Assembly (NCBI RefSeq): GCF_964355755.1
Contig: NC_092671.1
Coordinates: forward strand, 10,675,001-10,739,000
Direction of reading: 5' to 3'
Origin: Antedon mediterranea
Lineage: Eukaryota > Echinodermata > Crinoidea > Comatulida > Antedonidae
Length of the DNA stretch: 64,000 nucleotides
The position numbers and the translations under genes were made by a program. Shown in pieces: positions 1-64,000 of this stretch. Each line of letters begins with the position of its first letter. The stretch's first letter is position 1. The notes under the pieces are model-generated. The model saw only the letters and a program-made list of their open reading frames with translations. It ran no database searches and had not been told where the DNA came from.

Positions 1-256
1 CCATTTGATTGGACGTTTGAAAATATTTTTTCTTCTAAGTGGTTATGCTATAGTTCTAAATTAAAAACTTTTTAAATTTCTTTTAAAAATGCATATTTGT
101 CTATTTATCCTCGATCGTTATCGTCCTAGTGTAAATTGAATTGTATTATGACTACAGTGTGTTAACCATAGAGATATATAATCATTATCTCTATGCTATA
201 TGGCATATACGTTTTGTATATTTAACTATTACTTTAACCTTCCGTATTTTTTATAG

Positions 257-437
257 GTGTACGGATCTAACTAACAAAATTGTGAATGAGTGTGTACAAC
301 AACACGGTCAAAGTGGTTGCATGGCAGATAACAATGTAGCCCGTGCGTTTGTGGATTCTCGTATTCAATCAATTTATGGAGGAAGCAACGAAATCATGAA
401 AGAACTTATTGCGAGAGATATTGTATCAAAAAAATAA
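257..437 (+). CDS. ACADL: ACADL-like acyl-CoA dehydrogenase, copy 1, last exon only (gene enters from the left)
   Basis: This is the terminal coding exon of a long-chain acyl-CoA dehydrogenase-like mitochondrial beta-oxidation enzyme; the rest lies left of the window. The acceptor AG is at 255-256, the exon opens one base before the codon for CTDLTNKI, and it stops with TAA at 435-437. The family tail IYGGSNEIMKELIARDIVSKK-like segment is clear. The Gly in IYGG, where most acyl-CoA dehydrogenases carry the catalytic Glu, is typical of the ACADL and isovaleryl branches, whose base sits elsewhere. The usual HGGWGYM flavin-contact motif reads HGQSGCM here, which is unusual. The exon is closely similar to 6389-6569, the last exon of a tandem second copy. 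The family call is firm; whether this copy is active cannot be judged from one exon. Confidence 0.85.
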
Positions 438-574
438 ATAAAAACAACTCTCATAGAAGCAGTTTACAAATAAATCTAGACTACACGGGGTAACTTTCAA
501 TAGTAGACCTATTGTATTTACGTTCTGGGTAGGGGCTATTATGTAATTTTGGTTCTCTGATCAATTGATTCTTA

Positions 575-580
575 AATAAA
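575..580 (+). promoter_or_regulatory. polyadenylation signal of ACADL copy 1
   Basis: AATAAA lies 138 bp after the stop codon of copy 1, followed by a T/G-containing stretch. Another AATAAA-like run directly follows the stop at 436-441, so cleavage could be earlier. Confidence 0.45.
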
Positions 581-918
581 GACATTGTAGTGTTAGATGC
601 AACTGGTCATTAGCGTTACACTGGTATTCTTAGGAAATAAAAATGAATGCATATCAAGTATATCAAGTGAAATATTTTTTTAATCTATGTTTGCTAACTT
701 AATCCAACAATATGATATGATTCAACACATGACAAATTATTTTGCATATTCCGGATTCCAAAAAAGTTTGTTTGCGCGCGCTACGTAAAAAGAAATAATC
801 TAGACTCTTTTTGTGAATTTTTCGTTCGCGACGACGACGACGTGGATGGAACTGAGACAACTATGTTTGTGTGTGGCGTTAGTTAGGGTAGGCCTATAGC
901 ATCTAGGTATTTATCAAA

Positions 919-950
919 ATGTGCATCCAAATATCAATTGAGAGTCTAAG
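919..950 (+). other. candidate first coding exon of ACADL copy 2
   Basis: An ATG at 919 opens a 10-codon frame (MCIQISIESL) that ends in CTAAG before a GTAATA donor at 951. It leaves two bases over, exactly the phase needed to join the exon starting at 1653. The joined N-terminus has Arg residues and few acids but is not a convincing mitochondrial presequence. The ATG lies inside the part of the duplication that corresponds to the MAN2A 5' region. An alternative tiny exon, ATG at 1596 with donor at 1607, is also in phase but would leave a 46-bp intron, which is less plausible. This is inference from phase only. Confidence 0.25.
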
Positions 951-1240
951 GTAATATAATAATTAAATAATCTACAAAAAAATACATTTTAAAAGCATCG
1001 AGTCTAGAAAAAGGAATAGGCCTATAGCAAAGATAAGATGATTGACGACTTCTCTTAAATTATTATTTACTGTAAATGCCGCTGGTAATTTTTTTAAATT
1101 TTATTATGAGCGGGTTATCAAAATCATTATCTGTGATTGCGCAATGTAACACATCTAACATCAAGGAACACATTAAATTAAGGTCAAAGTCAATGTCTGG
1201 GCTTAGATCTACAAAAGATTAAGCCTATAACATTATCCCG

Positions 1241-1456
1241 CTAGAGCATGTTCAAATAGTGAAGCACCGACTCTGTATACTCATCTACCGACAGCAAACT
1301 TCTAGAATGGCGGCTCTCTTTAGACATATAAGTTTTTCCACTAAAAACGTCAATTCGAAATGTTGGAATTCCCAAAAGTTCAGCAGCAGTTTGAAAAAGT
1401 AAGCCCAATAAATTATTCATCAACCAAATATTTGAAACAGACTTAGGCATTTTCAA
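1241..1456 (-). CDS. unrecognised 71-codon open frame on the opposite strand
   Basis: An ATG-initiated frame of 71 codons lies between the two ACADL copies on the minus strand, in DNA with no counterpart in the right arm of the duplication. Its composition looks protein-like: a hydrophobic stretch around residues 11-29 (WLMNNLLGLLFQTAAELLGI) and then a polar, charged tail. I recognise no family. It could be a small mitochondrial or membrane protein, an exon fragment or chance. No promoter or polyadenylation signal was seen that would settle it. Confidence 0.2.
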   Translation of the reverse strand: MKMPKSVSNIWLMNNLLGLLFQTAAELLGIPTFRIDVFSGKTYMSKESRHSRSLLSVDEYTESVLHYLNML

Positions 1457-1652
1457 CCTCGGAAAATTATAACGTTCAAAGTTACCAGAATAAGTTGGAT
1501 GACATGGATGGACACGTAATAAAACAATCGATAAACCGCAATATCAAGGTCAATTCCAAATGAGAAGAATAATGCCATGAACTTGAAGCTGTACAATGAA
1601 AACAATGTAAGTTATGATTATTAATCATTGTTAATATTGTATTTTATTGTAG

Positions 1653-4600
1653 AAACTACACCAGCTACAGACCAGTCACTTCGTGTTCTCCTCGTCTCAC
1701 AGACTTCAATACTCGAGCGATTTTTAACGAAGAACATGACAATTTCCGCAAAAAAGCTCGGCAGTTTTTTAAAAGTCTTGTTGCTAACCAAAGAAGGTAA
1801 GAAAAAAAACCCGAAAAGGGTAGAAAATGGGGTTGAATCTCCACCCCTAGTATTTTATATATAAAGGCCAAACTATAATAATGATTCATTTTATTAAAAG
1901 ATTTTAGATATGAATGATTATTAAAACTGTGGTTTATCACAAAAGAAGGAAAAAAGTACGGTAAAAGAAGAAGAACTGAGTCTTTAAACAGTGTGATGAA
2001 GGAAGATTTGATTTTGTCTTCTCACCGTTTCAATAACCTTTCCCCTTTTTAGTTTAGTCCTTCAAATTTGAGTAAAACCCTCACTCATGTAATATTAGAT
2101 AAGCTTAACATTAGGATAATTAGACAGTTATCTAGTTTAAATAAAGTAGATGCAGACTTTGTACAATGTGTCCTGATAAATGAAAGTATTTTTCTACCTA
2201 TGGTTGTAGGCTTGGGCGTTCACAATGAAATAATTTGTAATAAAATTAATGTACAATTAATAAAAACAACTGTCTTTCATAATTTGCAGTAAATTGAGCT
2301 TCTAAACGTGGTTTACCGTATATTTTGTCTAATTATTCATGAATCTTATAGATGGGAATTACAAGGAATAATTGACACCGATGTTTGGCGACAAGTTGGT
2401 GACGCTGGTCTGCTATGTGTGACTGCTCCAAAGCAATACGGCGGTATTGGTGCTGATTACAAGTCTTCCGTTATTCTATGGGAGGAACAGTAATGTTAAT
2501 TTCTTTCCTTTTTTGTGCACAAATTTGCTCACCAAATTGATTAAAACTAAAATAACCACTTATATTCTACCGCTTCAGCATTTGGTCGGATACATGCAAG
2601 GTTGTCGCTTGACGAATAACGTGTTCAGAATTAATTTCACTACTATATTACTTTAAAGCTCAGGTACAGGCATGAATTTTAAATATAATATTTGGTTAAT
2701 TGTACATAAATCAAATATTTGTAACAGAAATCAAGACGAAAAAACATGAATTTCCCTTAATATGGTCAAATACAAAATTTGGCAAAATTCTTCCATAAAA
2801 ACAAGGAAGACTTTTTTTCAGTAGTTAGGTAGTTAACCTAATGTAATAACATTTCTGGTGACTCCCTAGACGTTAAAAAAAGATGGTGGATATACGGTGG
2901 ATAATTTTTGCTATAGCAGGAAAATAAAAATCTGAAGTTGAATAAAAATATCAGAAATGTAATATTCAAGTTATATTACCTATATTTAGTCATCTGATAA
3001 CATTTTTTACCACACCGTTTATTTTTCATAGCTTTTTAAAATGCCTCTCTATTTACAAAATTTGTGGAGAAAAGAATAGAGATTTTACTGTGTAATTTGA
3101 ACTATCCCTCCACTGATGAGAAAGTGCTTATTTTCCACAAGCTCGTGTAACACAAATAAAATCCCAAAAATTATGAAACATAGGGGAAACTAATAGATCG
3201 ATAATTATTGGAATGTATGATCAATAGAAATTTTTTGCCCGTACCTGGCCTTTAAGAGAACATATGAAAACGAATGAGGGGCATTCTTTGATTTACGATA
3301 CCAACCCCTATTCAGGCGAATAGGGGTATTATTAAGAAAACACTTTATTGGGCCCCGAATGTGTCTAATTAATGGGGTTTATTAATTAACATTCATTATT
3401 TGTATACTATACTTTTGTTTAGTTGGTCATCTAATATCTCGATTACCACCAACGATAAACATGGATTTTGTCTAATATTAGAGCTAATTCACCTTCTTTA
3501 AATCGTAATTTCCGTGACGTCATTATCATTATCATCACTATAATAGTCTATACTAAATAAAGAGTGAGGTATAATCTATTACCTGTTTTTGTGAACACAA
3601 ACAACGTTTTTTTTTATTAGAATGTACAAAAATGGCGTGGGTTCATTTTTCCCCTTACATAGCGATATTGTAGGAACGTATATCTCAGATTTAGGAACCA
3701 AAGAGCAAAAGGAAAGAATCCTGCCAAAAATGGTAACGGGTGAAATGATAGGGTGCATAGCAATGACCGAACCTCAAGCTGGCAGGCAAGTCTTTATTAT
3801 TCTTTATAAAGTTCTATATTCCAATATTTAGCACTTAAATAACTCATTCAGCTTACTTTCACTGAATTTACCGGCATTAATCATGGCAGTAATAATTAAT
3901 CATAAAGTGAATAGCAATGCATATTAGTATTGTTGTTGATAATGATGATGACGATGATCTTTATTTTAATTACACAGCGATATACAAGGGATTAGAACGA
4001 GTGCTGTTAAAGATGGAAATGACTGGATTTTGAATGGTAGTAAGGTAAAACAAGCCCTGTCTATATCGTTGTACTCCTATGCATAATTGTATTATTGACA
4101 ACATCTGTTGAAATCACAAGATCTATGGTAACCTGCACCCGAGGTTTAAACATGGAAGATTTGTATCCGAAATTAAATAAAGATTGAATTAAATTGTTAC
4201 AATTTGTGTGATATTCGCCTCAACTCTTAAATAAAGTCAGTATTAACGTTTATTGAAATCAATTGTTAAGGTTTTCATCTCGAATGGATATCTAGCGGAC
4301 CTGTGCATCGCAGTTGCCATAACGGATCCAAACGCAAAGAGTTTTGCACATGGGATTAGTCTATTCTTGGTTGAAAGAGGAATGGAAGGCTACACTAGGG
4401 GGCAGCCTTTACAGAAAATTGGTCAAAAAGCTGTAGTAAGTCTGCTTTTATTTTCAGGGACTGGTTATAATTATTATAGGCCTAACAGTAGAATTATTAA
4501 AGGGAGTTTTCCTTTATAGTTGTCTATCCTCTAATTACAGGCCGTACAGTGTTCATGCTGTTCGTTCATTTCGAGAATAGAGCTTCTATTGTAGTTCTGT

Positions 4601-6569
4601 TTTCATGGTCCTATTATACTTATTAGAGTATAGAGACTAGTATATAAAGACAACAATCACACTGTTTAGGCCCTACTACATTTATTAATAGCAGTGTGTT
4701 TGTTAATTTACTATTTTTTAAAGGACACATGCGAATTATTTTTTGATGATGTTCGACTGCCTCCAAGTGCTCTTCTTGGACAAGAGAATAAAGGGTTTTA
4801 TCACCTAATGCAACAGTTGCCAAGAGAGAGAATGCTAGTCGGATGTCTTGCTTTGGCACATAGCGAATACATATTTGAACAAACTAGAGACTTTCTCAAT
4901 GGTAATGGTAGTTTGTCTGAATCACAGGTAAGTGGGTGACACCTTCAATGACATCACTTATCAAACAAATTTATTTTAATGATTGCTTGCACTTATATTG
5001 TACACGTAGTCAGAGAATACACTCTTATTGAACCATTATGGACAAATACACAAGGTAAAAGAACTTTTGTATATCGATCAACCAAATTATGGAACAAACT
5101 TTCAAATGACACAAAAACAAACCGTAAATCTGTGACACTTTCAACTTTTAAAAAATAAATCCAAAATATTACTGATTAAGTATCTTTTACCTTGAATTCC
5201 TTCCATTAAAAAAAATATATACTGTATTTAGTAGATAGTCACCTTTTTGTTGTAAATGTGTATGTACTAATGTAAATTACTGTGTTAGAGTGTTAGTCTT
5301 TGAATTATTTTTATTGTATTATTAATGTTTCTCTACCGAACCACTTTGGAAATCAATGCTTTAACACTGAAAGTGTCATTCAGTATAAAGACAGAATAAA
5401 TAAATAACAAATAAATCACATACGCGCTCACCTATCTCCAGGTACCTTTTCCATGGAACAGTTTTGAACGCGTGTGTCTGTTAAGATTAAGATGATTTTA
5501 TTTTATTAAATTAGTGATAAACAAAATATGAACATGATGGGAACATAATCCTTACTCACTCACATTTTTTTAGGAGCTACAGCACACACTTGCATAATTT
5601 AAAACAGACATTTATAGTTGCATTGACTAGATCATGATTGATTGATGGATTAATAGAAATATAAAATCAATTTTTCTCTTTAATGTCTATTTTAGGAAAT
5701 ACAGCACAAACTTGCAGAATTTAAAACAGACATTTGCGTTGGCCGAAGTTTTGCTGATCAATGTATTCAGTTGTTTCAAGAAAGTAGACTTAGTTCTTCT
5801 AGCGCTTCGATGCTCAAATATTGGTAAGAATAAACACAGTAAATGTAGGCCTATATTTATAATGTGCAATATTACAACCAAAACAAGCAACAAACGCTAA
5901 TCTTGTCTCAATTCATCATACATTGCAACAATATAGCCGTCTGCTTTTTATTCAAACTGCAATAAAGACTATTTTTATTTATATAATGGAAGGCCTATAC
6001 ACCATTTATAGTGCGTTAACAATATCATACAAAATGATGTAAATAAAAAAAATCCGATGTAAATAATACAGATGGGAGGTAAATATTACGGTGACGATTA
6101 TACGATCATACGATCATGGTGACGATTATACGATCATACGATCATGGTGACGATTATACGATCATACGATCATGGTGACGATTATACGACCTTTGATGGT
6201 CACATCGCGCTATCGTTGGTCACCAAAAAGTTAAAATTCATTTCTTTTTATTAAGGGTTAATTAGAATGTAACTCTGGATGAAGCATACTCGGTCGTATG
6301 ATCATTCACACATATTTCGGCTATATAAAGCTTATTATTGTTTTTGTTTATGATAAGAACTAACCTTCCTAATTTTTATTTACCGTAGGGCTACAGATCT
6401 TACTAACAGAATTGTGAGTGAGTGTTTGCAACTATACGGTGAAAGTGGTTGCATGGAAGAGAACAACGTAGGTCGTGCGTTTGTTTTTTCACGTGTTCAA
6501 TCAATTTATGGAGGAAGCAACGAAATAATGAAAGAACTTATTGCAAGAGATATTGTATCAAAAAAATGA
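1653..6569 (+). CDS. ACADL: ACADL-like long-chain acyl-CoA dehydrogenase, copy 2 (first exon uncertain)
   Basis: This is a probable mitochondrial FAD enzyme of fatty-acid beta-oxidation. In-phase exons: 1653-1796, 2352-2489, 3621-3785, 3978-4044, 4271-4435, 4724-4927, 5696-5823, 6389-6569 (TGA). With the candidate exon at 919-950 the product is about 407 aa, against about 430 in human. Recognisable blocks are LTDFNTRAIFNEEHD at the N-terminus, AMTEPQAGSD and WILNGSKVFISNG in the flavin/substrate region, HGISLFLVERGM, ENKGFYHLM, and the terminal IYGGSNEIMKEL. The Glu of LPRERML corresponds to the catalytic base of the ACADL branch and is present. Oddities: the QRKAFG-type motif is missing at the exon 4724-4927/5696 junction (about four residues shorter, FG reads NG), and HGGWGYM reads YGESGCM; both regions contact FAD in related enzymes. 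The intron after 3785 uses a GC donor. Either a diverged paralogue or a gene losing function. Confidence 0.8.
3786..3977 (+). other. GC-AG intron in ACADL copy 2
   Basis: The coding phase requires the exon to end ...GCTGGCAG with a donor reading GCAAGT and an acceptor TACACAG at 3971-3977, giving A-G-S-D across the join, as in the conserved EPGAGSD motif. The strong AG|GCAAGT context is what is known for genuine GC-AG introns. Confidence 0.75.
5000..5410 (+). mobile_element. 5'-truncated non-LTR retrotransposon (LINE) tail
   Basis: Frame 5000-5158 encodes 52 residues ending in the pattern typical of the end of LINE reverse-transcriptase polyproteins: RTFVYRSTKLWNKLSND, then TLSTFKK and a stop. 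It is followed by about 240 bp of 3' UTR that ends in an AATAAATAAATAA-type tail near 5400. Upstream ORF2 is absent. It lies in an intron of ACADL copy 2, between exons 4724-4927 and 5696-5823. The clade (CR1/L2-like) is not resolved. Confidence 0.7.
5573..5616 (+). pseudogene. decayed partial duplicate of the ACADL exon at 5696
   Basis: This stretch, including its TTTTTAGGA acceptor, matches 5691-5736 closely: shared words TACAGCACA.ACTTGCA and AATTTAAAACAGACATTT. Read in the homologous frame it reaches TAA after ELQHTLA, so it cannot serve as an exon. The copies are about 120 bp apart, suggesting a local tandem duplication of the acceptor and exon start followed by decay. Confidence 0.7.
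6090..6189 (+). repeat. 28-bp tandem repeat, 3 full copies plus a partial
   Basis: The unit begins GGTGACGATTATACGATCAT and continues with ACGATCAT. Full copies are 6090-6117, 6118-6145 and 6146-6173, identical by eye, followed by a truncated fourth. Each unit holds two ACGATCAT words. It lies in the last intron of ACADL copy 2. Confidence 0.95.
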
Positions 6570-6802
6570 ATAAGAATTGATATAATGTAACCCGTATCAG
6601 GTAAATTATGAATAGGCCTACACACATATTCTGATGGCGCTAGCTGAAACCTGTAAATAACATTACATTACACTACTGTACGGAAATGAATGCTTATCAA
6701 GTATTGATGAAATATTAGGTCTAAAATTAACCAAACAAATAATATGAGTCCACAGGTGATAAGATTAATTTGCATAATGGATTGTGATTCGTAGTTGTGT
6801 TT

Positions 6803-6808
6803 AATAAA
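6803..6808 (+). promoter_or_regulatory. polyadenylation signal of ACADL copy 2
   Basis: AATAAA stands 234 bp after the TGA of copy 2, in the short gap before MAN2A. Confidence 0.4.
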
Positions 6809-6819
6809 AAATCAAAACG

Positions 6820-6834
6820 CCCGCTGGTGGCGCT
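6820..6834 (+). promoter_or_regulatory. CTCF-like site between ACADL copy 2 and MAN2A
   Basis: CCCGCTGGTGGCGCT matches the vertebrate CTCF core CCASYAGRKGGCRS at all but about two positions. It sits in the roughly 430-bp gap between two genes transcribed in the same direction. The corresponding place in the left duplication arm (around 770-784) reads GCGCGCGCTACG and has lost the match. Motif evidence only. Confidence 0.25.
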
Positions 6835-7001
6835 ACCTAAAATATTTTGTTGTGAGTTTTTTGTTTTTGCGACAGCGTTCGACGTGGATGGAATTGAGTC
6901 AGTGTAGTAGTAGGCCTAACTAGGCTAGCCTAATAGTATTTACTAAATTCGTGCGTCACTAACCTGTAGCGTTGACGAAAAATGATTTTTTGAATTTTTA
7001 A

Positions 7002-10000
7002 ATGAACTTTTATAAACGAAATATGAAGAAGTACTATGCTGTGTTCGGTTCTCTCATATTTTGTGTTGGATTTCTTTCCATTTACATGATGCTAGACCAG
7101 GCCTCGCTAGACACATTTGGCGGTGGAGCCATGTCTCAGGTAGGACGTACTTATAGGCCTAGCCCTAGGACACATTTTGGATCCCATTTTGGATCAGGTG
7201 CCGTTTTCGGCCACCTCAACTTGTATGGACTATACCATTATAAAAAGATGAGAAAATAGGGGTGTCCCATTTATTAATTGAGTGTGTTAATGTGTTAAAT
7301 ACTGCTGCTTTTGTTCTTTTGTTTAGTGCATTATGTTATAGCAACAAAGGGAAAACAACTACGCCCTGCACGCTGTAGAATTAATTTCAGTTTTCAAGTT
7401 AATACAGTATATTATGGCTCTAATTATTTCTATATCATTTTTAGGTATCCTTTCTTAATATATTAGGTGGATTCCTTAAGGTGGATATTGAATAATTTTT
7501 ACGGATTTATAGATATAGAAAGTATATAAAGAAATTAGTTTTTATTGCAGTTACAAATAAAAAATATAATTTATCTAACGATAACACAGTAGTACATTTA
7601 ATAAAGATGACAGTAGTACATTTAATAAGATCTATCACATACTGATTATTAGGTAATCAGTAAAACAAATAAACATTATAATTTTGTCAATGAATCTGTA
7701 CCATTTTGTTCCCAGAAAACACAGCGTTTGACATTGCGTGTTTTTAGGTTTGGTTTTTCTAAAACGTTTGAAACACGTTTTTAAACGTTTCTGTAGTGTG
7801 TATAAATACATGTTCTAATTGAACAACGTAGCACCTTCTCAATTCGGTCTTTATCCCCTTACATTTCCTTACTGATATTCCCAGCCCAATATACAATATG
7901 CCCAAATAGAACATCACTGATTAGTAAAACATAAACATTCTATAGTACAAATATCCTACTTTACCCCAAAGAACCGAGTTTCCTTTTACAGTCTAATTGT
8001 ATTTAAGTTCTTAACTATGACCAACATGTCCACCCATTTACTTATATTTGTTAACAGTCTCCTTTCATTTAATTGATGTACTGTCAGACCAATTATGTTT
8101 TCGAAAATCAATCCTTATTTCTTTTGTTTTATTTATGTTTAGTTCAAGAAAATTGTTGCCATAATCGGTAAATCGAATAATCTCAGAAAGGTACAGAGAA
8201 TAATTTTGTTATAATAAGTCCAACTATAGCCGAGTCGTCGTAAAATAAAAATACATATAATTATGTTGTCAATGAATCTGTAGTGTTACCATTTTGTTTC
8301 TGTATCTACAATCGTTTCTGGATCTGGATGAATACTGACGAAGGACCACATGGGTATATGCGCCAGGGGGTGCGTCTCTCGGTGTCCAAACATCATACTT
8401 AACTGAATTTGTTTTAGAATTTTTTATTATTTTTTTTTTTTATTTATTAATTTCACAACTTCACAAAACTGACCAAACAATGACAAAAAAAAAAAGAAAA
8501 CGTTTCTGTCAATGAATCTTCAATTATGTTCGTCTCACTGATGCCATTTATTGGGTTCAAATCAATGTTGTTAGGATTTATCCCTTGCAAATAAAAAATA
8601 TAGTTTATCTATATACCGATAGGATTGGGCCAATTAGAATGCATTTACCAACATTCTTTTAAATATTTCACAACATTATAGAGTGTAGGTAATTTAACCA
8701 ATTGTAATGTAGTATTTAGGATGTTTGAATTCGGTTCTGTACTGTAGTTTTAAATATGTTTTGATTCCGATTCATTGTACTGTAGTTTAACATACCGATT
8801 GTATTGTAGTATTTAAGATTAATTCTAATTTTGAATCCGATTGTACTAAAATTTAATGTGTTTAAATCTAGATAGGCATAACATAGTATTTAATATGCTT
8901 TAATTTCGATTATACTGTAGTGTTTAGTTTAGTTTTTATATATAATAAGTAATATTGTTACAAAATCTTGGCATTCCCTAACACAGTACCTAATAATAAC
9001 ATGCCTTATAAAAAGTACATGCTTGCTAGTTTTTGATGTTTTGTATTGTTCCTTGTAGTTTGTACTGCTGCTGTAGGTTACATAACAGAACAATTGTATT
9101 GTCTTCCCATTTGATAGACACCCTTCTCTACATAAAACACCACACCCCTATCATAATAATGGTATAGTCCATATAAGTCGAGGTGGCCGAAAACGGCACC
9201 TGATCCCACATTTTGTTTGCTAGTACTAGGGCCTACTAGCCTACTTACTAAGTAGGCCTATAAAATCATATATTTATTATGGCTGTGCTAAACCATAGGC
9301 TTCATTAATTTAAAATAAAGTTACAGAAAAAGACTGTGTGGCCCATATGATGATTGATGGCCCTTTGCTTGACTATTATTACTTATATATAGCCTAGGCA
9401 AGGCTACGGCACCTATTTGGGAAAAATGTTTTTTTATTGTTATTAACAAATTAATAACAAAAAATACCTTTTCTTTCAGAGAGAAATAAATGAGATTGGT
9501 GCTAAAATTAGTGATTTAGAATTCAGTTTGTCACGTCACAAAGATAGCATAAAAAATCTACGAGATGCATTGCGTGCCCTTGCGAAGGGTGACGATACAT
9601 TCCAGGTGGATACTTTAGACCTAGGTGGCATTGACAATGTTCCAGTTAAGTTTACCAATCAGGCAGTGAAAGTCGATACTTACAGAAAAACTGAGAAAAA
9701 GCAGATGGACGTGAAGAAGCCAATTGAAATTGATTATGGTGTGATGGATAAAGGTGATACGATCTATGCTCAAGTTGATAAAAATGAATGCACCTTTGCC
9801 AAAACCCCAAGTGGTAATACTGCAAATATCCAGGTAAAATAGAGTTCAATCGACATTATTAGGGACCTTTTGATTTGTGCCAACCTACTGTACGACCTAT
9901 GCATATTGAGTCATTGGTTAGAAATTCGACAAGACTGTGTGAGAACGCAAGTTCCAGTGTCTCTAATATAAATTGAAATGCTGTAAATAGGTCATAAGGT

Positions 10001-13000
10001 CATTGAAAATCAAAAGCTCTCTTATCATATGGGTTTGCAAAAAAAAACAAAAATTGTAATACAGTAATTGATTATCTATGTGTGTTAATTTCCAATATAA
10101 TCTATAGTTTAAATAAAAATTGAATTGAATCCTAATTTTATTATTTACAATTTAAATTACCTCAGATGCTGTTAATGCAGATGAATTGGCTGTAGTACCT
10201 TTGTGCCTAATTGAATTACATTTTTTGTTCTGCTTTTTTTTTAGATGTTGGATGTGTTTGATAAAATTTCTTTTGACAACCCAAATGGAGGTGTTTGGAA
10301 GCAAGGCTTTGAAATCAAGTATGATGAAAAGCATTGGAATGATGAACCGTTGAAAGTTTTTATTGTTCCACATTCTCACAATGATCCGGGTGAGTAAGTG
10401 GCCGAGTGGTTAAGACAGTGGGACCGTAATTACGTACCCATAACATCGGCAAGGGTTCGAGACTCACTTGCTCTATGGTTCTGGTGGTAAAACGAGTCTT
10501 CTCGGATAAAGACTATAAACCGTAGGTCCAGTGTTCACATCAAGCTTATGTGCACTTTAAAGAACCTAGTACATCTTTCACCCCGGTGTACTAGTACATC
10601 ATAGCCACTGATCATAACTGGGCCCTATGGGAGACCAGTCTTTGACTGAAGAGGTCGCCCAGTATAAATAAAATATTTCAATTAAATATTTCAAAGATAT
10701 ACCAATAATTATCCCCTATGGAAGCTATTGTAGGGAATATTTCACATTACAAACATCTGTTTTGATAACCATACTGTACATGATGAAAGAGTGTGTTAGT
10801 GATGGACTTTCTATTCTTGGAAACGGTTGTATATGGTTATAAAAATGGCAATTTCATTTATTTTCTTTGAACAAAAATTATTAGATTACAGTATATGCAA
10901 AAAAGGAATCATTTATAAAAAGTAAAAAATGGAAATTCAAATGCTTGTAAAAAATATCCATTACTATACATAAAATTAATCACAACATGATTCAACATTA
11001 ATTAAATTAAAAATATTGCATGTGAAGTGTTAAAAAAGGATAAATTTACTAATTAAAATTCTATTATTGCATTATATTTATATATATTTTTCATTGATTA
11101 GGTTGGATTAAAACACTGGATAAATATTTTCAAGACCAGACAGTGCATATACTTGATAACATGGTTGTAAAGTTACAGGAAAACCCTAAAATGACGTTTA
11201 TGTGGTCAGAGATCTCATACCTATCTATGTGGTGGAAGAGAATTGATGAACAAAAGAAAGATATTACACGACGGTAAACATGTTTTACAGATATGCGTTC
11301 CTCCATATATATATATATATGTTTGATTAAACATTCTGTAGTATAACTTACCTGTAACTTGGCTTGTTTTACATTAGGTGAATTTATTCGCACAAATTGA
11401 TAGCGCTGACTATTTAATTAATATTTCATCTACTTTTTGTGATGTGAACAATTGTTCAACCCATTGAATGTTTAATTTGTACGAATATATTCGCTAAGTG
11501 AAACCAGGCTTTAAGTTATAACCACTGAAAATATTTAATACATAATGCGACATTTATTTTTCATGATGATCAGAATGCTGTGGACACCTTTTCAACAACA
11601 TTCTTTCCCCCTTTTTCCCAACATTCTTTCCCCCTTTTCCCCAACTACGGCACCATTATGCCTGTCCACGACAGTGGCTTGTTAGTACACCGGCTAACCC
11701 CCTACATGTTTTGTTGCAGTCTTATAAAAGAAGGTCGTCTTGAGATAACAACTGGAGGCTGGGTGATGAATGATGAAGCTAATACTCATTATTATGCTAT
11801 GATAGATCAATTAATAGAAGGACACGAATGGTTAAATGATCACATTGGTAAGATAATTACATAATTATTACATAATTACATTTGGCATCATCATAAATAT
11901 CACTTTCATATCCATTATTGTTCTCACTTTTCAAATTCAATTTTTCAAATTTAACTCCCTTACAAGAAAACATAATTAAACATTATTGCATTACCTGTAT
12001 TTTTTTAATAATTGTCTTAATTCTAATTATTGTCTTCACATTCATAATACTTTTTTAAGTTAATTGTAATCATTGCCATCATCAATTTCATATCTTTTTT
12101 CGTTACTTTTGTCACCATTAATATGACTGGAAACGTATACATATTGCTATAATTTTGTCCTATAGTTGACATTATCTTCATTGTCAAATCATTAATCTCA
12201 AAAGTTTTTATATGTTACCAGGTGTAAAACCTAAGAATGGCTGGGCGATAGATCCATTTGGACTATCACCAACCATGGCTTACATCCTTCAGCGCATGGG
12301 CCTAGAAAATATGGTTATTCAGCGTGCCCATTACACTATAAAGAAATATCTAGCAGCATCACAAAATTTGGAATTTATGTGGAGGCAAAACTGGGGTAAG
12401 TTTTAAATGATGTATAAGTGATTTGTTTGTTCTTTTTCTCTGTCTAAACTATCAAATATTATGTAACAATGAAAAAAATGTGATGTGCCCATATATGGAC
12501 ATAATGATGCCATATCACTACCATATTTGGCACATCACAATTTTTTTGTCAAACTAGTTTGATTGTTTAGACAAAGCTTTATACAAAATGAGGACATATT
12601 TTGCGAATGTGATCAAAATATAACATGCTTATTTAATGTTCAATCCTGAATGCCTCTAGCAGTACGTTAGCTGTTCAACATTTAAAAACAATTCTTATTT
12701 TTCTATAGACCATGGTTCCAGCACTGATATGTTTACCCATTTGATGCCCTTCTACAGCTATGATGTTCCGCATACATGTGGACCAGACCCTAAGGTTTGC
12801 TGTCAATTTGACTTCAAGAGACTACCAGGGGGTCGTATCAGCTGCCCCTGGAAGGTACCACCAATACCAATTACACAAGCTAATGTAGAAGGAAGGTAAC
12901 TCAACTTTTATCATTTCTTCATGTATGAAATGTAGTTCCGTTAACAGTAATTATATTCTTAAGCTCTGTCTACACTATCAAACTTTATGTGATAAAATGT

Positions 13001-16000
13001 GATGTGCACATCACACTTTTTGATAGTGTAGACAGAGCTTTATAACAGACTTTTATATCAACCCAAGTTTTGATATTATTTTCAAGAGTGGCTTTTAAAC
13101 CACAGCTTCCAAAATTAGCAGATTTGCTGTTTTGTGAACAAAAAAGGACTGAAAATAATAAGTTTATTCTATTTTAATTTTATAGGGCCAGAATTTTACT
13201 AGATCAGTATCGTAAAAAGTCGATGCTTTATCGTTCCAAAGTTGTGCTAATTCCTCTGGGTGATGATTTCCGATATGATAAAACAGTGGAATGGGACAAC
13301 CAGTACAGTAACTACATGAAACTGATGGACCATATGAATGGAAGAAAAGATTGGCATGTTGAGGTAATCTATAATTATCTTACTGCAGAATATAATTCTA
13401 TAAATAGCTTTAGTGATTAGGTCTATCTGTCATGAATTATTCAAAACAATCAATACTAATAGATTTATTGATTATGTCTTTGACAATTCATGAATATTCA
13501 AATAAGATCATTCTCCATGTTCTACCATTTTGGCTTTTACAGTAGCATTCAGTTCCTTTTGTGCTATTTGATTTTACTGTATATAATTCAATGATTTTCT
13601 GATGGTAGTTGGTAGTAGTAGGGCCTACTACCAATTGTTCATAATGTTATTGTGTGAGGTTTTTTTTATTCATTTCAGGCTAAGTTTGGAACTTTAGATG
13701 ACTATTTTAAAGCCTTATTTAAAACTATGCATACAGAACGAGGCAACCTACCGCAGGGATTTCAAGTTCTTAGCGGCGACTTTTTTACGTACTCGGACCG
13801 AGATGATCACTATTGGAGTGGTTACTTCACATCTAGACCATTCTATAAAAATCTTGACAGGGTATTAGAATCTCATTTAAGGTATAAACAATTACAATTT
13901 TTTACTAATAAATGTAAATAATTTGTAAATAAGTCATAATGTTATTTGTATTTTACCAAAGCCTTGTATTGTAGAGTCTATTGTTTTCATTTTTCTTTCT
14001 TTATTAGGGCTGCAGAAATTATATATTCTGTTGCCGCAGCAACTGCTCGTCAACATGATTCTACGACATTCCCATACAATGAACTCATCCAGATGCTGCA
14101 TACTGGACGGCAAAACCTAGGATTATTCCAACATCACGATGGAATCACAGGAACAGCTAAAGATCACGTTGTAGTTGATTATGGTATCAAGTATGTGTAT
14201 AAATAGATTATTATATCTTAACCAATCCCAGTGTCCATCTAATAGATCTTCTTTGGTTGCAATGTACCAGAGGCTTTTCATTAGTCTGCCAAACATATAA
14301 TAAGACTCTAATCCCATTTCTTTAATGCTCACATGCATAATTTGGCTACTTATAATTTGTATTTTTAGTTACATTTTTTTCCATATATACATTTTATTAG
14401 TGCCAAACTTGGCAGATCTTAAACTCTGTAAGTCAGTAATTGTAGCAATTGTATTATTAACTACAATTTAATTTTGAGGTATCACAATAAACTGTACGTC
14501 TACAACCTAATCTGAAGCTCTGTCTACACTATCAAAGTTTATGTGACAAAAAAATGTGATGTGGTGCCCATATATGGACATAATGATGTCATACCACTAC
14601 CATATTTGGGCATATGACTACCATATATGGGCACATCACACTTAACAAAAAGTGTGTATGCTAAAATTAAAACATCTATTTTCTTTTAGGTTGTTAGCCG
14701 CTATTGATAATTCAAGACGTGTAATGATGGAATGTATTCTGTTCTTGTTGACAGATGATAAGAAAGTTTTTGCTAGAGACATCAATTTCTTTGATGTTGT
14801 AAGTTGATTATTATTTTAAATTAAATTTAATGTTCATACTTGTCATTGAAAATCATACAATTTTACTAAAACATTATCTGTGCCACCTGGAGAGAAACAT
14901 ACAAGAGGAAGTTTGTTTTTTTATTTGACACCATTTATACAATCATTTTGCTTTACTGTGACATTTATAAATTAATGATTGTTTTTTCAGGATGAAGAGC
15001 GCCATTCTCATGATTCTCTACCCGATAAGAAAATAGTTAAAGTTATGAAAGAAGCTCCAAGGTAGTAGAATATATTTTAATTATTTGTTTTAACTTTGTA
15101 TGAGACAAACACTATTATTTCCACTTGTTTTGTGGATGAAATAAAGTTCTTATCTTATAATCTCTTTATTTTGTACATAGTATCATCATTCTGTATAATT
15201 CAATTGCCCAAGAACGTGTGGAATTGGTTCGAATCCATGTATCAGCTCCAAATGTACAAGTACAAGACTCGCAGGATGAGGTGGTAGCCAGCCAGACTAA
15301 TCTGGTTTGGACCAGTAAAGAAGATTCATCAAACGATGTCTATGAAGTAGGTTTTTACTCTTTAAACGAATGTTTAAACAACGTTTTTGGTACAATCCAT
15401 CATAATGATATTGTTTGTTTTTATTGCAAATCCATACATCATACCCTCCATGATCATACATATATTAAAAAGAGGTTGATACATAAATAACAAACAACTT
15501 TTTTATTTAATTTAATAGCTTTAAAAACTTTCTTTGTTTAGCTTGTGTTTCTGGTTCAATTGTCTCCTCTCGGTTTGAAACGTTTCACCGTACATGATAT
15601 GAAGGAAGATGTCTCTGAAAAACATTCTTTCTCAAAAGTTGAAATTCATTATGCTAATGATAATTACAATGGTCAAAGGTGAGTGCCTGAATTACAATTA
15701 TATTTTGTAATATTGTTTGACAATAATTTTATGCAAGTCTCCAGAATAGAATTTATGATAATCTATCTGTGGTTCACACTAAAATAACTAATGCCTCTTT
15801 CAATGCCTAGCAAAACTCTGAAGTTTACACACAATAAAGCATCAACACTGGCATTTTGTATGGTATACATATATAAGTGTTTTACCTAGCAATGTGAGAG
15901 GGGTATTATTTTATCACACACATACTTTTTGTCTTTATAGGGGTCCATTTGAGGTTACTTCTAATAATGGAGCCGAAGATTTCACTATTGAGAACGCTAG

Positions 16001-19000
16001 GATTACAGCTAAATTTACAGGCAGCACTGGACTACTCAAGGTAAATAAAAATAAGATACAGAAATCTCTCCCAACTCAACACCCTTGGACTGGCCTAATA
16101 TATCTGGTTTTTTTTACAGAAATTCTGTAATTCCAAATGTGTTTTTATTGGTATGAAAGTATTTGGGACCTTTTTGAGTCTGGTTTTGAGAGAATTTCTG
16201 GTTTTTAGAGGATTTATGGGTTTTAGAGAATCTGGTATTTAGAGAGTGAACTGAAGTTATAACTTTCAAAACAGTTACACACAATAACAATTATGAATTA
16301 TATGTCATCCTTATTTCTGCAGAGCAGCATCCAAGCCACTCTATAACAAACCTTACAATTTAATTTACTTTGTTTCAGTCTATAACCACAAAGACAGATT
16401 TGAAAGAGACAAGTACTGAAGTGCAGTTTGTGACCTACGGAACAACTATTAAGAAAGATAAGAGTGGCGCGTATTTGTTTATGCCAGATGGAGATGCTCA
16501 GGTAACTAAATTATTCTTATTAAATTCGCTACTAATGTTTGCTACTAATGTTTGCTAGTAAAGTTAGGTTTGAGGTACACCATGTGTTAAAAAAAAAAAG
16601 TAAAGTTGACTAAGTCTCGACGTTTCAATTCTAACCTCGATTTAAAATAAATTTATTTCTCTACAAAATCTTCTGTATTAATAATAATATACAGTAACTA
16701 ATATCTGTTGAAAAAAGCACTTGTAAGCAAAGTTGAATTTGTCTGGTACTCCAAGCAACATAATAAATATGTTATGCTACTATCATCACCTGTAATGATT
16801 CTGGACAACCAACTTTACTTGCTTAGTATTACCTCACAAGATAATTGTAGCAATACACACCTTATAAAGTTTGCTACTAAAGAATGTTCTTGTACTAAAA
16901 TGGAAGATGCATGTCACCTGTCATTAATAATTATTTACCTTGAAAAACTTGTTTTTAGCTTTTTATTATATCTATTCTTCTTCTATTAATTATTTACCTT
17001 TTAGCTTTTTATTATACCCATACATCTTCTGTTGTTGTCATCAGATTTATTTAACTGGTGTAATGTAGTGTATTGACTGAATGAATTTTGTTTCTTCCTC
17101 CAGCCGTTGCAGACTGACCGTCCATTCATACGTGTTATTCGTGGTCAGTTATTATCAGAGGTTCATGTTATCATTGATAAAGTCTCGCACATCGTTAGAC
17201 TTCCAAAATCTGCTGGTAAGCCGTTCATCTATTACTGTACAACCATATTTTGTTTTCCACCAACAGAACCCAAAGATTGTGGAATAGTTAATATTTTTTA
17301 TAACATATACTCTCTTAGGTGTGGATGGATGCAGTTTGGAAATTGAAAATATAGTTGATATTCGATCTGTTAGAAATCGTGAATTAGTCATGAGATTAAA
17401 GTCAGGAATAGAAAATGAGGACAAAATCTTCTACACGGACTTAAATGGATTTCAGGTAATTATTTTTTACTAAACTCTACTCCTTTCCATTCTAATTGAG
17501 AACTGATTTTGAGTCATTATGTAATAATTGATATACAGTATATATGAAATATTATCATCATTATAATTGTTATAATTTATTTTATTTACTCAAATCATAT
17601 ATCACTTTTTTAATTCTTAGGTTCAAAAAAGAAAAACGTTATCAAAGCTTCCAATACAAGGCAATTTTTATCCAATGGTAAGCATGGCATACGTGGAGGA
17701 CAAAACATCACGGCTTACTTTACACTCTGGCCAAACCTTAGCTTCAGCAAGTCTTCAAAAAGGTAAGTTATTCGTTTAACATTACACATGATAAAAGAAT
17801 GATTATACATCACTTGACTAGCCAACACTAAATATAGAATCAAATGGAATGTGTTCATGTTTATTGTTTGTTACAGCAGTTAGTGGTAGCGGTTTTAAAC
17901 TTTGCAAACAATCTAGTTGAGATAGAAAATTGAAATTTTGGATTACCTTGGATATGACAATTCAAAGAGTTTGTTTTTATAGGTTGGCTAGAGGTGATTA
18001 TGGACAGGAGACTAATGCAAGATGACAATAGAGGGCTCCAACAAGGTGTAACAGATAACAAGAGAACTCTAAATAAATTTCGACTTTTATTAGAAAGACG
18101 GGAGAAAGGAGATGACACAGCTGTAAGTCTTTTGTATTAAATAATATCAGGTGACCTGGTAAATGTGCCACGTCTAATCTAAGTGCATATCAAATAAACA
18201 CGCTAATGTGTTTCTCACTCTGGCGAGTGAGAGGTCTTTACTCTATGTAATAATTTTATGTAATGATGTCTAAATTTTATTATCTTTTTTTAAAGTCTTA
18301 TATATGAAATTGTTTTTAATTTATTAAGCATGCAGCATTTTATTCATCTTTCCTGGAATGTTTCATTCATCTTTCCTGTAATGTAAATCATGCCATACTT
18401 TTATCTTTTGAATTTCACAGAAAACCTCATATCCCGTGGGCTACCCATCCTTACTAAGTCACGCGACATCACTGATTACAAACCACCCAGTATATATTCA
18501 CACTGCAATATCACAACATGCTAATGAAGCTAAGATATTACCAGAGTTTGAGATATTCCAGACGCCGCTACCGTGCGATATTCATTTATTAAATCTGAGG
18601 ACGCGGGTAGATCAGACGAAGAGTGCGGTGACAGCGAGAGACGAGTCGTTAGTGATATTACATCGGAGAGGTTTTGATTGTTCGTTCCCAGGCCCAGCTT
18701 TAATGTGTAACACAGATGAGGGAGAGGTAAGTTGATATTAATAATATATTTGTAAATGTTGTTTACTTTTACAAATTTCTGAGCGGTGTTTTTTAGATGA
18801 CACGGTATCATTCTCTAGTATAATTTGTTTTTAATTATTTCATTAAAAAAAGATATACCTGTCAATGTGTTTATACACCAATAGATTCACTGATTATGTT
18901 TAAATAACATGGATGAAACTGACTCCAAATAACGAGAGGCAAGCCATGATTCAACGTTTCAATCTTTATTTGATCATCATCAGGAATGAACAATAATTCC

Positions 19001-19275
19001 AAAGGCAGACAATTATAACTACAGTACTATTCATAAGTATGTAATATACAGTAGTTGTAATTGCGATTGCTGTTTTGAAATATTATATTATCATAATACT
19101 ACAATAAACTTTTTTTTTTCAGGTCACAGTTAACCAACTTCTAAAGAGTTTACAAGTAACATATTTCAAACAAACTTCGCTGTCAGCTATGTACGATGGA
19201 GCTGAGCTAGCCCCAGATGCAAAAGTTACTATAGAACCGATGGAAATTAACACATACAAGGTCAAACTAGGTTGA
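7002..19275 (+). CDS. MAN2A1: Golgi alpha-mannosidase II, complete, 22 coding exons
   Basis: A type II Golgi membrane glycosidase (GH38) that trims two mannoses from GlcNAcMan5GlcNAc2 during N-glycan maturation. Exons: 7002-7139, 9480-9833, 10245-10389, 11102-11273, 11720-11847, 12222-12395, 12709-12895, 13186-13363, 13679-13881, 14008-14190, 14690-14798, 14991-15061, 15181-15346, 15542-15678, 15941-16040, 16379-16501, 17104-17215, 17319-17455, 17621-17762, 17983-18122, 18421-18726, 19123-19275. Phases join without a break to 1185 aa (human MAN2A1 1144). A short cytosolic tail is followed by a membrane span at residues 11-31 and a coiled stem. Zinc and catalytic residues are all present: H209 and D211 (HSHNDPG), nucleophile D323 (AIDPFG), acid D460 (GDDFRY), H603 ([10 protein letters not shown]). 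Met8 at 7023 matches the usual start and may be the true one. The gene is likely the pro-orthologue of MAN2A1 and MAN2A2. Confidence 0.95.
7172..9215. mobile_element. about 2 kb non-autonomous DNA element with long terminal inverted repeats in MAN2A intron 1
   Basis: The left arm around 7180-7266 and the right arm around 9140-9215 are inverted copies sharing GATCAGGTGCCGTTTTCGGC, CCACCTC.ACTT.TATGGAC and TATACCATTA, over roughly 70 bp. Between them no transposase frame is seen. Internal direct repeats occur: TTGTCAATGAATCTGTA at about 7685 and 8267, and AAATAAAAAATAT..TTTATCT at about 7556 and 8590. The start of intron 1 of MAN2A lies just outside the left arm. Exact ends and target duplication could not be fixed, and the superfamily is unknown. 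Confidence 0.65.
8690..8940. repeat. degenerate tandem repeats inside the intron 1 element
   Basis: Several imperfect units of roughly 50-60 bp built around TGTACTGTAGT.TTTAA and TTTGAATCCGATT follow each other. They form part of the interior of the TIR element. Confidence 0.5.
10391..10690 (+). mobile_element. tRNA-derived SINE abutting the MAN2A exon 3 splice donor
   Basis: The head looks like a class II (Ser/Leu-type) tRNA: A box GTGGCCGAGTGGTTAAGAC, B box GGGTTCGAGACTC, and ends GAGTAAG/CTTGCTC that can pair as an acceptor stem. The body contains CTATAAACCGTAGGTCC and GTGCACTTTAAAGAACC, words common in invertebrate SINE bodies, and it ends in an AAATAAAATATTTCAATT tail. The head begins at the GT of the donor (10390-10391), so part of the donor sequence may come from the SINE. 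No clear target duplication. Confidence 0.75.
12436..12578 (+). mobile_element. MITE family A copy 1 (TWA-type)
   Basis: The arms TCTGTCTAAACTATC and GATTGTTTAGACAAAGCTTT are diverged copies of the family TIR AGCTCTGTCTACACTATC. The interior holds the family words AATGTGATGTGCCCATATA, ATATCACTACCATATTTGG and CACATCACA. It lies in a MAN2A intron. Confidence 0.8.
12962..13039 (+). mobile_element. MITE family A copy 2, short deletion form
   Basis: Nearly perfect TIRs (AGCTCTGTCTACACTATCAA at the left, complement at the right) enclose only about 40 bp, with a central TGTGATGTGCACATCACA hairpin. A TTA target duplication is visible on both sides (12959-12961 and 13040-13042). Confidence 0.9.
14516..14660 (+). 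mobile_element. MITE family A copy 3, right end degenerate
   Basis: The left TIR AGCTCTGTCTACACTATCAA and the interior are intact, including a duplicated CTACCATAT..GGGCA segment. The right TIR cannot be found after AAAAAGTGTGTATGC. It lies in a MAN2A intron. Confidence 0.8.
16158..16250. repeat. dispersed repeat shared with about 50455-50515
   Basis: Both places carry GTATTTG.GACCTTTT, then AGTCTGGTTTTG.GAGA and TTTCTGGTTTT, with indels between them. It is probably an old interspersed repeat of unknown type, or a shared T/G-rich simple sequence. Confidence 0.35.
18925..18990. repeat. possible retroelement fragment (GTTTCAATCTTTATTTGATC word)
   Basis: A CAACGTTTCAATCTTTATTT word followed by GATCATCATCAGG resembles sequence seen in Penelope-like or DIRS-like terminal regions of invertebrates. 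A related ATCGACGTTTCAG word occurs at about 44753. Nothing else of an element is recognisable. Confidence 0.3.
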
Positions 19276-22106
19276 GATATGCTAACGTGGGTTTTAATTT
19301 TTGCCAAAATAGAATTGTTCTGTCACCGAATCAATTAATATTTATTAAAAATCATTGTGATATAAATATATATAAAGCCATATTCAAAGTGGTTGGTTTT
19401 CTACTGAAGCAAATTGGCATATAAAATATGTATTGGGATTCAAACCTCTTTTCAAAGGTAATTTAAAAAAAACACAGCCTGAAATGTTGCTGCTGTAGGA
19501 GTTATCCAAAAATCTTGGTTAAATTTAGGTAATTTATTCTCAAATCAATAACTAAATAAATTCCAAATAAGGACAAACATGAAGGATTTTTTTTTTGTTA
19601 ACATTATTTTTTTCTCTTTTTTTATACATTATGCAAGGCTAAATTTTACGCTAATAATGCATATTGATTGCAATTATTGTGACTTTTGTTTTCAGTTTGT
19701 GTGATTAAGTAAGAACTGTGAAAGATTTTTTTTAATAGATTTTCATAGATTTAATTTTTCTATTTTGCATACAGATGTTAAATTAATGTTGTAGGCCAGT
19801 GATGTTTTAATGTAGGTTATGTGTTTTTAAGGATAAATTTGATTTAAGTACTGTCAACTTTTCCAACACATTTGAGTTGGTCTAATAATATCTGGTTTTC
19901 CAGCTGGTAATTTGTGTTTATAATGGTTAAAAACAAATGTGACCTTTGGAAGTTTATGGTTTTCAGAGAGTCCGGAAATTTTTTTATATATACTGTACTG
20001 TATATGATGTGTTCCGCCCATGTTCGACCTTTAAGTAGTAGTTTGATTGTCGGCGATCTTAAAGCCAAACGCATTGCAGTAGGCACTATTATCGCTTTAA
20101 TATTTTATTTTATGGATTTAATTATTTAAATATTTACTTTTTTTGGTTTCTTTTCATAAAATGTTTACATTTGATAGTTGTGATTACAAAGACAAAATTA
20201 GGTAACCTTATTTTTATTAGGAAAGCGTAATTAATGCACAGAACCCAACAAGAATCATGTGCTGGAACTTAACATGTTATAAAAAGTAATTGAGTTTAGG
20301 TTATTAAATAATTAGATAACTCCTAGTGATGGTGACATCTATGTTGTATGTTTTACTTTATGAATGTTACCTAGGCTTGAAAACATAGCAAAATCAGTGT
20401 GCAATTTAGGCCTTAACAGTACAGAGATTAGGAATTTCCGGAGGATTCTAGGTCCTGGCAACGACACAATTTTTATGGGGGTCATAGGTCATTGCAATCA
20501 AAATCTCCTTATTGGCTTCTTGTGGTTTTGTGTATTTCTAGTAAATTGAAATCTAATATATCTTGAAAATAATACTTAAAGTAAAAGTATTCACCCCCAA
20601 TATGTAACTGTATTGTGACTAAGTTAAAGATGTTTGTCTATTATCAAAATGCTCTATTTATAACTGTTTTTAATTCACTTACTTTGATAGTGTAGGGGTA
20701 AGGCAATGTGGTGATATCCAATAATGTCGTAATTATTCTATATATTTCTGAGAAAGAATTGTTTAAGAAAAAGGTGTCATTTTTTGTATCATCTTGTTGG
20801 TGTTGGGATCCTATACCCCAACTCTTTCCTTCAGTAATATACTCATTCATTGCATGATCAACAAATAAAAGCCAGTGTGTTACATCTTCTGATCATATTA
20901 TACATTGTAAATACATTAATATAAATTATTCTATGATTATTATTATTATTATCTAGTATGTGTAATCTCAGTATTATAAAATCAAATGCGTTGTACTTAA
21001 TTTAATTAATTTTATATGTTATATCTTTTTTAGGAATTAATTTACAGAATAATAGCTGAAATACATTCTTAATATATTTTATGTGGCATGTCGCAACTCT
21101 ATATACCATACTTATATGTTATTACCATACAGATAATCTATTAATGTGGCGTACTCGAGTATGGTATGGTAATTATTTATTAATTTAGATTTGTTAGGGT
21201 CTGGTTTTTTTTTCTGTTACTACCTTATATGAACAATTATTATTACAGTGTGTGTACTGTATATATAAGATATATATTGTTATTTAAATATAATTATGTA
21301 CAGACATTCACTACTCAGTACTGGCAAACAATACACAAATCTTGAAATGAAAATAACATGTATATAAACTATATCTAGGATGTACATAGCAGGATGTATC
21401 TTTTTACGGAAAATTAAATTCAATTGACAAATCATATGCCTGCTGTTTCTATGAATCATATTGTATAATCAGATTGTGGTCGTCGTGACTAAAAAAGTAA
21501 AAAAAAATGTCAATGATAATTGGTGGGGTAGGGGAAGTAACAACATTTTGCAGTAGGCCTATTTATTCACTATACAATGCACAATTTAAATTTTTTATGG
21601 AAAAAACCCCACCAAATGTAGGTGGCGCACTCCATAAGGATAATGTTTACGTTGATGAAAGCTTTTTGCTACGTTTGTGAATGAAAGACGAACATTAAAA
21701 TGACAGATAAGTTTAGGCTAGGGGTTGTGTAATTGTGTAAGCTATTGCTATATACAGTAGCATTACTTTCTGTTTTATTTCTGTAAAAAGACTGATGATA
21801 TTGTAGCAAAACTGTAAGATAAATCCTTCTTAACTTAGGCCTAGCTGTTAGGCCGTCTTTTTGTGTTTCTGCAACATCGTCATCGCGGAAAGAATCGACT
21901 TTGACCAGCGATGTGATCCAGTGACCTGTAAGCCTAGCCTAAAAATACACACGACACTGGTGGTTTCATTAAATGTAACAACGTATTTAATGTTATTTAT
22001 CTTCTTCAACTTCAAGCCTTCGTAATCCAGGATCGGTCCTGTAATCAATAATATAGACCTATTTTAATTACTTATTTTTGACTTAAACTGAAATAAACGT
22101 TTTGAG
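19276..22106. other. MAN2A 3' UTR and DYM upstream region
   Basis: AATAAA signals at 19555-19560 and 20864-20869 could end the MAN2A transcript; the second is followed by T/G-rich DNA. No gene is supported here. Roughly 21600-22106 is less AT-rich, contains AGGTGGCGCACTCC and several CG dinucleotides, and is the likely DYM promoter and 5' UTR. A TAGGCCTA word is at 21555. The rest is AT-rich with short simple repeats such as ATTATTATTATT near 20940. Confidence 0.5.
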
Positions 22107-25100
22107 ATGGGAGTGAATAGCAGTAGCATTAGTGAACTTAGTACAAATGAAAGTTTAAAAATTCTTGCTGGAACTAAAGTAATCACAGAAGATGACCCAT
22201 TTTGGAACAAACTATTGTCTTTTAAATTTCTGCCACCGCAAACAATTGCTGATGCACGACTTTTAGAAGAAGCTACAAACTCAATTTGTAAACATTTAAG
22301 TAAGTATTTCTGTATTAAAGTTTTATTTATTACTTTGTGTTATATGGATATCATATTTTCCTTTTAGCGTAGGCCATTAATACTAAAATTAAACGCCAAA
22401 ACATTCAAATTATGTGTTTGTTCTTGTCTTCTTTTTCAGCCAACAATAACCCTCACACAGGCAACTTTTGTTCCTTAGTCAAGGTATTCTTAAGGAGAGC
22501 TGATGAACTCAAGACATCAACCCAGTGCAATGAGTAAGAATAAATATATTTAGGCCTATCAACAGTAAACTATTTATATTCCTAGCTACACTCATAGATC
22601 ATTAGATTATAGAATCTCAGATCCCCAGAATCTCAAATCATCAAAGAAAGTTATTGGCTCTAGTCTTTGTGGGTCGTAGTGGGTTGAGACTTCACTTCCA
22701 CCCAGACTAACTCACCACAGCACCCATTCCCCAGGGTATGTATGTATTCTGTATTTATTCTGACTCACCCTTATTGTAACTTCTTCACACCCATACTTCT
22801 TTAGCTGCATCTCTGCTCTTTAAATGTGAACAAAGTGAACAGTGTAATGTAAAATTACTTAATTCATTTATTATCAGTAGAAATTATTTCAGTAATTAGT
22901 TCATTAATAACAATTTCATTTCTTTTTATTATTCTATAGTTATTTGTTTACATGGCAAACTTACAATGCATTATTTATCATTCGCTCTGTTTGTAAATAT
23001 ATGCTGGAGAACATTTCGGAAGGTAGAATAAAACAGCAATTCAGTGTTGCCGTTCCAAAAGAGGGCGCTACAAGACCAAATGGTGAATCACAGTGCCTTC
23101 TTGAGGAATTCCTAAATGCAGTTATCAAAATTCTTATTGAAGTGCCAGTGTTGTAAGTATGATGAGAAACTACATTTAAACACTATTAAATTCTTTGTAT
23201 TTTATGCAATTTAGTTTTAGTCTTTTTCCAATAATAGAAAATAAACCCATCAACACTGTTGGCTATTTTTTGAGAAATGAATTAAGTATTACAGTTTTTT
23301 TACTTTAGTGTGTTAGTCTTTAAATGTTTATATTTATTTTCTGTTGTGTTTTTCTACAGAGATTTCACATACATGCTTCACTTAGAGGGCATAACACTGC
23401 TGTTAGTAATGCTTTCTCTTCAGATGTTCATTCCTCGTGTCTCGCATGAAAGCATCATATACCAGTTACTGATGACATCATCATGGTTAGTATAATACTA
23501 CAGCTGTGTATACACTATCAAGCTTTATGTTTAAAAAAATGTGCCTATATATGGACATGATGATGTCATATCACTACCATATTGAAGCATATCACGTTTT
23601 TTGTCAAACTAGTTTGACAGTGTAGACAGAACACCATAACATTCAGTTCAATCCTTTTCTCTATTAATGATAAAGTAAAACCTATTTATTATATTCTGTT
23701 ATATTTCTATACATAGTTCAAAGGATGCACATATCTTAATCAAGACATTGCTGGATCACTTCATCGAACAAAAATTATGTCCTGACTCTCCATTTGGAAC
23801 TGATCAATCAGGAGGTGGCTTCTTGTCTGGTGTGACCTCTGCTGTTGCAAGTAAGTGAGGCGGACCAACCAAATTTACTTTAAGGGGCTCAAAGCATAAA
23901 TGTAGGCAGTCATGGATATAGTGTGGAATAGATAATATTGTATGAGTGTAGCTGCTTTAAAGTACTGACAGTAGCATATTCTAAGAAGAATACTTACAAG
24001 AGGATTAAGTTTATTGCAATCCCCAAATAGACAGAAGGTTGTAAAACATTTTTAGAATTGTAGTGTAGCTGTAGCTTGGTGATTAACATGCTTGTCTTCC
24101 TATCCTAAAGCCTTGTCTACACTATCAAACTTTATGTGACAAAAAAATGTGATGTGCCCATGTATGGACATGATGATGCCATATCACTACTATTTTTGGC
24201 ATATCACTACCATATTTGGTCACATCACATTTTTTTGGTCAAACTAGTTGGATAGTGTAGACAGAGCTTAAATAACAGGGTTCAATCCTGACCTAGTGAC
24301 AGGGTTGTAACTCACACTTTCTAAGCCTCAAATGAGACTTTATAAGCACGATTAATTATTGTTTACTCATCCTGTAAATGGCGTTTCTTCCTGTTGAATG
24401 CTGGGTATTAAAAAACTGCTTGGACATTAGTAATTTATTTATGATGTATTGTTAGTCATAAAATCATCATAATTCCCAGAATGCTAATTTTCTTTTTATA
24501 TCATCTTAGGTGGTTTATGGACAGTGATGACATTAGGTTACGGTGCTCCAGCTGCTCAAGAGGAAAGTAAACCACTATTAGCCAATCAAAGTCTACTTCT
24601 GTTACTAGTATTAGGTAACCATGACGCCCATCATGGCGTTCAGAATCCATATCGTCATGCGTTGTGTACCTTTTCAAATTCACAAGGTAAAGTAAAATGC
24701 ATTGTTACTGTTTTTTTTACTATTTTAATAGTGGAGTTTTTTTAAAACTTGGTTTCCAGTTGGACACATCGTAGTAGACACAACACAAGTGAGTTGACCA
24801 ATCACTAGTGACAGTTCTGGTGATCCATCGTGTCAGGTACTTGTGGTGCACTTATGTCCTTGCATTTCATTCAGATTTATTTCACACAACATTTTGCCAA
24901 CCAGCACTATCAGGAGAGTCTTCTACAGCGATATTCTTTGCTTTTTGACAATCCGCCAAGATAGTGTCCTGTTTTTTCCCCTCGCCAACTGTCTTGCTTG
25001 TTTTATGTCATCTTTTTTGTTTTATTATATTTCTTATCTGGAAAATAAATGAATATGAATAATATAACACAGTAAAGTGAGAATCAATTGTATAAATAAC

Positions 25101-28100
25101 TAAACTAAAACTATATGTCTCATAATAACATTGCATTTTGTTTTCAGATGGTGGAGCAGCCAATAGCCTTACCGGTCATCTTCCACCTTTCAAACTAAAT
25201 TTTTCAAATTTGTATGAGGCTTTTTGTCGTAGATTCGACAGTGATCAAACAACGCTGTTATTTTATCTGTTATTACACCGAAACTCAAACTTTCGACAAT
25301 GTGTGCTGTCAAAAACGAATATTGACAACCTAGTAAGTAAAACTATGGTACCATTTTTTGTTTGAAATTTAATTGTGTTGTGTCATACTGCATAATATAA
25401 TCATCAAGCTCTTACACAGAATATAATAGGAAGGGGGTTCTTATTTTCACCAAAAAGGGGCATACTAGCATAAGTAAAGACTTGGGGACCAAAATCTGTA
25501 GAAAATGCTTTAGGCATAGCCTTGTATGTATTTTGACTGATTAGCCAAATTGCTTTGAGATATGCCAGCCTGTTTGATAGCACTTTCACTACTGGTTTCT
25601 AGATTGAAAAATGGCACTTCAGAAAAACGGCCCTGGATACTGGCTTGATCTGAAATAATGAAATATACCAATGTTTGTTTTCAGGTCCTTCCTCTTTTAA
25701 AAATCTTGTACAATGCACCAGAGAGTAACTCGCATCACATCTACATGGCACTGATTGTTCTTCTTATACTGAGTGAAGATGATGCTTTTAACAAATCAAT
25801 TCACGAAGTTGTAAGTATATTATTTTGGAATCGTTGAATTAATGATCGTGGGTTCCAATCCAATGCTCGTCGCATTGTTTGTATTCTGAGGCAAGATACT
25901 TTACTTATGTTTGCCTCTCTCCACCCAGATGTACAAATGGGTACCTGGTAAGGTCAAGACACAACTTTACGCTGATTACTAGCTGCATTAATAAAATGTA
26001 CAGCCCTTAACATTAGGTGCTGTATAAACTAGGATATTATTATTATATCAAGTTTGGTAACAGGTGTCTGCAGAAGCAGAAGACAGATCCAACGTTAGGG
26101 GGACTTTCAGCCAAGGCCTGCTACCCCGCCCCTAAATGTTGGTAAATACAATGCAAATGATGGAACAGTAGGTTATGTTTAACACTTAGTTCTACCTATT
26201 TTTAAGCCATCCACTCCCTATATTTACAAATCCTGGATGTGCCTCTGAATTTCAGTTTCTCATTTGTCATTAATTTATTAAAAACAGTTTCTTTTAACAT
26301 TTACATTTAGTGTTTTTATTATTTCTTAACTTATTATTTAACTGTTGTTATTTAATTTGAAATAATATGAATATTCATGAGTCATCAGGTTATCTTTGCA
26401 ATTTGGCTGGTAGTGTAAACAGCATAATGAATATTTTGTTTTGCAGTCTGTGAAGACAGTGCCATGGTACACAGAGCGAGCAATATCAGAGACAACCCTT
26501 GGTGGCCTTATAGTATTAGTAGTCATACGCACCATACAATATAATATGACTAGAATGAGAGTAAGTATTCTAATAATATGGTGTACGCAGTTGGACACCT
26601 ATTAAGGGACCTTTGGGACACAACAAAGTGTCCCCTTAATAGAGGTGTCCCCTGAATATAGTTGGCCGTAGTGTTACATACATTACTCCTTGTAACAGGA
26701 AAGTATCTATCACCTTACTAGGGTGACTCAATGTATAGCTTCTACTGTATGTGATCATATAACCAAGTTGAAATAATAATAAGCAAAACTCTTTGAAATG
26801 TACTCACACGCACATTAAAAAAATACTTGTTTTTGTTTATTTTCAGGACAAGTACTTGCATACAAATTGCCTGGCTGCATTGGCCAACATGTCCTCACAG
26901 TTTCATTCCCTACATCCTTATGTTACTCAGAGAATTGTCAGGTATGGTAACGGGAGACCACCTTGTTAGCTCTCGGCTCTTTTGGTCTACTTTTTAATTC
27001 TATTAATATTCATTAAAGTTTTTAAAAATTGTTTGTGAAGTATGATAAATAAAGAGGTTAAAATATTGCAATTGTATTGTATTGTATTGTAATCATTTTA
27101 ATATAATATGGTTGAGTAAGATTAAATTATTAAATAAGCTTATTTTGTATATACTACAGTTTGTTTGAGTTACTTAGCAAGAAACACGGCAAAATCATAG
27201 AACAGCTTTCAAATGGTTCGTCCACTGTGGCTACTAGCCACATGGACGAGCAAGACTATGTAAGTTATGAATTTTATGAGCATTATTAATAATATGAGCA
27301 GTTACATTAGTTATTAACATTGTGCAGCTGCTATGTCTACACTATCCAACTAGTTTGACAAAAAAAGTGTGATGTGCTCAAATATGGTAGTTATATGCCC
27401 AAATATGGTAGTGATATGCCCAAATATGGTAGTGATATGACATCATCATCACATAAAGTTTGATAGTGTAGACAGAGTTTTAGCTGTTAAATCATTATAA
27501 TTATTGCAATTACACAATATTAATTAATTTTTTCTTTTTTTTCTAGATGGCAGATCTAGCAGTTTTAGAAGAAGTATTGCGAATGGTGTTGGAGATTATC
27601 AATTCTTGCCTGACAAACACCATTCACCACAACCCTAACTTAGTATACACACTTCTCTACAAGAAACATTTATTTATGAGCTTTAAAACTAATTCTAAAT
27701 TTCAGGACATTATACAAAATATTGACACGGTAAGTGCTATTGTTGCAAATCAATATTTATTCATGTTTTTACTGGACTTAATGTTTGAAGAGCTTAACTT
27801 TAGCTCTGTCTACACTATCAAACTTAAATGTGATGTGCCCATATATGGACAAGATGATGTCATATCATTACCATGTTTGAGCATAGCAATACCATACTTG
27901 AGCATATCACTACCATGTTTGGGCACATCACACTTTACTTTAAAAGTTTCTATGCAAGTTTTTGTCCAGAATTAATTAAGCTCTACATAGGCTCATCCAG
28001 TTATATTGGTTACTTTATTGTTATACAGGTTATATATATAGACTACAGCTTAATTGAATTGTACTTGAAACAAACATTATGTTGATATAAATATATGTGG

Positions 28101-29081
28101 TGTACCACAAACCTGATATCAACAACAAACACTACTACTAGCATAACCAATAACTTTAAGGTTAACACCTATTTAACCCACCTTTTAAACCTAAGCTAAA
28201 TGATGTAAACACAATTCGTAATGAACACACCCCACCACACAAACCAAAACTAATATTTAAAAAAAAATATACAATCATTACTCCCTGACCTAATTAAAAG
28301 CAATCTATATTCTGATACTAAAAAAAACAAAATTACCAAATAATGATTATGAAGATTAGAAAACATAGTAAACAAATTTGCAATTACTGAAACGAGTAGA
28401 TGTCTTAATAGGGTTGTTTGTCATTTCAGGTGCTGTCATATTTCTCAGCTCGTTTAGACCAGCAATCAGACGGCAAAAACATGTCTGTTGATGAGGTATT
28501 GGATATCATAAGACAAGGCATGATGCTTTGGAATAAAGAAAGTTTAAGGGTGAGTTAGTACATACAAGAATAAGAAGCACACAGCACGGTATTTTAATTG
28601 GTCAGATGTTTGCCCAGCTCTGCCATAATTGTACTGTCATTTATCTTTACTTTTCTCCTTTCATATACTTTATATTTTTTATTAATAACCATTCAAATGC
28701 CTTGTGTTTCACTGGTGGCCTTAGTTTAAGTGACATTTTGTCCTATAAAGGCATCCTTCCATGTTATACTATTTCATTTTCATTTTGATCAACTTGTTTT
28801 ATTTTGTATATTATGGAAATTAAGTGAGTAGAGTAGAAGCGACTGTACTTTATATTAAGCATGGTTTTTAGTTAAGTGACAATTAACACAGATTTCTGAA
28901 TTTACAATTATCAAATATTTATGTTCCCTTAAAGAAATTTCCAGATTTGAAGTTCAAATATGTAGAAGAGGAGGAACCGGAGGAATTTTTCCTGCCTTAT
29001 GTGTGGTCGTTGGTGTATCATTCCTCCAACTTGTATTGGGATGCCGATCGTATTGAGCTGTTCAACCTTAATTCACAGTGA
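22107..29081 (+). CDS. DYM: dymeclin, complete, 14 coding exons
   Basis: Dymeclin is a peripheral Golgi-associated protein needed for Golgi organisation and secretion of extracellular matrix; loss in human causes Dyggve-Melchior-Clausen dysplasia. Exons: 22107-22299, 22440-22533, 22940-23152, 23360-23485, 23717-23850, 24510-24686, 25148-25332, 25685-25810, 26447-26560, 26847-26941, 27160-27259, 27547-27729, 28430-28549, 28935-29081 (TGA). Phases are consistent and give 668 aa, against 669 in human. The start MGVNSSSIS keeps the Gly2 and Ser-rich context for N-myristoylation. Family blocks include [75 protein letters not shown] and [13 protein letters not shown]. It is built of hydrophobic helices without a clear signal peptide. 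Introns carry four MITE copies and two SINEs. Confidence 0.95.
23502..23632 (+). mobile_element. MITE family A copy 4
   Basis: The left arm AGCTGTGTATACACTATCAA and right arm TTTGACAGTGTAGACAGA are diverged TIRs. The interior contains ATATGGACATGATGATGTCA. It starts just after the donor of DYM exon 23360-23485. Confidence 0.8.
24060..24425 (+). mobile_element. tRNA-derived SINE split by a MITE
   Basis: The left part carries an A-box-like TAGCTTGGTGATTAACATGC and CTTGTCTTCC. After the inserted MITE (24109-24268) comes the B box GGGTTCAATCC and a body with GTGACAGGGTTGTAACTCAC and TTCCTGTTGAATGCTGGGTA. Removing the MITE and one copy of its TAA duplication gives an ordinary A-to-B box spacing, which supports the reading. 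Confidence 0.7.
24109..24268 (+). mobile_element. MITE family A copy 5, nested in a SINE
   Basis: About 160 bp with TIRs AGCCTTGTCTACACTATCAA and its right-end complement, flanked by TAA on both sides (24106-24108, 24269-24271). The interior has the full set of family words, so this is one of the least damaged copies. Confidence 0.9.
25845..26050 (+). mobile_element. SINE body with tRNA B box and ATT-rich tail
   Basis: A B-box-like GTGGGTTCCAATCC is followed by GAGGCAAGATACTTTACTTA, CCACCCAGATGTACAAATGG and GTACCTGG, then GTGCTGTATAAACTAGGATA and an ATTATTATTAT tail. This layout is typical of tRNA-derived SINEs of marine invertebrates. The 5' A box is not clear. It lies in the DYM intron after 25810. 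Confidence 0.65.
26590..26655. mobile_element. short hairpin element
   Basis: GACACCTATTAAGGGAC at 26593-26609 is mirrored by GTCCCCTTAATAGAGGTGTC at 26629-26648, an inverted repeat with a roughly 20-bp loop. This resembles a very small foldback or MITE remnant in a DYM intron. Confidence 0.6.
27326..27478 (-). mobile_element. MITE family A copy 6, reverse orientation
   Basis: It reads in the opposite orientation to the copies at 12-24 kb: TAGTTTGACAAAAAAAGTGT comes first, then repeated CAAATATGGTAGT.ATATG units, then GTTTGATAGTGTAGACAGAG at the right. DYM intron. Confidence 0.85.
27802..27942 (+). mobile_element. MITE family A copy 7, right end degenerate
   Basis: The left TIR AGCTCTGTCTACACTATCAA is followed by the family interior, with an extra ACCATAC.TGAGCATA repeat. 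The right TIR is lost after CACATCACACTTTA. It lies about 70 bp inside the intron after DYM exon 27547-27729, and the exon frame runs on into it without a stop. Confidence 0.8.
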
Positions 29082-31754
29082 TTGGTGGCGGTATTCTTCA
29101 TTTTCAATTTTTATATAACCCAACAAGCTAGAAAATTCTATTTGAATAGAGTGTGAAAGTGTGAAAATGCAGTTCTATATTTCATCATGCCGCGGAAAGC
29201 TTATTACTAACATTTTATTTTGTGACAAAAAGTTGATTTTATTCATGTATAAAGGAAGACACCTTTAAACAAAAATCTAGAGAAGGGTCACCCGTGTTTC
29301 TTTAATAGATGTGTAATTGATTCCTCATTGTTAAGGGTTTCCCTTAACAGAAATTGTAGTGAAAATATATTTTCTTGTCATTTTTCAGATGATAAAAAAC
29401 TTGTTTTTGATTTTTCTTAATTCTATGCAGTCTTTTAACAAAAAAAGTTATAAAGATTGGTCCAGTGTGTTAAATGTTATTGATAAACAAACAAAATTAT
29501 CTGCATGTTAACTGACTAGATGAGTTAGACATAGTATCTCTTGAGTTCAAAAAGGTGTTTAATTCTGAGCTTTGATTTCTCCCAATAGCTTGTTGTTTTT
29601 CGCACAGGACATGAATAAGCAAAAACATCTCAACCGTTCTAATTTTGTTTTTCCTCAATTCCAAATTGACTTGGTTGCTTGATAAACAGTAAACAGACAG
29701 GTGGGAAGATGACGAGACAGCTTTAAATTAGCCTGTTGTTACAGCTAATAGCATACAGCTACAGATTTCTTCCAAAGATTAATGGTTTTTGCAAAATATG
29801 AGGCTACCAACTGGAATTGAAATCTATATTATAACAATTGTAATTGTACTGGAAAAGTTTGAAAATGCCCTGGTTGCTAAGTGTACAATAAATTTCAATG
29901 AAATTAAATTAATTTATACATATCAAGGTTTTTTACAATTTCCTGGTCAAATAAATTTTAAAATACACTTTGTACATCAGCTATTCATGCTGACTTTAGT
30001 AAAATAAGAATTGTGATGTTGGGCTACTAGTTACAAATTAACAAACTACACAAAACCCCATTAAGGAATAAAATATGCCCTTCATTAATGTTCTTACTGG
30101 ATAGGGGTTGGGCGTACTGTTTAAAACATGTCGCCTTAATTTATAGGGGTGTCTATTGTATGTTACTATAAAAGTCTGAACCTTGCATTTCTGAAAAGTT
30201 AAATTCTGTGCAAGAAAAATAATAGTTTTTACATAAATACATACATAATCTGCTTCTATGAAATAATTTAATACCTAAACACCAATCGATAAATTAATAA
30301 TAAGATTTGTTAAGCGCACATATCTTATATATATAATTAAATATTTATTTACTATTATTATATATTAGGATTTAAAACATAGTAATACTTATTTTATGAG
30401 ACTATTAGGTTTCCAATCCCACCAAATGAGTATGTTATATAGAAATAATTCAGCACCTATTTTAGTTTAGATTGCAATACTCTAAAACAATTGTTTTAAG
30501 TTAAAAACGTATTGCATTTTGTAATTATTGTATACAAAATTATAGGGGTGTTTTTTTTATTAGACTTAGAGCTTTATCAATTTAAATTCGCCCAATTTTG
30601 TACAAATCAATTGGTAATTGGCACTTTTTATTTTAAATATATATTTAAGAGAACATTTGTATCAGCACTAACAATACATTGTATTTTAAAAGTATACATT
30701 ACAGTATTTTAGTTATACTGTAGATCTTCACTTGCAGGTAATAGGTGTAAATATTATTTTAGGAGAAAAAGATAAGATCAATTGGAACTAATGATATTGT
30801 TTTTTCTTACCTCTAGAAAAAGGAGGGGGTGGGGAGATGGTGTTTCCCATTATTGAGTTATAGTTAGTTCTAAGTCAATTTAAAGTGAGTGATCAAAAAT
30901 TAGAATATAGAGTACAATTTGGAGTTGTCACCTAGGTTGATAATATTCCAATATATCTATTTTAATTTATTATGATTAAGTTAAGGAAAGGGACTACTTG
31001 ATGCAACAATTACTACTTATCTGTAGTTTAGTGGTGTTACTTGTTAACTTTCCAATATTTAAATATAGGCTTAATATAGTGTATTATATAATTACAGTTA
31101 AATCTTTACCTGTGCCACACAATCTAATTCAGAATGTTCGTATTTCAGAGCATTAGAAATGTATGTGTGATCATGGGTAGGTGTAATAAGATTGGACACT
31201 TGCATCCCAGGTGTTGGTAGTCGCAAATAAAATGAGGGTTTATCATTTGAGATATGTCGTTGTACCTATAAGGTTATTAATAAAGAAGAACAATCCGTAA
31301 ATATTTCATCATTTTCATTAAAATATTAATTGGTGCTTTTTTTTTCTTTGAAATCTTTTCTTTTTTCCTCGTCTCTTGGGATCAGATTTCAATTTGCTAA
31401 TTCATTTTAATCATTGCTCCTTTTACAATATAATGCATTTACATAATACATTACAGTATATTATTTTTCTTTTACAGCACTTGTAGTATGTAGGTCTATA
31501 CATTTTCCTTATGTGACATATGTTTTCCTTTAAAGTAACATTCCACAGTGTTTTTTTATCCATTCTCTGTTGGTTTATACTGTCACCTTCCCTTCCGTCA
31601 ACGATGTTATAAATTATAGAGAATATATGGATGTTATTGGAAGAATCGTGAATGTGACGCATCAAATAATAAGTTTATTTTCCACCAAATAGGAAAAGTA
31701 GCAAGTGCGCCCTCTGTCGACAAGTCTAACTAAGTTTGGTTCCATTCCAACTAA

Positions 31755-31933
31755 AGCTTGGTTCCCACTTGAACGTAGCGCAAGGACGTAAACGCAACGC
31801 AAGCGTTTTAACCAATGACAAGCGAAGATATAGGCAGTTAGCAATCACAAGCAAATAAGCCATCGCTTGTGATTGGTCAATTCATTTGCGTTGCGTTACG
31901 TCCTTGCGTTGTGTCGCTAGTGGGAACCACGCT
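31755..31933. mobile_element. foldback MITE family B, copy 1
   Basis: The arms AGCTTGGTTCCCACTTGAAC and the right GTCGCTAGTGGGAACCACGCT are inverted copies. Inner arms CGCAAGGACGTAAACGCAACG and CGTTGCGTTACGTCCTTGCG pair as well. The core has CCAAT/ATTGG words (ACCAATGACAAGCG, GTGATTGGTCAATT). TAA flanks both ends (31752-31754, 31934-31936), the same target type as MITE family A. Confidence 0.85.
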
Positions 31934-33634
31934 TAAGGGATGCGTAGGTCCTACAAAAAAAACTATTGTTTAATAAGACAAATGTAGGTCTACACTTATT
32001 ATAGAGTTGGCTCCTGTATATTACATAGAAATTATGAACGTATAAATAGTCATTGAATTCTATAATTAAAAATTAGCGAACCTATTACTAATGCATCATT
32101 AAGGTTTATTAAATAATTTAATCAGACATCAATTTTATGTTGACGACATGGAGAAATAATTGTCTGCCATATCCGATAATAATTAAAAGAAAGGCGCGTC
32201 AAGTATAGAGAAATATACTACACTGTAGTCAACAAGTCCTTATTAAAAATCCTTAATCGGCCTAGTCAGTTGTCTATCGGTCGCTGCTGAACAACTGACT
32301 GATTCTGAGACTCCGATAGCCAAATCATTCGGATTTCCACATAATTCGCGGATTCTATAGGCCTGTTAGTCATTCGTATTTTGGGTCTTCCCCTAAATGC
32401 TAATTCGCTTGAGTAATAGAAATTCATGTTCACGATCTTTGTATACGTGTGTTAGTTACAAAGTACATGGACAACTAATTATTTATCATGCAAAGTATTA
32501 CTACTCTCACAAAACCATAATTTGTCGTCGTCTTTCCAGTAATATAAGCCATTTTCAATATGTAATGTAAAGAAAATAATTTTCATTAGTCCTTCACCCG
32601 ATGTTTAGAGTCACGCCACATCCGTTTCTATGCTCCGATCATATGTTAAGTTGCATTAAATAATCTTTTCAATTAAAATGTGTATGTCATGATTAATGTT
32701 TCATTTTACCTTCTTCATCTAAATGAAAATATAAAAAAGAAATAAAGCGCACAAAACAATTTCCACGCGTTTGAACACCAATAGTACACGCAGTTCAACG
32801 TGTAGAAGTACGGTAACCGAACGCAAGCGATGGGAAACGAGGCGCCCGATGGACTAGGAACCGTCCTTGAGTTAAGACTAAACGCGCTTACAACTTGACT
32901 CATTTATTAACCATTAACAGTAAGCAACTAGCTGTTGTTATTATTTCTAATTCCAACCAACTTGAAGTTCTTTGTTAGTGGCGCCGAAGCAAAGTTTTTA
33001 TGTGGGCCTGCTGCGCCCATAGTGCACGTCCACTGAACCGGAACTTACAGTCCACCAGTACGTACGATTCAGTTTTGTTGTATAAGCTTATGCCTAGCCT
33101 ACAGGGTATATCAATAACCTATAAAATGTAAGTTTACGAACAGGAGTTATGTTGATTAGCTTGTTCGTGTGGAATTAAAAGAATCATAATTTTATTTTTG
33201 AAAGGAAATAAAAATTCATCCATAAATTGGTGTTGGTCAATATTGCCAGAGGGTCATTAATAAACTCAAAGCGCTTTTTCTTCAGGACAGATTACTGATT
33301 ATTCATTAATAACAAACAACACGATAAAGCTACAGCACTAATTATAAAAACATGTTTCTACAAATATTAATTAGGTCAAGGAACCATGATTAGGTTTAAT
33401 ATTAACAACCCGAAGGCTAATTTCCAATATCGATTATTTCATTACTATTACTATACTTGCATTACATCAGTGCGTCAATTGGACGTCGTCTACAGAATGA
33501 TCTGTACATAAAGTTTTACCAATTTGAGTTGACTTCAGAAATGTAGGCCTACTTTTTCTGTAATTAAATTCTGCGAACTGACAGGGGTGTTTTGTTTTGG
33601 CACTGTTTAATTCAAAAGAAAAAAACTCGTCATA

Positions 33635-33799
33635 ACCAACCTAGGATGCTCCCAATAGGACGCACCATAAGTACGTAAGCCGCAACACAAGAGAATTGGC
33701 CAATCACAAGCTCGAGATTTCGATTAACCCATCGCTTTCGATTGGTCAATTCGCTTGCGTTTGCGACTTACTTCCTTACGTTGCGTCCTAGTTGGTTCC
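33635..33799. mobile_element. foldback MITE family B, copy 2
   Basis: Arms AGGACGC.CCATAAGTACGTAAG and CTTCCTTACGTTGCGTCCTA, with core GGCCAATCACAAGC and CGATTGGTCAATTCGC, match copy 1. The ends are less certain because copy 3 follows directly. Confidence 0.75.
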
Positions 33800-33970
33800 C
33801 ACTACTGGAGATGCAAGTACGTAGACGTAATTTGAACGCAAGCGAGTTGATTCATTCAAGCAACCTGTTCGAATAATTGTTCGAATAATCCATCGCGTGT
33901 GATTGGTCAAATCACTTACGACTACGTACCGTCGCGTTACGTACTTGTGTTGCGTCTCTACAGAGAACCA
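33793..33970. mobile_element. foldback MITE family B, copy 3
   Basis: GGTTCCCACTACTGGAGATG at the left mirrors CTCTACAGAGAACCA at the right. Inner GTACGTAGACGTAA and GACTACGTACCGTCGCGTTA arms and a GTGATTGGTCAAATCAC core match the family. Confidence 0.75.
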
Positions 33971-35675
33971 AACATCAGTTATGTATTATATTTTGTTTTT
34001 GTCTTATTATACCTCATGGGCAAAAAAAAAAAAAAACTTCAAATGTGTTACGTCGTCACGTCCACAACCTGCAATACAACCTGGTACCCGGTAAAGCGCT
34101 AAGTACTTTTTAGACCTACTTTTTATACACTTAAGATTGACTTCACTGATACACTGTATACGATTTTGTTTAGTTATTACACGTTATGTATTTTAAAGAT
34201 AATAATAAGATATAGTATGTTCAACGAGGCGACTGAACATTGTGCATTGTGAACATTTGGCAAATTATCAATTTCGTTTATCGAAATTAGGAATTAGATC
34301 GTGAGAAGTTGAAAGTTTGCAAAGTAGAACTGTTCGTACTTGTTGAATGATATAGACCTTAACAAAAATGCCCCGACACGATGTGGTCTACGGGTCTATA
34401 AACACAAAGGCGGCTTGTAATTTGGGCTTTGCGCTGACTCCATTCTGCTATTCAGCACAGAAGGGGCAAGGGTCATAAGTTAAGCAAGCTATTTACCTAC
34501 TGTTTGCCAAAGTATTTGTCAATTGTGTACGATTGCAATGCGGCCAATAATTGTCGTATGCCAGGCGCCAGTGTTCTGCATTCCAACAATAGCCGGGGGA
34601 TTTGTCCGCTATCTCTGGCTTCGATGCTTGTGACGTCATCGTGCTAGTTGGATTGGCATGTTCCATTTACTTGTGGGGATAATTTTAAACTAATCGCCTA
34701 AACACTCTTGAACTCTCTCAAGTTCAAACGCATGAAAGCTGTTCTAATCAATGTCAAACAACATCCTCAATATTTGATATGCATAATGTATTGTTCATTT
34801 CAAATCAACGCAATTCACACATTAAAAACAAGTCGCAAACTCACTAGTCGTTATGCATTGCAAATACAAACCATATAATTGAACTTTTTTGAAACGACAA
34901 AACAGGGTAAATTTACTTTATTAATAAAAGTGTATATCGATATGTATGGATATATATAGTCTGAACTAAGTAAGAAGACGGCGCGACTGGCTCTAACGCA
35001 GTCATTAGCATTTATACCAAAAGGGAAATAATGTTTTAAATTTGATTAATAAACAAGATAGGCTGTACAGCTCGATAAATAAGCAAACGATACAGATGTA
35101 GAAATAAAACTCCGAAATGAGAAATATAAGCTCATATAATGCCGACGTTATGTCCAGTAACTCGGAGACGTGGAAATTGCTAACCCTACTCCAATAAGTA
35201 ATGGCTTGTCAATAATATCAATTACTAAAATGATTCATTATAGCGATAGCCTTGCTGACTGGATTCCGTGAAGAAGCCTTCTCCTTTGCATCTCTTACAG
35301 GAAGCCAGGCGCTAGCGCCAATTCACCCGACCATCGCAGAGTGTAAAGTGGCGAGCCAGTGTGGCGGGTCTTCCATAAAGCGGGCTCCCTGTCATTTACG
35401 CGTAATTTGATCCTTATAATGTGTAGGTCGAGTTTCCGCTGTTCAAATTTAAGTACTCACTCATAATTGTATATTTTATTTCTCCAGTAAATTTTAACCA
35501 TTTATTTTATATAAAATTGAATATGATCAAGTTATGTATCAACTTTAAATATTTTTATGTTTTTTTACATTCAAAATAGCTTTATTTTCTTTTAATTAGC
35601 ATTGCAACAGAGGGGTTATGTACATAACATGTAACAGACCTAGTATTTCGTGAACAATCGTTTGAGATCGGAGCG

Positions 35676-35694
35676 CGCGCCTAATTGTCTAGAC
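35676..35694 (+). promoter_or_regulatory. palindromic Smad-binding element with adjacent GC box
   Basis: GTCTAGAC at 35687-35694 is the full palindromic Smad MH1 site. CGCGCC at 35676-35681 stands exactly five bases before it, giving a GC-box/N5/GTCT layout like BMP-response elements. It lies about 630 bp upstream of the inhibitory-Smad ATG. Vertebrate Smad7 promoters are known to carry GTCTAGAC and to be induced by their own pathway. The site is visible; its use here is inferred. Confidence 0.5.
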
Positions 35695-36317
35695 GAACAC
35701 AAGCACGTGACCAAAAATCGACCAATGAAATAGTAAGCTAAAGTAATGTTTTTATGTATGGTGGTATGGTGGATTGAATTGCGAGGATGAGCGAAGTGTG
35801 AGCCTAGGCTAAGCAGTATACGCTAGTTGCAAGGGGTTATATTGCTGTTTAGTTATTTATTTGAATAGGAAAGACCCACTTATCTTTGAATTCTAAAATA
35901 TTGTTTGCATTTGTATCTCTATCCTAGGATTTATGACAAATATCAGCTCCAGAATCAACTTGGATAGACTAAAATCAACTCGGATGCTAAGCCTTCAGTC
36001 AAGCACACATGCGAACGTGGAATCTTTGATTTTTTGAGCGGGGATGTTCACATATTGATAGAGCTAGCTGTTGAAATACGGAAATTATTCGTAACACAGG
36101 AATCATTATATTTAATTTATTGTCCTGGTTAGAGCCATTAGTGCCTGAAATTGCAATCCTGAATACTACACGGGATTTTTCGTGTTTTTTCTGTGCCGAA
36201 TGCGATAGTTCAGGTACTTACTCCGCTACTGAAGCTCATTCTGCGTCAGCCGTATTATCATCAGCTGGCGTCGAGTATGCGGAGTTAATCTATGGGCGTT
36301 TATGTAGTAAATGTCGT

Positions 36318-39300
36318 ATGTTTAGGTCCAAGCGTTCTAACTATGTCCGTCGCCTTTGGCGAAATCGTATTACAACTTCTACGGATAGTGAGGACCAAAA
36401 ATCATCCAAATTAGATACTCACCAAAGCAGTGATTTTGAACGAGATTTAAAAGCAGCTTCACATGTATTTTTAAAAAGATTAAAAGAAAAACAATTGGAA
36501 TTACTTTTGGAAGCAGTGGAAAGTAAGGGTGGCGCGGCTACGGCCTGCGTTCTACTACCGCGCGGGGAACTTAAAATTGGTCACAAAACATTATCTCCGG
36601 ATATTTTATGTTGTTTACTTTTCCGTTGGCCAGACTTACCAAATGGCTCGGAATTACGACGACTCAAACACACATGCAAATTCAACAAAGACTCGGCCGA
36701 ATCGGCGGGATATGTGTGTTGTAACCCTTACCATCTCAGTAGACTCGCAACAACACCAGGTAAGTTTTCGCAAGACAGTGTAAATTACATCATTTAAAAA
36801 GTTTATTCATTAAATGTCAAGTTGTATAAATAGAGTTTATAAACAGTGAATGTTGTGCAATTACATTATTATGATTATCTTTTTCTTCAACAAAAATCCT
36901 TTATTATTTAACTAATAAAATGAATAAATTGAAAAAGTAAATTTCTCATTTACATGGCATGTAATTTGCATAAAATTTCACCACAGGTGACATACTGTAC
37001 ATAATTTGGAGGTGGGTGTATCCTGCAGCATTAATTAAAATGCAAAAGATTAAGCGCTGAATCTGAATGAACAGACATACTGGTGGCAATGTGCAACAAA
37101 GGGCATTCAACTGGCAACATCCAACAAAGTAGAAGCAAACAATATGATATGTATCCAAGTAGAGCCTGAAGCATTATACATTATGCATGTCTCCCCGTGT
37201 TCATGTAATCATGAATGTTGATGAGATGTGATAGGCTTGAGTTTTTTTAGACCATGGAGGAGGTTAAAATGTCTTCTTCTGACATGTGCTGGTGGTATTT
37301 TTAACATAAGTTTATAGCGTTTGATACTGTATTTTCCTAAATTTAATGTGTTGTTGGCTACAGTATGTATTGTATATTATTGCGTACATATGCCTTTTCC
37401 TAGTCTACTGTACATCTAAGCATCTGGACCTTTTTCCTTTAACTGATACCCACTGATTGTCCACAATGTACAGTACTATACTGTAGAAATAACATACCAT
37501 CCCATTATTAAAATGAATCCTTCTACCTTCTATTATCTCAATTTGTATTCTTTTCATTAATACTGTATACCATCATAAATTTAGATACTTAAAAGGTATT
37601 GTTTACATAGCATTCTTCATTTGTATTGTAGATCAAATACTTTTAATATTATCTTTTGTTTAAACAAATCTCTACTTTAATAGTTGTTTATATAAACTGT
37701 TGCAACCCTGTCACATTTAAGCCCCTTTGAATTATTCTGCAAGATTCATTTTATGAGAAAATCTACATCAGAACAAAGATCTTTAAGTTCTTGCATGAAA
37801 TTAAGAATGCGTTTTGAACATTTTACTTCATTCATGTATGACAATCACATTCAAGGGTATTGACCTTCCTATAAAAGCCTTCACAGCTAATGACAGTACT
37901 GAGAGAGACCTTGTAATAAATGAACTCAATTACATTATGTTGAACATTCTCACAATAGAAAAAATTAAATTTGCATTTTACAGTACTCCGATCTCCTTAT
38001 TTACTGTAAAAATGGAAAAACATATCAGGCTTGTACTACAGTATACTGTGTCAGTATATAGTACAGTAGGCCTACCATATATTAAAAGTACTTGATACTC
38101 TACAAGTACAGTAAGTAAAGGAAGAAAGTAGAAAGTGCTATATTTAGGAATTGAAGGGTCACTAAGCGAAAATACATAAAAATATCATGTTTATATTTTA
38201 CAAGTGCTTTAACTTGACACCCTAAGTTTATAGGAAAATCAGTGAATTTTGTATAATAATAATGCGCTACTCTCACAGCATTTATTAGGTCCAATAAAAC
38301 ATCGGAAATTTGTTGTACACTATTTAAAAAAGAACGAATAAATATATAAGAACATAGTAGTTAGTACACACTATACAAAATTGCACAAAAATATTATACA
38401 TAATTATAAAGATACATTAATTATATAAAAATTACTTAAACAGAACCAAATTATCTAGTAACGGTGTTAGTATACTGTAGTATTGTATTAATATCAGTAA
38501 TTAAACATTTTATTTTCAATCCATTACATACTACGGAAGCTACAGTCAGATAGTACAGTATTATTTCTAATTGGATGGGATAGAAATTTTAAAAATACGG
38601 ATTTTGCCAACAATGAACCTAGGACGTACTTGTAGACTAGCAGGAGACCAAACCATCAAGTCATAGGTCACCACTCAGCAGTGCCCAACAAAATGCTGTT
38701 TTAATTTCGATTGCATGTGTCTCCATTGGAAACGGAGAAATAACTGATTGACGGAGCGTATTTGCATAATATAGTTGCTTGTTATGGTTTATTAATCATT
38801 CAATATACTGTATTTTCTTGGGTCAATGTTTTATATTAAACGCCGCCATCTCCCACTGTCTTTGCCTGTTTGAATATTCTGCTCCACACTGAGTTCAGCG
38901 ATTTACATGCAAGCAAAAACTGATTAATTTCATATGGCGATGTCTTTAATCTCTGTTTAAACCACAAGCTCTGACTGTCTTAATTGCTATACATAACATG
39001 TATATTTGATTTATTTATTGACATAGTGATACAATCAACATCTCTAAAATAAAAACTAGACAAATCTTTGAGATGATAAATGTTTCCTAGAAGTAATCAT
39101 AAAGGATTTTTTCTGATTACTGCATAGATCTAGTAATCTTTCAGTACGTTTTGCTTCAGGTTGAAAGTTTCATAAATTACATATAAATGCAATAGGCCTA
39201 GTTTACATCGAAGGAAAGCATTTTGACTGGATAAGTTTTCTTAGCTTTCTAAGCCAATTGCCTTTTACGATACTATACAGTATTATATGTAGCCATGCTT

Positions 39301-42300
39301 CAGTTCTTCTTCCTCACAACTCTTGACATGTTTGTCGTCGATGCTGTTAAGGCTTACAATCTGTATAGTACCATCCTCTTGAGGTTTTAAATTAGCTCAT
39401 TTCTAGCTGTTGTAGCATGTCCAATCTTGCTCTGTGACAAACCGTAAACATGGAAAATGCTAGTTTCTGTGTAGTGGCCATCTAGCAAAGTGTAAACATA
39501 GTAATAAATAAATTAATATATATTAATAGTGACAGATGGACTATTGTACAGTACAGTTAGGTAACTTTGTTTTTGCAATTAAATGCAATCTAGAATTTGT
39601 TAACTTTTTTAGAATACTAGTGAATCTTTTCTCTATCTGGATCTCAGTACAGTATAATACTCTGTAGATGCAACAAAAAAGTGTTAAGTCTGCTAAGTTA
39701 CTAACTGTAACTATGACAGCTAAAAGATAGCTTAGACTACAGTACCTGGGATGGATCCAGCTTTGAAGAAAAAGGGGCACAGTTCGCGACAAAGGCATGA
39801 TTAAAGGTACCTTGGAATGATGTAATTCTTATTTTGTATGGGGGTGCGGTGCGCCATTGGACAACTGTATAGTAGGCTGGATGATTGGAATGAATTTTAA
39901 CAGACTACTGTACTATTGTATTGTACACCAGTACTACATGTATACAGTACAGTTTATGTATTTCCAAACTACATTACAGCATGCATAAATTGTGGTTTCT
40001 AGACCTCTTTGTACCTGTTGGTTTTGAAAACCTACAGTAAATACATTATTCAAATGTTGACTCAGCAATCAAATGTTACTACCTATGTCAAAATCTGATA
40101 TATTGTTTATAGCATGCAATGTTTATGGTGTTCTTAAAGGCACGTTGTTTGAGCAGGATCACCTCTTGGCATTTTGCCTAGGCACACATTTGCGGTGATA
40201 CGATAGTGTGGTCTTTTTGAGCTGTAATTAGGTACAAGTCCATGACTATAAAGATGAACTGATGGTATTTATCTAAACAGAGGTTTTCAGGTCTTGGAAA
40301 CATCAATAAGGTTTTCAAATATACACAGAGATGTAGATATCGGACATGGTTTAAAATAGTTTACCACCAAGTGAAAGGGCAATAAAACACAGTACCTGTA
40401 CACTGCTGCTGTACTGTATCAGTATTCTGCATTCTGATGATGTTGAAAACATACATTTTGTTCAATTTTGATTATTCTTGAAATGTACTGTAATATTGTA
40501 CTTTTTAATCTAATTAAGTAATTTATTTTAAATAGTAATTTGGCGGAATTTAGGTGGTGGTATTATAGTACAGTACTGTCCTATATTGTTCAATGGTTTT
40601 ACTAAAATCTTGTTTCTGAATTTAGTCCTAATTTAGGGGGTGGGGTGGGATTAACCTACTGTAGAGCATGGGATTAAACTTGGTCATGCAGTTAGGCTTA
40701 CAATAATAATTTTGCATCTACTGTACCAATTCATTATTTGTTAAATTTAATCAAGCAACTCTATTTCTAAAAGCAGTGATATTGTTTTTGTAATTTTACT
40801 ATTGTAGAAATAATGATGTTATTGCGCACAGAAGTATAATAGTTTTGTGTTGGGTGTACCATTACAGTACTTCATTGTTAGCAAATTATGTGTTTCCTAT
40901 GTGTAAATCAGCACTGTAATCTAGTATAAGTGAAAAAAAACTACTTTTTGTGTGCCTTGCCACTTTTCGTTTAAGTGCTCCACTGGCGGTGCGTAAACAG
41001 GCCTGTTTGTGAAGTAGCAATGTGGATGGATTTGCCCTAGGCAAGTAAGGTTAGCCTTGTATTGAGTGTAGAATTTCCCAGTGTTGGAATGCAGGCCAGT
41101 CACTTGGGCACCAGGGAATATCCCAGGCTACAAAACTGTCATAAAAGTTACATTCTATCTGCATCACAGGTTGTCTTGAGCCTTGCCTGTTTTCCTGATA
41201 TTCAGTAATGAATAACCAAAACCTATGAAATCATTAAACCAACTATGAAATTGTTGACATATGCAATTAGATTATCAATGTAAGTACAGTAACGTATCGT
41301 TAGAAAACTAAAAGCCATACATATTACAACTTACAAGAAAATAATAATTTAGGTACCTACCAGTAAACTACAGTACATTTTATTTCTTACTATTTTAGTA
41401 AACAAATTTTTTATATTAAATTTTACATCAGATCATAAACAAAAATGTCAAGGTCTGTCAAAGATTTCATCTGCCTTTATTATCTGTCCGCCTAACTGTA
41501 CATACTTCATGATTATTGCTATGCAATTAGAGAAATTACTAAACATTGGAAAGAACTATACGCTAGTTCTGCCCGTTGGCTTTTGTTCTGATAATGAAGC
41601 TTGAACGTTTTGGAGAAGGTCACGCATTCGAAAACCATAATATCCGTCCTTACTCATTTAATATTCATAACTGTGCAACATCGCCTACCACTTGTATAGA
41701 TCGTTTATCATTTTTCTGAATATTTTAATGATTTTTTGACATTATTTTTACATACACAGTTGGCATGAAAAACTCCATTGGTACTGTACAATTATATTTC
41801 TTATGGTATACTGTAGTGTAGGCTGTACAATACAATCAATTTAAAAAATGTTAATTATCAGTCAGCGTAGCAACGTGTATCGAAGGACATATTACTTGTA
41901 AAAACGGACATGATCAGAATAAGAATAATTCTTTAAATAATTATTTAAAATTATTTTTTTCAAATTGTATCTGCTCTAGGGACAGTGTAAGGCGAATTTT
42001 TCATAGTGTCATATTGGCGTACAAACAATTTTAATCATATACTTGCCTTAATACTTTAAAGGCGGCATACTTTGTGTGGCCTTGATTTAAATTGGTATGG
42101 GGAGTTTAATGTTTATATTATACAATGATTTCGGCTGGGGAAGAATATTTCTGCATTAAAACTATAAGCAGTGGAATTTTTTCAATAAATACATATTTAT
42201 ACTGTATATCCTATCCACATTCTTCAGCACAATTTTGTATTTGCCATTCCACTGCATTTGTACTTGTATGATTACTGTATGCACCATGGATAAATAAGGC

Positions 42301-45300
42301 ATACTTACTGTACATACAGTAGTACTAAATAGTAAGGGAGTTTATTGCATACATTTTACAACATTGTCATATATACAGTACAGTATTATATACATGTCAT
42401 TATTACAGTATGGAACAGTAGGATAAATAATCAACATATTAATTATTTATTTGAACATCCCTCCTATTATACAATATTCCTAACTAACAACAGTAACAGT
42501 ACTGTATTTTGTAGCCACGGATAGTTCCTGCAAGCCAGCCAGTAGTGTTCATCTTAAGTAGTACCCTACTAAAAATCTTCAATTCATTCTTGTCCCCAGT
42601 AAAACTGTAGCCTACAGTAAACCTTACCGTGACATATCCAGCAATTAAATGCAACAGCTTTTAAAGTCAATATTTTTTTTCAGTTCTTACTATTCTTGGC
42701 TGTAGCCTATATTCTATAGACTGCTGTAGCCTTTATTCTTTGCATGATTCCAGTGTATTAATATGCATCCTTGAGCCAGTTTTTCTGGCGCCTACTTCTC
42801 TACAATGACACTCCCTTCAACCTTGATTTTGTACACTGTAAAACTAGCTGTTAAAATACAAGAAATCTTAAATGACCTCTTAGCTTAAGCTCTGTAATTA
42901 ATCATCAATCACCATTTTCTGTAATAAATGATAAATTTGTATTGAAACATGTAATGACAACAGATTTTGCTTTTTAAAATCTATCCAGTAGATACCATAT
43001 ACAGTATTACAGTATATTTGTGTATTTCAAGAAAACCTTATCGTAAATAATTAGTAAAATGTTTATTCAACATCAATAATTAAGAGATTTTTTTAAAATA
43101 CATTTGTGCATCTTTTCTAACAAATAATTTATTAAACTCAATCTAAAAACAAAACTGCTATAAAGCTAATTATTTACAGCTCATTAATTTACTATAGTAG
43201 CAATATTTCATCTGCTTAATATTATAGTATTGTACGCTGGATAATACGGTGACATTGTGTCTAATATCCATTGTTGGGTTAAATGATAATTATTGGTTAT
43301 TTAATGTAATGAAAAACCTTTAAGGGTATTCAACCCATACAGGTGTAACCAGCGAAAGAAATTAAACAAGAAATGGAGCTTAGCCGATGTTGTGTTTGCA
43401 TGTAGCTTCATTACACACAATCAATCGATCCGACATTAAATAGATCAATGAAAATGGTTTATTCAATGCAATGTGTACACTCACAAGTACAGTAAATACA
43501 TAATAGGAGATTTACATCGGTTGATATTTAAACAAATTGAATGAACTTGATACTTCAATCATAAAATAATAATTTCATTTGTTGATTTTAATTTATACAT
43601 TTATTAATCAATTTATACTAGCATTATCACATGTTAAGAGGTTGACATTAGTATAATATTTAAACAATTGTATTCAACCATAAAAATGTTTTAATATTGT
43701 TTATTTAATTACTCAGCTCTGGTATATACAAAAAAAAGTGTTCAGTTCAGTAAAAATTAATAAAAATATAGAATTTACAGATTTGTTATTAGTTAATGTA
43801 AATGTATTGAAAATATTTCTGATACAATAAACATGTAAAATATATTGATGTTTTATAGTAATTTAGCAGAATATTATTTATTAGCAGCTGTTAGAAATGT
43901 TTGTTATTTCTTTGATAATTCATGATAATGTACAGTATCACCCAGGTATCATCTGAAAATTTAATGTTATTGTTAGTATTTATAAATTCTGCAGCAAACA
44001 TGGTAATTAAGTCCATGTGTAATGTAATTCAGTATTGCATATAAAATACAGAATTGAGAGTTGTAATGCAGAAATGTTATATATTGTATATCAATTGAGT
44101 CACAGACATTTCATTCTCTTGTCTAAATGCTACATATTATCAACTGAGTTCATGTACAGGACAGTAAATGGCAATGTCCGTATATCGACATACGGTTCTA
44201 TATTTTCACAAAGAGATGGGGAAAAAATAAACCATGAATTTTATTTGAGACTCTTTTGTCTGTATTTTAGGATAGCAATGATAAGATTTTTTAAATATGT
44301 TACTGTATACTCATCTTCATACTATCTAAATATAATTGTTACATGCGTGAACTGTAAAATAAATGTTATTAATAATGTCATTGTATATATATATTTTTAT
44401 ATTTATATATACTGTATTTCATTAAACATGTTTTTTTCTTTTAATGTAGAATCTGCGGCACCTCCACCATACAGTGAAGTGGCGTGGGACTGGAAGGCAT
44501 TACAGCACACATCAAGTACGTATCATAAAATCATAAAATAATATATAATATACAGTAATCACAAAAATGATCGAGTTACTTATTAAGCTCAGCAATTTCT
44601 TCATTATCACCATGTTGTTAGGCATGATATACTGTACCCAGTTTTAAACATTTTTTTGCAAAAATACTGGTACTGTTCATTTCAACAAATTTACAGTGCT
44701 TTGTTGCTTAATTAAAATTGTTTCAATATAAAATTTAATGACAAAAAGAGAGATCGACGTTTCAGTACAATCATAGAACCATTTTCAAGATCAAGTGAAT
44801 ACAAAACAATAATAATTATGTGCACTAAGCACCAAAATTGTGTTCTATTTTATGCCTGGTAGGTCCTGGTTGAATATCAACTCCACATACATACTGTACC
44901 ACTTCCTGTTTACAATCAATTACATTATGTCTCTTTTCTAATTATCCATTTACAATATTTAGAATTGAGTACTGTATTAGTAAATTGCTTTTAAGCTTTT
45001 ATACACTATCAAACTATAGAAGTTTGTAAAGTGTAATGTGCCCAAATATGGTAGTTATATGCTTAAATATGGTTGTGATATGCTTAAATATGGTAGTGAT
45101 ATGACATCATCATGTCCATATATGGGCACATCACATTTATTTGTTACATAACGTTTGATAGTGTAGACAGACCTTTACCTTGTAATTATTATAAATGATG
45201 AGGATGTGGGACATGATAGTAAGTTATGAAATATTTGTGTTATTTCAGAATTACTGCCAATTAGAACAAGCAGTACAGAAACAGGAAACACACCCACCTC

Positions 45301-48300
45301 AAGGCTCAACCATTGGCCCCCTTCAGGTAAATTGAAACTTTGATTATTTTATTCATATTTTGTTAGAAAGATGTTTTGATGAACATATTGATTTGATTTA
45401 TTTCGATGCCATACATAATAAAACAGAAAAACAAACAAAAAACGCAATCATTAGTACCCAGGGATACACCTAGCTCTCTAAATCTCCGAAGGGATTTACA
45501 TCCTGAGGGGTCTTTTCAAACGTAAAAACAATTTACGCCTTCAGACAAAATAAAATTGATAAAGTTTGGCTGCAATGAGATCTTTATAAACCCTGTTTTG
45601 TAAGAAAAACGTTCTTCTGATGTTTTTCAATAAAAATATGCCCTATGTACAGTAGTTTCCTTGAATTTAGGGGTGGGTTTACACAGAGGGGGAATTGTAA
45701 ATCATACTATGGTAGTGAAAGTGACAAGTTAAGATAACACAGAAGGAGTATAAAACCATTGTTTATTTATGCCACATTCTTCTGGCAATCAAGGCTTTAC
45801 TTAATGCAAGGCTTTACTTAATGGAAAGCAACTTTGAATTCTTGTTAACTTCAAAAGGAGGTACAAGATAGGTTTGTACATACATTGGTCAAACAAATTT
45901 GGTAGTAAAAAAAAAATGAGACTAATAATATTATGTGATTTTGTCACACGCCTACTGTTGTACTGTGCACCACACCTTATCGCTCACTACTGTATACAGC
46001 ATGTGCAGTACTGTACACAATGCCCCACCCACCCCTTTCTATTGTAAACCCAGTATTATATTAGAATTGTTCTTATCCAGTATTGTATTTAACAAAGCAA
46101 TTTGACCCTTTTGTATTAAGAATGATGAGTTGACCTTTGAACTGAGGAGAATGATTTTAAAATTATGTATTAATAATGAAAGGTGGTGGTTTTTAAAATG
46201 AGATTGATCTGGTAAATTTATTAATTTTTTCCAAAGTAAATCCTTTTCAATGTGTTTTTTTTCTGGTTTACAGAATACAGTTAGTGTAAATATAAACAAA
46301 AAAATTGTTCAAATTAATTTCTTCTACAATAAAATACCTACTGTACTAGGTGGTCTCAATTGTAGTTGATAATTTTAAAATTAAATTAAAAATTGAATGA
46401 AATGTGTTTGTACTTTAACATTTGTACTTTAACATTTGTACAGTAATTTTATCTAAAAAATGTATCTATTGGTAGTGAAGAAATTGAATATTAAAAGTGT
46501 AGTTAAGCGAAACAGGATGACGAGGTAGACGACCTACTCTTGGCCAGTTCACCTTCAACCTATTAAAACAGTTTAGGTAGGATAACTGTCGCCTGCTATT
46601 CACATCAAAAAACAGAAAAGCAGTTGTTTTTGGTTCTGTCTATTTCAATCAAACTTCCTATTATGCTTAAAGAAAAAGGCCATTCTATGGTGGTTTTGCA
46701 TCATTGCCTTATTTTCAAGTTGTGTTATAGTTAATTTTTTCCTTTAGTAGAATTTTTGTGGCAAGTTTTATAAAGGTTTTTGCATGGTGTGGTCCTCAAG
46801 AACTTGCTGATTTGATCAGCTAAGAAATTATCATAACTTTGGCCGTGGGGGAAATAAAGCGACAGAGAAACACAGCAGGAGATTGAGAGATGAGGAAATT
46901 AAATTTAGTCAAGAAGATTTCTTATTGAACCAAATATCTAGAAGTAACATTTGATAGGCTAAGAAAGAACTTAAAAACACAAATATTTATTAATAAAAAA
47001 TAATGTTTGATATAGAATATTGTGGAAATTAATTTATCCTTACTGAGTGTAGTCTGTGTGGATTGTAAGTTTGATTTGACAAATGATATCTTCAACTGTG
47101 CAAATCGCCATAGTGTTTTAACAAGCCTGAATTTTATGATAATATCCTGAAAAGTCATTGACATATTAATATGAAAGGAAAAATACAATATCATCTTCTA
47201 TAATAGATATATTACTCAGTTTAAGGGTATAAATAAAATGAATGACTGTTAGCTGTGACTTTGATTTGGTGACGAACGTATGGAGAAAAACAATTAATTA
47301 AGCAAAATAGAGGAAATGTTGAAGGCTGTTAACCCCATTTGGGTCCTGGTTCAAGTTTTACTCTTCACTAATTTGTCAAGAATAATATGTACTTGTAAAT
47401 GTTCTAAAAACCGATTCAAAATTAGGATATGATTAAGCAATAAGGGCTCCATGATGAATTAAGCCTAAATTTAGAAAAGTATAATTGATAACCAAGACAA
47501 GAAAGGAAATTAGAGAGGAGTCGGTGTGAATAAACGAAAGAAGAGGAGGAGTGATTGCCTGTCAACGTTTGAGTATTCCAATACCCTAAAACTAATCCAA
47601 GGCTCCTGCTTGCCTATTTAGCTAATGACTGTCCACTCTTAAAGCATCCATTTGTCAAGCAAGAATGCTATCATTTGAGTGAAAATACAGTACACAGTGG
47701 GCTGGTTGTGCAAGTTGTGATAAACGCTTCTGGCATATAGTGAACTTCTTAGTTCTTGTAATAATTACCACAATTTCATGACAGTCTGGCAACCTTTTGT
47801 ACACTGCATTTTGTTTGAATACAATGTTTTCATACAGGTCAAAAAGAAAGATTTCTTGTACAGTTAATAATGTACTGTCAATATACAAATTGAGATTGGA
47901 GTGTGTACATTAAAATCTACAGTAAAATGATAAAAGTTGAAGATTTAACAATTGGACAGGGTGCAATGCAGCTGCTTAAAGAATAGATTTGCTCCCCACA
48001 CACTCTACTTTAATGAGTTACTCAGTTATATACACTGTCAGGCTTTATTATCATCATTTTTCCAATTTTGGTGGCCTAAATTGCCTTTTTTATATTACAA
48101 GTTAGTTTCTTTCATTCAATAGGGGCCAACAACTGTTATATCCAAAGGCAGAGTTTCATGTTTAAACCTTTGGGACTTTCTACTTAATGGTGGTGAGGTT
48201 TGCTCCATAAATTGATGGAGAATAGTTAAGAGGGAGGTGGCAGGTGTTCAGATACTTCAAGAGGAACAGGTGTGATTATGAATGATGATGCCAAGGCCCT

Positions 48301-51300
48301 CTCCTCCCTAGTCTGGCTGGCTGGCTGGCCTCTTCCTTCAGACTGGCTTCCTATTTATACATTCTTGAGAACATTAGCTGGCTTATTTATTCATCTATGT
48401 TTTAAATAAAACACTTCTAAAATTGCCTTGAACATTTTTAACAAAATTGGTCTGAATTATTGAAATGATCCCATATTAGTATTACTACCAGTGCCGGCGG
48501 ATGTTGCAGTAAGTGGGTATAATGCATTACCAAAAATATGAACAATACTACACAGAAATGTGATGAACTTGATCACACATGCCTATATAAAATGGTTGTA
48601 TTGTACCGCATTTTGCCAATTAACAATCTGAAAAAAATGCCAATTTCTACAGTATGCAAGAAATGAACAAAATTAATAAAAAGAATTACTTTAGTGGAAA
48701 ACTTAATTTTGTTTGGGTACTTTTATTAAGGTTTTTTTGATACATTATGATTGCCATGAACACAAACCATATTCCTTTGTTAGTTTTATTCAAAAGGTAT
48801 TTAGTAGTGAGTACAATACTACAAAGTGATAGACAGGGCGATAGACCTTAGCTACTGTGTCTTAACAATGCATTAAGTAGCAAAACAATAGAAACATAGA
48901 CTGTAGGTCTGTCTCCAAAACTATTGAGCTTAGTGTGTGAGATTTTCAATACAGTTTCTTTTCTTGGTACTAGATACCACTTGAGCTGTTGTTTTGTAAT
49001 GGGTCTTTTCTTAGCCCGCATTTTTGTTGGATTATCTAGATTCACTGGAGCCATTTACTAGTTAAGTATACAATAAACACTGAAATGTTAGGCCCTTACT
49101 AGTTTAGGCCAACTATTGATACCAGCTCCTTCAAGCACTTGTGCTGTCTATTTGACGTCATTCCAAACGCATAGCCACATTTTTACAGGGCCCAGAAATT
49201 TTGTATACTAAGGCCATCATAAACAACAGTTTTTTCTGATTGTCCTTTTTTTTATCGTTCCTTTATAGATATTATCTTTGTCCAATAACAATCATTTACT
49301 ATTTAAAAAAATGTGTATACAGTACCGCAAAAAAATAATAAATAAATAAAAATCAAAGAACTCAATTTATCATAAAAATTGTATCATTTTTGGATCCAAA
49401 GATATATTTCATAGTTTCAAATATTTTGATCCTGATAGTATATACAATTACAAATAATGGCGTTGACGTTAATCTCAGTTGGTTTGCTAATAAAAAATTG
49501 GTTGGTGACATACCATGTTGTATGATTTAGGGCTGGGAATTAATTTATATAAAGTCAAGGTCTTTATTGACGAGAGTTTATTAAAATTGGTCCACGTTCG
49601 TTAAAGGGTCTTGTGTTTTTCTAAGAAGCAAGATGCGTAAAAAACTATAAAGAAAGAAAGAGCAGAAATGGGAAATGACTTCACAGGCGGTCTTTGATAA
49701 TTACAAATGATTGTAGGTGGTGGGCCTTAGTTGTACGTAGCCCTGGACCAAGGCGGACTTGCGTGCTACCAGTTCTTGATCAGACTGGCAGCAGGGAGTG
49801 GAGACATTAGCTCCTGGAATCAATTATCCACCAGGCCTCCATTGGGCTGTGAAAAGGAGCCTAGCTGGAGAAAAGCAGTAAGATTGGGTTGGGATGTAAT
49901 GCAAAAGAACATATCCCTACTGAATACTTTTAGGGGTCAATATTTAACTACAATCTATCTAACCCTTCGTGCATTCTAGTATTCATACTACAGCAGTTCT
50001 GATCTTCCTGTAATGATAATCCATACAAAAAATAAATAAATGTAAAGTCCTACTATTGAAGCTTACTGTATACATATTAATTTATTTAAAGTGGTTTAGT
50101 CATTAATTCTGTAGAAGCTCTGTCTCCATCAGTCTACAGTTGGAGGTCACTTCGGCACCACATGCCAATACCTACATGACTTGCTATATGAGATTGCAAT
50201 TATTCATCGTCTAATTATTATTATTTGTTTTATAATTAGAAAACTTATCCCATCCTTAAATATTAAAAAAACATTTATATGGAAATTCATTTGTATTTGT
50301 TATAATAGTTACATAATGTAATATAATAATTGTGGGTGAATTCTCAACACATTTTATAAATATTTTGAAAGTGTATTACTTAACCTGCCATCAGACCAAT
50401 ACAGTACCAATTCTGGACACCCTTGAGCTGTGTTTTTAAATTATAATGGAAAAATGTATTTGAGACCTTTTGGACCGTAAGAAAAGTCTGGTTTTGGGAG
50501 AGTTTCTGGTTTTGGGAGTGTGCGGTATTAATCAATAGAATATTGTGAACAAATATGCCCAGTGAGTCCTGTCTATCTCTCCGCAGCAATAGTCTCGTGT
50601 CAAAATAGAATTCACTTTTTATTTTGATATGGCGCCAATTCTATAGAAATCGTAACATACAATGCATTCTTCTATTGAAAATGGTAATCTAGAGATGGGT
50701 AATAAAATGCTGACATATTTTGTGATGCAAAGTTAAACCTCTTCTCTCCCTTTGAATTGTAGCAAGGTATGAATACAGTTATTGTTATTTGAACCCACTT
50801 TGGTGGATAAAATGCTTAGCTTTTATTCTCTATATCACAATAGCTAAACAATGAACAGGAAGCAATATATCTTTAGGTTTATTTTTATTATTAATACCTT
50901 GTGAATAGATTGCCTATTTAACTGCTATTAATGACAAAATTGTATTTGTTTTATCTCAAAATGACGTACTTAAATGTTGCGATACTTATTAATAGCTTAT
51001 GATGTAGCTACATTTATAGTACGGTACTTGGTGAATTAGAATTTAGGTTTCATAGCAGTATAAGTGATTATTAAGAGGGTCCTATTATAAAGCTCTGTCT
51101 AGTGTGATGTGCCCAAATATGGTAGTGATATGACATCATCATGTCCATATATTGGCACATCAAGTTTTTGTCACATAAAGTTTGATAGTGTAGACAGAGC
51201 TTAAGACGGTATGGTACATTAACAGTAACATTTGTCCAATGCAACTTCCACTTAATAGTAAATTTAACCCCATCGTAATATGCATCGCAATAGCGGCTTG

Positions 51301-53483
51301 TAAATATGCTACAATTTCAGTTCAAATATTGGGTTCTTTATTGAAGTGAGCAAAGTTTAAGTATTATATATATATAATGTAGCGTTATGTTTGAACAGTA
51401 GAATATAGTGGATGTTTGTTTAAACCATCACCCCTCTATATGTGTAATCTACGCTTGTTCTTGAAAGTAAATAAAGCACTTGACTATCCAATACCGTAGT
51501 CCACTATTCAATCAAAATGAGTTATTATGAAATTCTTAACAAAACCTGATACTATTAAATGTATAGTCAGCAAAAATAGTACTTTTTAAATTTGGTAAAA
51601 CATATTGGCCCAAGAAAATAGGTGGGGGGGGGGGAGAGGTGCAACACTGGGCCAACCTCTGTGTCACTGGATCTACCACAATTGAGATATCATGGTGGTA
51701 CAATACATTATGACTACCATGTTACTGTATTGTAAGTAGTGAGATACAGTAGGGGTATACAGTAGTACAGTAGTATGAAATTCCATCTAAGTTCTCTGTT
51801 ATTTGCAATATACAAATATGTTTTAAATTGTTGTGGTGGCATTTGTAGGTTGTTATATACCACCTGTGTTACATTTAATGCTAAATATAATCAGACCTTC
51901 TACTCTTTAGTTGCACAGTGCAAAGGAATATACTGTATATACTGGTGCCCTAAGTTAGTTTCCAAGCATATCTATACCACTCTGTACTTTTTGGTATTTC
52001 AAACTTTTTTTAACCGAAAATGCCAACATTCCAGTTTAGGTTAGATGTCAACATGTTAAAGTCTTTAGATCTGCTTATACTTTATTCATAGGGTGCGTTG
52101 GGGTGTGGGTGTGGGGGGGGGGGGGGGAGGAAGGGAACCAATAAGTGTCTGTGAAAAAGATTTAAAGTTCCATACATTAAGCAATGTTAGTAATACCTAC
52201 TTTGCTTTAATCATTGGGTTAAAAATATATTTGGCTGTCATGACCTTTTCTTTAGCTCGAAAATTAACAATTTTCAATGTATGTCATTCATTTGTTTGTT
52301 GGTAATGTTAGTGTAATAAATCCGATGATAACCTACAGAACACTGTAGACTTTTTTATTTATGTATACAGTACTGTATATGCCTTTAAATTATGTCATCA
52401 TATTATAAGGTTTTTGATCTTGATAAATGATATTCTACTTGCCAAAACAAAATTAAATCAACTGTTTTAGGCTGGCGGCCTTGACTTGTGATAGGAACAT
52501 GGGAGCCAAAAGAATATGCTAATTATTATATCCTTCTAAGCTACTTAAAATATTGAGGTTTTGGGATTTCATTTCTATTTTTATATAATGGATTTATACA
52601 TTAAATTTTGCTATCAAATATACTGTTTTGAATTGGTAATAAAAAATAGTGTACTTCTTTTAAATTGAAGTCTCTGTTGGTTTCATTTAATGTTTAAGAA
52701 AATAAATGTTTAATATTCTGTATGTATACAAAATATACATTTTTATCCATGGTGAATTATTTGCAGGGAAATATGAATTTGTTTAATTTTAAATTTTGTT
52801 TCAATAAAATAATTAAATTAAAAAAACACAATTGTTAATTTGAAAACAACTTGAATTGAAAGGATATTATTTTTGGGTGTTCTCCAATTTTTTGTACAAC
52901 GCGATAAACAAGTTTGATTCTTTGATTTTTTTATATAGACGCATCAGGAGTGGATGGAGAAGCAATGAATCCATGGTGTAGTATTGCCTACTGGGAGAAT
53001 CGTACACGAGTTGGTCGAATGTTTCCTGTGATGTCAGACTTTGTAAATATATTCTATGAGCTACCTCATGGTGACGGGTTTTGTCTCGGTCATCTTCAAA
53101 CGGAATCACGATCAGAAAATGTTATAAGAACAAGGACAAAAATTGGATACGGTTTAGTATTAAGTAAGGAGTTAGACGGTGTATGGATTTATAACAGGAG
53201 TAACTACGCACTTTTTATAAATTCGCCAACGTTAGACGATCCACAATCACGAACGTTAACTGTAGTAAAAGTTTTACCGGGATTCTCAATCAAAGCTTTT
53301 GATTATACATTAGCGGAAATTCTGGAAGTTACACGGAAAGAACCGGATGTTCCAGTTGGTCCTACGGATCCAAACTCTCTTAGAATTAGCTTTGTGAAAG
53401 GTTGGGGAGGACGTTATACAAGACAACTCATAACATCATGTCCGTGTTGGGTTGAAATTATATTAAGCGTACCATCAAGATAG
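36318..53483 (+). CDS. SMAD7: inhibitory Smad (SMAD6/7 type), complete, 4 coding exons
   Basis: An intracellular antagonist of TGF-beta and BMP receptors. Exons: 36318-36759, 44450-44515, 45249-45326, 52939-53483 (TAG); phases join to 376 aa (human SMAD7 426). The start MFRSKRSNYVRRLWRNR matches the vertebrate I-Smad N-terminus. The MH1 domain is divergent and spans roughly residues 45-143, with LKEKQLELLLEAVESKGG, FRWPDL and the zinc-ligand end VCCNPYHLSRL. Residues 152-155 are PPPY, the motif that recruits Smurf-type WW-domain ubiquitin ligases. The MH2 domain runs from about residue 206: WCSIAYWENRTRVGRMF, NGFCLG-like GDGFCLG, VDGVW-like LDGVWIYNRS, FVKGWGG (L3 loop) and CPCWVEIIL. The chain ends ...SVPSR without the SSXS phosphoacceptor of receptor Smads, as expected for an inhibitor. 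It is probably the single ancestor-like gene of SMAD6 and SMAD7. The frame is open for 66 codons upstream of the ATG with no in-frame ATG. Confidence 0.93.
36760..44449 (+). other. SMAD intron 1 (7.7 kb), no gene seen
   Basis: The intron has a GTAAGT donor and an AATGTAG acceptor. It is AT-rich and dense in TACAGTA/TACTGTA words, with no coding frame or transposon that I can support. Occasional less AT-rich blocks, for example 41570-41700, may be regulatory, but nothing specific is recognised. Confidence 0.6.
44994..45174 (-). mobile_element. MITE family A copy 8, reverse orientation
   Basis: AGCTTTTATACACTATCAAA at the left and GTTTGATAGTGTAGACAGACCT at the right are the TIRs, with three CAAATATGGT.GT.ATATG units inside. 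A TTA target duplication is present (44991-44993, 45175-45177). It lies in SMAD intron 2. Confidence 0.9.
45327..52938 (+). other. SMAD intron 3 (7.6 kb), with some GC-richer blocks
   Basis: The intron carries no supported gene. Most is AT-rich with TACAGTA words and G runs (51624-51637, 52115-52128). Distinct, more complex blocks stand out at about 46500-46660, 47500-47660, 48160-48360 (with TAGTCTGGCTGGCTGGCTGG and CAGACTGGC) and 49700-49910 (with CTGGACCAAGGCGGACTTGC and AGACTGGCAGCAGGGAGTGG). These are candidate conserved enhancers. Confidence 0.45.
51091..51201 (-). mobile_element. MITE family A copy 9, internally deleted
   Basis: The left arm is cut short (AGCTCTGTCT then AGTGTGATGTGCCC). 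The right arm AAGTTTGATAGTGTAGACAGAGCT is complete. TAA flanks both ends (51088-51090, 51202-51204). SMAD intron 3. Confidence 0.9.
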
Positions 53484-53608
53484 CGATTGTGTTATCCATG
53501 GCTTTTTCATAGATCCATGGGTTTTTATCTTTACCAGGACTATTTCCATATATATAAAGTTTTATGGATGATGATGGGATATTTTTTTGTAATAATACAT
53601 TAAACAAC

Positions 53609-53614
53609 AATAAA
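53609..53614 (+). promoter_or_regulatory. polyadenylation signal of the SMAD gene
   Basis: AATAAA lies 126 bp after the TAG, implying a short 3' UTR. T-rich DNA follows within 30 bp. Confidence 0.55.
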
Positions 53615-56600
53615 GCAATTAATCAAATTTAGTAATTTTATTCTGTAGTTTTTTTTTACATATCTTAGTATATTGTATTTATGTCAATGTTCTTTCACAA
53701 ACTGTCCTTGAATCTTGATAAAGATGTCCTACCTAAAACTTATTATACATAGAAATAATGTATGAGCTGTTAATTTACATCCTAAGAAATATATTTGTAT
53801 AGAAATAACCATATCAGAAAATGTTCTATAATATATTTCTTATTATATTTTTGAAAATAATTTTTTCGTCTTATTTATTTGATGATTTAAATTTATTGAT
53901 GATGAGGAAATGGGTTGTACAATGTAGTCTCATGAAAATAAGAACTCGTATTCATTATTACTAGAGCAAAATAAAACTAATAGTATGTTGTTGTATAATA
54001 TTTATTGAAGAACGAATTGTATTCAATTTATCAGTGTTATCCTCACAAAATCGATTCATAATGCATCTGGATAGACTTGCAATTTTACAAACAATTAGTT
54101 TATGTTAGCTATACAGCCAACAAGTCTAGATATACCCTTTACAAATCGAAAACTTCTACTCAAAACAACTAGATTCAAACAATAAGCTTGTTTTTATCAT
54201 ATGCTGGCACAAGAAGGCAGCTACCTACACTGAGCAGATGGCATGCTTCCCAACGCCGTCTGTATCCAGAATCTGCTTTCGACATTTAAACATATTCAGA
54301 TAAATGCAAAAAAACAAAATAAAAGGACTGTGTGTGCCATATTTGTAACTGTCAGTATTGTCGAATCTGAGAATGTAATTGTGGAAAGCTTATTGTGTTT
54401 ATAAGCCAAGTAGGCTTTATAAATGCCTTAAGGGAGCTGAGCAGCTTTGTTACAATACTCTACCCTTAGTATTCATTGCTAAGTAGTCACAGAAGGTAAA
54501 GATCTGTAAAAAGACTACGTTCACCAAAACAAACGTACAACACAAAAGGGGCCACTAAAGCCAGCTATCAAGTTTAAATCCTTACCATTTTATTACCGAA
54601 TACCCTTTTTACCATTTATTTATATGTGTACACTTTAAATACACACATCATTTTATGTATTACTGTGTACAATGATTCATTCATATATTGAATTCCCATT
54701 CAATATAATATCAACAGCATTTTGAAATGATGTTTATAATATTAATAAGTTGTCCAAAAATATTTATATTGGCAGTACTGTAATTTGCTTTTGTTTTTGT
54801 TAATCGATAATATGAAATTAATGTATTGTATTCGGTAAAACATCTTATATCTTGTTTTGAGAACCATTTGCATAAAAGTGATCTGAAATATATCTATATT
54901 TATATGAATTATCTTTGTGTATTATAATTTAATTATAATATAAGTAAGAATACTGTATGAATGATCACAACAGTAATTTTCCAAAAACAGCATGTTTATT
55001 TCTTCCTCTTTGAATGGTATGTGATTACCTAAACAGATTTTCACCCCTCCCCACCCCTGAACCCTTCCAAAACAAATACTCGTAAATTTACATTGGAATT
55101 GATTATTTTCAGAAAAATTTTGCATTTCTTTCCACATGGATGGGTTTATGGGAGTGTTTGGCATTTTCCTGTTTAAAATTCTCAACATGTGCTGTTTTTT
55201 CCTTCAGAATGCATAAAAAGTGAAATATATTCAAATTGTTATAAAGAATAAATTGAAAATTTAATGTATACAATTTTAAGCAGTTGGGGAAAATAATTAC
55301 AGTCATACATAATGAACCTACTAGGCCTATGATTAAATTAACTAAACCAACAAAAATTCTAATTTACACAACAATTTTTGAAATTTTTTAATTTTGCAAT
55401 ATACGAATGAAATTTATAATCTCTGTTTTTGGAGGGAAAAAGAATAATTTGTGGTCAAAAGTATTCAATGTAAGAAAACTTGTCCTATTTAATTCTGGAA
55501 ATTAAATCATTTTAAATGAAGAATAAGAACTAACGTAATCTAATTTTAGTTTAAACGTTTGAACTCTAATAATCATGTTGGCTAAATGCAATATGTTTTT
55601 AATACTGATAATTTGCATTATGGGTGCCAATAATACTCACTTATCTATTATGCTCACAGACAGCAATTTATCTTGATAGATAATAACTTATTTGTGATGC
55701 TGTATTGTTGTTTTATTGTGGTCATTGTAGAGACAAGATTCTTCGAGGCAATTGGTTGAGATAGTTCTGTAAACATACTCACACCATTAATTACTGTGCA
55801 CTTCCGTTGGTTCAACATTTTACTATTACAGTACACTATATGCGCCTTTTTACCGACTATTTCTTCTGTGTGGCCAACTCTGTTATACCACTAAACCTTC
55901 TGCCTGTAACCCTTTACATTCCCTGTTCTGTATTCAAATATTGTTTTGTTGAGTAAGAAATATATTAGATATATACAAAATAGATGACCATATGCTTGGC
56001 AGACAAATAAACAAAGCATTATGTAATGTTATGATAGGTTTTTAAAAACCCTTTAGAAAAATTAAAATAGCGAGAGCTGTTTGAACAATAAGGTCACTGA
56101 TTAACTTTGTATTCAAATGCTGTAGATGATTTGTAGAAATAAGACATTTATTTGCATTCTTAAATTGTTAAATCACAGGGTAGAAAGAAATCATTAACTT
56201 TAAATATCACTGCCATTGTCACTAATCGCCTTTCCTAATAGTAATACAATCAATGTCTTCTACAAATACAGTTTTTTTTTGGGCAACTTTATACATTGTA
56301 CTAACTCAGGTGGCTTATTTGCATATTAAATAAACATTTACATATTCATATAGAAATAGGGATTACATTCAGACTGCAATAGAACCCAAAAGTATGCTGT
56401 TTTCTTTATTTTATTTTTAGAAGTTTTCGTTCATAAAAAAACTATATGCAGTACAGTATCTATGTACATAGCTTACATAGCTAAATTAATTTTCTACCTT
56501 AACCATAGATAAATTAATTTTTACAGTCACAGAAGAAATTCTAAACCTCCTGGTGATATACTGAAAATTAATTAATTTGGAAAAGATAAAAAAGATGAGG

Positions 56601-59600
56601 AAATCTTTGATAATGAGAAAAAGCCAGAAGAATTGAACTCTGAATAATTTGATTGGATAGCGATTGTTATACAGTATACACATAATTAGTGCTTTAGTTG
56701 GAAACCTTGTTTATTCCATAAGTGAGGGGACCGGTGATGCCACTGACATCAATGACATATAATAATAATAATGTTGGTTTAGAGTTTATGCCAAACATAA
56801 TGACCATTTTCTTCACTAGGCCTGTATCTATTTATATACGAATTAGTTTACACAATAACTGTATATTTTCACTGGGTTGTAAATTACTGTACACAATAAT
56901 ACAAGTGATATTGAATAGTATATAAATAATTAATATCAATAATTATCTTGATCTTCTGCGAAGATTGTTCTTGTTCATGCCTTTGAAATGTTTTTTATAT
57001 TTATTTATTATATGGATTTATTAAATTTGATAATTGCTTTGTTGTTGTTGTTCTGACATGGTAACAGTTGCCATGTCAACATGATAATATGACGGGTGCG
57101 AAACTAAACTGTAAAGAACAAATCGCCTATAGGCCTCTTGTATATGTTACTTTTTTATTGAAATATATTACATACACAAAATCGTTCTAAGTAACAATAA
57201 AGACATTGTATTTGAACAGAGAAAAACGTACTTTGTGTTGTGTAGTAGATATTTTGGTAAACATTATTTACTGAAATTGATGTAGAATTATTTCATCTAT
57301 TTCACATGTCGACCCCAAGATTAGATCTCCACAAATTACAACATTTTACTGTTTAAGTGAGTTGTTGTTGCAAATACTGTGCAAAAAAGAGAAAAGGGTA
57401 AAGGTTGGTAAAGGCCACGTTTTGCAAGAGGGCGCTCTATCGAAATATGAAATCAAGTTATTGAATAAAATTGATTTATAAATCAGTATTTTTAGATATA
57501 CTATATGTATACTATTATGTGATACCAATTCATACAGTACAGTATAAACTGATACATCATTTAATATGTATGCACATTGTCAAAATCGTGATATTGATAG
57601 CCATTTAAACATTCGACGAGTCTGATTATAAAATTTCAACTTATTTCTCTGTGACATTTTGACCGGTCAAATAGTGTCAATTGACTGACTTACCTTCGTC
57701 CGTTTAAAAACGTAAATAGTGTTCAAGTAAACTGTCAGTGAATTGCATATTCGCATGGTCATATTGCTTATAACTTAGATGGATATTGATTTGTTTGAAT
57801 GTAAACGATGGAGATGCGCTCATAATTAAAGTTTTATGATAATTAAAATCGTGGATGAAATACGGTAATAACAAGTATTTTGCACCAATTCATTTACATA
57901 CAGTATAAAAGGAAAACATTTGACAAATATCTTGCAGTATAAACCAAATACTGTATTTAGTATCGTGTAGGCCTAAGTATAGTAAAGCCTATCATACAGA
58001 TAATATGGATGTATTCAGTATACGACATTTAAAATGTAAAGCTATTGAGAAATAGATACTTATGTATAAGACTTATTTCACCATGGTTAAAAAAAACTTA
58101 AATGAGCCTCGGCGATTGAATGTAGGTCTGAGACCTCCATGGTCTGAGCATACATATGCGATAAATATTCTGTTCTTGATTATACCATGGAGTAGTAAAC
58201 ACCATGAGTATACGAATCGTACGAGTCGAATTTTAATTGTGTAATTATTTTGTCACCGGCTACTATATATCTTTCAACAAATGTATAATGATAGTCCAAC
58301 ATTCGAGTAGCGAGAGTCCGAAGATACATACTATGATGGAATATTGCAATACGTGACAATTGTGACGAAGTAGGGGACGTATAGTTTGAAAATGAAGAAG
58401 ACGACATTGCGGCGTCAACGATAGCATCTAATTGTCTACGTTATCTCCCATAACTTACCTCTTATTTTAGATTTTTAGTTTATTTCTTATTATGTGAATG
58501 CTTTTATGTCAGCGGTACACTGGTTTCGGTTTTTTCGGTTACCGTCTTCTAATTCGCATACGCGAAATGTGTAAATCAACCTGTGCGTGTAGATGCGTAC
58601 ACCAAATGTACGTGTGGGCAGGGAAACTGAGCGATTTATATTATGTTTCAAAAGTCAAATAGAATCCGTAGAATGAATTGATTTGTGCCTGAGACGATAT
58701 ATTATTGTTTTGATGTAAAAAATCTGTCTCAACACAAGCTTCGGATAATTTGCTTTGGACAACATTATTTGTTAATATCGAATCGGTTTTTTTTTTACTT
58801 TGTTGGGTAACAAATATTATTTGGTTATGTTTATGGATGATGGGGTTTGGGACTTTCAGTAGCTTATCTTTACCAATATAATTTGTTTTATTATTAAAAC
58901 CGTTTGTATCATTAATACAATTACTGTCAGATAAAAATAAGGTATCCAAGGTCAACGGCTTACCATGGTTACAGCGCGCCTACGTCACAAAAATACAATA
59001 CGCTTTTCCTCCTGTACGCTTGTTTATATACGCGCACAACGTACATCCGGTTTTGGACGCAGCGCTTCTGTTGTAGCATTGCATAGTTAGTTCACCAAAT
59101 AGAAACAATATTGCCGAATTATCTACTATAGTTTAATTTATAATAATATTTATTTTTACATGTTATTTATAGATTTAATTACTAAGTCAGGTATATAACG
59201 GCGCCGCTATGTCGTGCCCAAGTATCTATTTCACACATATTTAAAACAAAATTGATGCGCGCTTAATGATTTCACCTATAGAAAAAACAATTTCACCTTC
59301 TTTGATATGCAAATTTTGTAATAATGCAGACAGCAATAACAACCATTGTTAAGCTTCAACTTTAATTAGACAGCTATTCATAGTAGGCATACATAGTTTC
59401 TGTAGGGCGTGGAGAAATACTTTATGGTATAGGCCTACCCTATAACCTAGTCCTATGCACTATTAAAGTGTCGTTTAAAAAAATAGTGGTAAAGACGTTT
59501 TGTCGCGAAAAAGATCTTTTCTTTCCTGTAACATTTACAGTGTACATCCAATTCGCCCAACTTTGAATCAAACATTTGAAAATAAAATCCATTAAACAGT

Positions 59601-62600
59601 AACACAAAGTTATAATTTCACGTGTCTACAAGCTAGATTAAGAAACACCACGACAGTCTGCCAGCGGCAATAACCTGGTTAGATATCAAACACTTATTCG
59701 ATTTAAAAAATCACATTTTCCAAATATTAAAATGTAATTGTTTGTACATACTATAAGGAGAAATCGGATTCTTATAGTGTCTTTTATATGATTTAGGTTG
59801 TACACAGCATGAAACTGAAGTATGAAAGTTACCAATACTTATCAGATACTTCCTGTGCGCCGGTATACAGTTACCGTGAAAGTATTACTTTATAATTGTT
59901 GCTTTTAATGGTTTTAAATAGGAAATTGAAACAAAAAGAGGAATTATTTATTTCCCCCAAACTGCATTGTTCCATGTTTGTGTGGTTAATTGCCATGGGC
60001 TAGTTTTCAGCAGCCGATCAGCAATACCAAAACTTGTGCGTTTTGAATGTTTTAACTTTCGATATTGTGCTATATGATATGATACATTGAAAATGACAAT
60101 TATAAAATTATATTAAAAATGTTATCCGACCCCTGTTTTTCAAGTTATTTCGTGATTGGGCAACGTTTTGTTCATAGGACTAGGTTTCGTAGATGAACAC
60201 AAACGTTTGGTGGGCATATGGTGTTTATTTTGAATGTACCGCAGTCAAATTATTAGCGCCGCATTGAAACCTCGACAAATTAAAGCGTCGCGGTGTTGAT
60301 CATTGTACTTCCTGAAGTCTGGTCTCAGCGGAGTTGAGCGTTCATCCTCTGGCGTTAACGGTATAGACTTATTATTCAACTCATTATCACCATCAAAAAC
60401 ACCGAAAAGTTAAAGAAATTACTAATAGTAGCAGAGTGTACTATTCGAACTTGAGAATCGGTTCCACTCATCCAAATCCTGTTAATGTCGCCACGAATAA
60501 TATTATCATTGCTATGATTTTAAATATGTAGTTGAATAAAGTTCAATAACTTTTGCTATCCTTGAATAAAACTGTTAACCATGTTTGTATAACATATCAT
60601 CATTAATAACAATGCATTTAAGGCCAATTCTTTTGCCCACACCAGATTAGGGATTTGAACTCCTCGAATAAAATGAGGGTATACTGTAGTTACGAAAGTA
60701 ACGTAGGCCTGTATATTGCCTTGAACCATACTCTTTATTGCGTGGATGGATGGATAGTCTGCTGTGTTTTAGATTGGTAGTTCAATCAGTAATTTCACTA
60801 AATACTTCGCTTCAATAACTCACGAATGTGTTGTTATTTGCACAATTCAATCTCTAATAACATAGTCAATAAAGGTCGCTGAACTATTATCGCTAATTAG
60901 CTTTAATACAAACAGTATTGAAAGCTAATTACCAAGATACATAACTAATAATATATAGCCCCTTCACTTAATTACGTTCGCAATAAACAAAGTATTGCAT
61001 TTTTCATTCGTTTTGGTCTGTTGGTAGATATCGCTCGTTATGTGGGGACATTCATGGCGCCAGAATCGGACACGTTTCAGTCCCCATTACACATACAACT
61101 TACTATCATAGAATGATTGTACGAACTCCCCCGTACCGTAAATTGGAACTATATATTATGTGAAAGAAGTCATTTATTGCGTAAACTCCCCGGTAAACTC
61201 ATTTTGGCGTTCCATAATTAAATTTCATTTTGAGTTTGTAAAACTCCCAGACTTCCCACAATCACCACACTTTCTGTTTCATATCAAACAATTTAATAAG
61301 AGTCACCAATCTTAATGATAATACTTTAATACATCCAGTCAGACCATGGTCTCTGTATTAGCGATTTTATGCAGACGTAAATTTACAACCGTGGGCGCCA
61401 TAATTAAAATGGCGTTGATCACTTGACCAATGCTAATTAGTCAACGCATTTTTATTATTAAGTGCTATAAACACTGTCCAGAACTGGCGACTAGTGTCCA
61501 CAACAAGCGAGCCGGATCGAACGCCAATAACAATGATTAAAATCAATAGAAAATACATATGCCGCCTAAAATCCATTGTCAGCAGTTGGCTTATTATTCT
61601 TTCGTTGATGCCAGTCACGTGAAATAATAAATTATAATTATAACTTTAATTAAACTATTATTAGGTAATCTTCATCCACGCGACTGCCATGTCCCAGTTG
61701 GGACCCCTCCCCTCCCCCACCAAAAAAAAATAAGAATAGGACACGACACATCACAAGAAACCAACGAATCACATGATCGGACCCTCCTTCAAGGACCACC
61801 TCTATTAAAGATTAGAAGATAACCATAATTACTCATATTAATAGGGTTCTAAAATTCTTTAAAAAGTGAGCTATTTCTAAAAAGTTATTCAGCTTCACTT
61901 TATCTCTTTCTAGAACATCAAAAGGATGTTGTTTTCTCAAACTTCATCTCATTTATTACATAATGCTGACATTACATAACAATTCTATGCGTAAACCTGT
62001 CTGCTACTTAATGTATATTCTTCAGTTTTTCTTGGAGCCTGACTTATGAACATTGTCGATTCCATTGCAATGTTATCTCATTTTCATGATCCTATTAGGT
62101 CTCTATTCATATAGGTTAATGTAGCAGGTATTCGTTCTTACTTCGGCGCCAAGCTTTCCCAAAATGCCAATTATGTTACCAAATTAGAAACGAGCCAAGA
62201 AAATAGGAGGCCGTGATTTGAATTCAAATATATCCAACGAGCTCGTTGCAATATGTGATTTGTGTCGTGTTTGTTGTCAGATCGAAATTTTAAATCAAGA
62301 TTTTAATTCTTAAAGCAGTATACAGTTACCGGTGACTAATTCAGTATAATCACACTTAATATGCTTCAATCGCATGTTAAAACTATCGTCATCTTAACTT
62401 TCGTAAGGATAATCCTTTGAAATTCATCCATAAAAAATGCTTGCGTAACCATAATTTATGACCATTTCAAAACATAACTAACCAGGTAAATCAATAACAT
62501 CAAGAAAACTTCTGTAACATTTAATGACATTCGTTCCGTTCCACCCCTCCACTAAACCCCTATTCTACTTTCACGTTCAACGAAAGTGTTCGTGAAAACT

Positions 62601-62660
62601 GTTAATTGAGGATAATTCAAATACATGCATAAATATTATAATGGAGTAATATGTAATTTG
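53615..62660. other. intergenic DNA downstream of SMAD, no supported gene
   Basis: Up to about 57 kb it is AT-rich with scattered TACTGTA words. From about 57.6 kb CG dinucleotides become more frequent, including GGCGCC words at 59200, 61055 and 62145, as expected near a promoter. Minus-strand frames at 58180-58407 and 58641-58955 were examined and not accepted. Confidence 0.5.
58960..59225. promoter_or_regulatory. CpG-bearing promoter-like block
   Basis: Within about 260 bp there are CCATGG with flanking GC, a CRE-like CTACGTCACA (58980), TTTATATACGCGC (59024, TATA-like), ACATCCGGTTTTGG (ETS-type core CCGG) and GTATATAACGGCGCCGCTATG (59191). The neighbourhood lacks such density. Direction and transcript are unknown. 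Confidence 0.3.
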
Positions 62661-62667
62661 AAATATA

Positions 62668-62873
62668 CATAAAATTTTAATATTATAATAAAGTTACCAA
62701 AATTAATATTTTGTAATATGTAGGCCTACGGTATAACACATTTTAATATTATAATAAAGTTATCAAAATTAATATTTTGTAATTATACATAGGCCTAACA
62801 TATTTTAATATAATAAAGTTACCAAAATTAAACAAAAACAAAATTAATATTTTGTAATATGTAGGCCTACAGT
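62668..62873. repeat. AT-rich tandem repeat, about 60-76 bp unit, 3 copies
   Basis: Each unit has TTTTAATAT.ATAATAAAGTTA, CCAAAATTAATATTTTGTAAT, a short spacer and a TAGGCCTA word. The third unit carries a 16-bp internal duplication (AACAAAAACAAAATTA). TAGGCCTA thus recurs with the period of the array (62723, 62792, 62864). Confidence 0.9.
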
Positions 62874-63439
62874 TTGTAGCCTAGTATTTTGCTTTAGTTT
62901 AGCATAAAGGAAATCATAAAAGGGCTCGTCCATAACATCGAGCCTTATGGGCTAGTCCAGCATTAATAGGTATTACGGAGAAACTAACTTACAATATTAT
63001 TATCTTACGTATTTAAATATATAAAAAAACTGAGTGCGTCTAAAATTAATTATAAAAGATATAATTTTGCTTTATATCCGAAATGTCTTTATTTCACATC
63101 TATTAGGATGGAGAGGATTAGACAGGTTGGCTTCAGACGATTAATTGCAAGATTACGTCTCTAACATAATTGAACATTATCATTAAAATAAACTACATTT
63201 TAATCCTTTTGGCATAGATACTGAGACAAATTTACAAAAGCGCGCCTACCATTCGTTTGCAAGATTTGCTTGGAAAACACATTGGTACGTTACAGCAGCA
63301 GGGCGAAGAATTACAGCTACAAACGATATTCTTGTCGATATTAATAATGGCGCCAAAAAGCAGACGATACATATTTTGTAGAAGAATTGATGGATCATCC
63401 GAACTGTTGCCTGTGATTGGCTACTAATTCCGTTTAAAA

Positions 63440-64000
63440 AAATTGGTAAATTTCGACCTTTTTTTTTCTCGATATAACTGGTTACTATAAAATAATTGAC
63501 ATGCGCAGAATACATTATTCGACTCTGCGCATGTTAAATATGATATAGTAACCAATTATGCAAAAAACTAAAAGGTTCGAAAATTTGGCAATTTTTAGGA
63601 AATTTCGCTGTAGACCTACTATACTAAAGAGATTTTTTTCAAAAAGTAGGCAAATTTCGACCTTTTCATATATATTTCGATATAACTGGTTAAAGCATAA
63701 TTGACATGCGCAGAACACGTTATTCGAAAATTTCCTTGTACTATAGCACAATTAACATGCGCAGAACCCATTAGTCGACTCTGCACATGTTTATTATGCT
63801 ATAGGAACCATTTATGTCAAAACTGGTTACATAGCACAGTTGACATGCGCAGAACCCATTATTCGCCTCTGCGCATGTTTATTATGCTATAGTAACCATT
63901 TATGTCAAAACTGGTTTACTGTAGTACTATTGACATGCGCAGAACCCATTATTCGTCTCTGCGCATGTTTATTATGCAATAGTAACCATTTATGTCAAAA
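63440..64000. repeat. hairpin satellite, 88-90 bp period, continuing past the window
   Basis: The unit has the dyad GACATGCGCAGA...TCTGCGCATGT inside longer inverted arms (TGGTTAC.ATAGCA..., ...TGCTATAGTAACCAT). Left half-arms begin at 63499, 63704, 63755, 63843 and 63933; the last three are 88 and 90 bp apart. A 60-bp GGCAAATTTCGACCTTTT-type flank is also repeated (about 63446 and 63649). The array appears to grow by duplication of one foldback unit. Confidence 0.9.

Follow-up and report, generated by a model that had tools for sequence, protein, structure and literature searches.

The crinoid Antedon mediterranea carries dymeclin (DYM), a Golgi housekeeping gene, next to an inhibitory Smad (SMAD6/7), and the locus raises the question of whether this pair is inherited and what might have kept it together. 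We analyzed a window of 64,000 nucleotides, to which the plain positions below refer, on a 40.9-Mb chromosome (C2) that makes up 11.5% of a 354.4-Mb genome of eleven chromosomes (22–41 Mb) and seven small contigs. Splicing and translation revealed a complete DYM gene on the + strand (22107..29081; 668 aa) with 14 coding exons, namely exons 1–7 at 22107-22299, 22440-22533, 22940-23152, 23360-23485, 23717-23850, 24510-24686 and 25148-25332, and exons 8–14 at 25685-25810, 26447-26560, 26847-26941, 27160-27259, 27547-27729, 28430-28549 and 28935-29081. The ATG lies at 22107, the stop codon ends at 29081, and all internal exon borders are AG/GT. The protein covers the entire Pfam Dymeclin profile (PF09742, 1-673 of 673; 693.1 bits) and matches Hid1 partially, with 32.1 bits, which distinguishes this Dymeclin from HID1. 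A locus at C1:1.356-1.363M, the sole other one found by the dymeclin profile in the genome, was rejected as a second dymeclin; it is HID1-like, as Hid1 outscored Dymeclin in four of the six exons tested (13 matches there). The introns of DYM are short and bear at least three copies of a mobile-element-like repeat.

Downstream of DYM, the three spliced exons of SMAD6/7 (36318-53483, +) encode a complete protein of 350 aa. Exon 1 (36318..36759, +) provides the start and the MH1 domain (83.6 bits in Pfam), exon 2 (44450..44515, +) the linker with the PY motif PPPYS, a WW/Smurf ligand expected of an inhibitory Smad, and exon 3 (52939..53483, +) the MH2 domain (164.2 bits) and the stop codon. The protein terminates in ...ILSVPSR and lacks the C-terminal SXS phosphorylation motif, as is required of inhibitory Smads. 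Among 24 solved sequences, a list containing no SMAD6 chain, the MH2 domain best matched that of SMAD7 (7cd1; 204.6 bits, 89 of 165 aligned residues identical), followed at a distance by SMAD2 (87.4), SMAD4 (83.9) and SMAD1 (78.2 bits), placing it nearest the inhibitory type and not the R- or Co-Smads. Taken together, the genome searches returned one dymeclin locus and one inhibitory Smad locus, the latter being the single inhibitory-type sequence among 10 MH2 matches in a search that weak matches can escape. Because it is the only one found, the Smad in the window is, as judged from these sequences, the predicted pro-orthologue of both SMAD6 and SMAD7 and not SMAD7 itself, two genes in human corresponding to one here. 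The original prediction had seen in the DYM linkage an argument for the true orthologue of SMAD7, a claim that finds no support in this result; the linkage tells only which human copy kept DYM.

Splicing and Pfam searches confirmed that a complete DYM is followed about 7 kb downstream by a complete inhibitory Smad on the same strand, the distance from the DYM stop to the SMAD6/7 ATG being 7,236 nt. No stop-to-stop frame of at least 90 aa lies wholly inside this gap. The three open frames 3' of SMAD6/7 in the window had no Pfam match above cut-off, the window had no Rfam match at gathering level, the Smad protein, as expected, matched nothing among plasmids, and a search of the genome with COX1 for a mitochondrial genome or code gave no match either. 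In human, we take DYM and SMAD7 (18q21.1) to be directly adjacent, with SMAD7 downstream and the strand as in the window, across a gap of presumably roughly 90 kb as compared to 7.2 kb here. The predicted agreement in order and strand thus holds, computed on the window side and, for human, resting on this presumed adjacency and strand together with a published block order: in PMC5327406, the legend of a figure gives, for duck scaffolds plotted along human chromosome 18, the order ...LIPG-DYM, followed by SMAD7-CTIF.... The probability that a given gene lands by chance on the same strand and no more than 10 kb downstream is about 1e4/354e6 x 1/2 = 1.4e-5. It rises to about 1.2e-4 if the 40.9-Mb chromosome is taken as given for both genes, and to about 1e-3 once the roughly ten comparisons that a reader could have made are counted. 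Even if the chromosome as a whole is conserved, adjacency by chance is therefore unlikely.

The same chromosome harbors further genes of interest. SMAD2/3 is located at C2:10.07M, 640 kb away (428 bits to SMAD2, 355 to SMAD1), a SMAD4 exon at C2:19.43M (107 bits), and a PSTPIP F-BAR sequence downstream on the minus strand at C2:10.7447-10.7487M (199 bits to PSTPIP1, next 97). A MYO5 tail at C2:0.98M was missed by a one-frame Pfam search and by a one-exon test, its identity being settled by a search of solved structures (61.7 bits to myosin-Vb). Neighbours within the set MYO5, SMAD2/3, DYM, SMAD6/7, PSTPIP and SMAD4 are up to 10 Mb apart. Relatives of SMAD2/3, SMAD4, MYO5 and PSTPIP presumably sit on human 18q21 and 15q21-24. 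In the portions of the literature available, SMAD4 and MYO5B fall into the same human region as DYM-SMAD7, and a single mouse QTL, taken up together with DYM and CTIF in PMC3795728, spans Smad2, Smad7 and Smad4. Since these four additional genes share the chromosome and chance is an unlikely reason, we read the set as a linkage group passed on by descent, in which DYM and SMAD6/7 form the closest contact still intact. The wider surroundings of DYM differ from human. Matches to C18orf32 and to the RPL17 family (Ribosomal_L22), whose human counterparts we take to be neighbours of DYM, are both on C11 and not on C2; we took the latter match for RPL17, in a family that also includes a mitochondrial protein. 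AAGAB had a weak match on C11, and none of the eight genome matches to MIF4G, the domain of CTIF, was on C2. SKI/SKOR-type matches, one on C3 and two on C11, did not single out SKOR. As C18orf32, RPL17 and AAGAB match on C11 and MIF4G is not found on C2, the wider DYM neighbourhood is, on these matches, apparently not conserved relative to human. Of the proposed ancient microsynteny block, the old linkage is supported, with four more genes on C2 and a low probability of chance, and the immediate human neighbours C18orf32 and RPL17 fall away.

The upstream region of SMAD6/7 (32601..36400) has a GC content of 0.375 and a CpG o/e of 1.18, one of the 16 control stretches (10 kb each) being higher, at 1.32. 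About 0.6 kb before the ATG, it contains the word string GCGCC-N5-GTCTAGAC-N9-CACGTGAC, so that a GC-type and a palindromic Smad word lie close to the start of the gene, as a Smad-responsive promoter should have them. Within this string, GCGCC-N5-GTCTAGAC (35677..35694, +) joins the two predicted Smad-binding words, and GTCTAGAC-N9-CACGTGAC (35687..35711, +), starting 631 nt before the ATG, joins the predicted Smad-binding palindrome to a predicted E-box. The former occurs three times in 354 Mb versus 0.64 expected; the two further copies, at C2:19.19M and C7:19.17M, have no CACGTG within 45 nt on either side and no gene recognisable by eye within the surrounding 9 kb. The pattern GTCTAGACN{0,20}CACGTGAC has a single match in the 354-Mb genome, at the SMAD6/7 promoter, as compared to 0.48 expected and one for the backwards control; the chance that it lies in the first 1 kb before a particular ATG is 1.3e-6, for a motif pair and gap range picked after the promoter and the human probes had been read. 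By itself, GTCTAGAC, confirmed as a reporter motif in the accessible text of PMC10113255, is ordinary, being present in 28 of 100 window shuffles, three times in 60 kb of flanks and not in 100 kb elsewhere. The fly-type BMP activating element GRCGNC-N5-GTCT has no exact occurrence in the window, where the site CGCGCC-N5-GTCT differs from it at the first base; allowing up to two mismatches, GGCGCC-N5-GTCTG occurs nine times in the window versus 1.2 expected.

The human SMAD7 proximal promoter offers a direct comparison, its probes including GTGTCTAGACGG and CACGTGACGAGG in the part of PMC5918965 available. On this partial source, GTCTAGAC and the CACGTGAC word are found in both promoters, the likeness being one of words, with the 9-nt spacing read in the window. 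The CACGTGAC word runs on as TGACGAG in human, in a probe called AP-1, and as TGACCAA in the window, and the GCGCC word at N5 is an addition relative to the human promoter as described there. A search for TFE3 with the SMAD7 promoter E-box, covering few subscription papers, found nothing. Based on these motifs, we read the SMAD6/7 upstream region as a putative feedback promoter, next to a linkage group that is slowly breaking up.

GGCGCC, also the core of E2F sites, clusters 3' of DYM. The window contains ten sites, three between the genes (32841..34569; at 32841, 32980 and 34564), two in SMAD6/7 introns (42787..50636; at 42787 and 50631) and five 3' of SMAD6/7 (59200..63354; at 59200, 61056, 61394, 62145 and 63349). 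None of 100 shuffles reached ten, and 160 kb of control DNA held five. For the whole window, the fairer figure is ten versus 2.0 expected (P 4.6e-5); the P of 2.5e-7 for the cluster itself is an unfair test, its boundary having been set after the sites were seen. From the end of DYM onward, GGCGCC is raised 9-fold and GCGCGC 3-fold, the other six GC-only palindromes show no clear rise, and CGCGCC and CGGCGC are likewise 3- to 5-fold up. Inside DYM (6,975 nt), we found neither GTCTAGAC nor GGCGCC, a weak test given that 0.22 GGCGCC are expected. The suggestion that Smad enhancers reside within DYM introns thus gains no support, all found signals lying downstream of DYM, which appears to neighbour the Smad passively and not to host its enhancers.

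What could account for the pair? We consider it likely that DYM and SMAD6/7 owe their adjacency to common descent and that SMAD6/7 has a feedback promoter; we are much less sure of the cause of their retention. Several observations count against this combined reading, namely the post hoc choice of motifs, the ordinary frequency of GTCTAGAC, the two further copies of GCGCC-N5-GTCTAGAC, the absence of the strict fly-type element, the rise of other CG-rich words and the apparent lack of conservation in the wider neighbourhood. If two independent rearrangements had juxtaposed the genes in the human and Antedon lineages, a two-lineage comparison could look as it does, and matches to DYM's human neighbours do lie on another chromosome here; this coincidence is nevertheless very improbable, as it has a chance of about 1e-4 even given a shared chromosome, before counting comparisons, and leaves four further linked genes to be explained. 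Slow change in gene order in both this lineage and vertebrates, by which the pair was simply never broken, is compatible with descent and a serious possibility, if one that we hold with somewhat less than even confidence. The retention of MYO5, SMAD2/3, DYM, SMAD6/7, PSTPIP and SMAD4 on one 40.9-Mb chromosome, at distances of up to 10 Mb, fits such slow drift. However, within this set only DYM and SMAD6/7 are known to be adjacent in both genomes, and drift gives a developmental regulator no special status, a matter that one pair cannot decide.

A genomic regulatory block, in which DYM introns host or block SMAD6/7 enhancers and separation is selected against, appears unlikely. PMC8851819, in its accessible part, gives bystander/target pairs as one cause of ancient microsynteny, with the Wnt5-7 block as an example; as there, a developmental regulator lies beside an unrelated gene here. 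Frith and Ni describe a chimaera segment near smad6 that matches octopus DNA (PMC10735318), so that, as far as this source is available, regulatory DNA of Smad6 can be deeply conserved; going by the description, what this bilaterian-conserved segment may share with the element here is deeply conserved regulatory DNA at an inhibitory Smad. In contrast to such blocks, the low-power motif test detected no enhancer signals inside the neighbour, DYM, whose introns are short and repeat-bearing, and the signals found are all 3' of it. Searches covering mostly literature outside subscription journals found nothing on dymeclin microsynteny or on smad7 with a DYM intron, and no invertebrate case of SMAD7-DYM synteny in the texts available. 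Others, likewise with few subscription papers, returned no SMAD6/7 gene order for amphioxus in the accessible texts, and no dymeclin among the matches listed for Smads and regulatory blocks.

Under the favored explanation of descent with a feedback promoter, an old linkage group of MYO5, SMAD2/3, DYM, SMAD6/7, PSTPIP and SMAD4 would have become human 18q21, and the vertebrate genome duplications would have placed it also at 15q21-24, with DYM and SMAD7 staying on human chromosome 18. DYM and SMAD6/7 would function as two separate genes, the latter as predicted feedback inhibitor of TGF-beta/BMP signalling. Activated Smads most likely induce SMAD6/7 via its own promoter, through the GC word, the palindromic Smad word and the E-box, and the GGCGCC sites spread from the 3' side of DYM to 10 kb past SMAD6/7 most likely share in this induction. 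The adjacency was most likely kept either because breaks would hit upstream control DNA of the Smad or because breaks are rare.

Both the DYM neighbourhood and the SMAD6/7 switch may be ancient. The chances seem evenly balanced that the GTCTAGAC...CACGTGAC core is inherited and has formed one conserved regulatory unit with DYM since the common ancestor with vertebrates, predating the split of SMAD6 and SMAD7. The regulatory letters that can be seen fall between the two genes and past them, and none inside DYM, making the pair a case in which enhancer hosting and slow drift can be separated as causes of ancient gene order. If core and adjacency are inherited, TGF-beta/BMP negative feedback would be among the oldest regulatory wirings readable in letters, and the logic of the human SMAD7 promoter would be testable in an invertebrate.

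Both genes of interest are complete and lie on the plus strand. The dymeclin gene (DYM, 22107-29081) comprises 14 exons, with all internal borders AG/GT, and encodes a 668-residue protein matching the whole Pfam Dymeclin profile (693 bits) and, with 32 bits, the Hid1 profile. The inhibitory Smad gene (SMAD6/7, 36318-53483) has three exons encoding 350 residues with MH1 and MH2 domains; its small middle exon contributes a PPPYS motif, and the C-terminus of the protein lacks SXS. These spliced models confirm the originally predicted coordinates of both genes exactly. When compared to 24 solved sequences, a list without SMAD6, the MH2 domain scored 204.6 bits with SMAD7 (89 of 165 aligned residues identical) and at most 87.4 bits with each other Smad. 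The gap between the two genes measures 7,236 nt and contains no stop-to-stop frame of at least 90 aa, and an Rfam scan of the window returned no match at gathering level.

Copy number was assessed by profile searches of the 354.4 Mb genome, which consists of eleven large contigs (22-41 Mb; C1-C11, with the window at 10,675,001-10,739,000 of C2) and seven small ones. The Dymeclin profile gave 23 matches, 10 in the window and 13 at C1:1.356-1.363M. Because Hid1 scored above Dymeclin in four of the six exons scanned there, being over the cut-off in all six, as compared to 693 versus 32 bits in favor of Dymeclin for the window gene, the C1 locus is taken for HID1. The MH2 profile yielded 10 matches including the window gene. 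SMAD2/3, which scores 428 bits to SMAD2 and 355 to SMAD1, resides on the plus strand at C2:10.07M, about 640 kb upstream (its MH1 exon at 10.055M was assigned from position), SMAD4 at C2:19.43M (one exon compared, the others assigned from position) and SMAD1/5/8 at C5:29.51-29.53M (430 bits to SMAD1). As far as the search reaches, the window gene appears to be the only inhibitory Smad among the MH2 matches, which points to a pro-orthologue of SMAD6 and SMAD7; the original prediction had offered SMAD7 itself as an alternative, and this part is not supported.

Further Smad-like matches were observed besides. A divergent MH2 exon at C1:18083389-18083589 has as its best solved relative Drosophila RE28239p (33.8 bits), the Smad-like protein Expansion, followed by SMAD4 (31.6 bits). 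The MH1 profile gave 17 matches genome-wide, among them a single C6 match and a group of eleven on C7, and the genome MH2 search placed no match on either contig. The C7 matches, all partial, occupy 41 kb of the minus strand (C7:2280702-2322141), eight of them scoring equally and one internal TGA being present; they perhaps represent a tandemly repeated NFI-/Smad-like exon or a mobile element that has picked up part of an MH1.

To place the pair in its chromosomal context, we chose neighbor genes for their closeness to human DYM/SMAD7 or SMAD3/SMAD6. MYO5 is found on C2 at 0.98M. A PSTPIP gene lies on the minus strand beyond the downstream end of the window (C2:10.7447-10.7487M). Seven exons join there with no interrupting stop and score 199 bits to PSTPIP1 and 97 to the next protein, and an SH3-like exon is seen by eye further 3'; human PSTPIP2 at 18q21 and PSTPIP1 at 15q24 share their chromosomes with SMAD7 and SMAD6, respectively. 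Upstream of DYM, an alpha-mannosidase (GH38) and acyl-CoA dehydrogenase exons differ from the neighbors of human DYM. Matches for MIF4G, the domain of CTIF, number eight, spread over C3, C7, C9 and C11, and SKI/SKOR-type matches occur on C3 (one) and C11 (two). C18orf32 (single match, 32 bits, 27 of 103 positions), Ribosomal_L22 (single locus, 40 and 33 bits, taken for RPL17) and AAGAB (one match, below cut-off) fall on C11. All three lie near DYM/SMAD genes in human, as if human 18q21/15q22 mixed two chromosomes of this animal. The picture is one of a conserved linkage group of MYO5, SMAD2/3, DYM, SMAD6/7, PSTPIP and SMAD4 with much internal shuffling, in which DYM-SMAD6/7 is the one contact sharing human order and strand.

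Further features of the region were recorded. The plus-strand acyl-CoA dehydrogenase C-terminal exon (135-437) precedes a middle-domain exon (4247-4519; 28.5 bits, cut-off 33.3), so these probably belong to two ACAD genes in tandem. Upstream of the window, at C2:10662200-10663500, a death-domain exon (43 bits) stands near cysteine-rich EGF-like frames seen by eye, for which the one frame tried gave no Pfam match; the locus is perhaps a receptor of innate immunity.

On the vertebrate side, a comparison with human chromosome 18 lists duck scaffolds carrying LIPG-DYM and then SMAD7-CTIF, in a region that also includes SMAD4 and MYO5B (PMC5327406), and one mouse QTL contains Smad2, Smad7 and Smad4, with DYM and CTIF discussed alongside (PMC3795728). 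The chance that a named gene follows another in the same orientation at a distance of no more than 10 kb is about 1.4e-5 anywhere in the genome, as estimated from its size, and about 1.2e-4 given a shared chromosome, from chromosome size. Since allowing for some ten comparisons brings this only near 1e-3, the DYM-SMAD6/7 link is most likely inherited. The pair would represent ancient microsynteny, a known kind of arrangement (PMC8851819); our literature search, weighted to open-access journals, found no report of DYM with SMAD6/7 in an invertebrate. Regulatory DNA at Smad6 is described as deeply conserved between chimaera and octopus (PMC10735318).

The suggestion that Smad enhancers reside inside DYM found no support: the gene contains neither the palindromic Smad-binding word GTCTAGAC nor GGCGCC, which is weak evidence against such enhancers given that only 0.22 GGCGCC are expected there. 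Separately, DYM introns hold short element copies (23495-23630, 24102-24265, 27322-27476 and 27833-27888) with complementary ends TCTACACTATC...GATAGTGTAGA, and by eye similar copies occur in the PSTPIP introns; the element resembles a small non-autonomous DNA transposon.

The single GTCTAGAC of the window lies at 35687, 631 nt before the SMAD6/7 ATG. Its presence alone is ordinary (0.32 expected by shuffling, at least one in 28 of 100 shuffles; three in 60 kb of flanks and none in 100 kb elsewhere); its place and company are out of the ordinary. GCGCC stands five bases before it: the window has a single GCGCC-N5-GTCT, a pattern seen in 3 of 100 shuffles (0.04 expected), and GCGCC-N5-GTCTAGAC occurs three times genome-wide as compared to 0.64 expected. 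The site, CGCGCC-N5-GTCT, differs by one base from the strict GRCGNC-N5-GTCT, which a pattern search did not find in the window. The E-box word CACGTGAC lies nine bases past GTCTAGAC; in the human SMAD7 promoter the two words are directly adjacent. The pattern GTCTAGACN{0,20}CACGTGAC, fixed after both promoters had been read and thus not blind, occurs once in the genome, at this promoter, as does its backwards control; under a Markov model 0.48 occurrences would be expected genome-wide, and the chance of one in the 1 kb upstream of a single given ATG would be 1.3e-6. EMSA probes of the human SMAD7 promoter hold GTGTCTAGACGG and CACGTGACGAGG (PMC5918965), Smad MH1 domains, Trichoplax Smad4 among them, have been shown on GGCGC with GTCTAGAC as positive control (PMC5727232), and mixed motifs are listed for BMP Smads (PMC12259022). 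The promoter stretch 32601-36400 has a high CpG o/e of 1.18, exceeded by one of 16 control pieces. Diverged 41-54 nt direct repeats with CGTTGCGTTACGT-like and GATTGGTCAA words lie upstream of SMAD6/7, at 31850-31942 and 33719-33983.

GGCGCC itself has 10 copies in the window, a number that none of 100 shuffles attains (1.18 expected from shuffling). All 10 sites fall within 32841-63354, that is, none in the 29.1 kb before and through the DYM end and 10 in the 34.9 kb after, while control pieces of this genome totalling 160 kb contain five (three in 10 spread pieces, two in six flanking pieces). Among eight GC-only palindromes it is the most prominent, followed by GCGCGC (five after DYM, two before, seven in control), the other six being low; CGGCGC and CGCGCC show a 3- to 5-fold rise, perhaps partly through overlap. 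The spread of the motif fits BMP-type Smad input across the SMAD6/7 locus, although E2F sites have the same GGCGCC core.

DYM, transcribed toward SMAD6/7 from 14 kb upstream, is probably a passive neighbor. The order may have been kept because breaks between the two genes would damage the upstream control region of the Smad, or breaks may simply be rare, two causes that the data do not separate. In the most likely working of the locus, activated Smads would occupy the GGCGCC sites as well as the promoter, so that the inhibitory Smad rises in amount and in turn damps the pathway.
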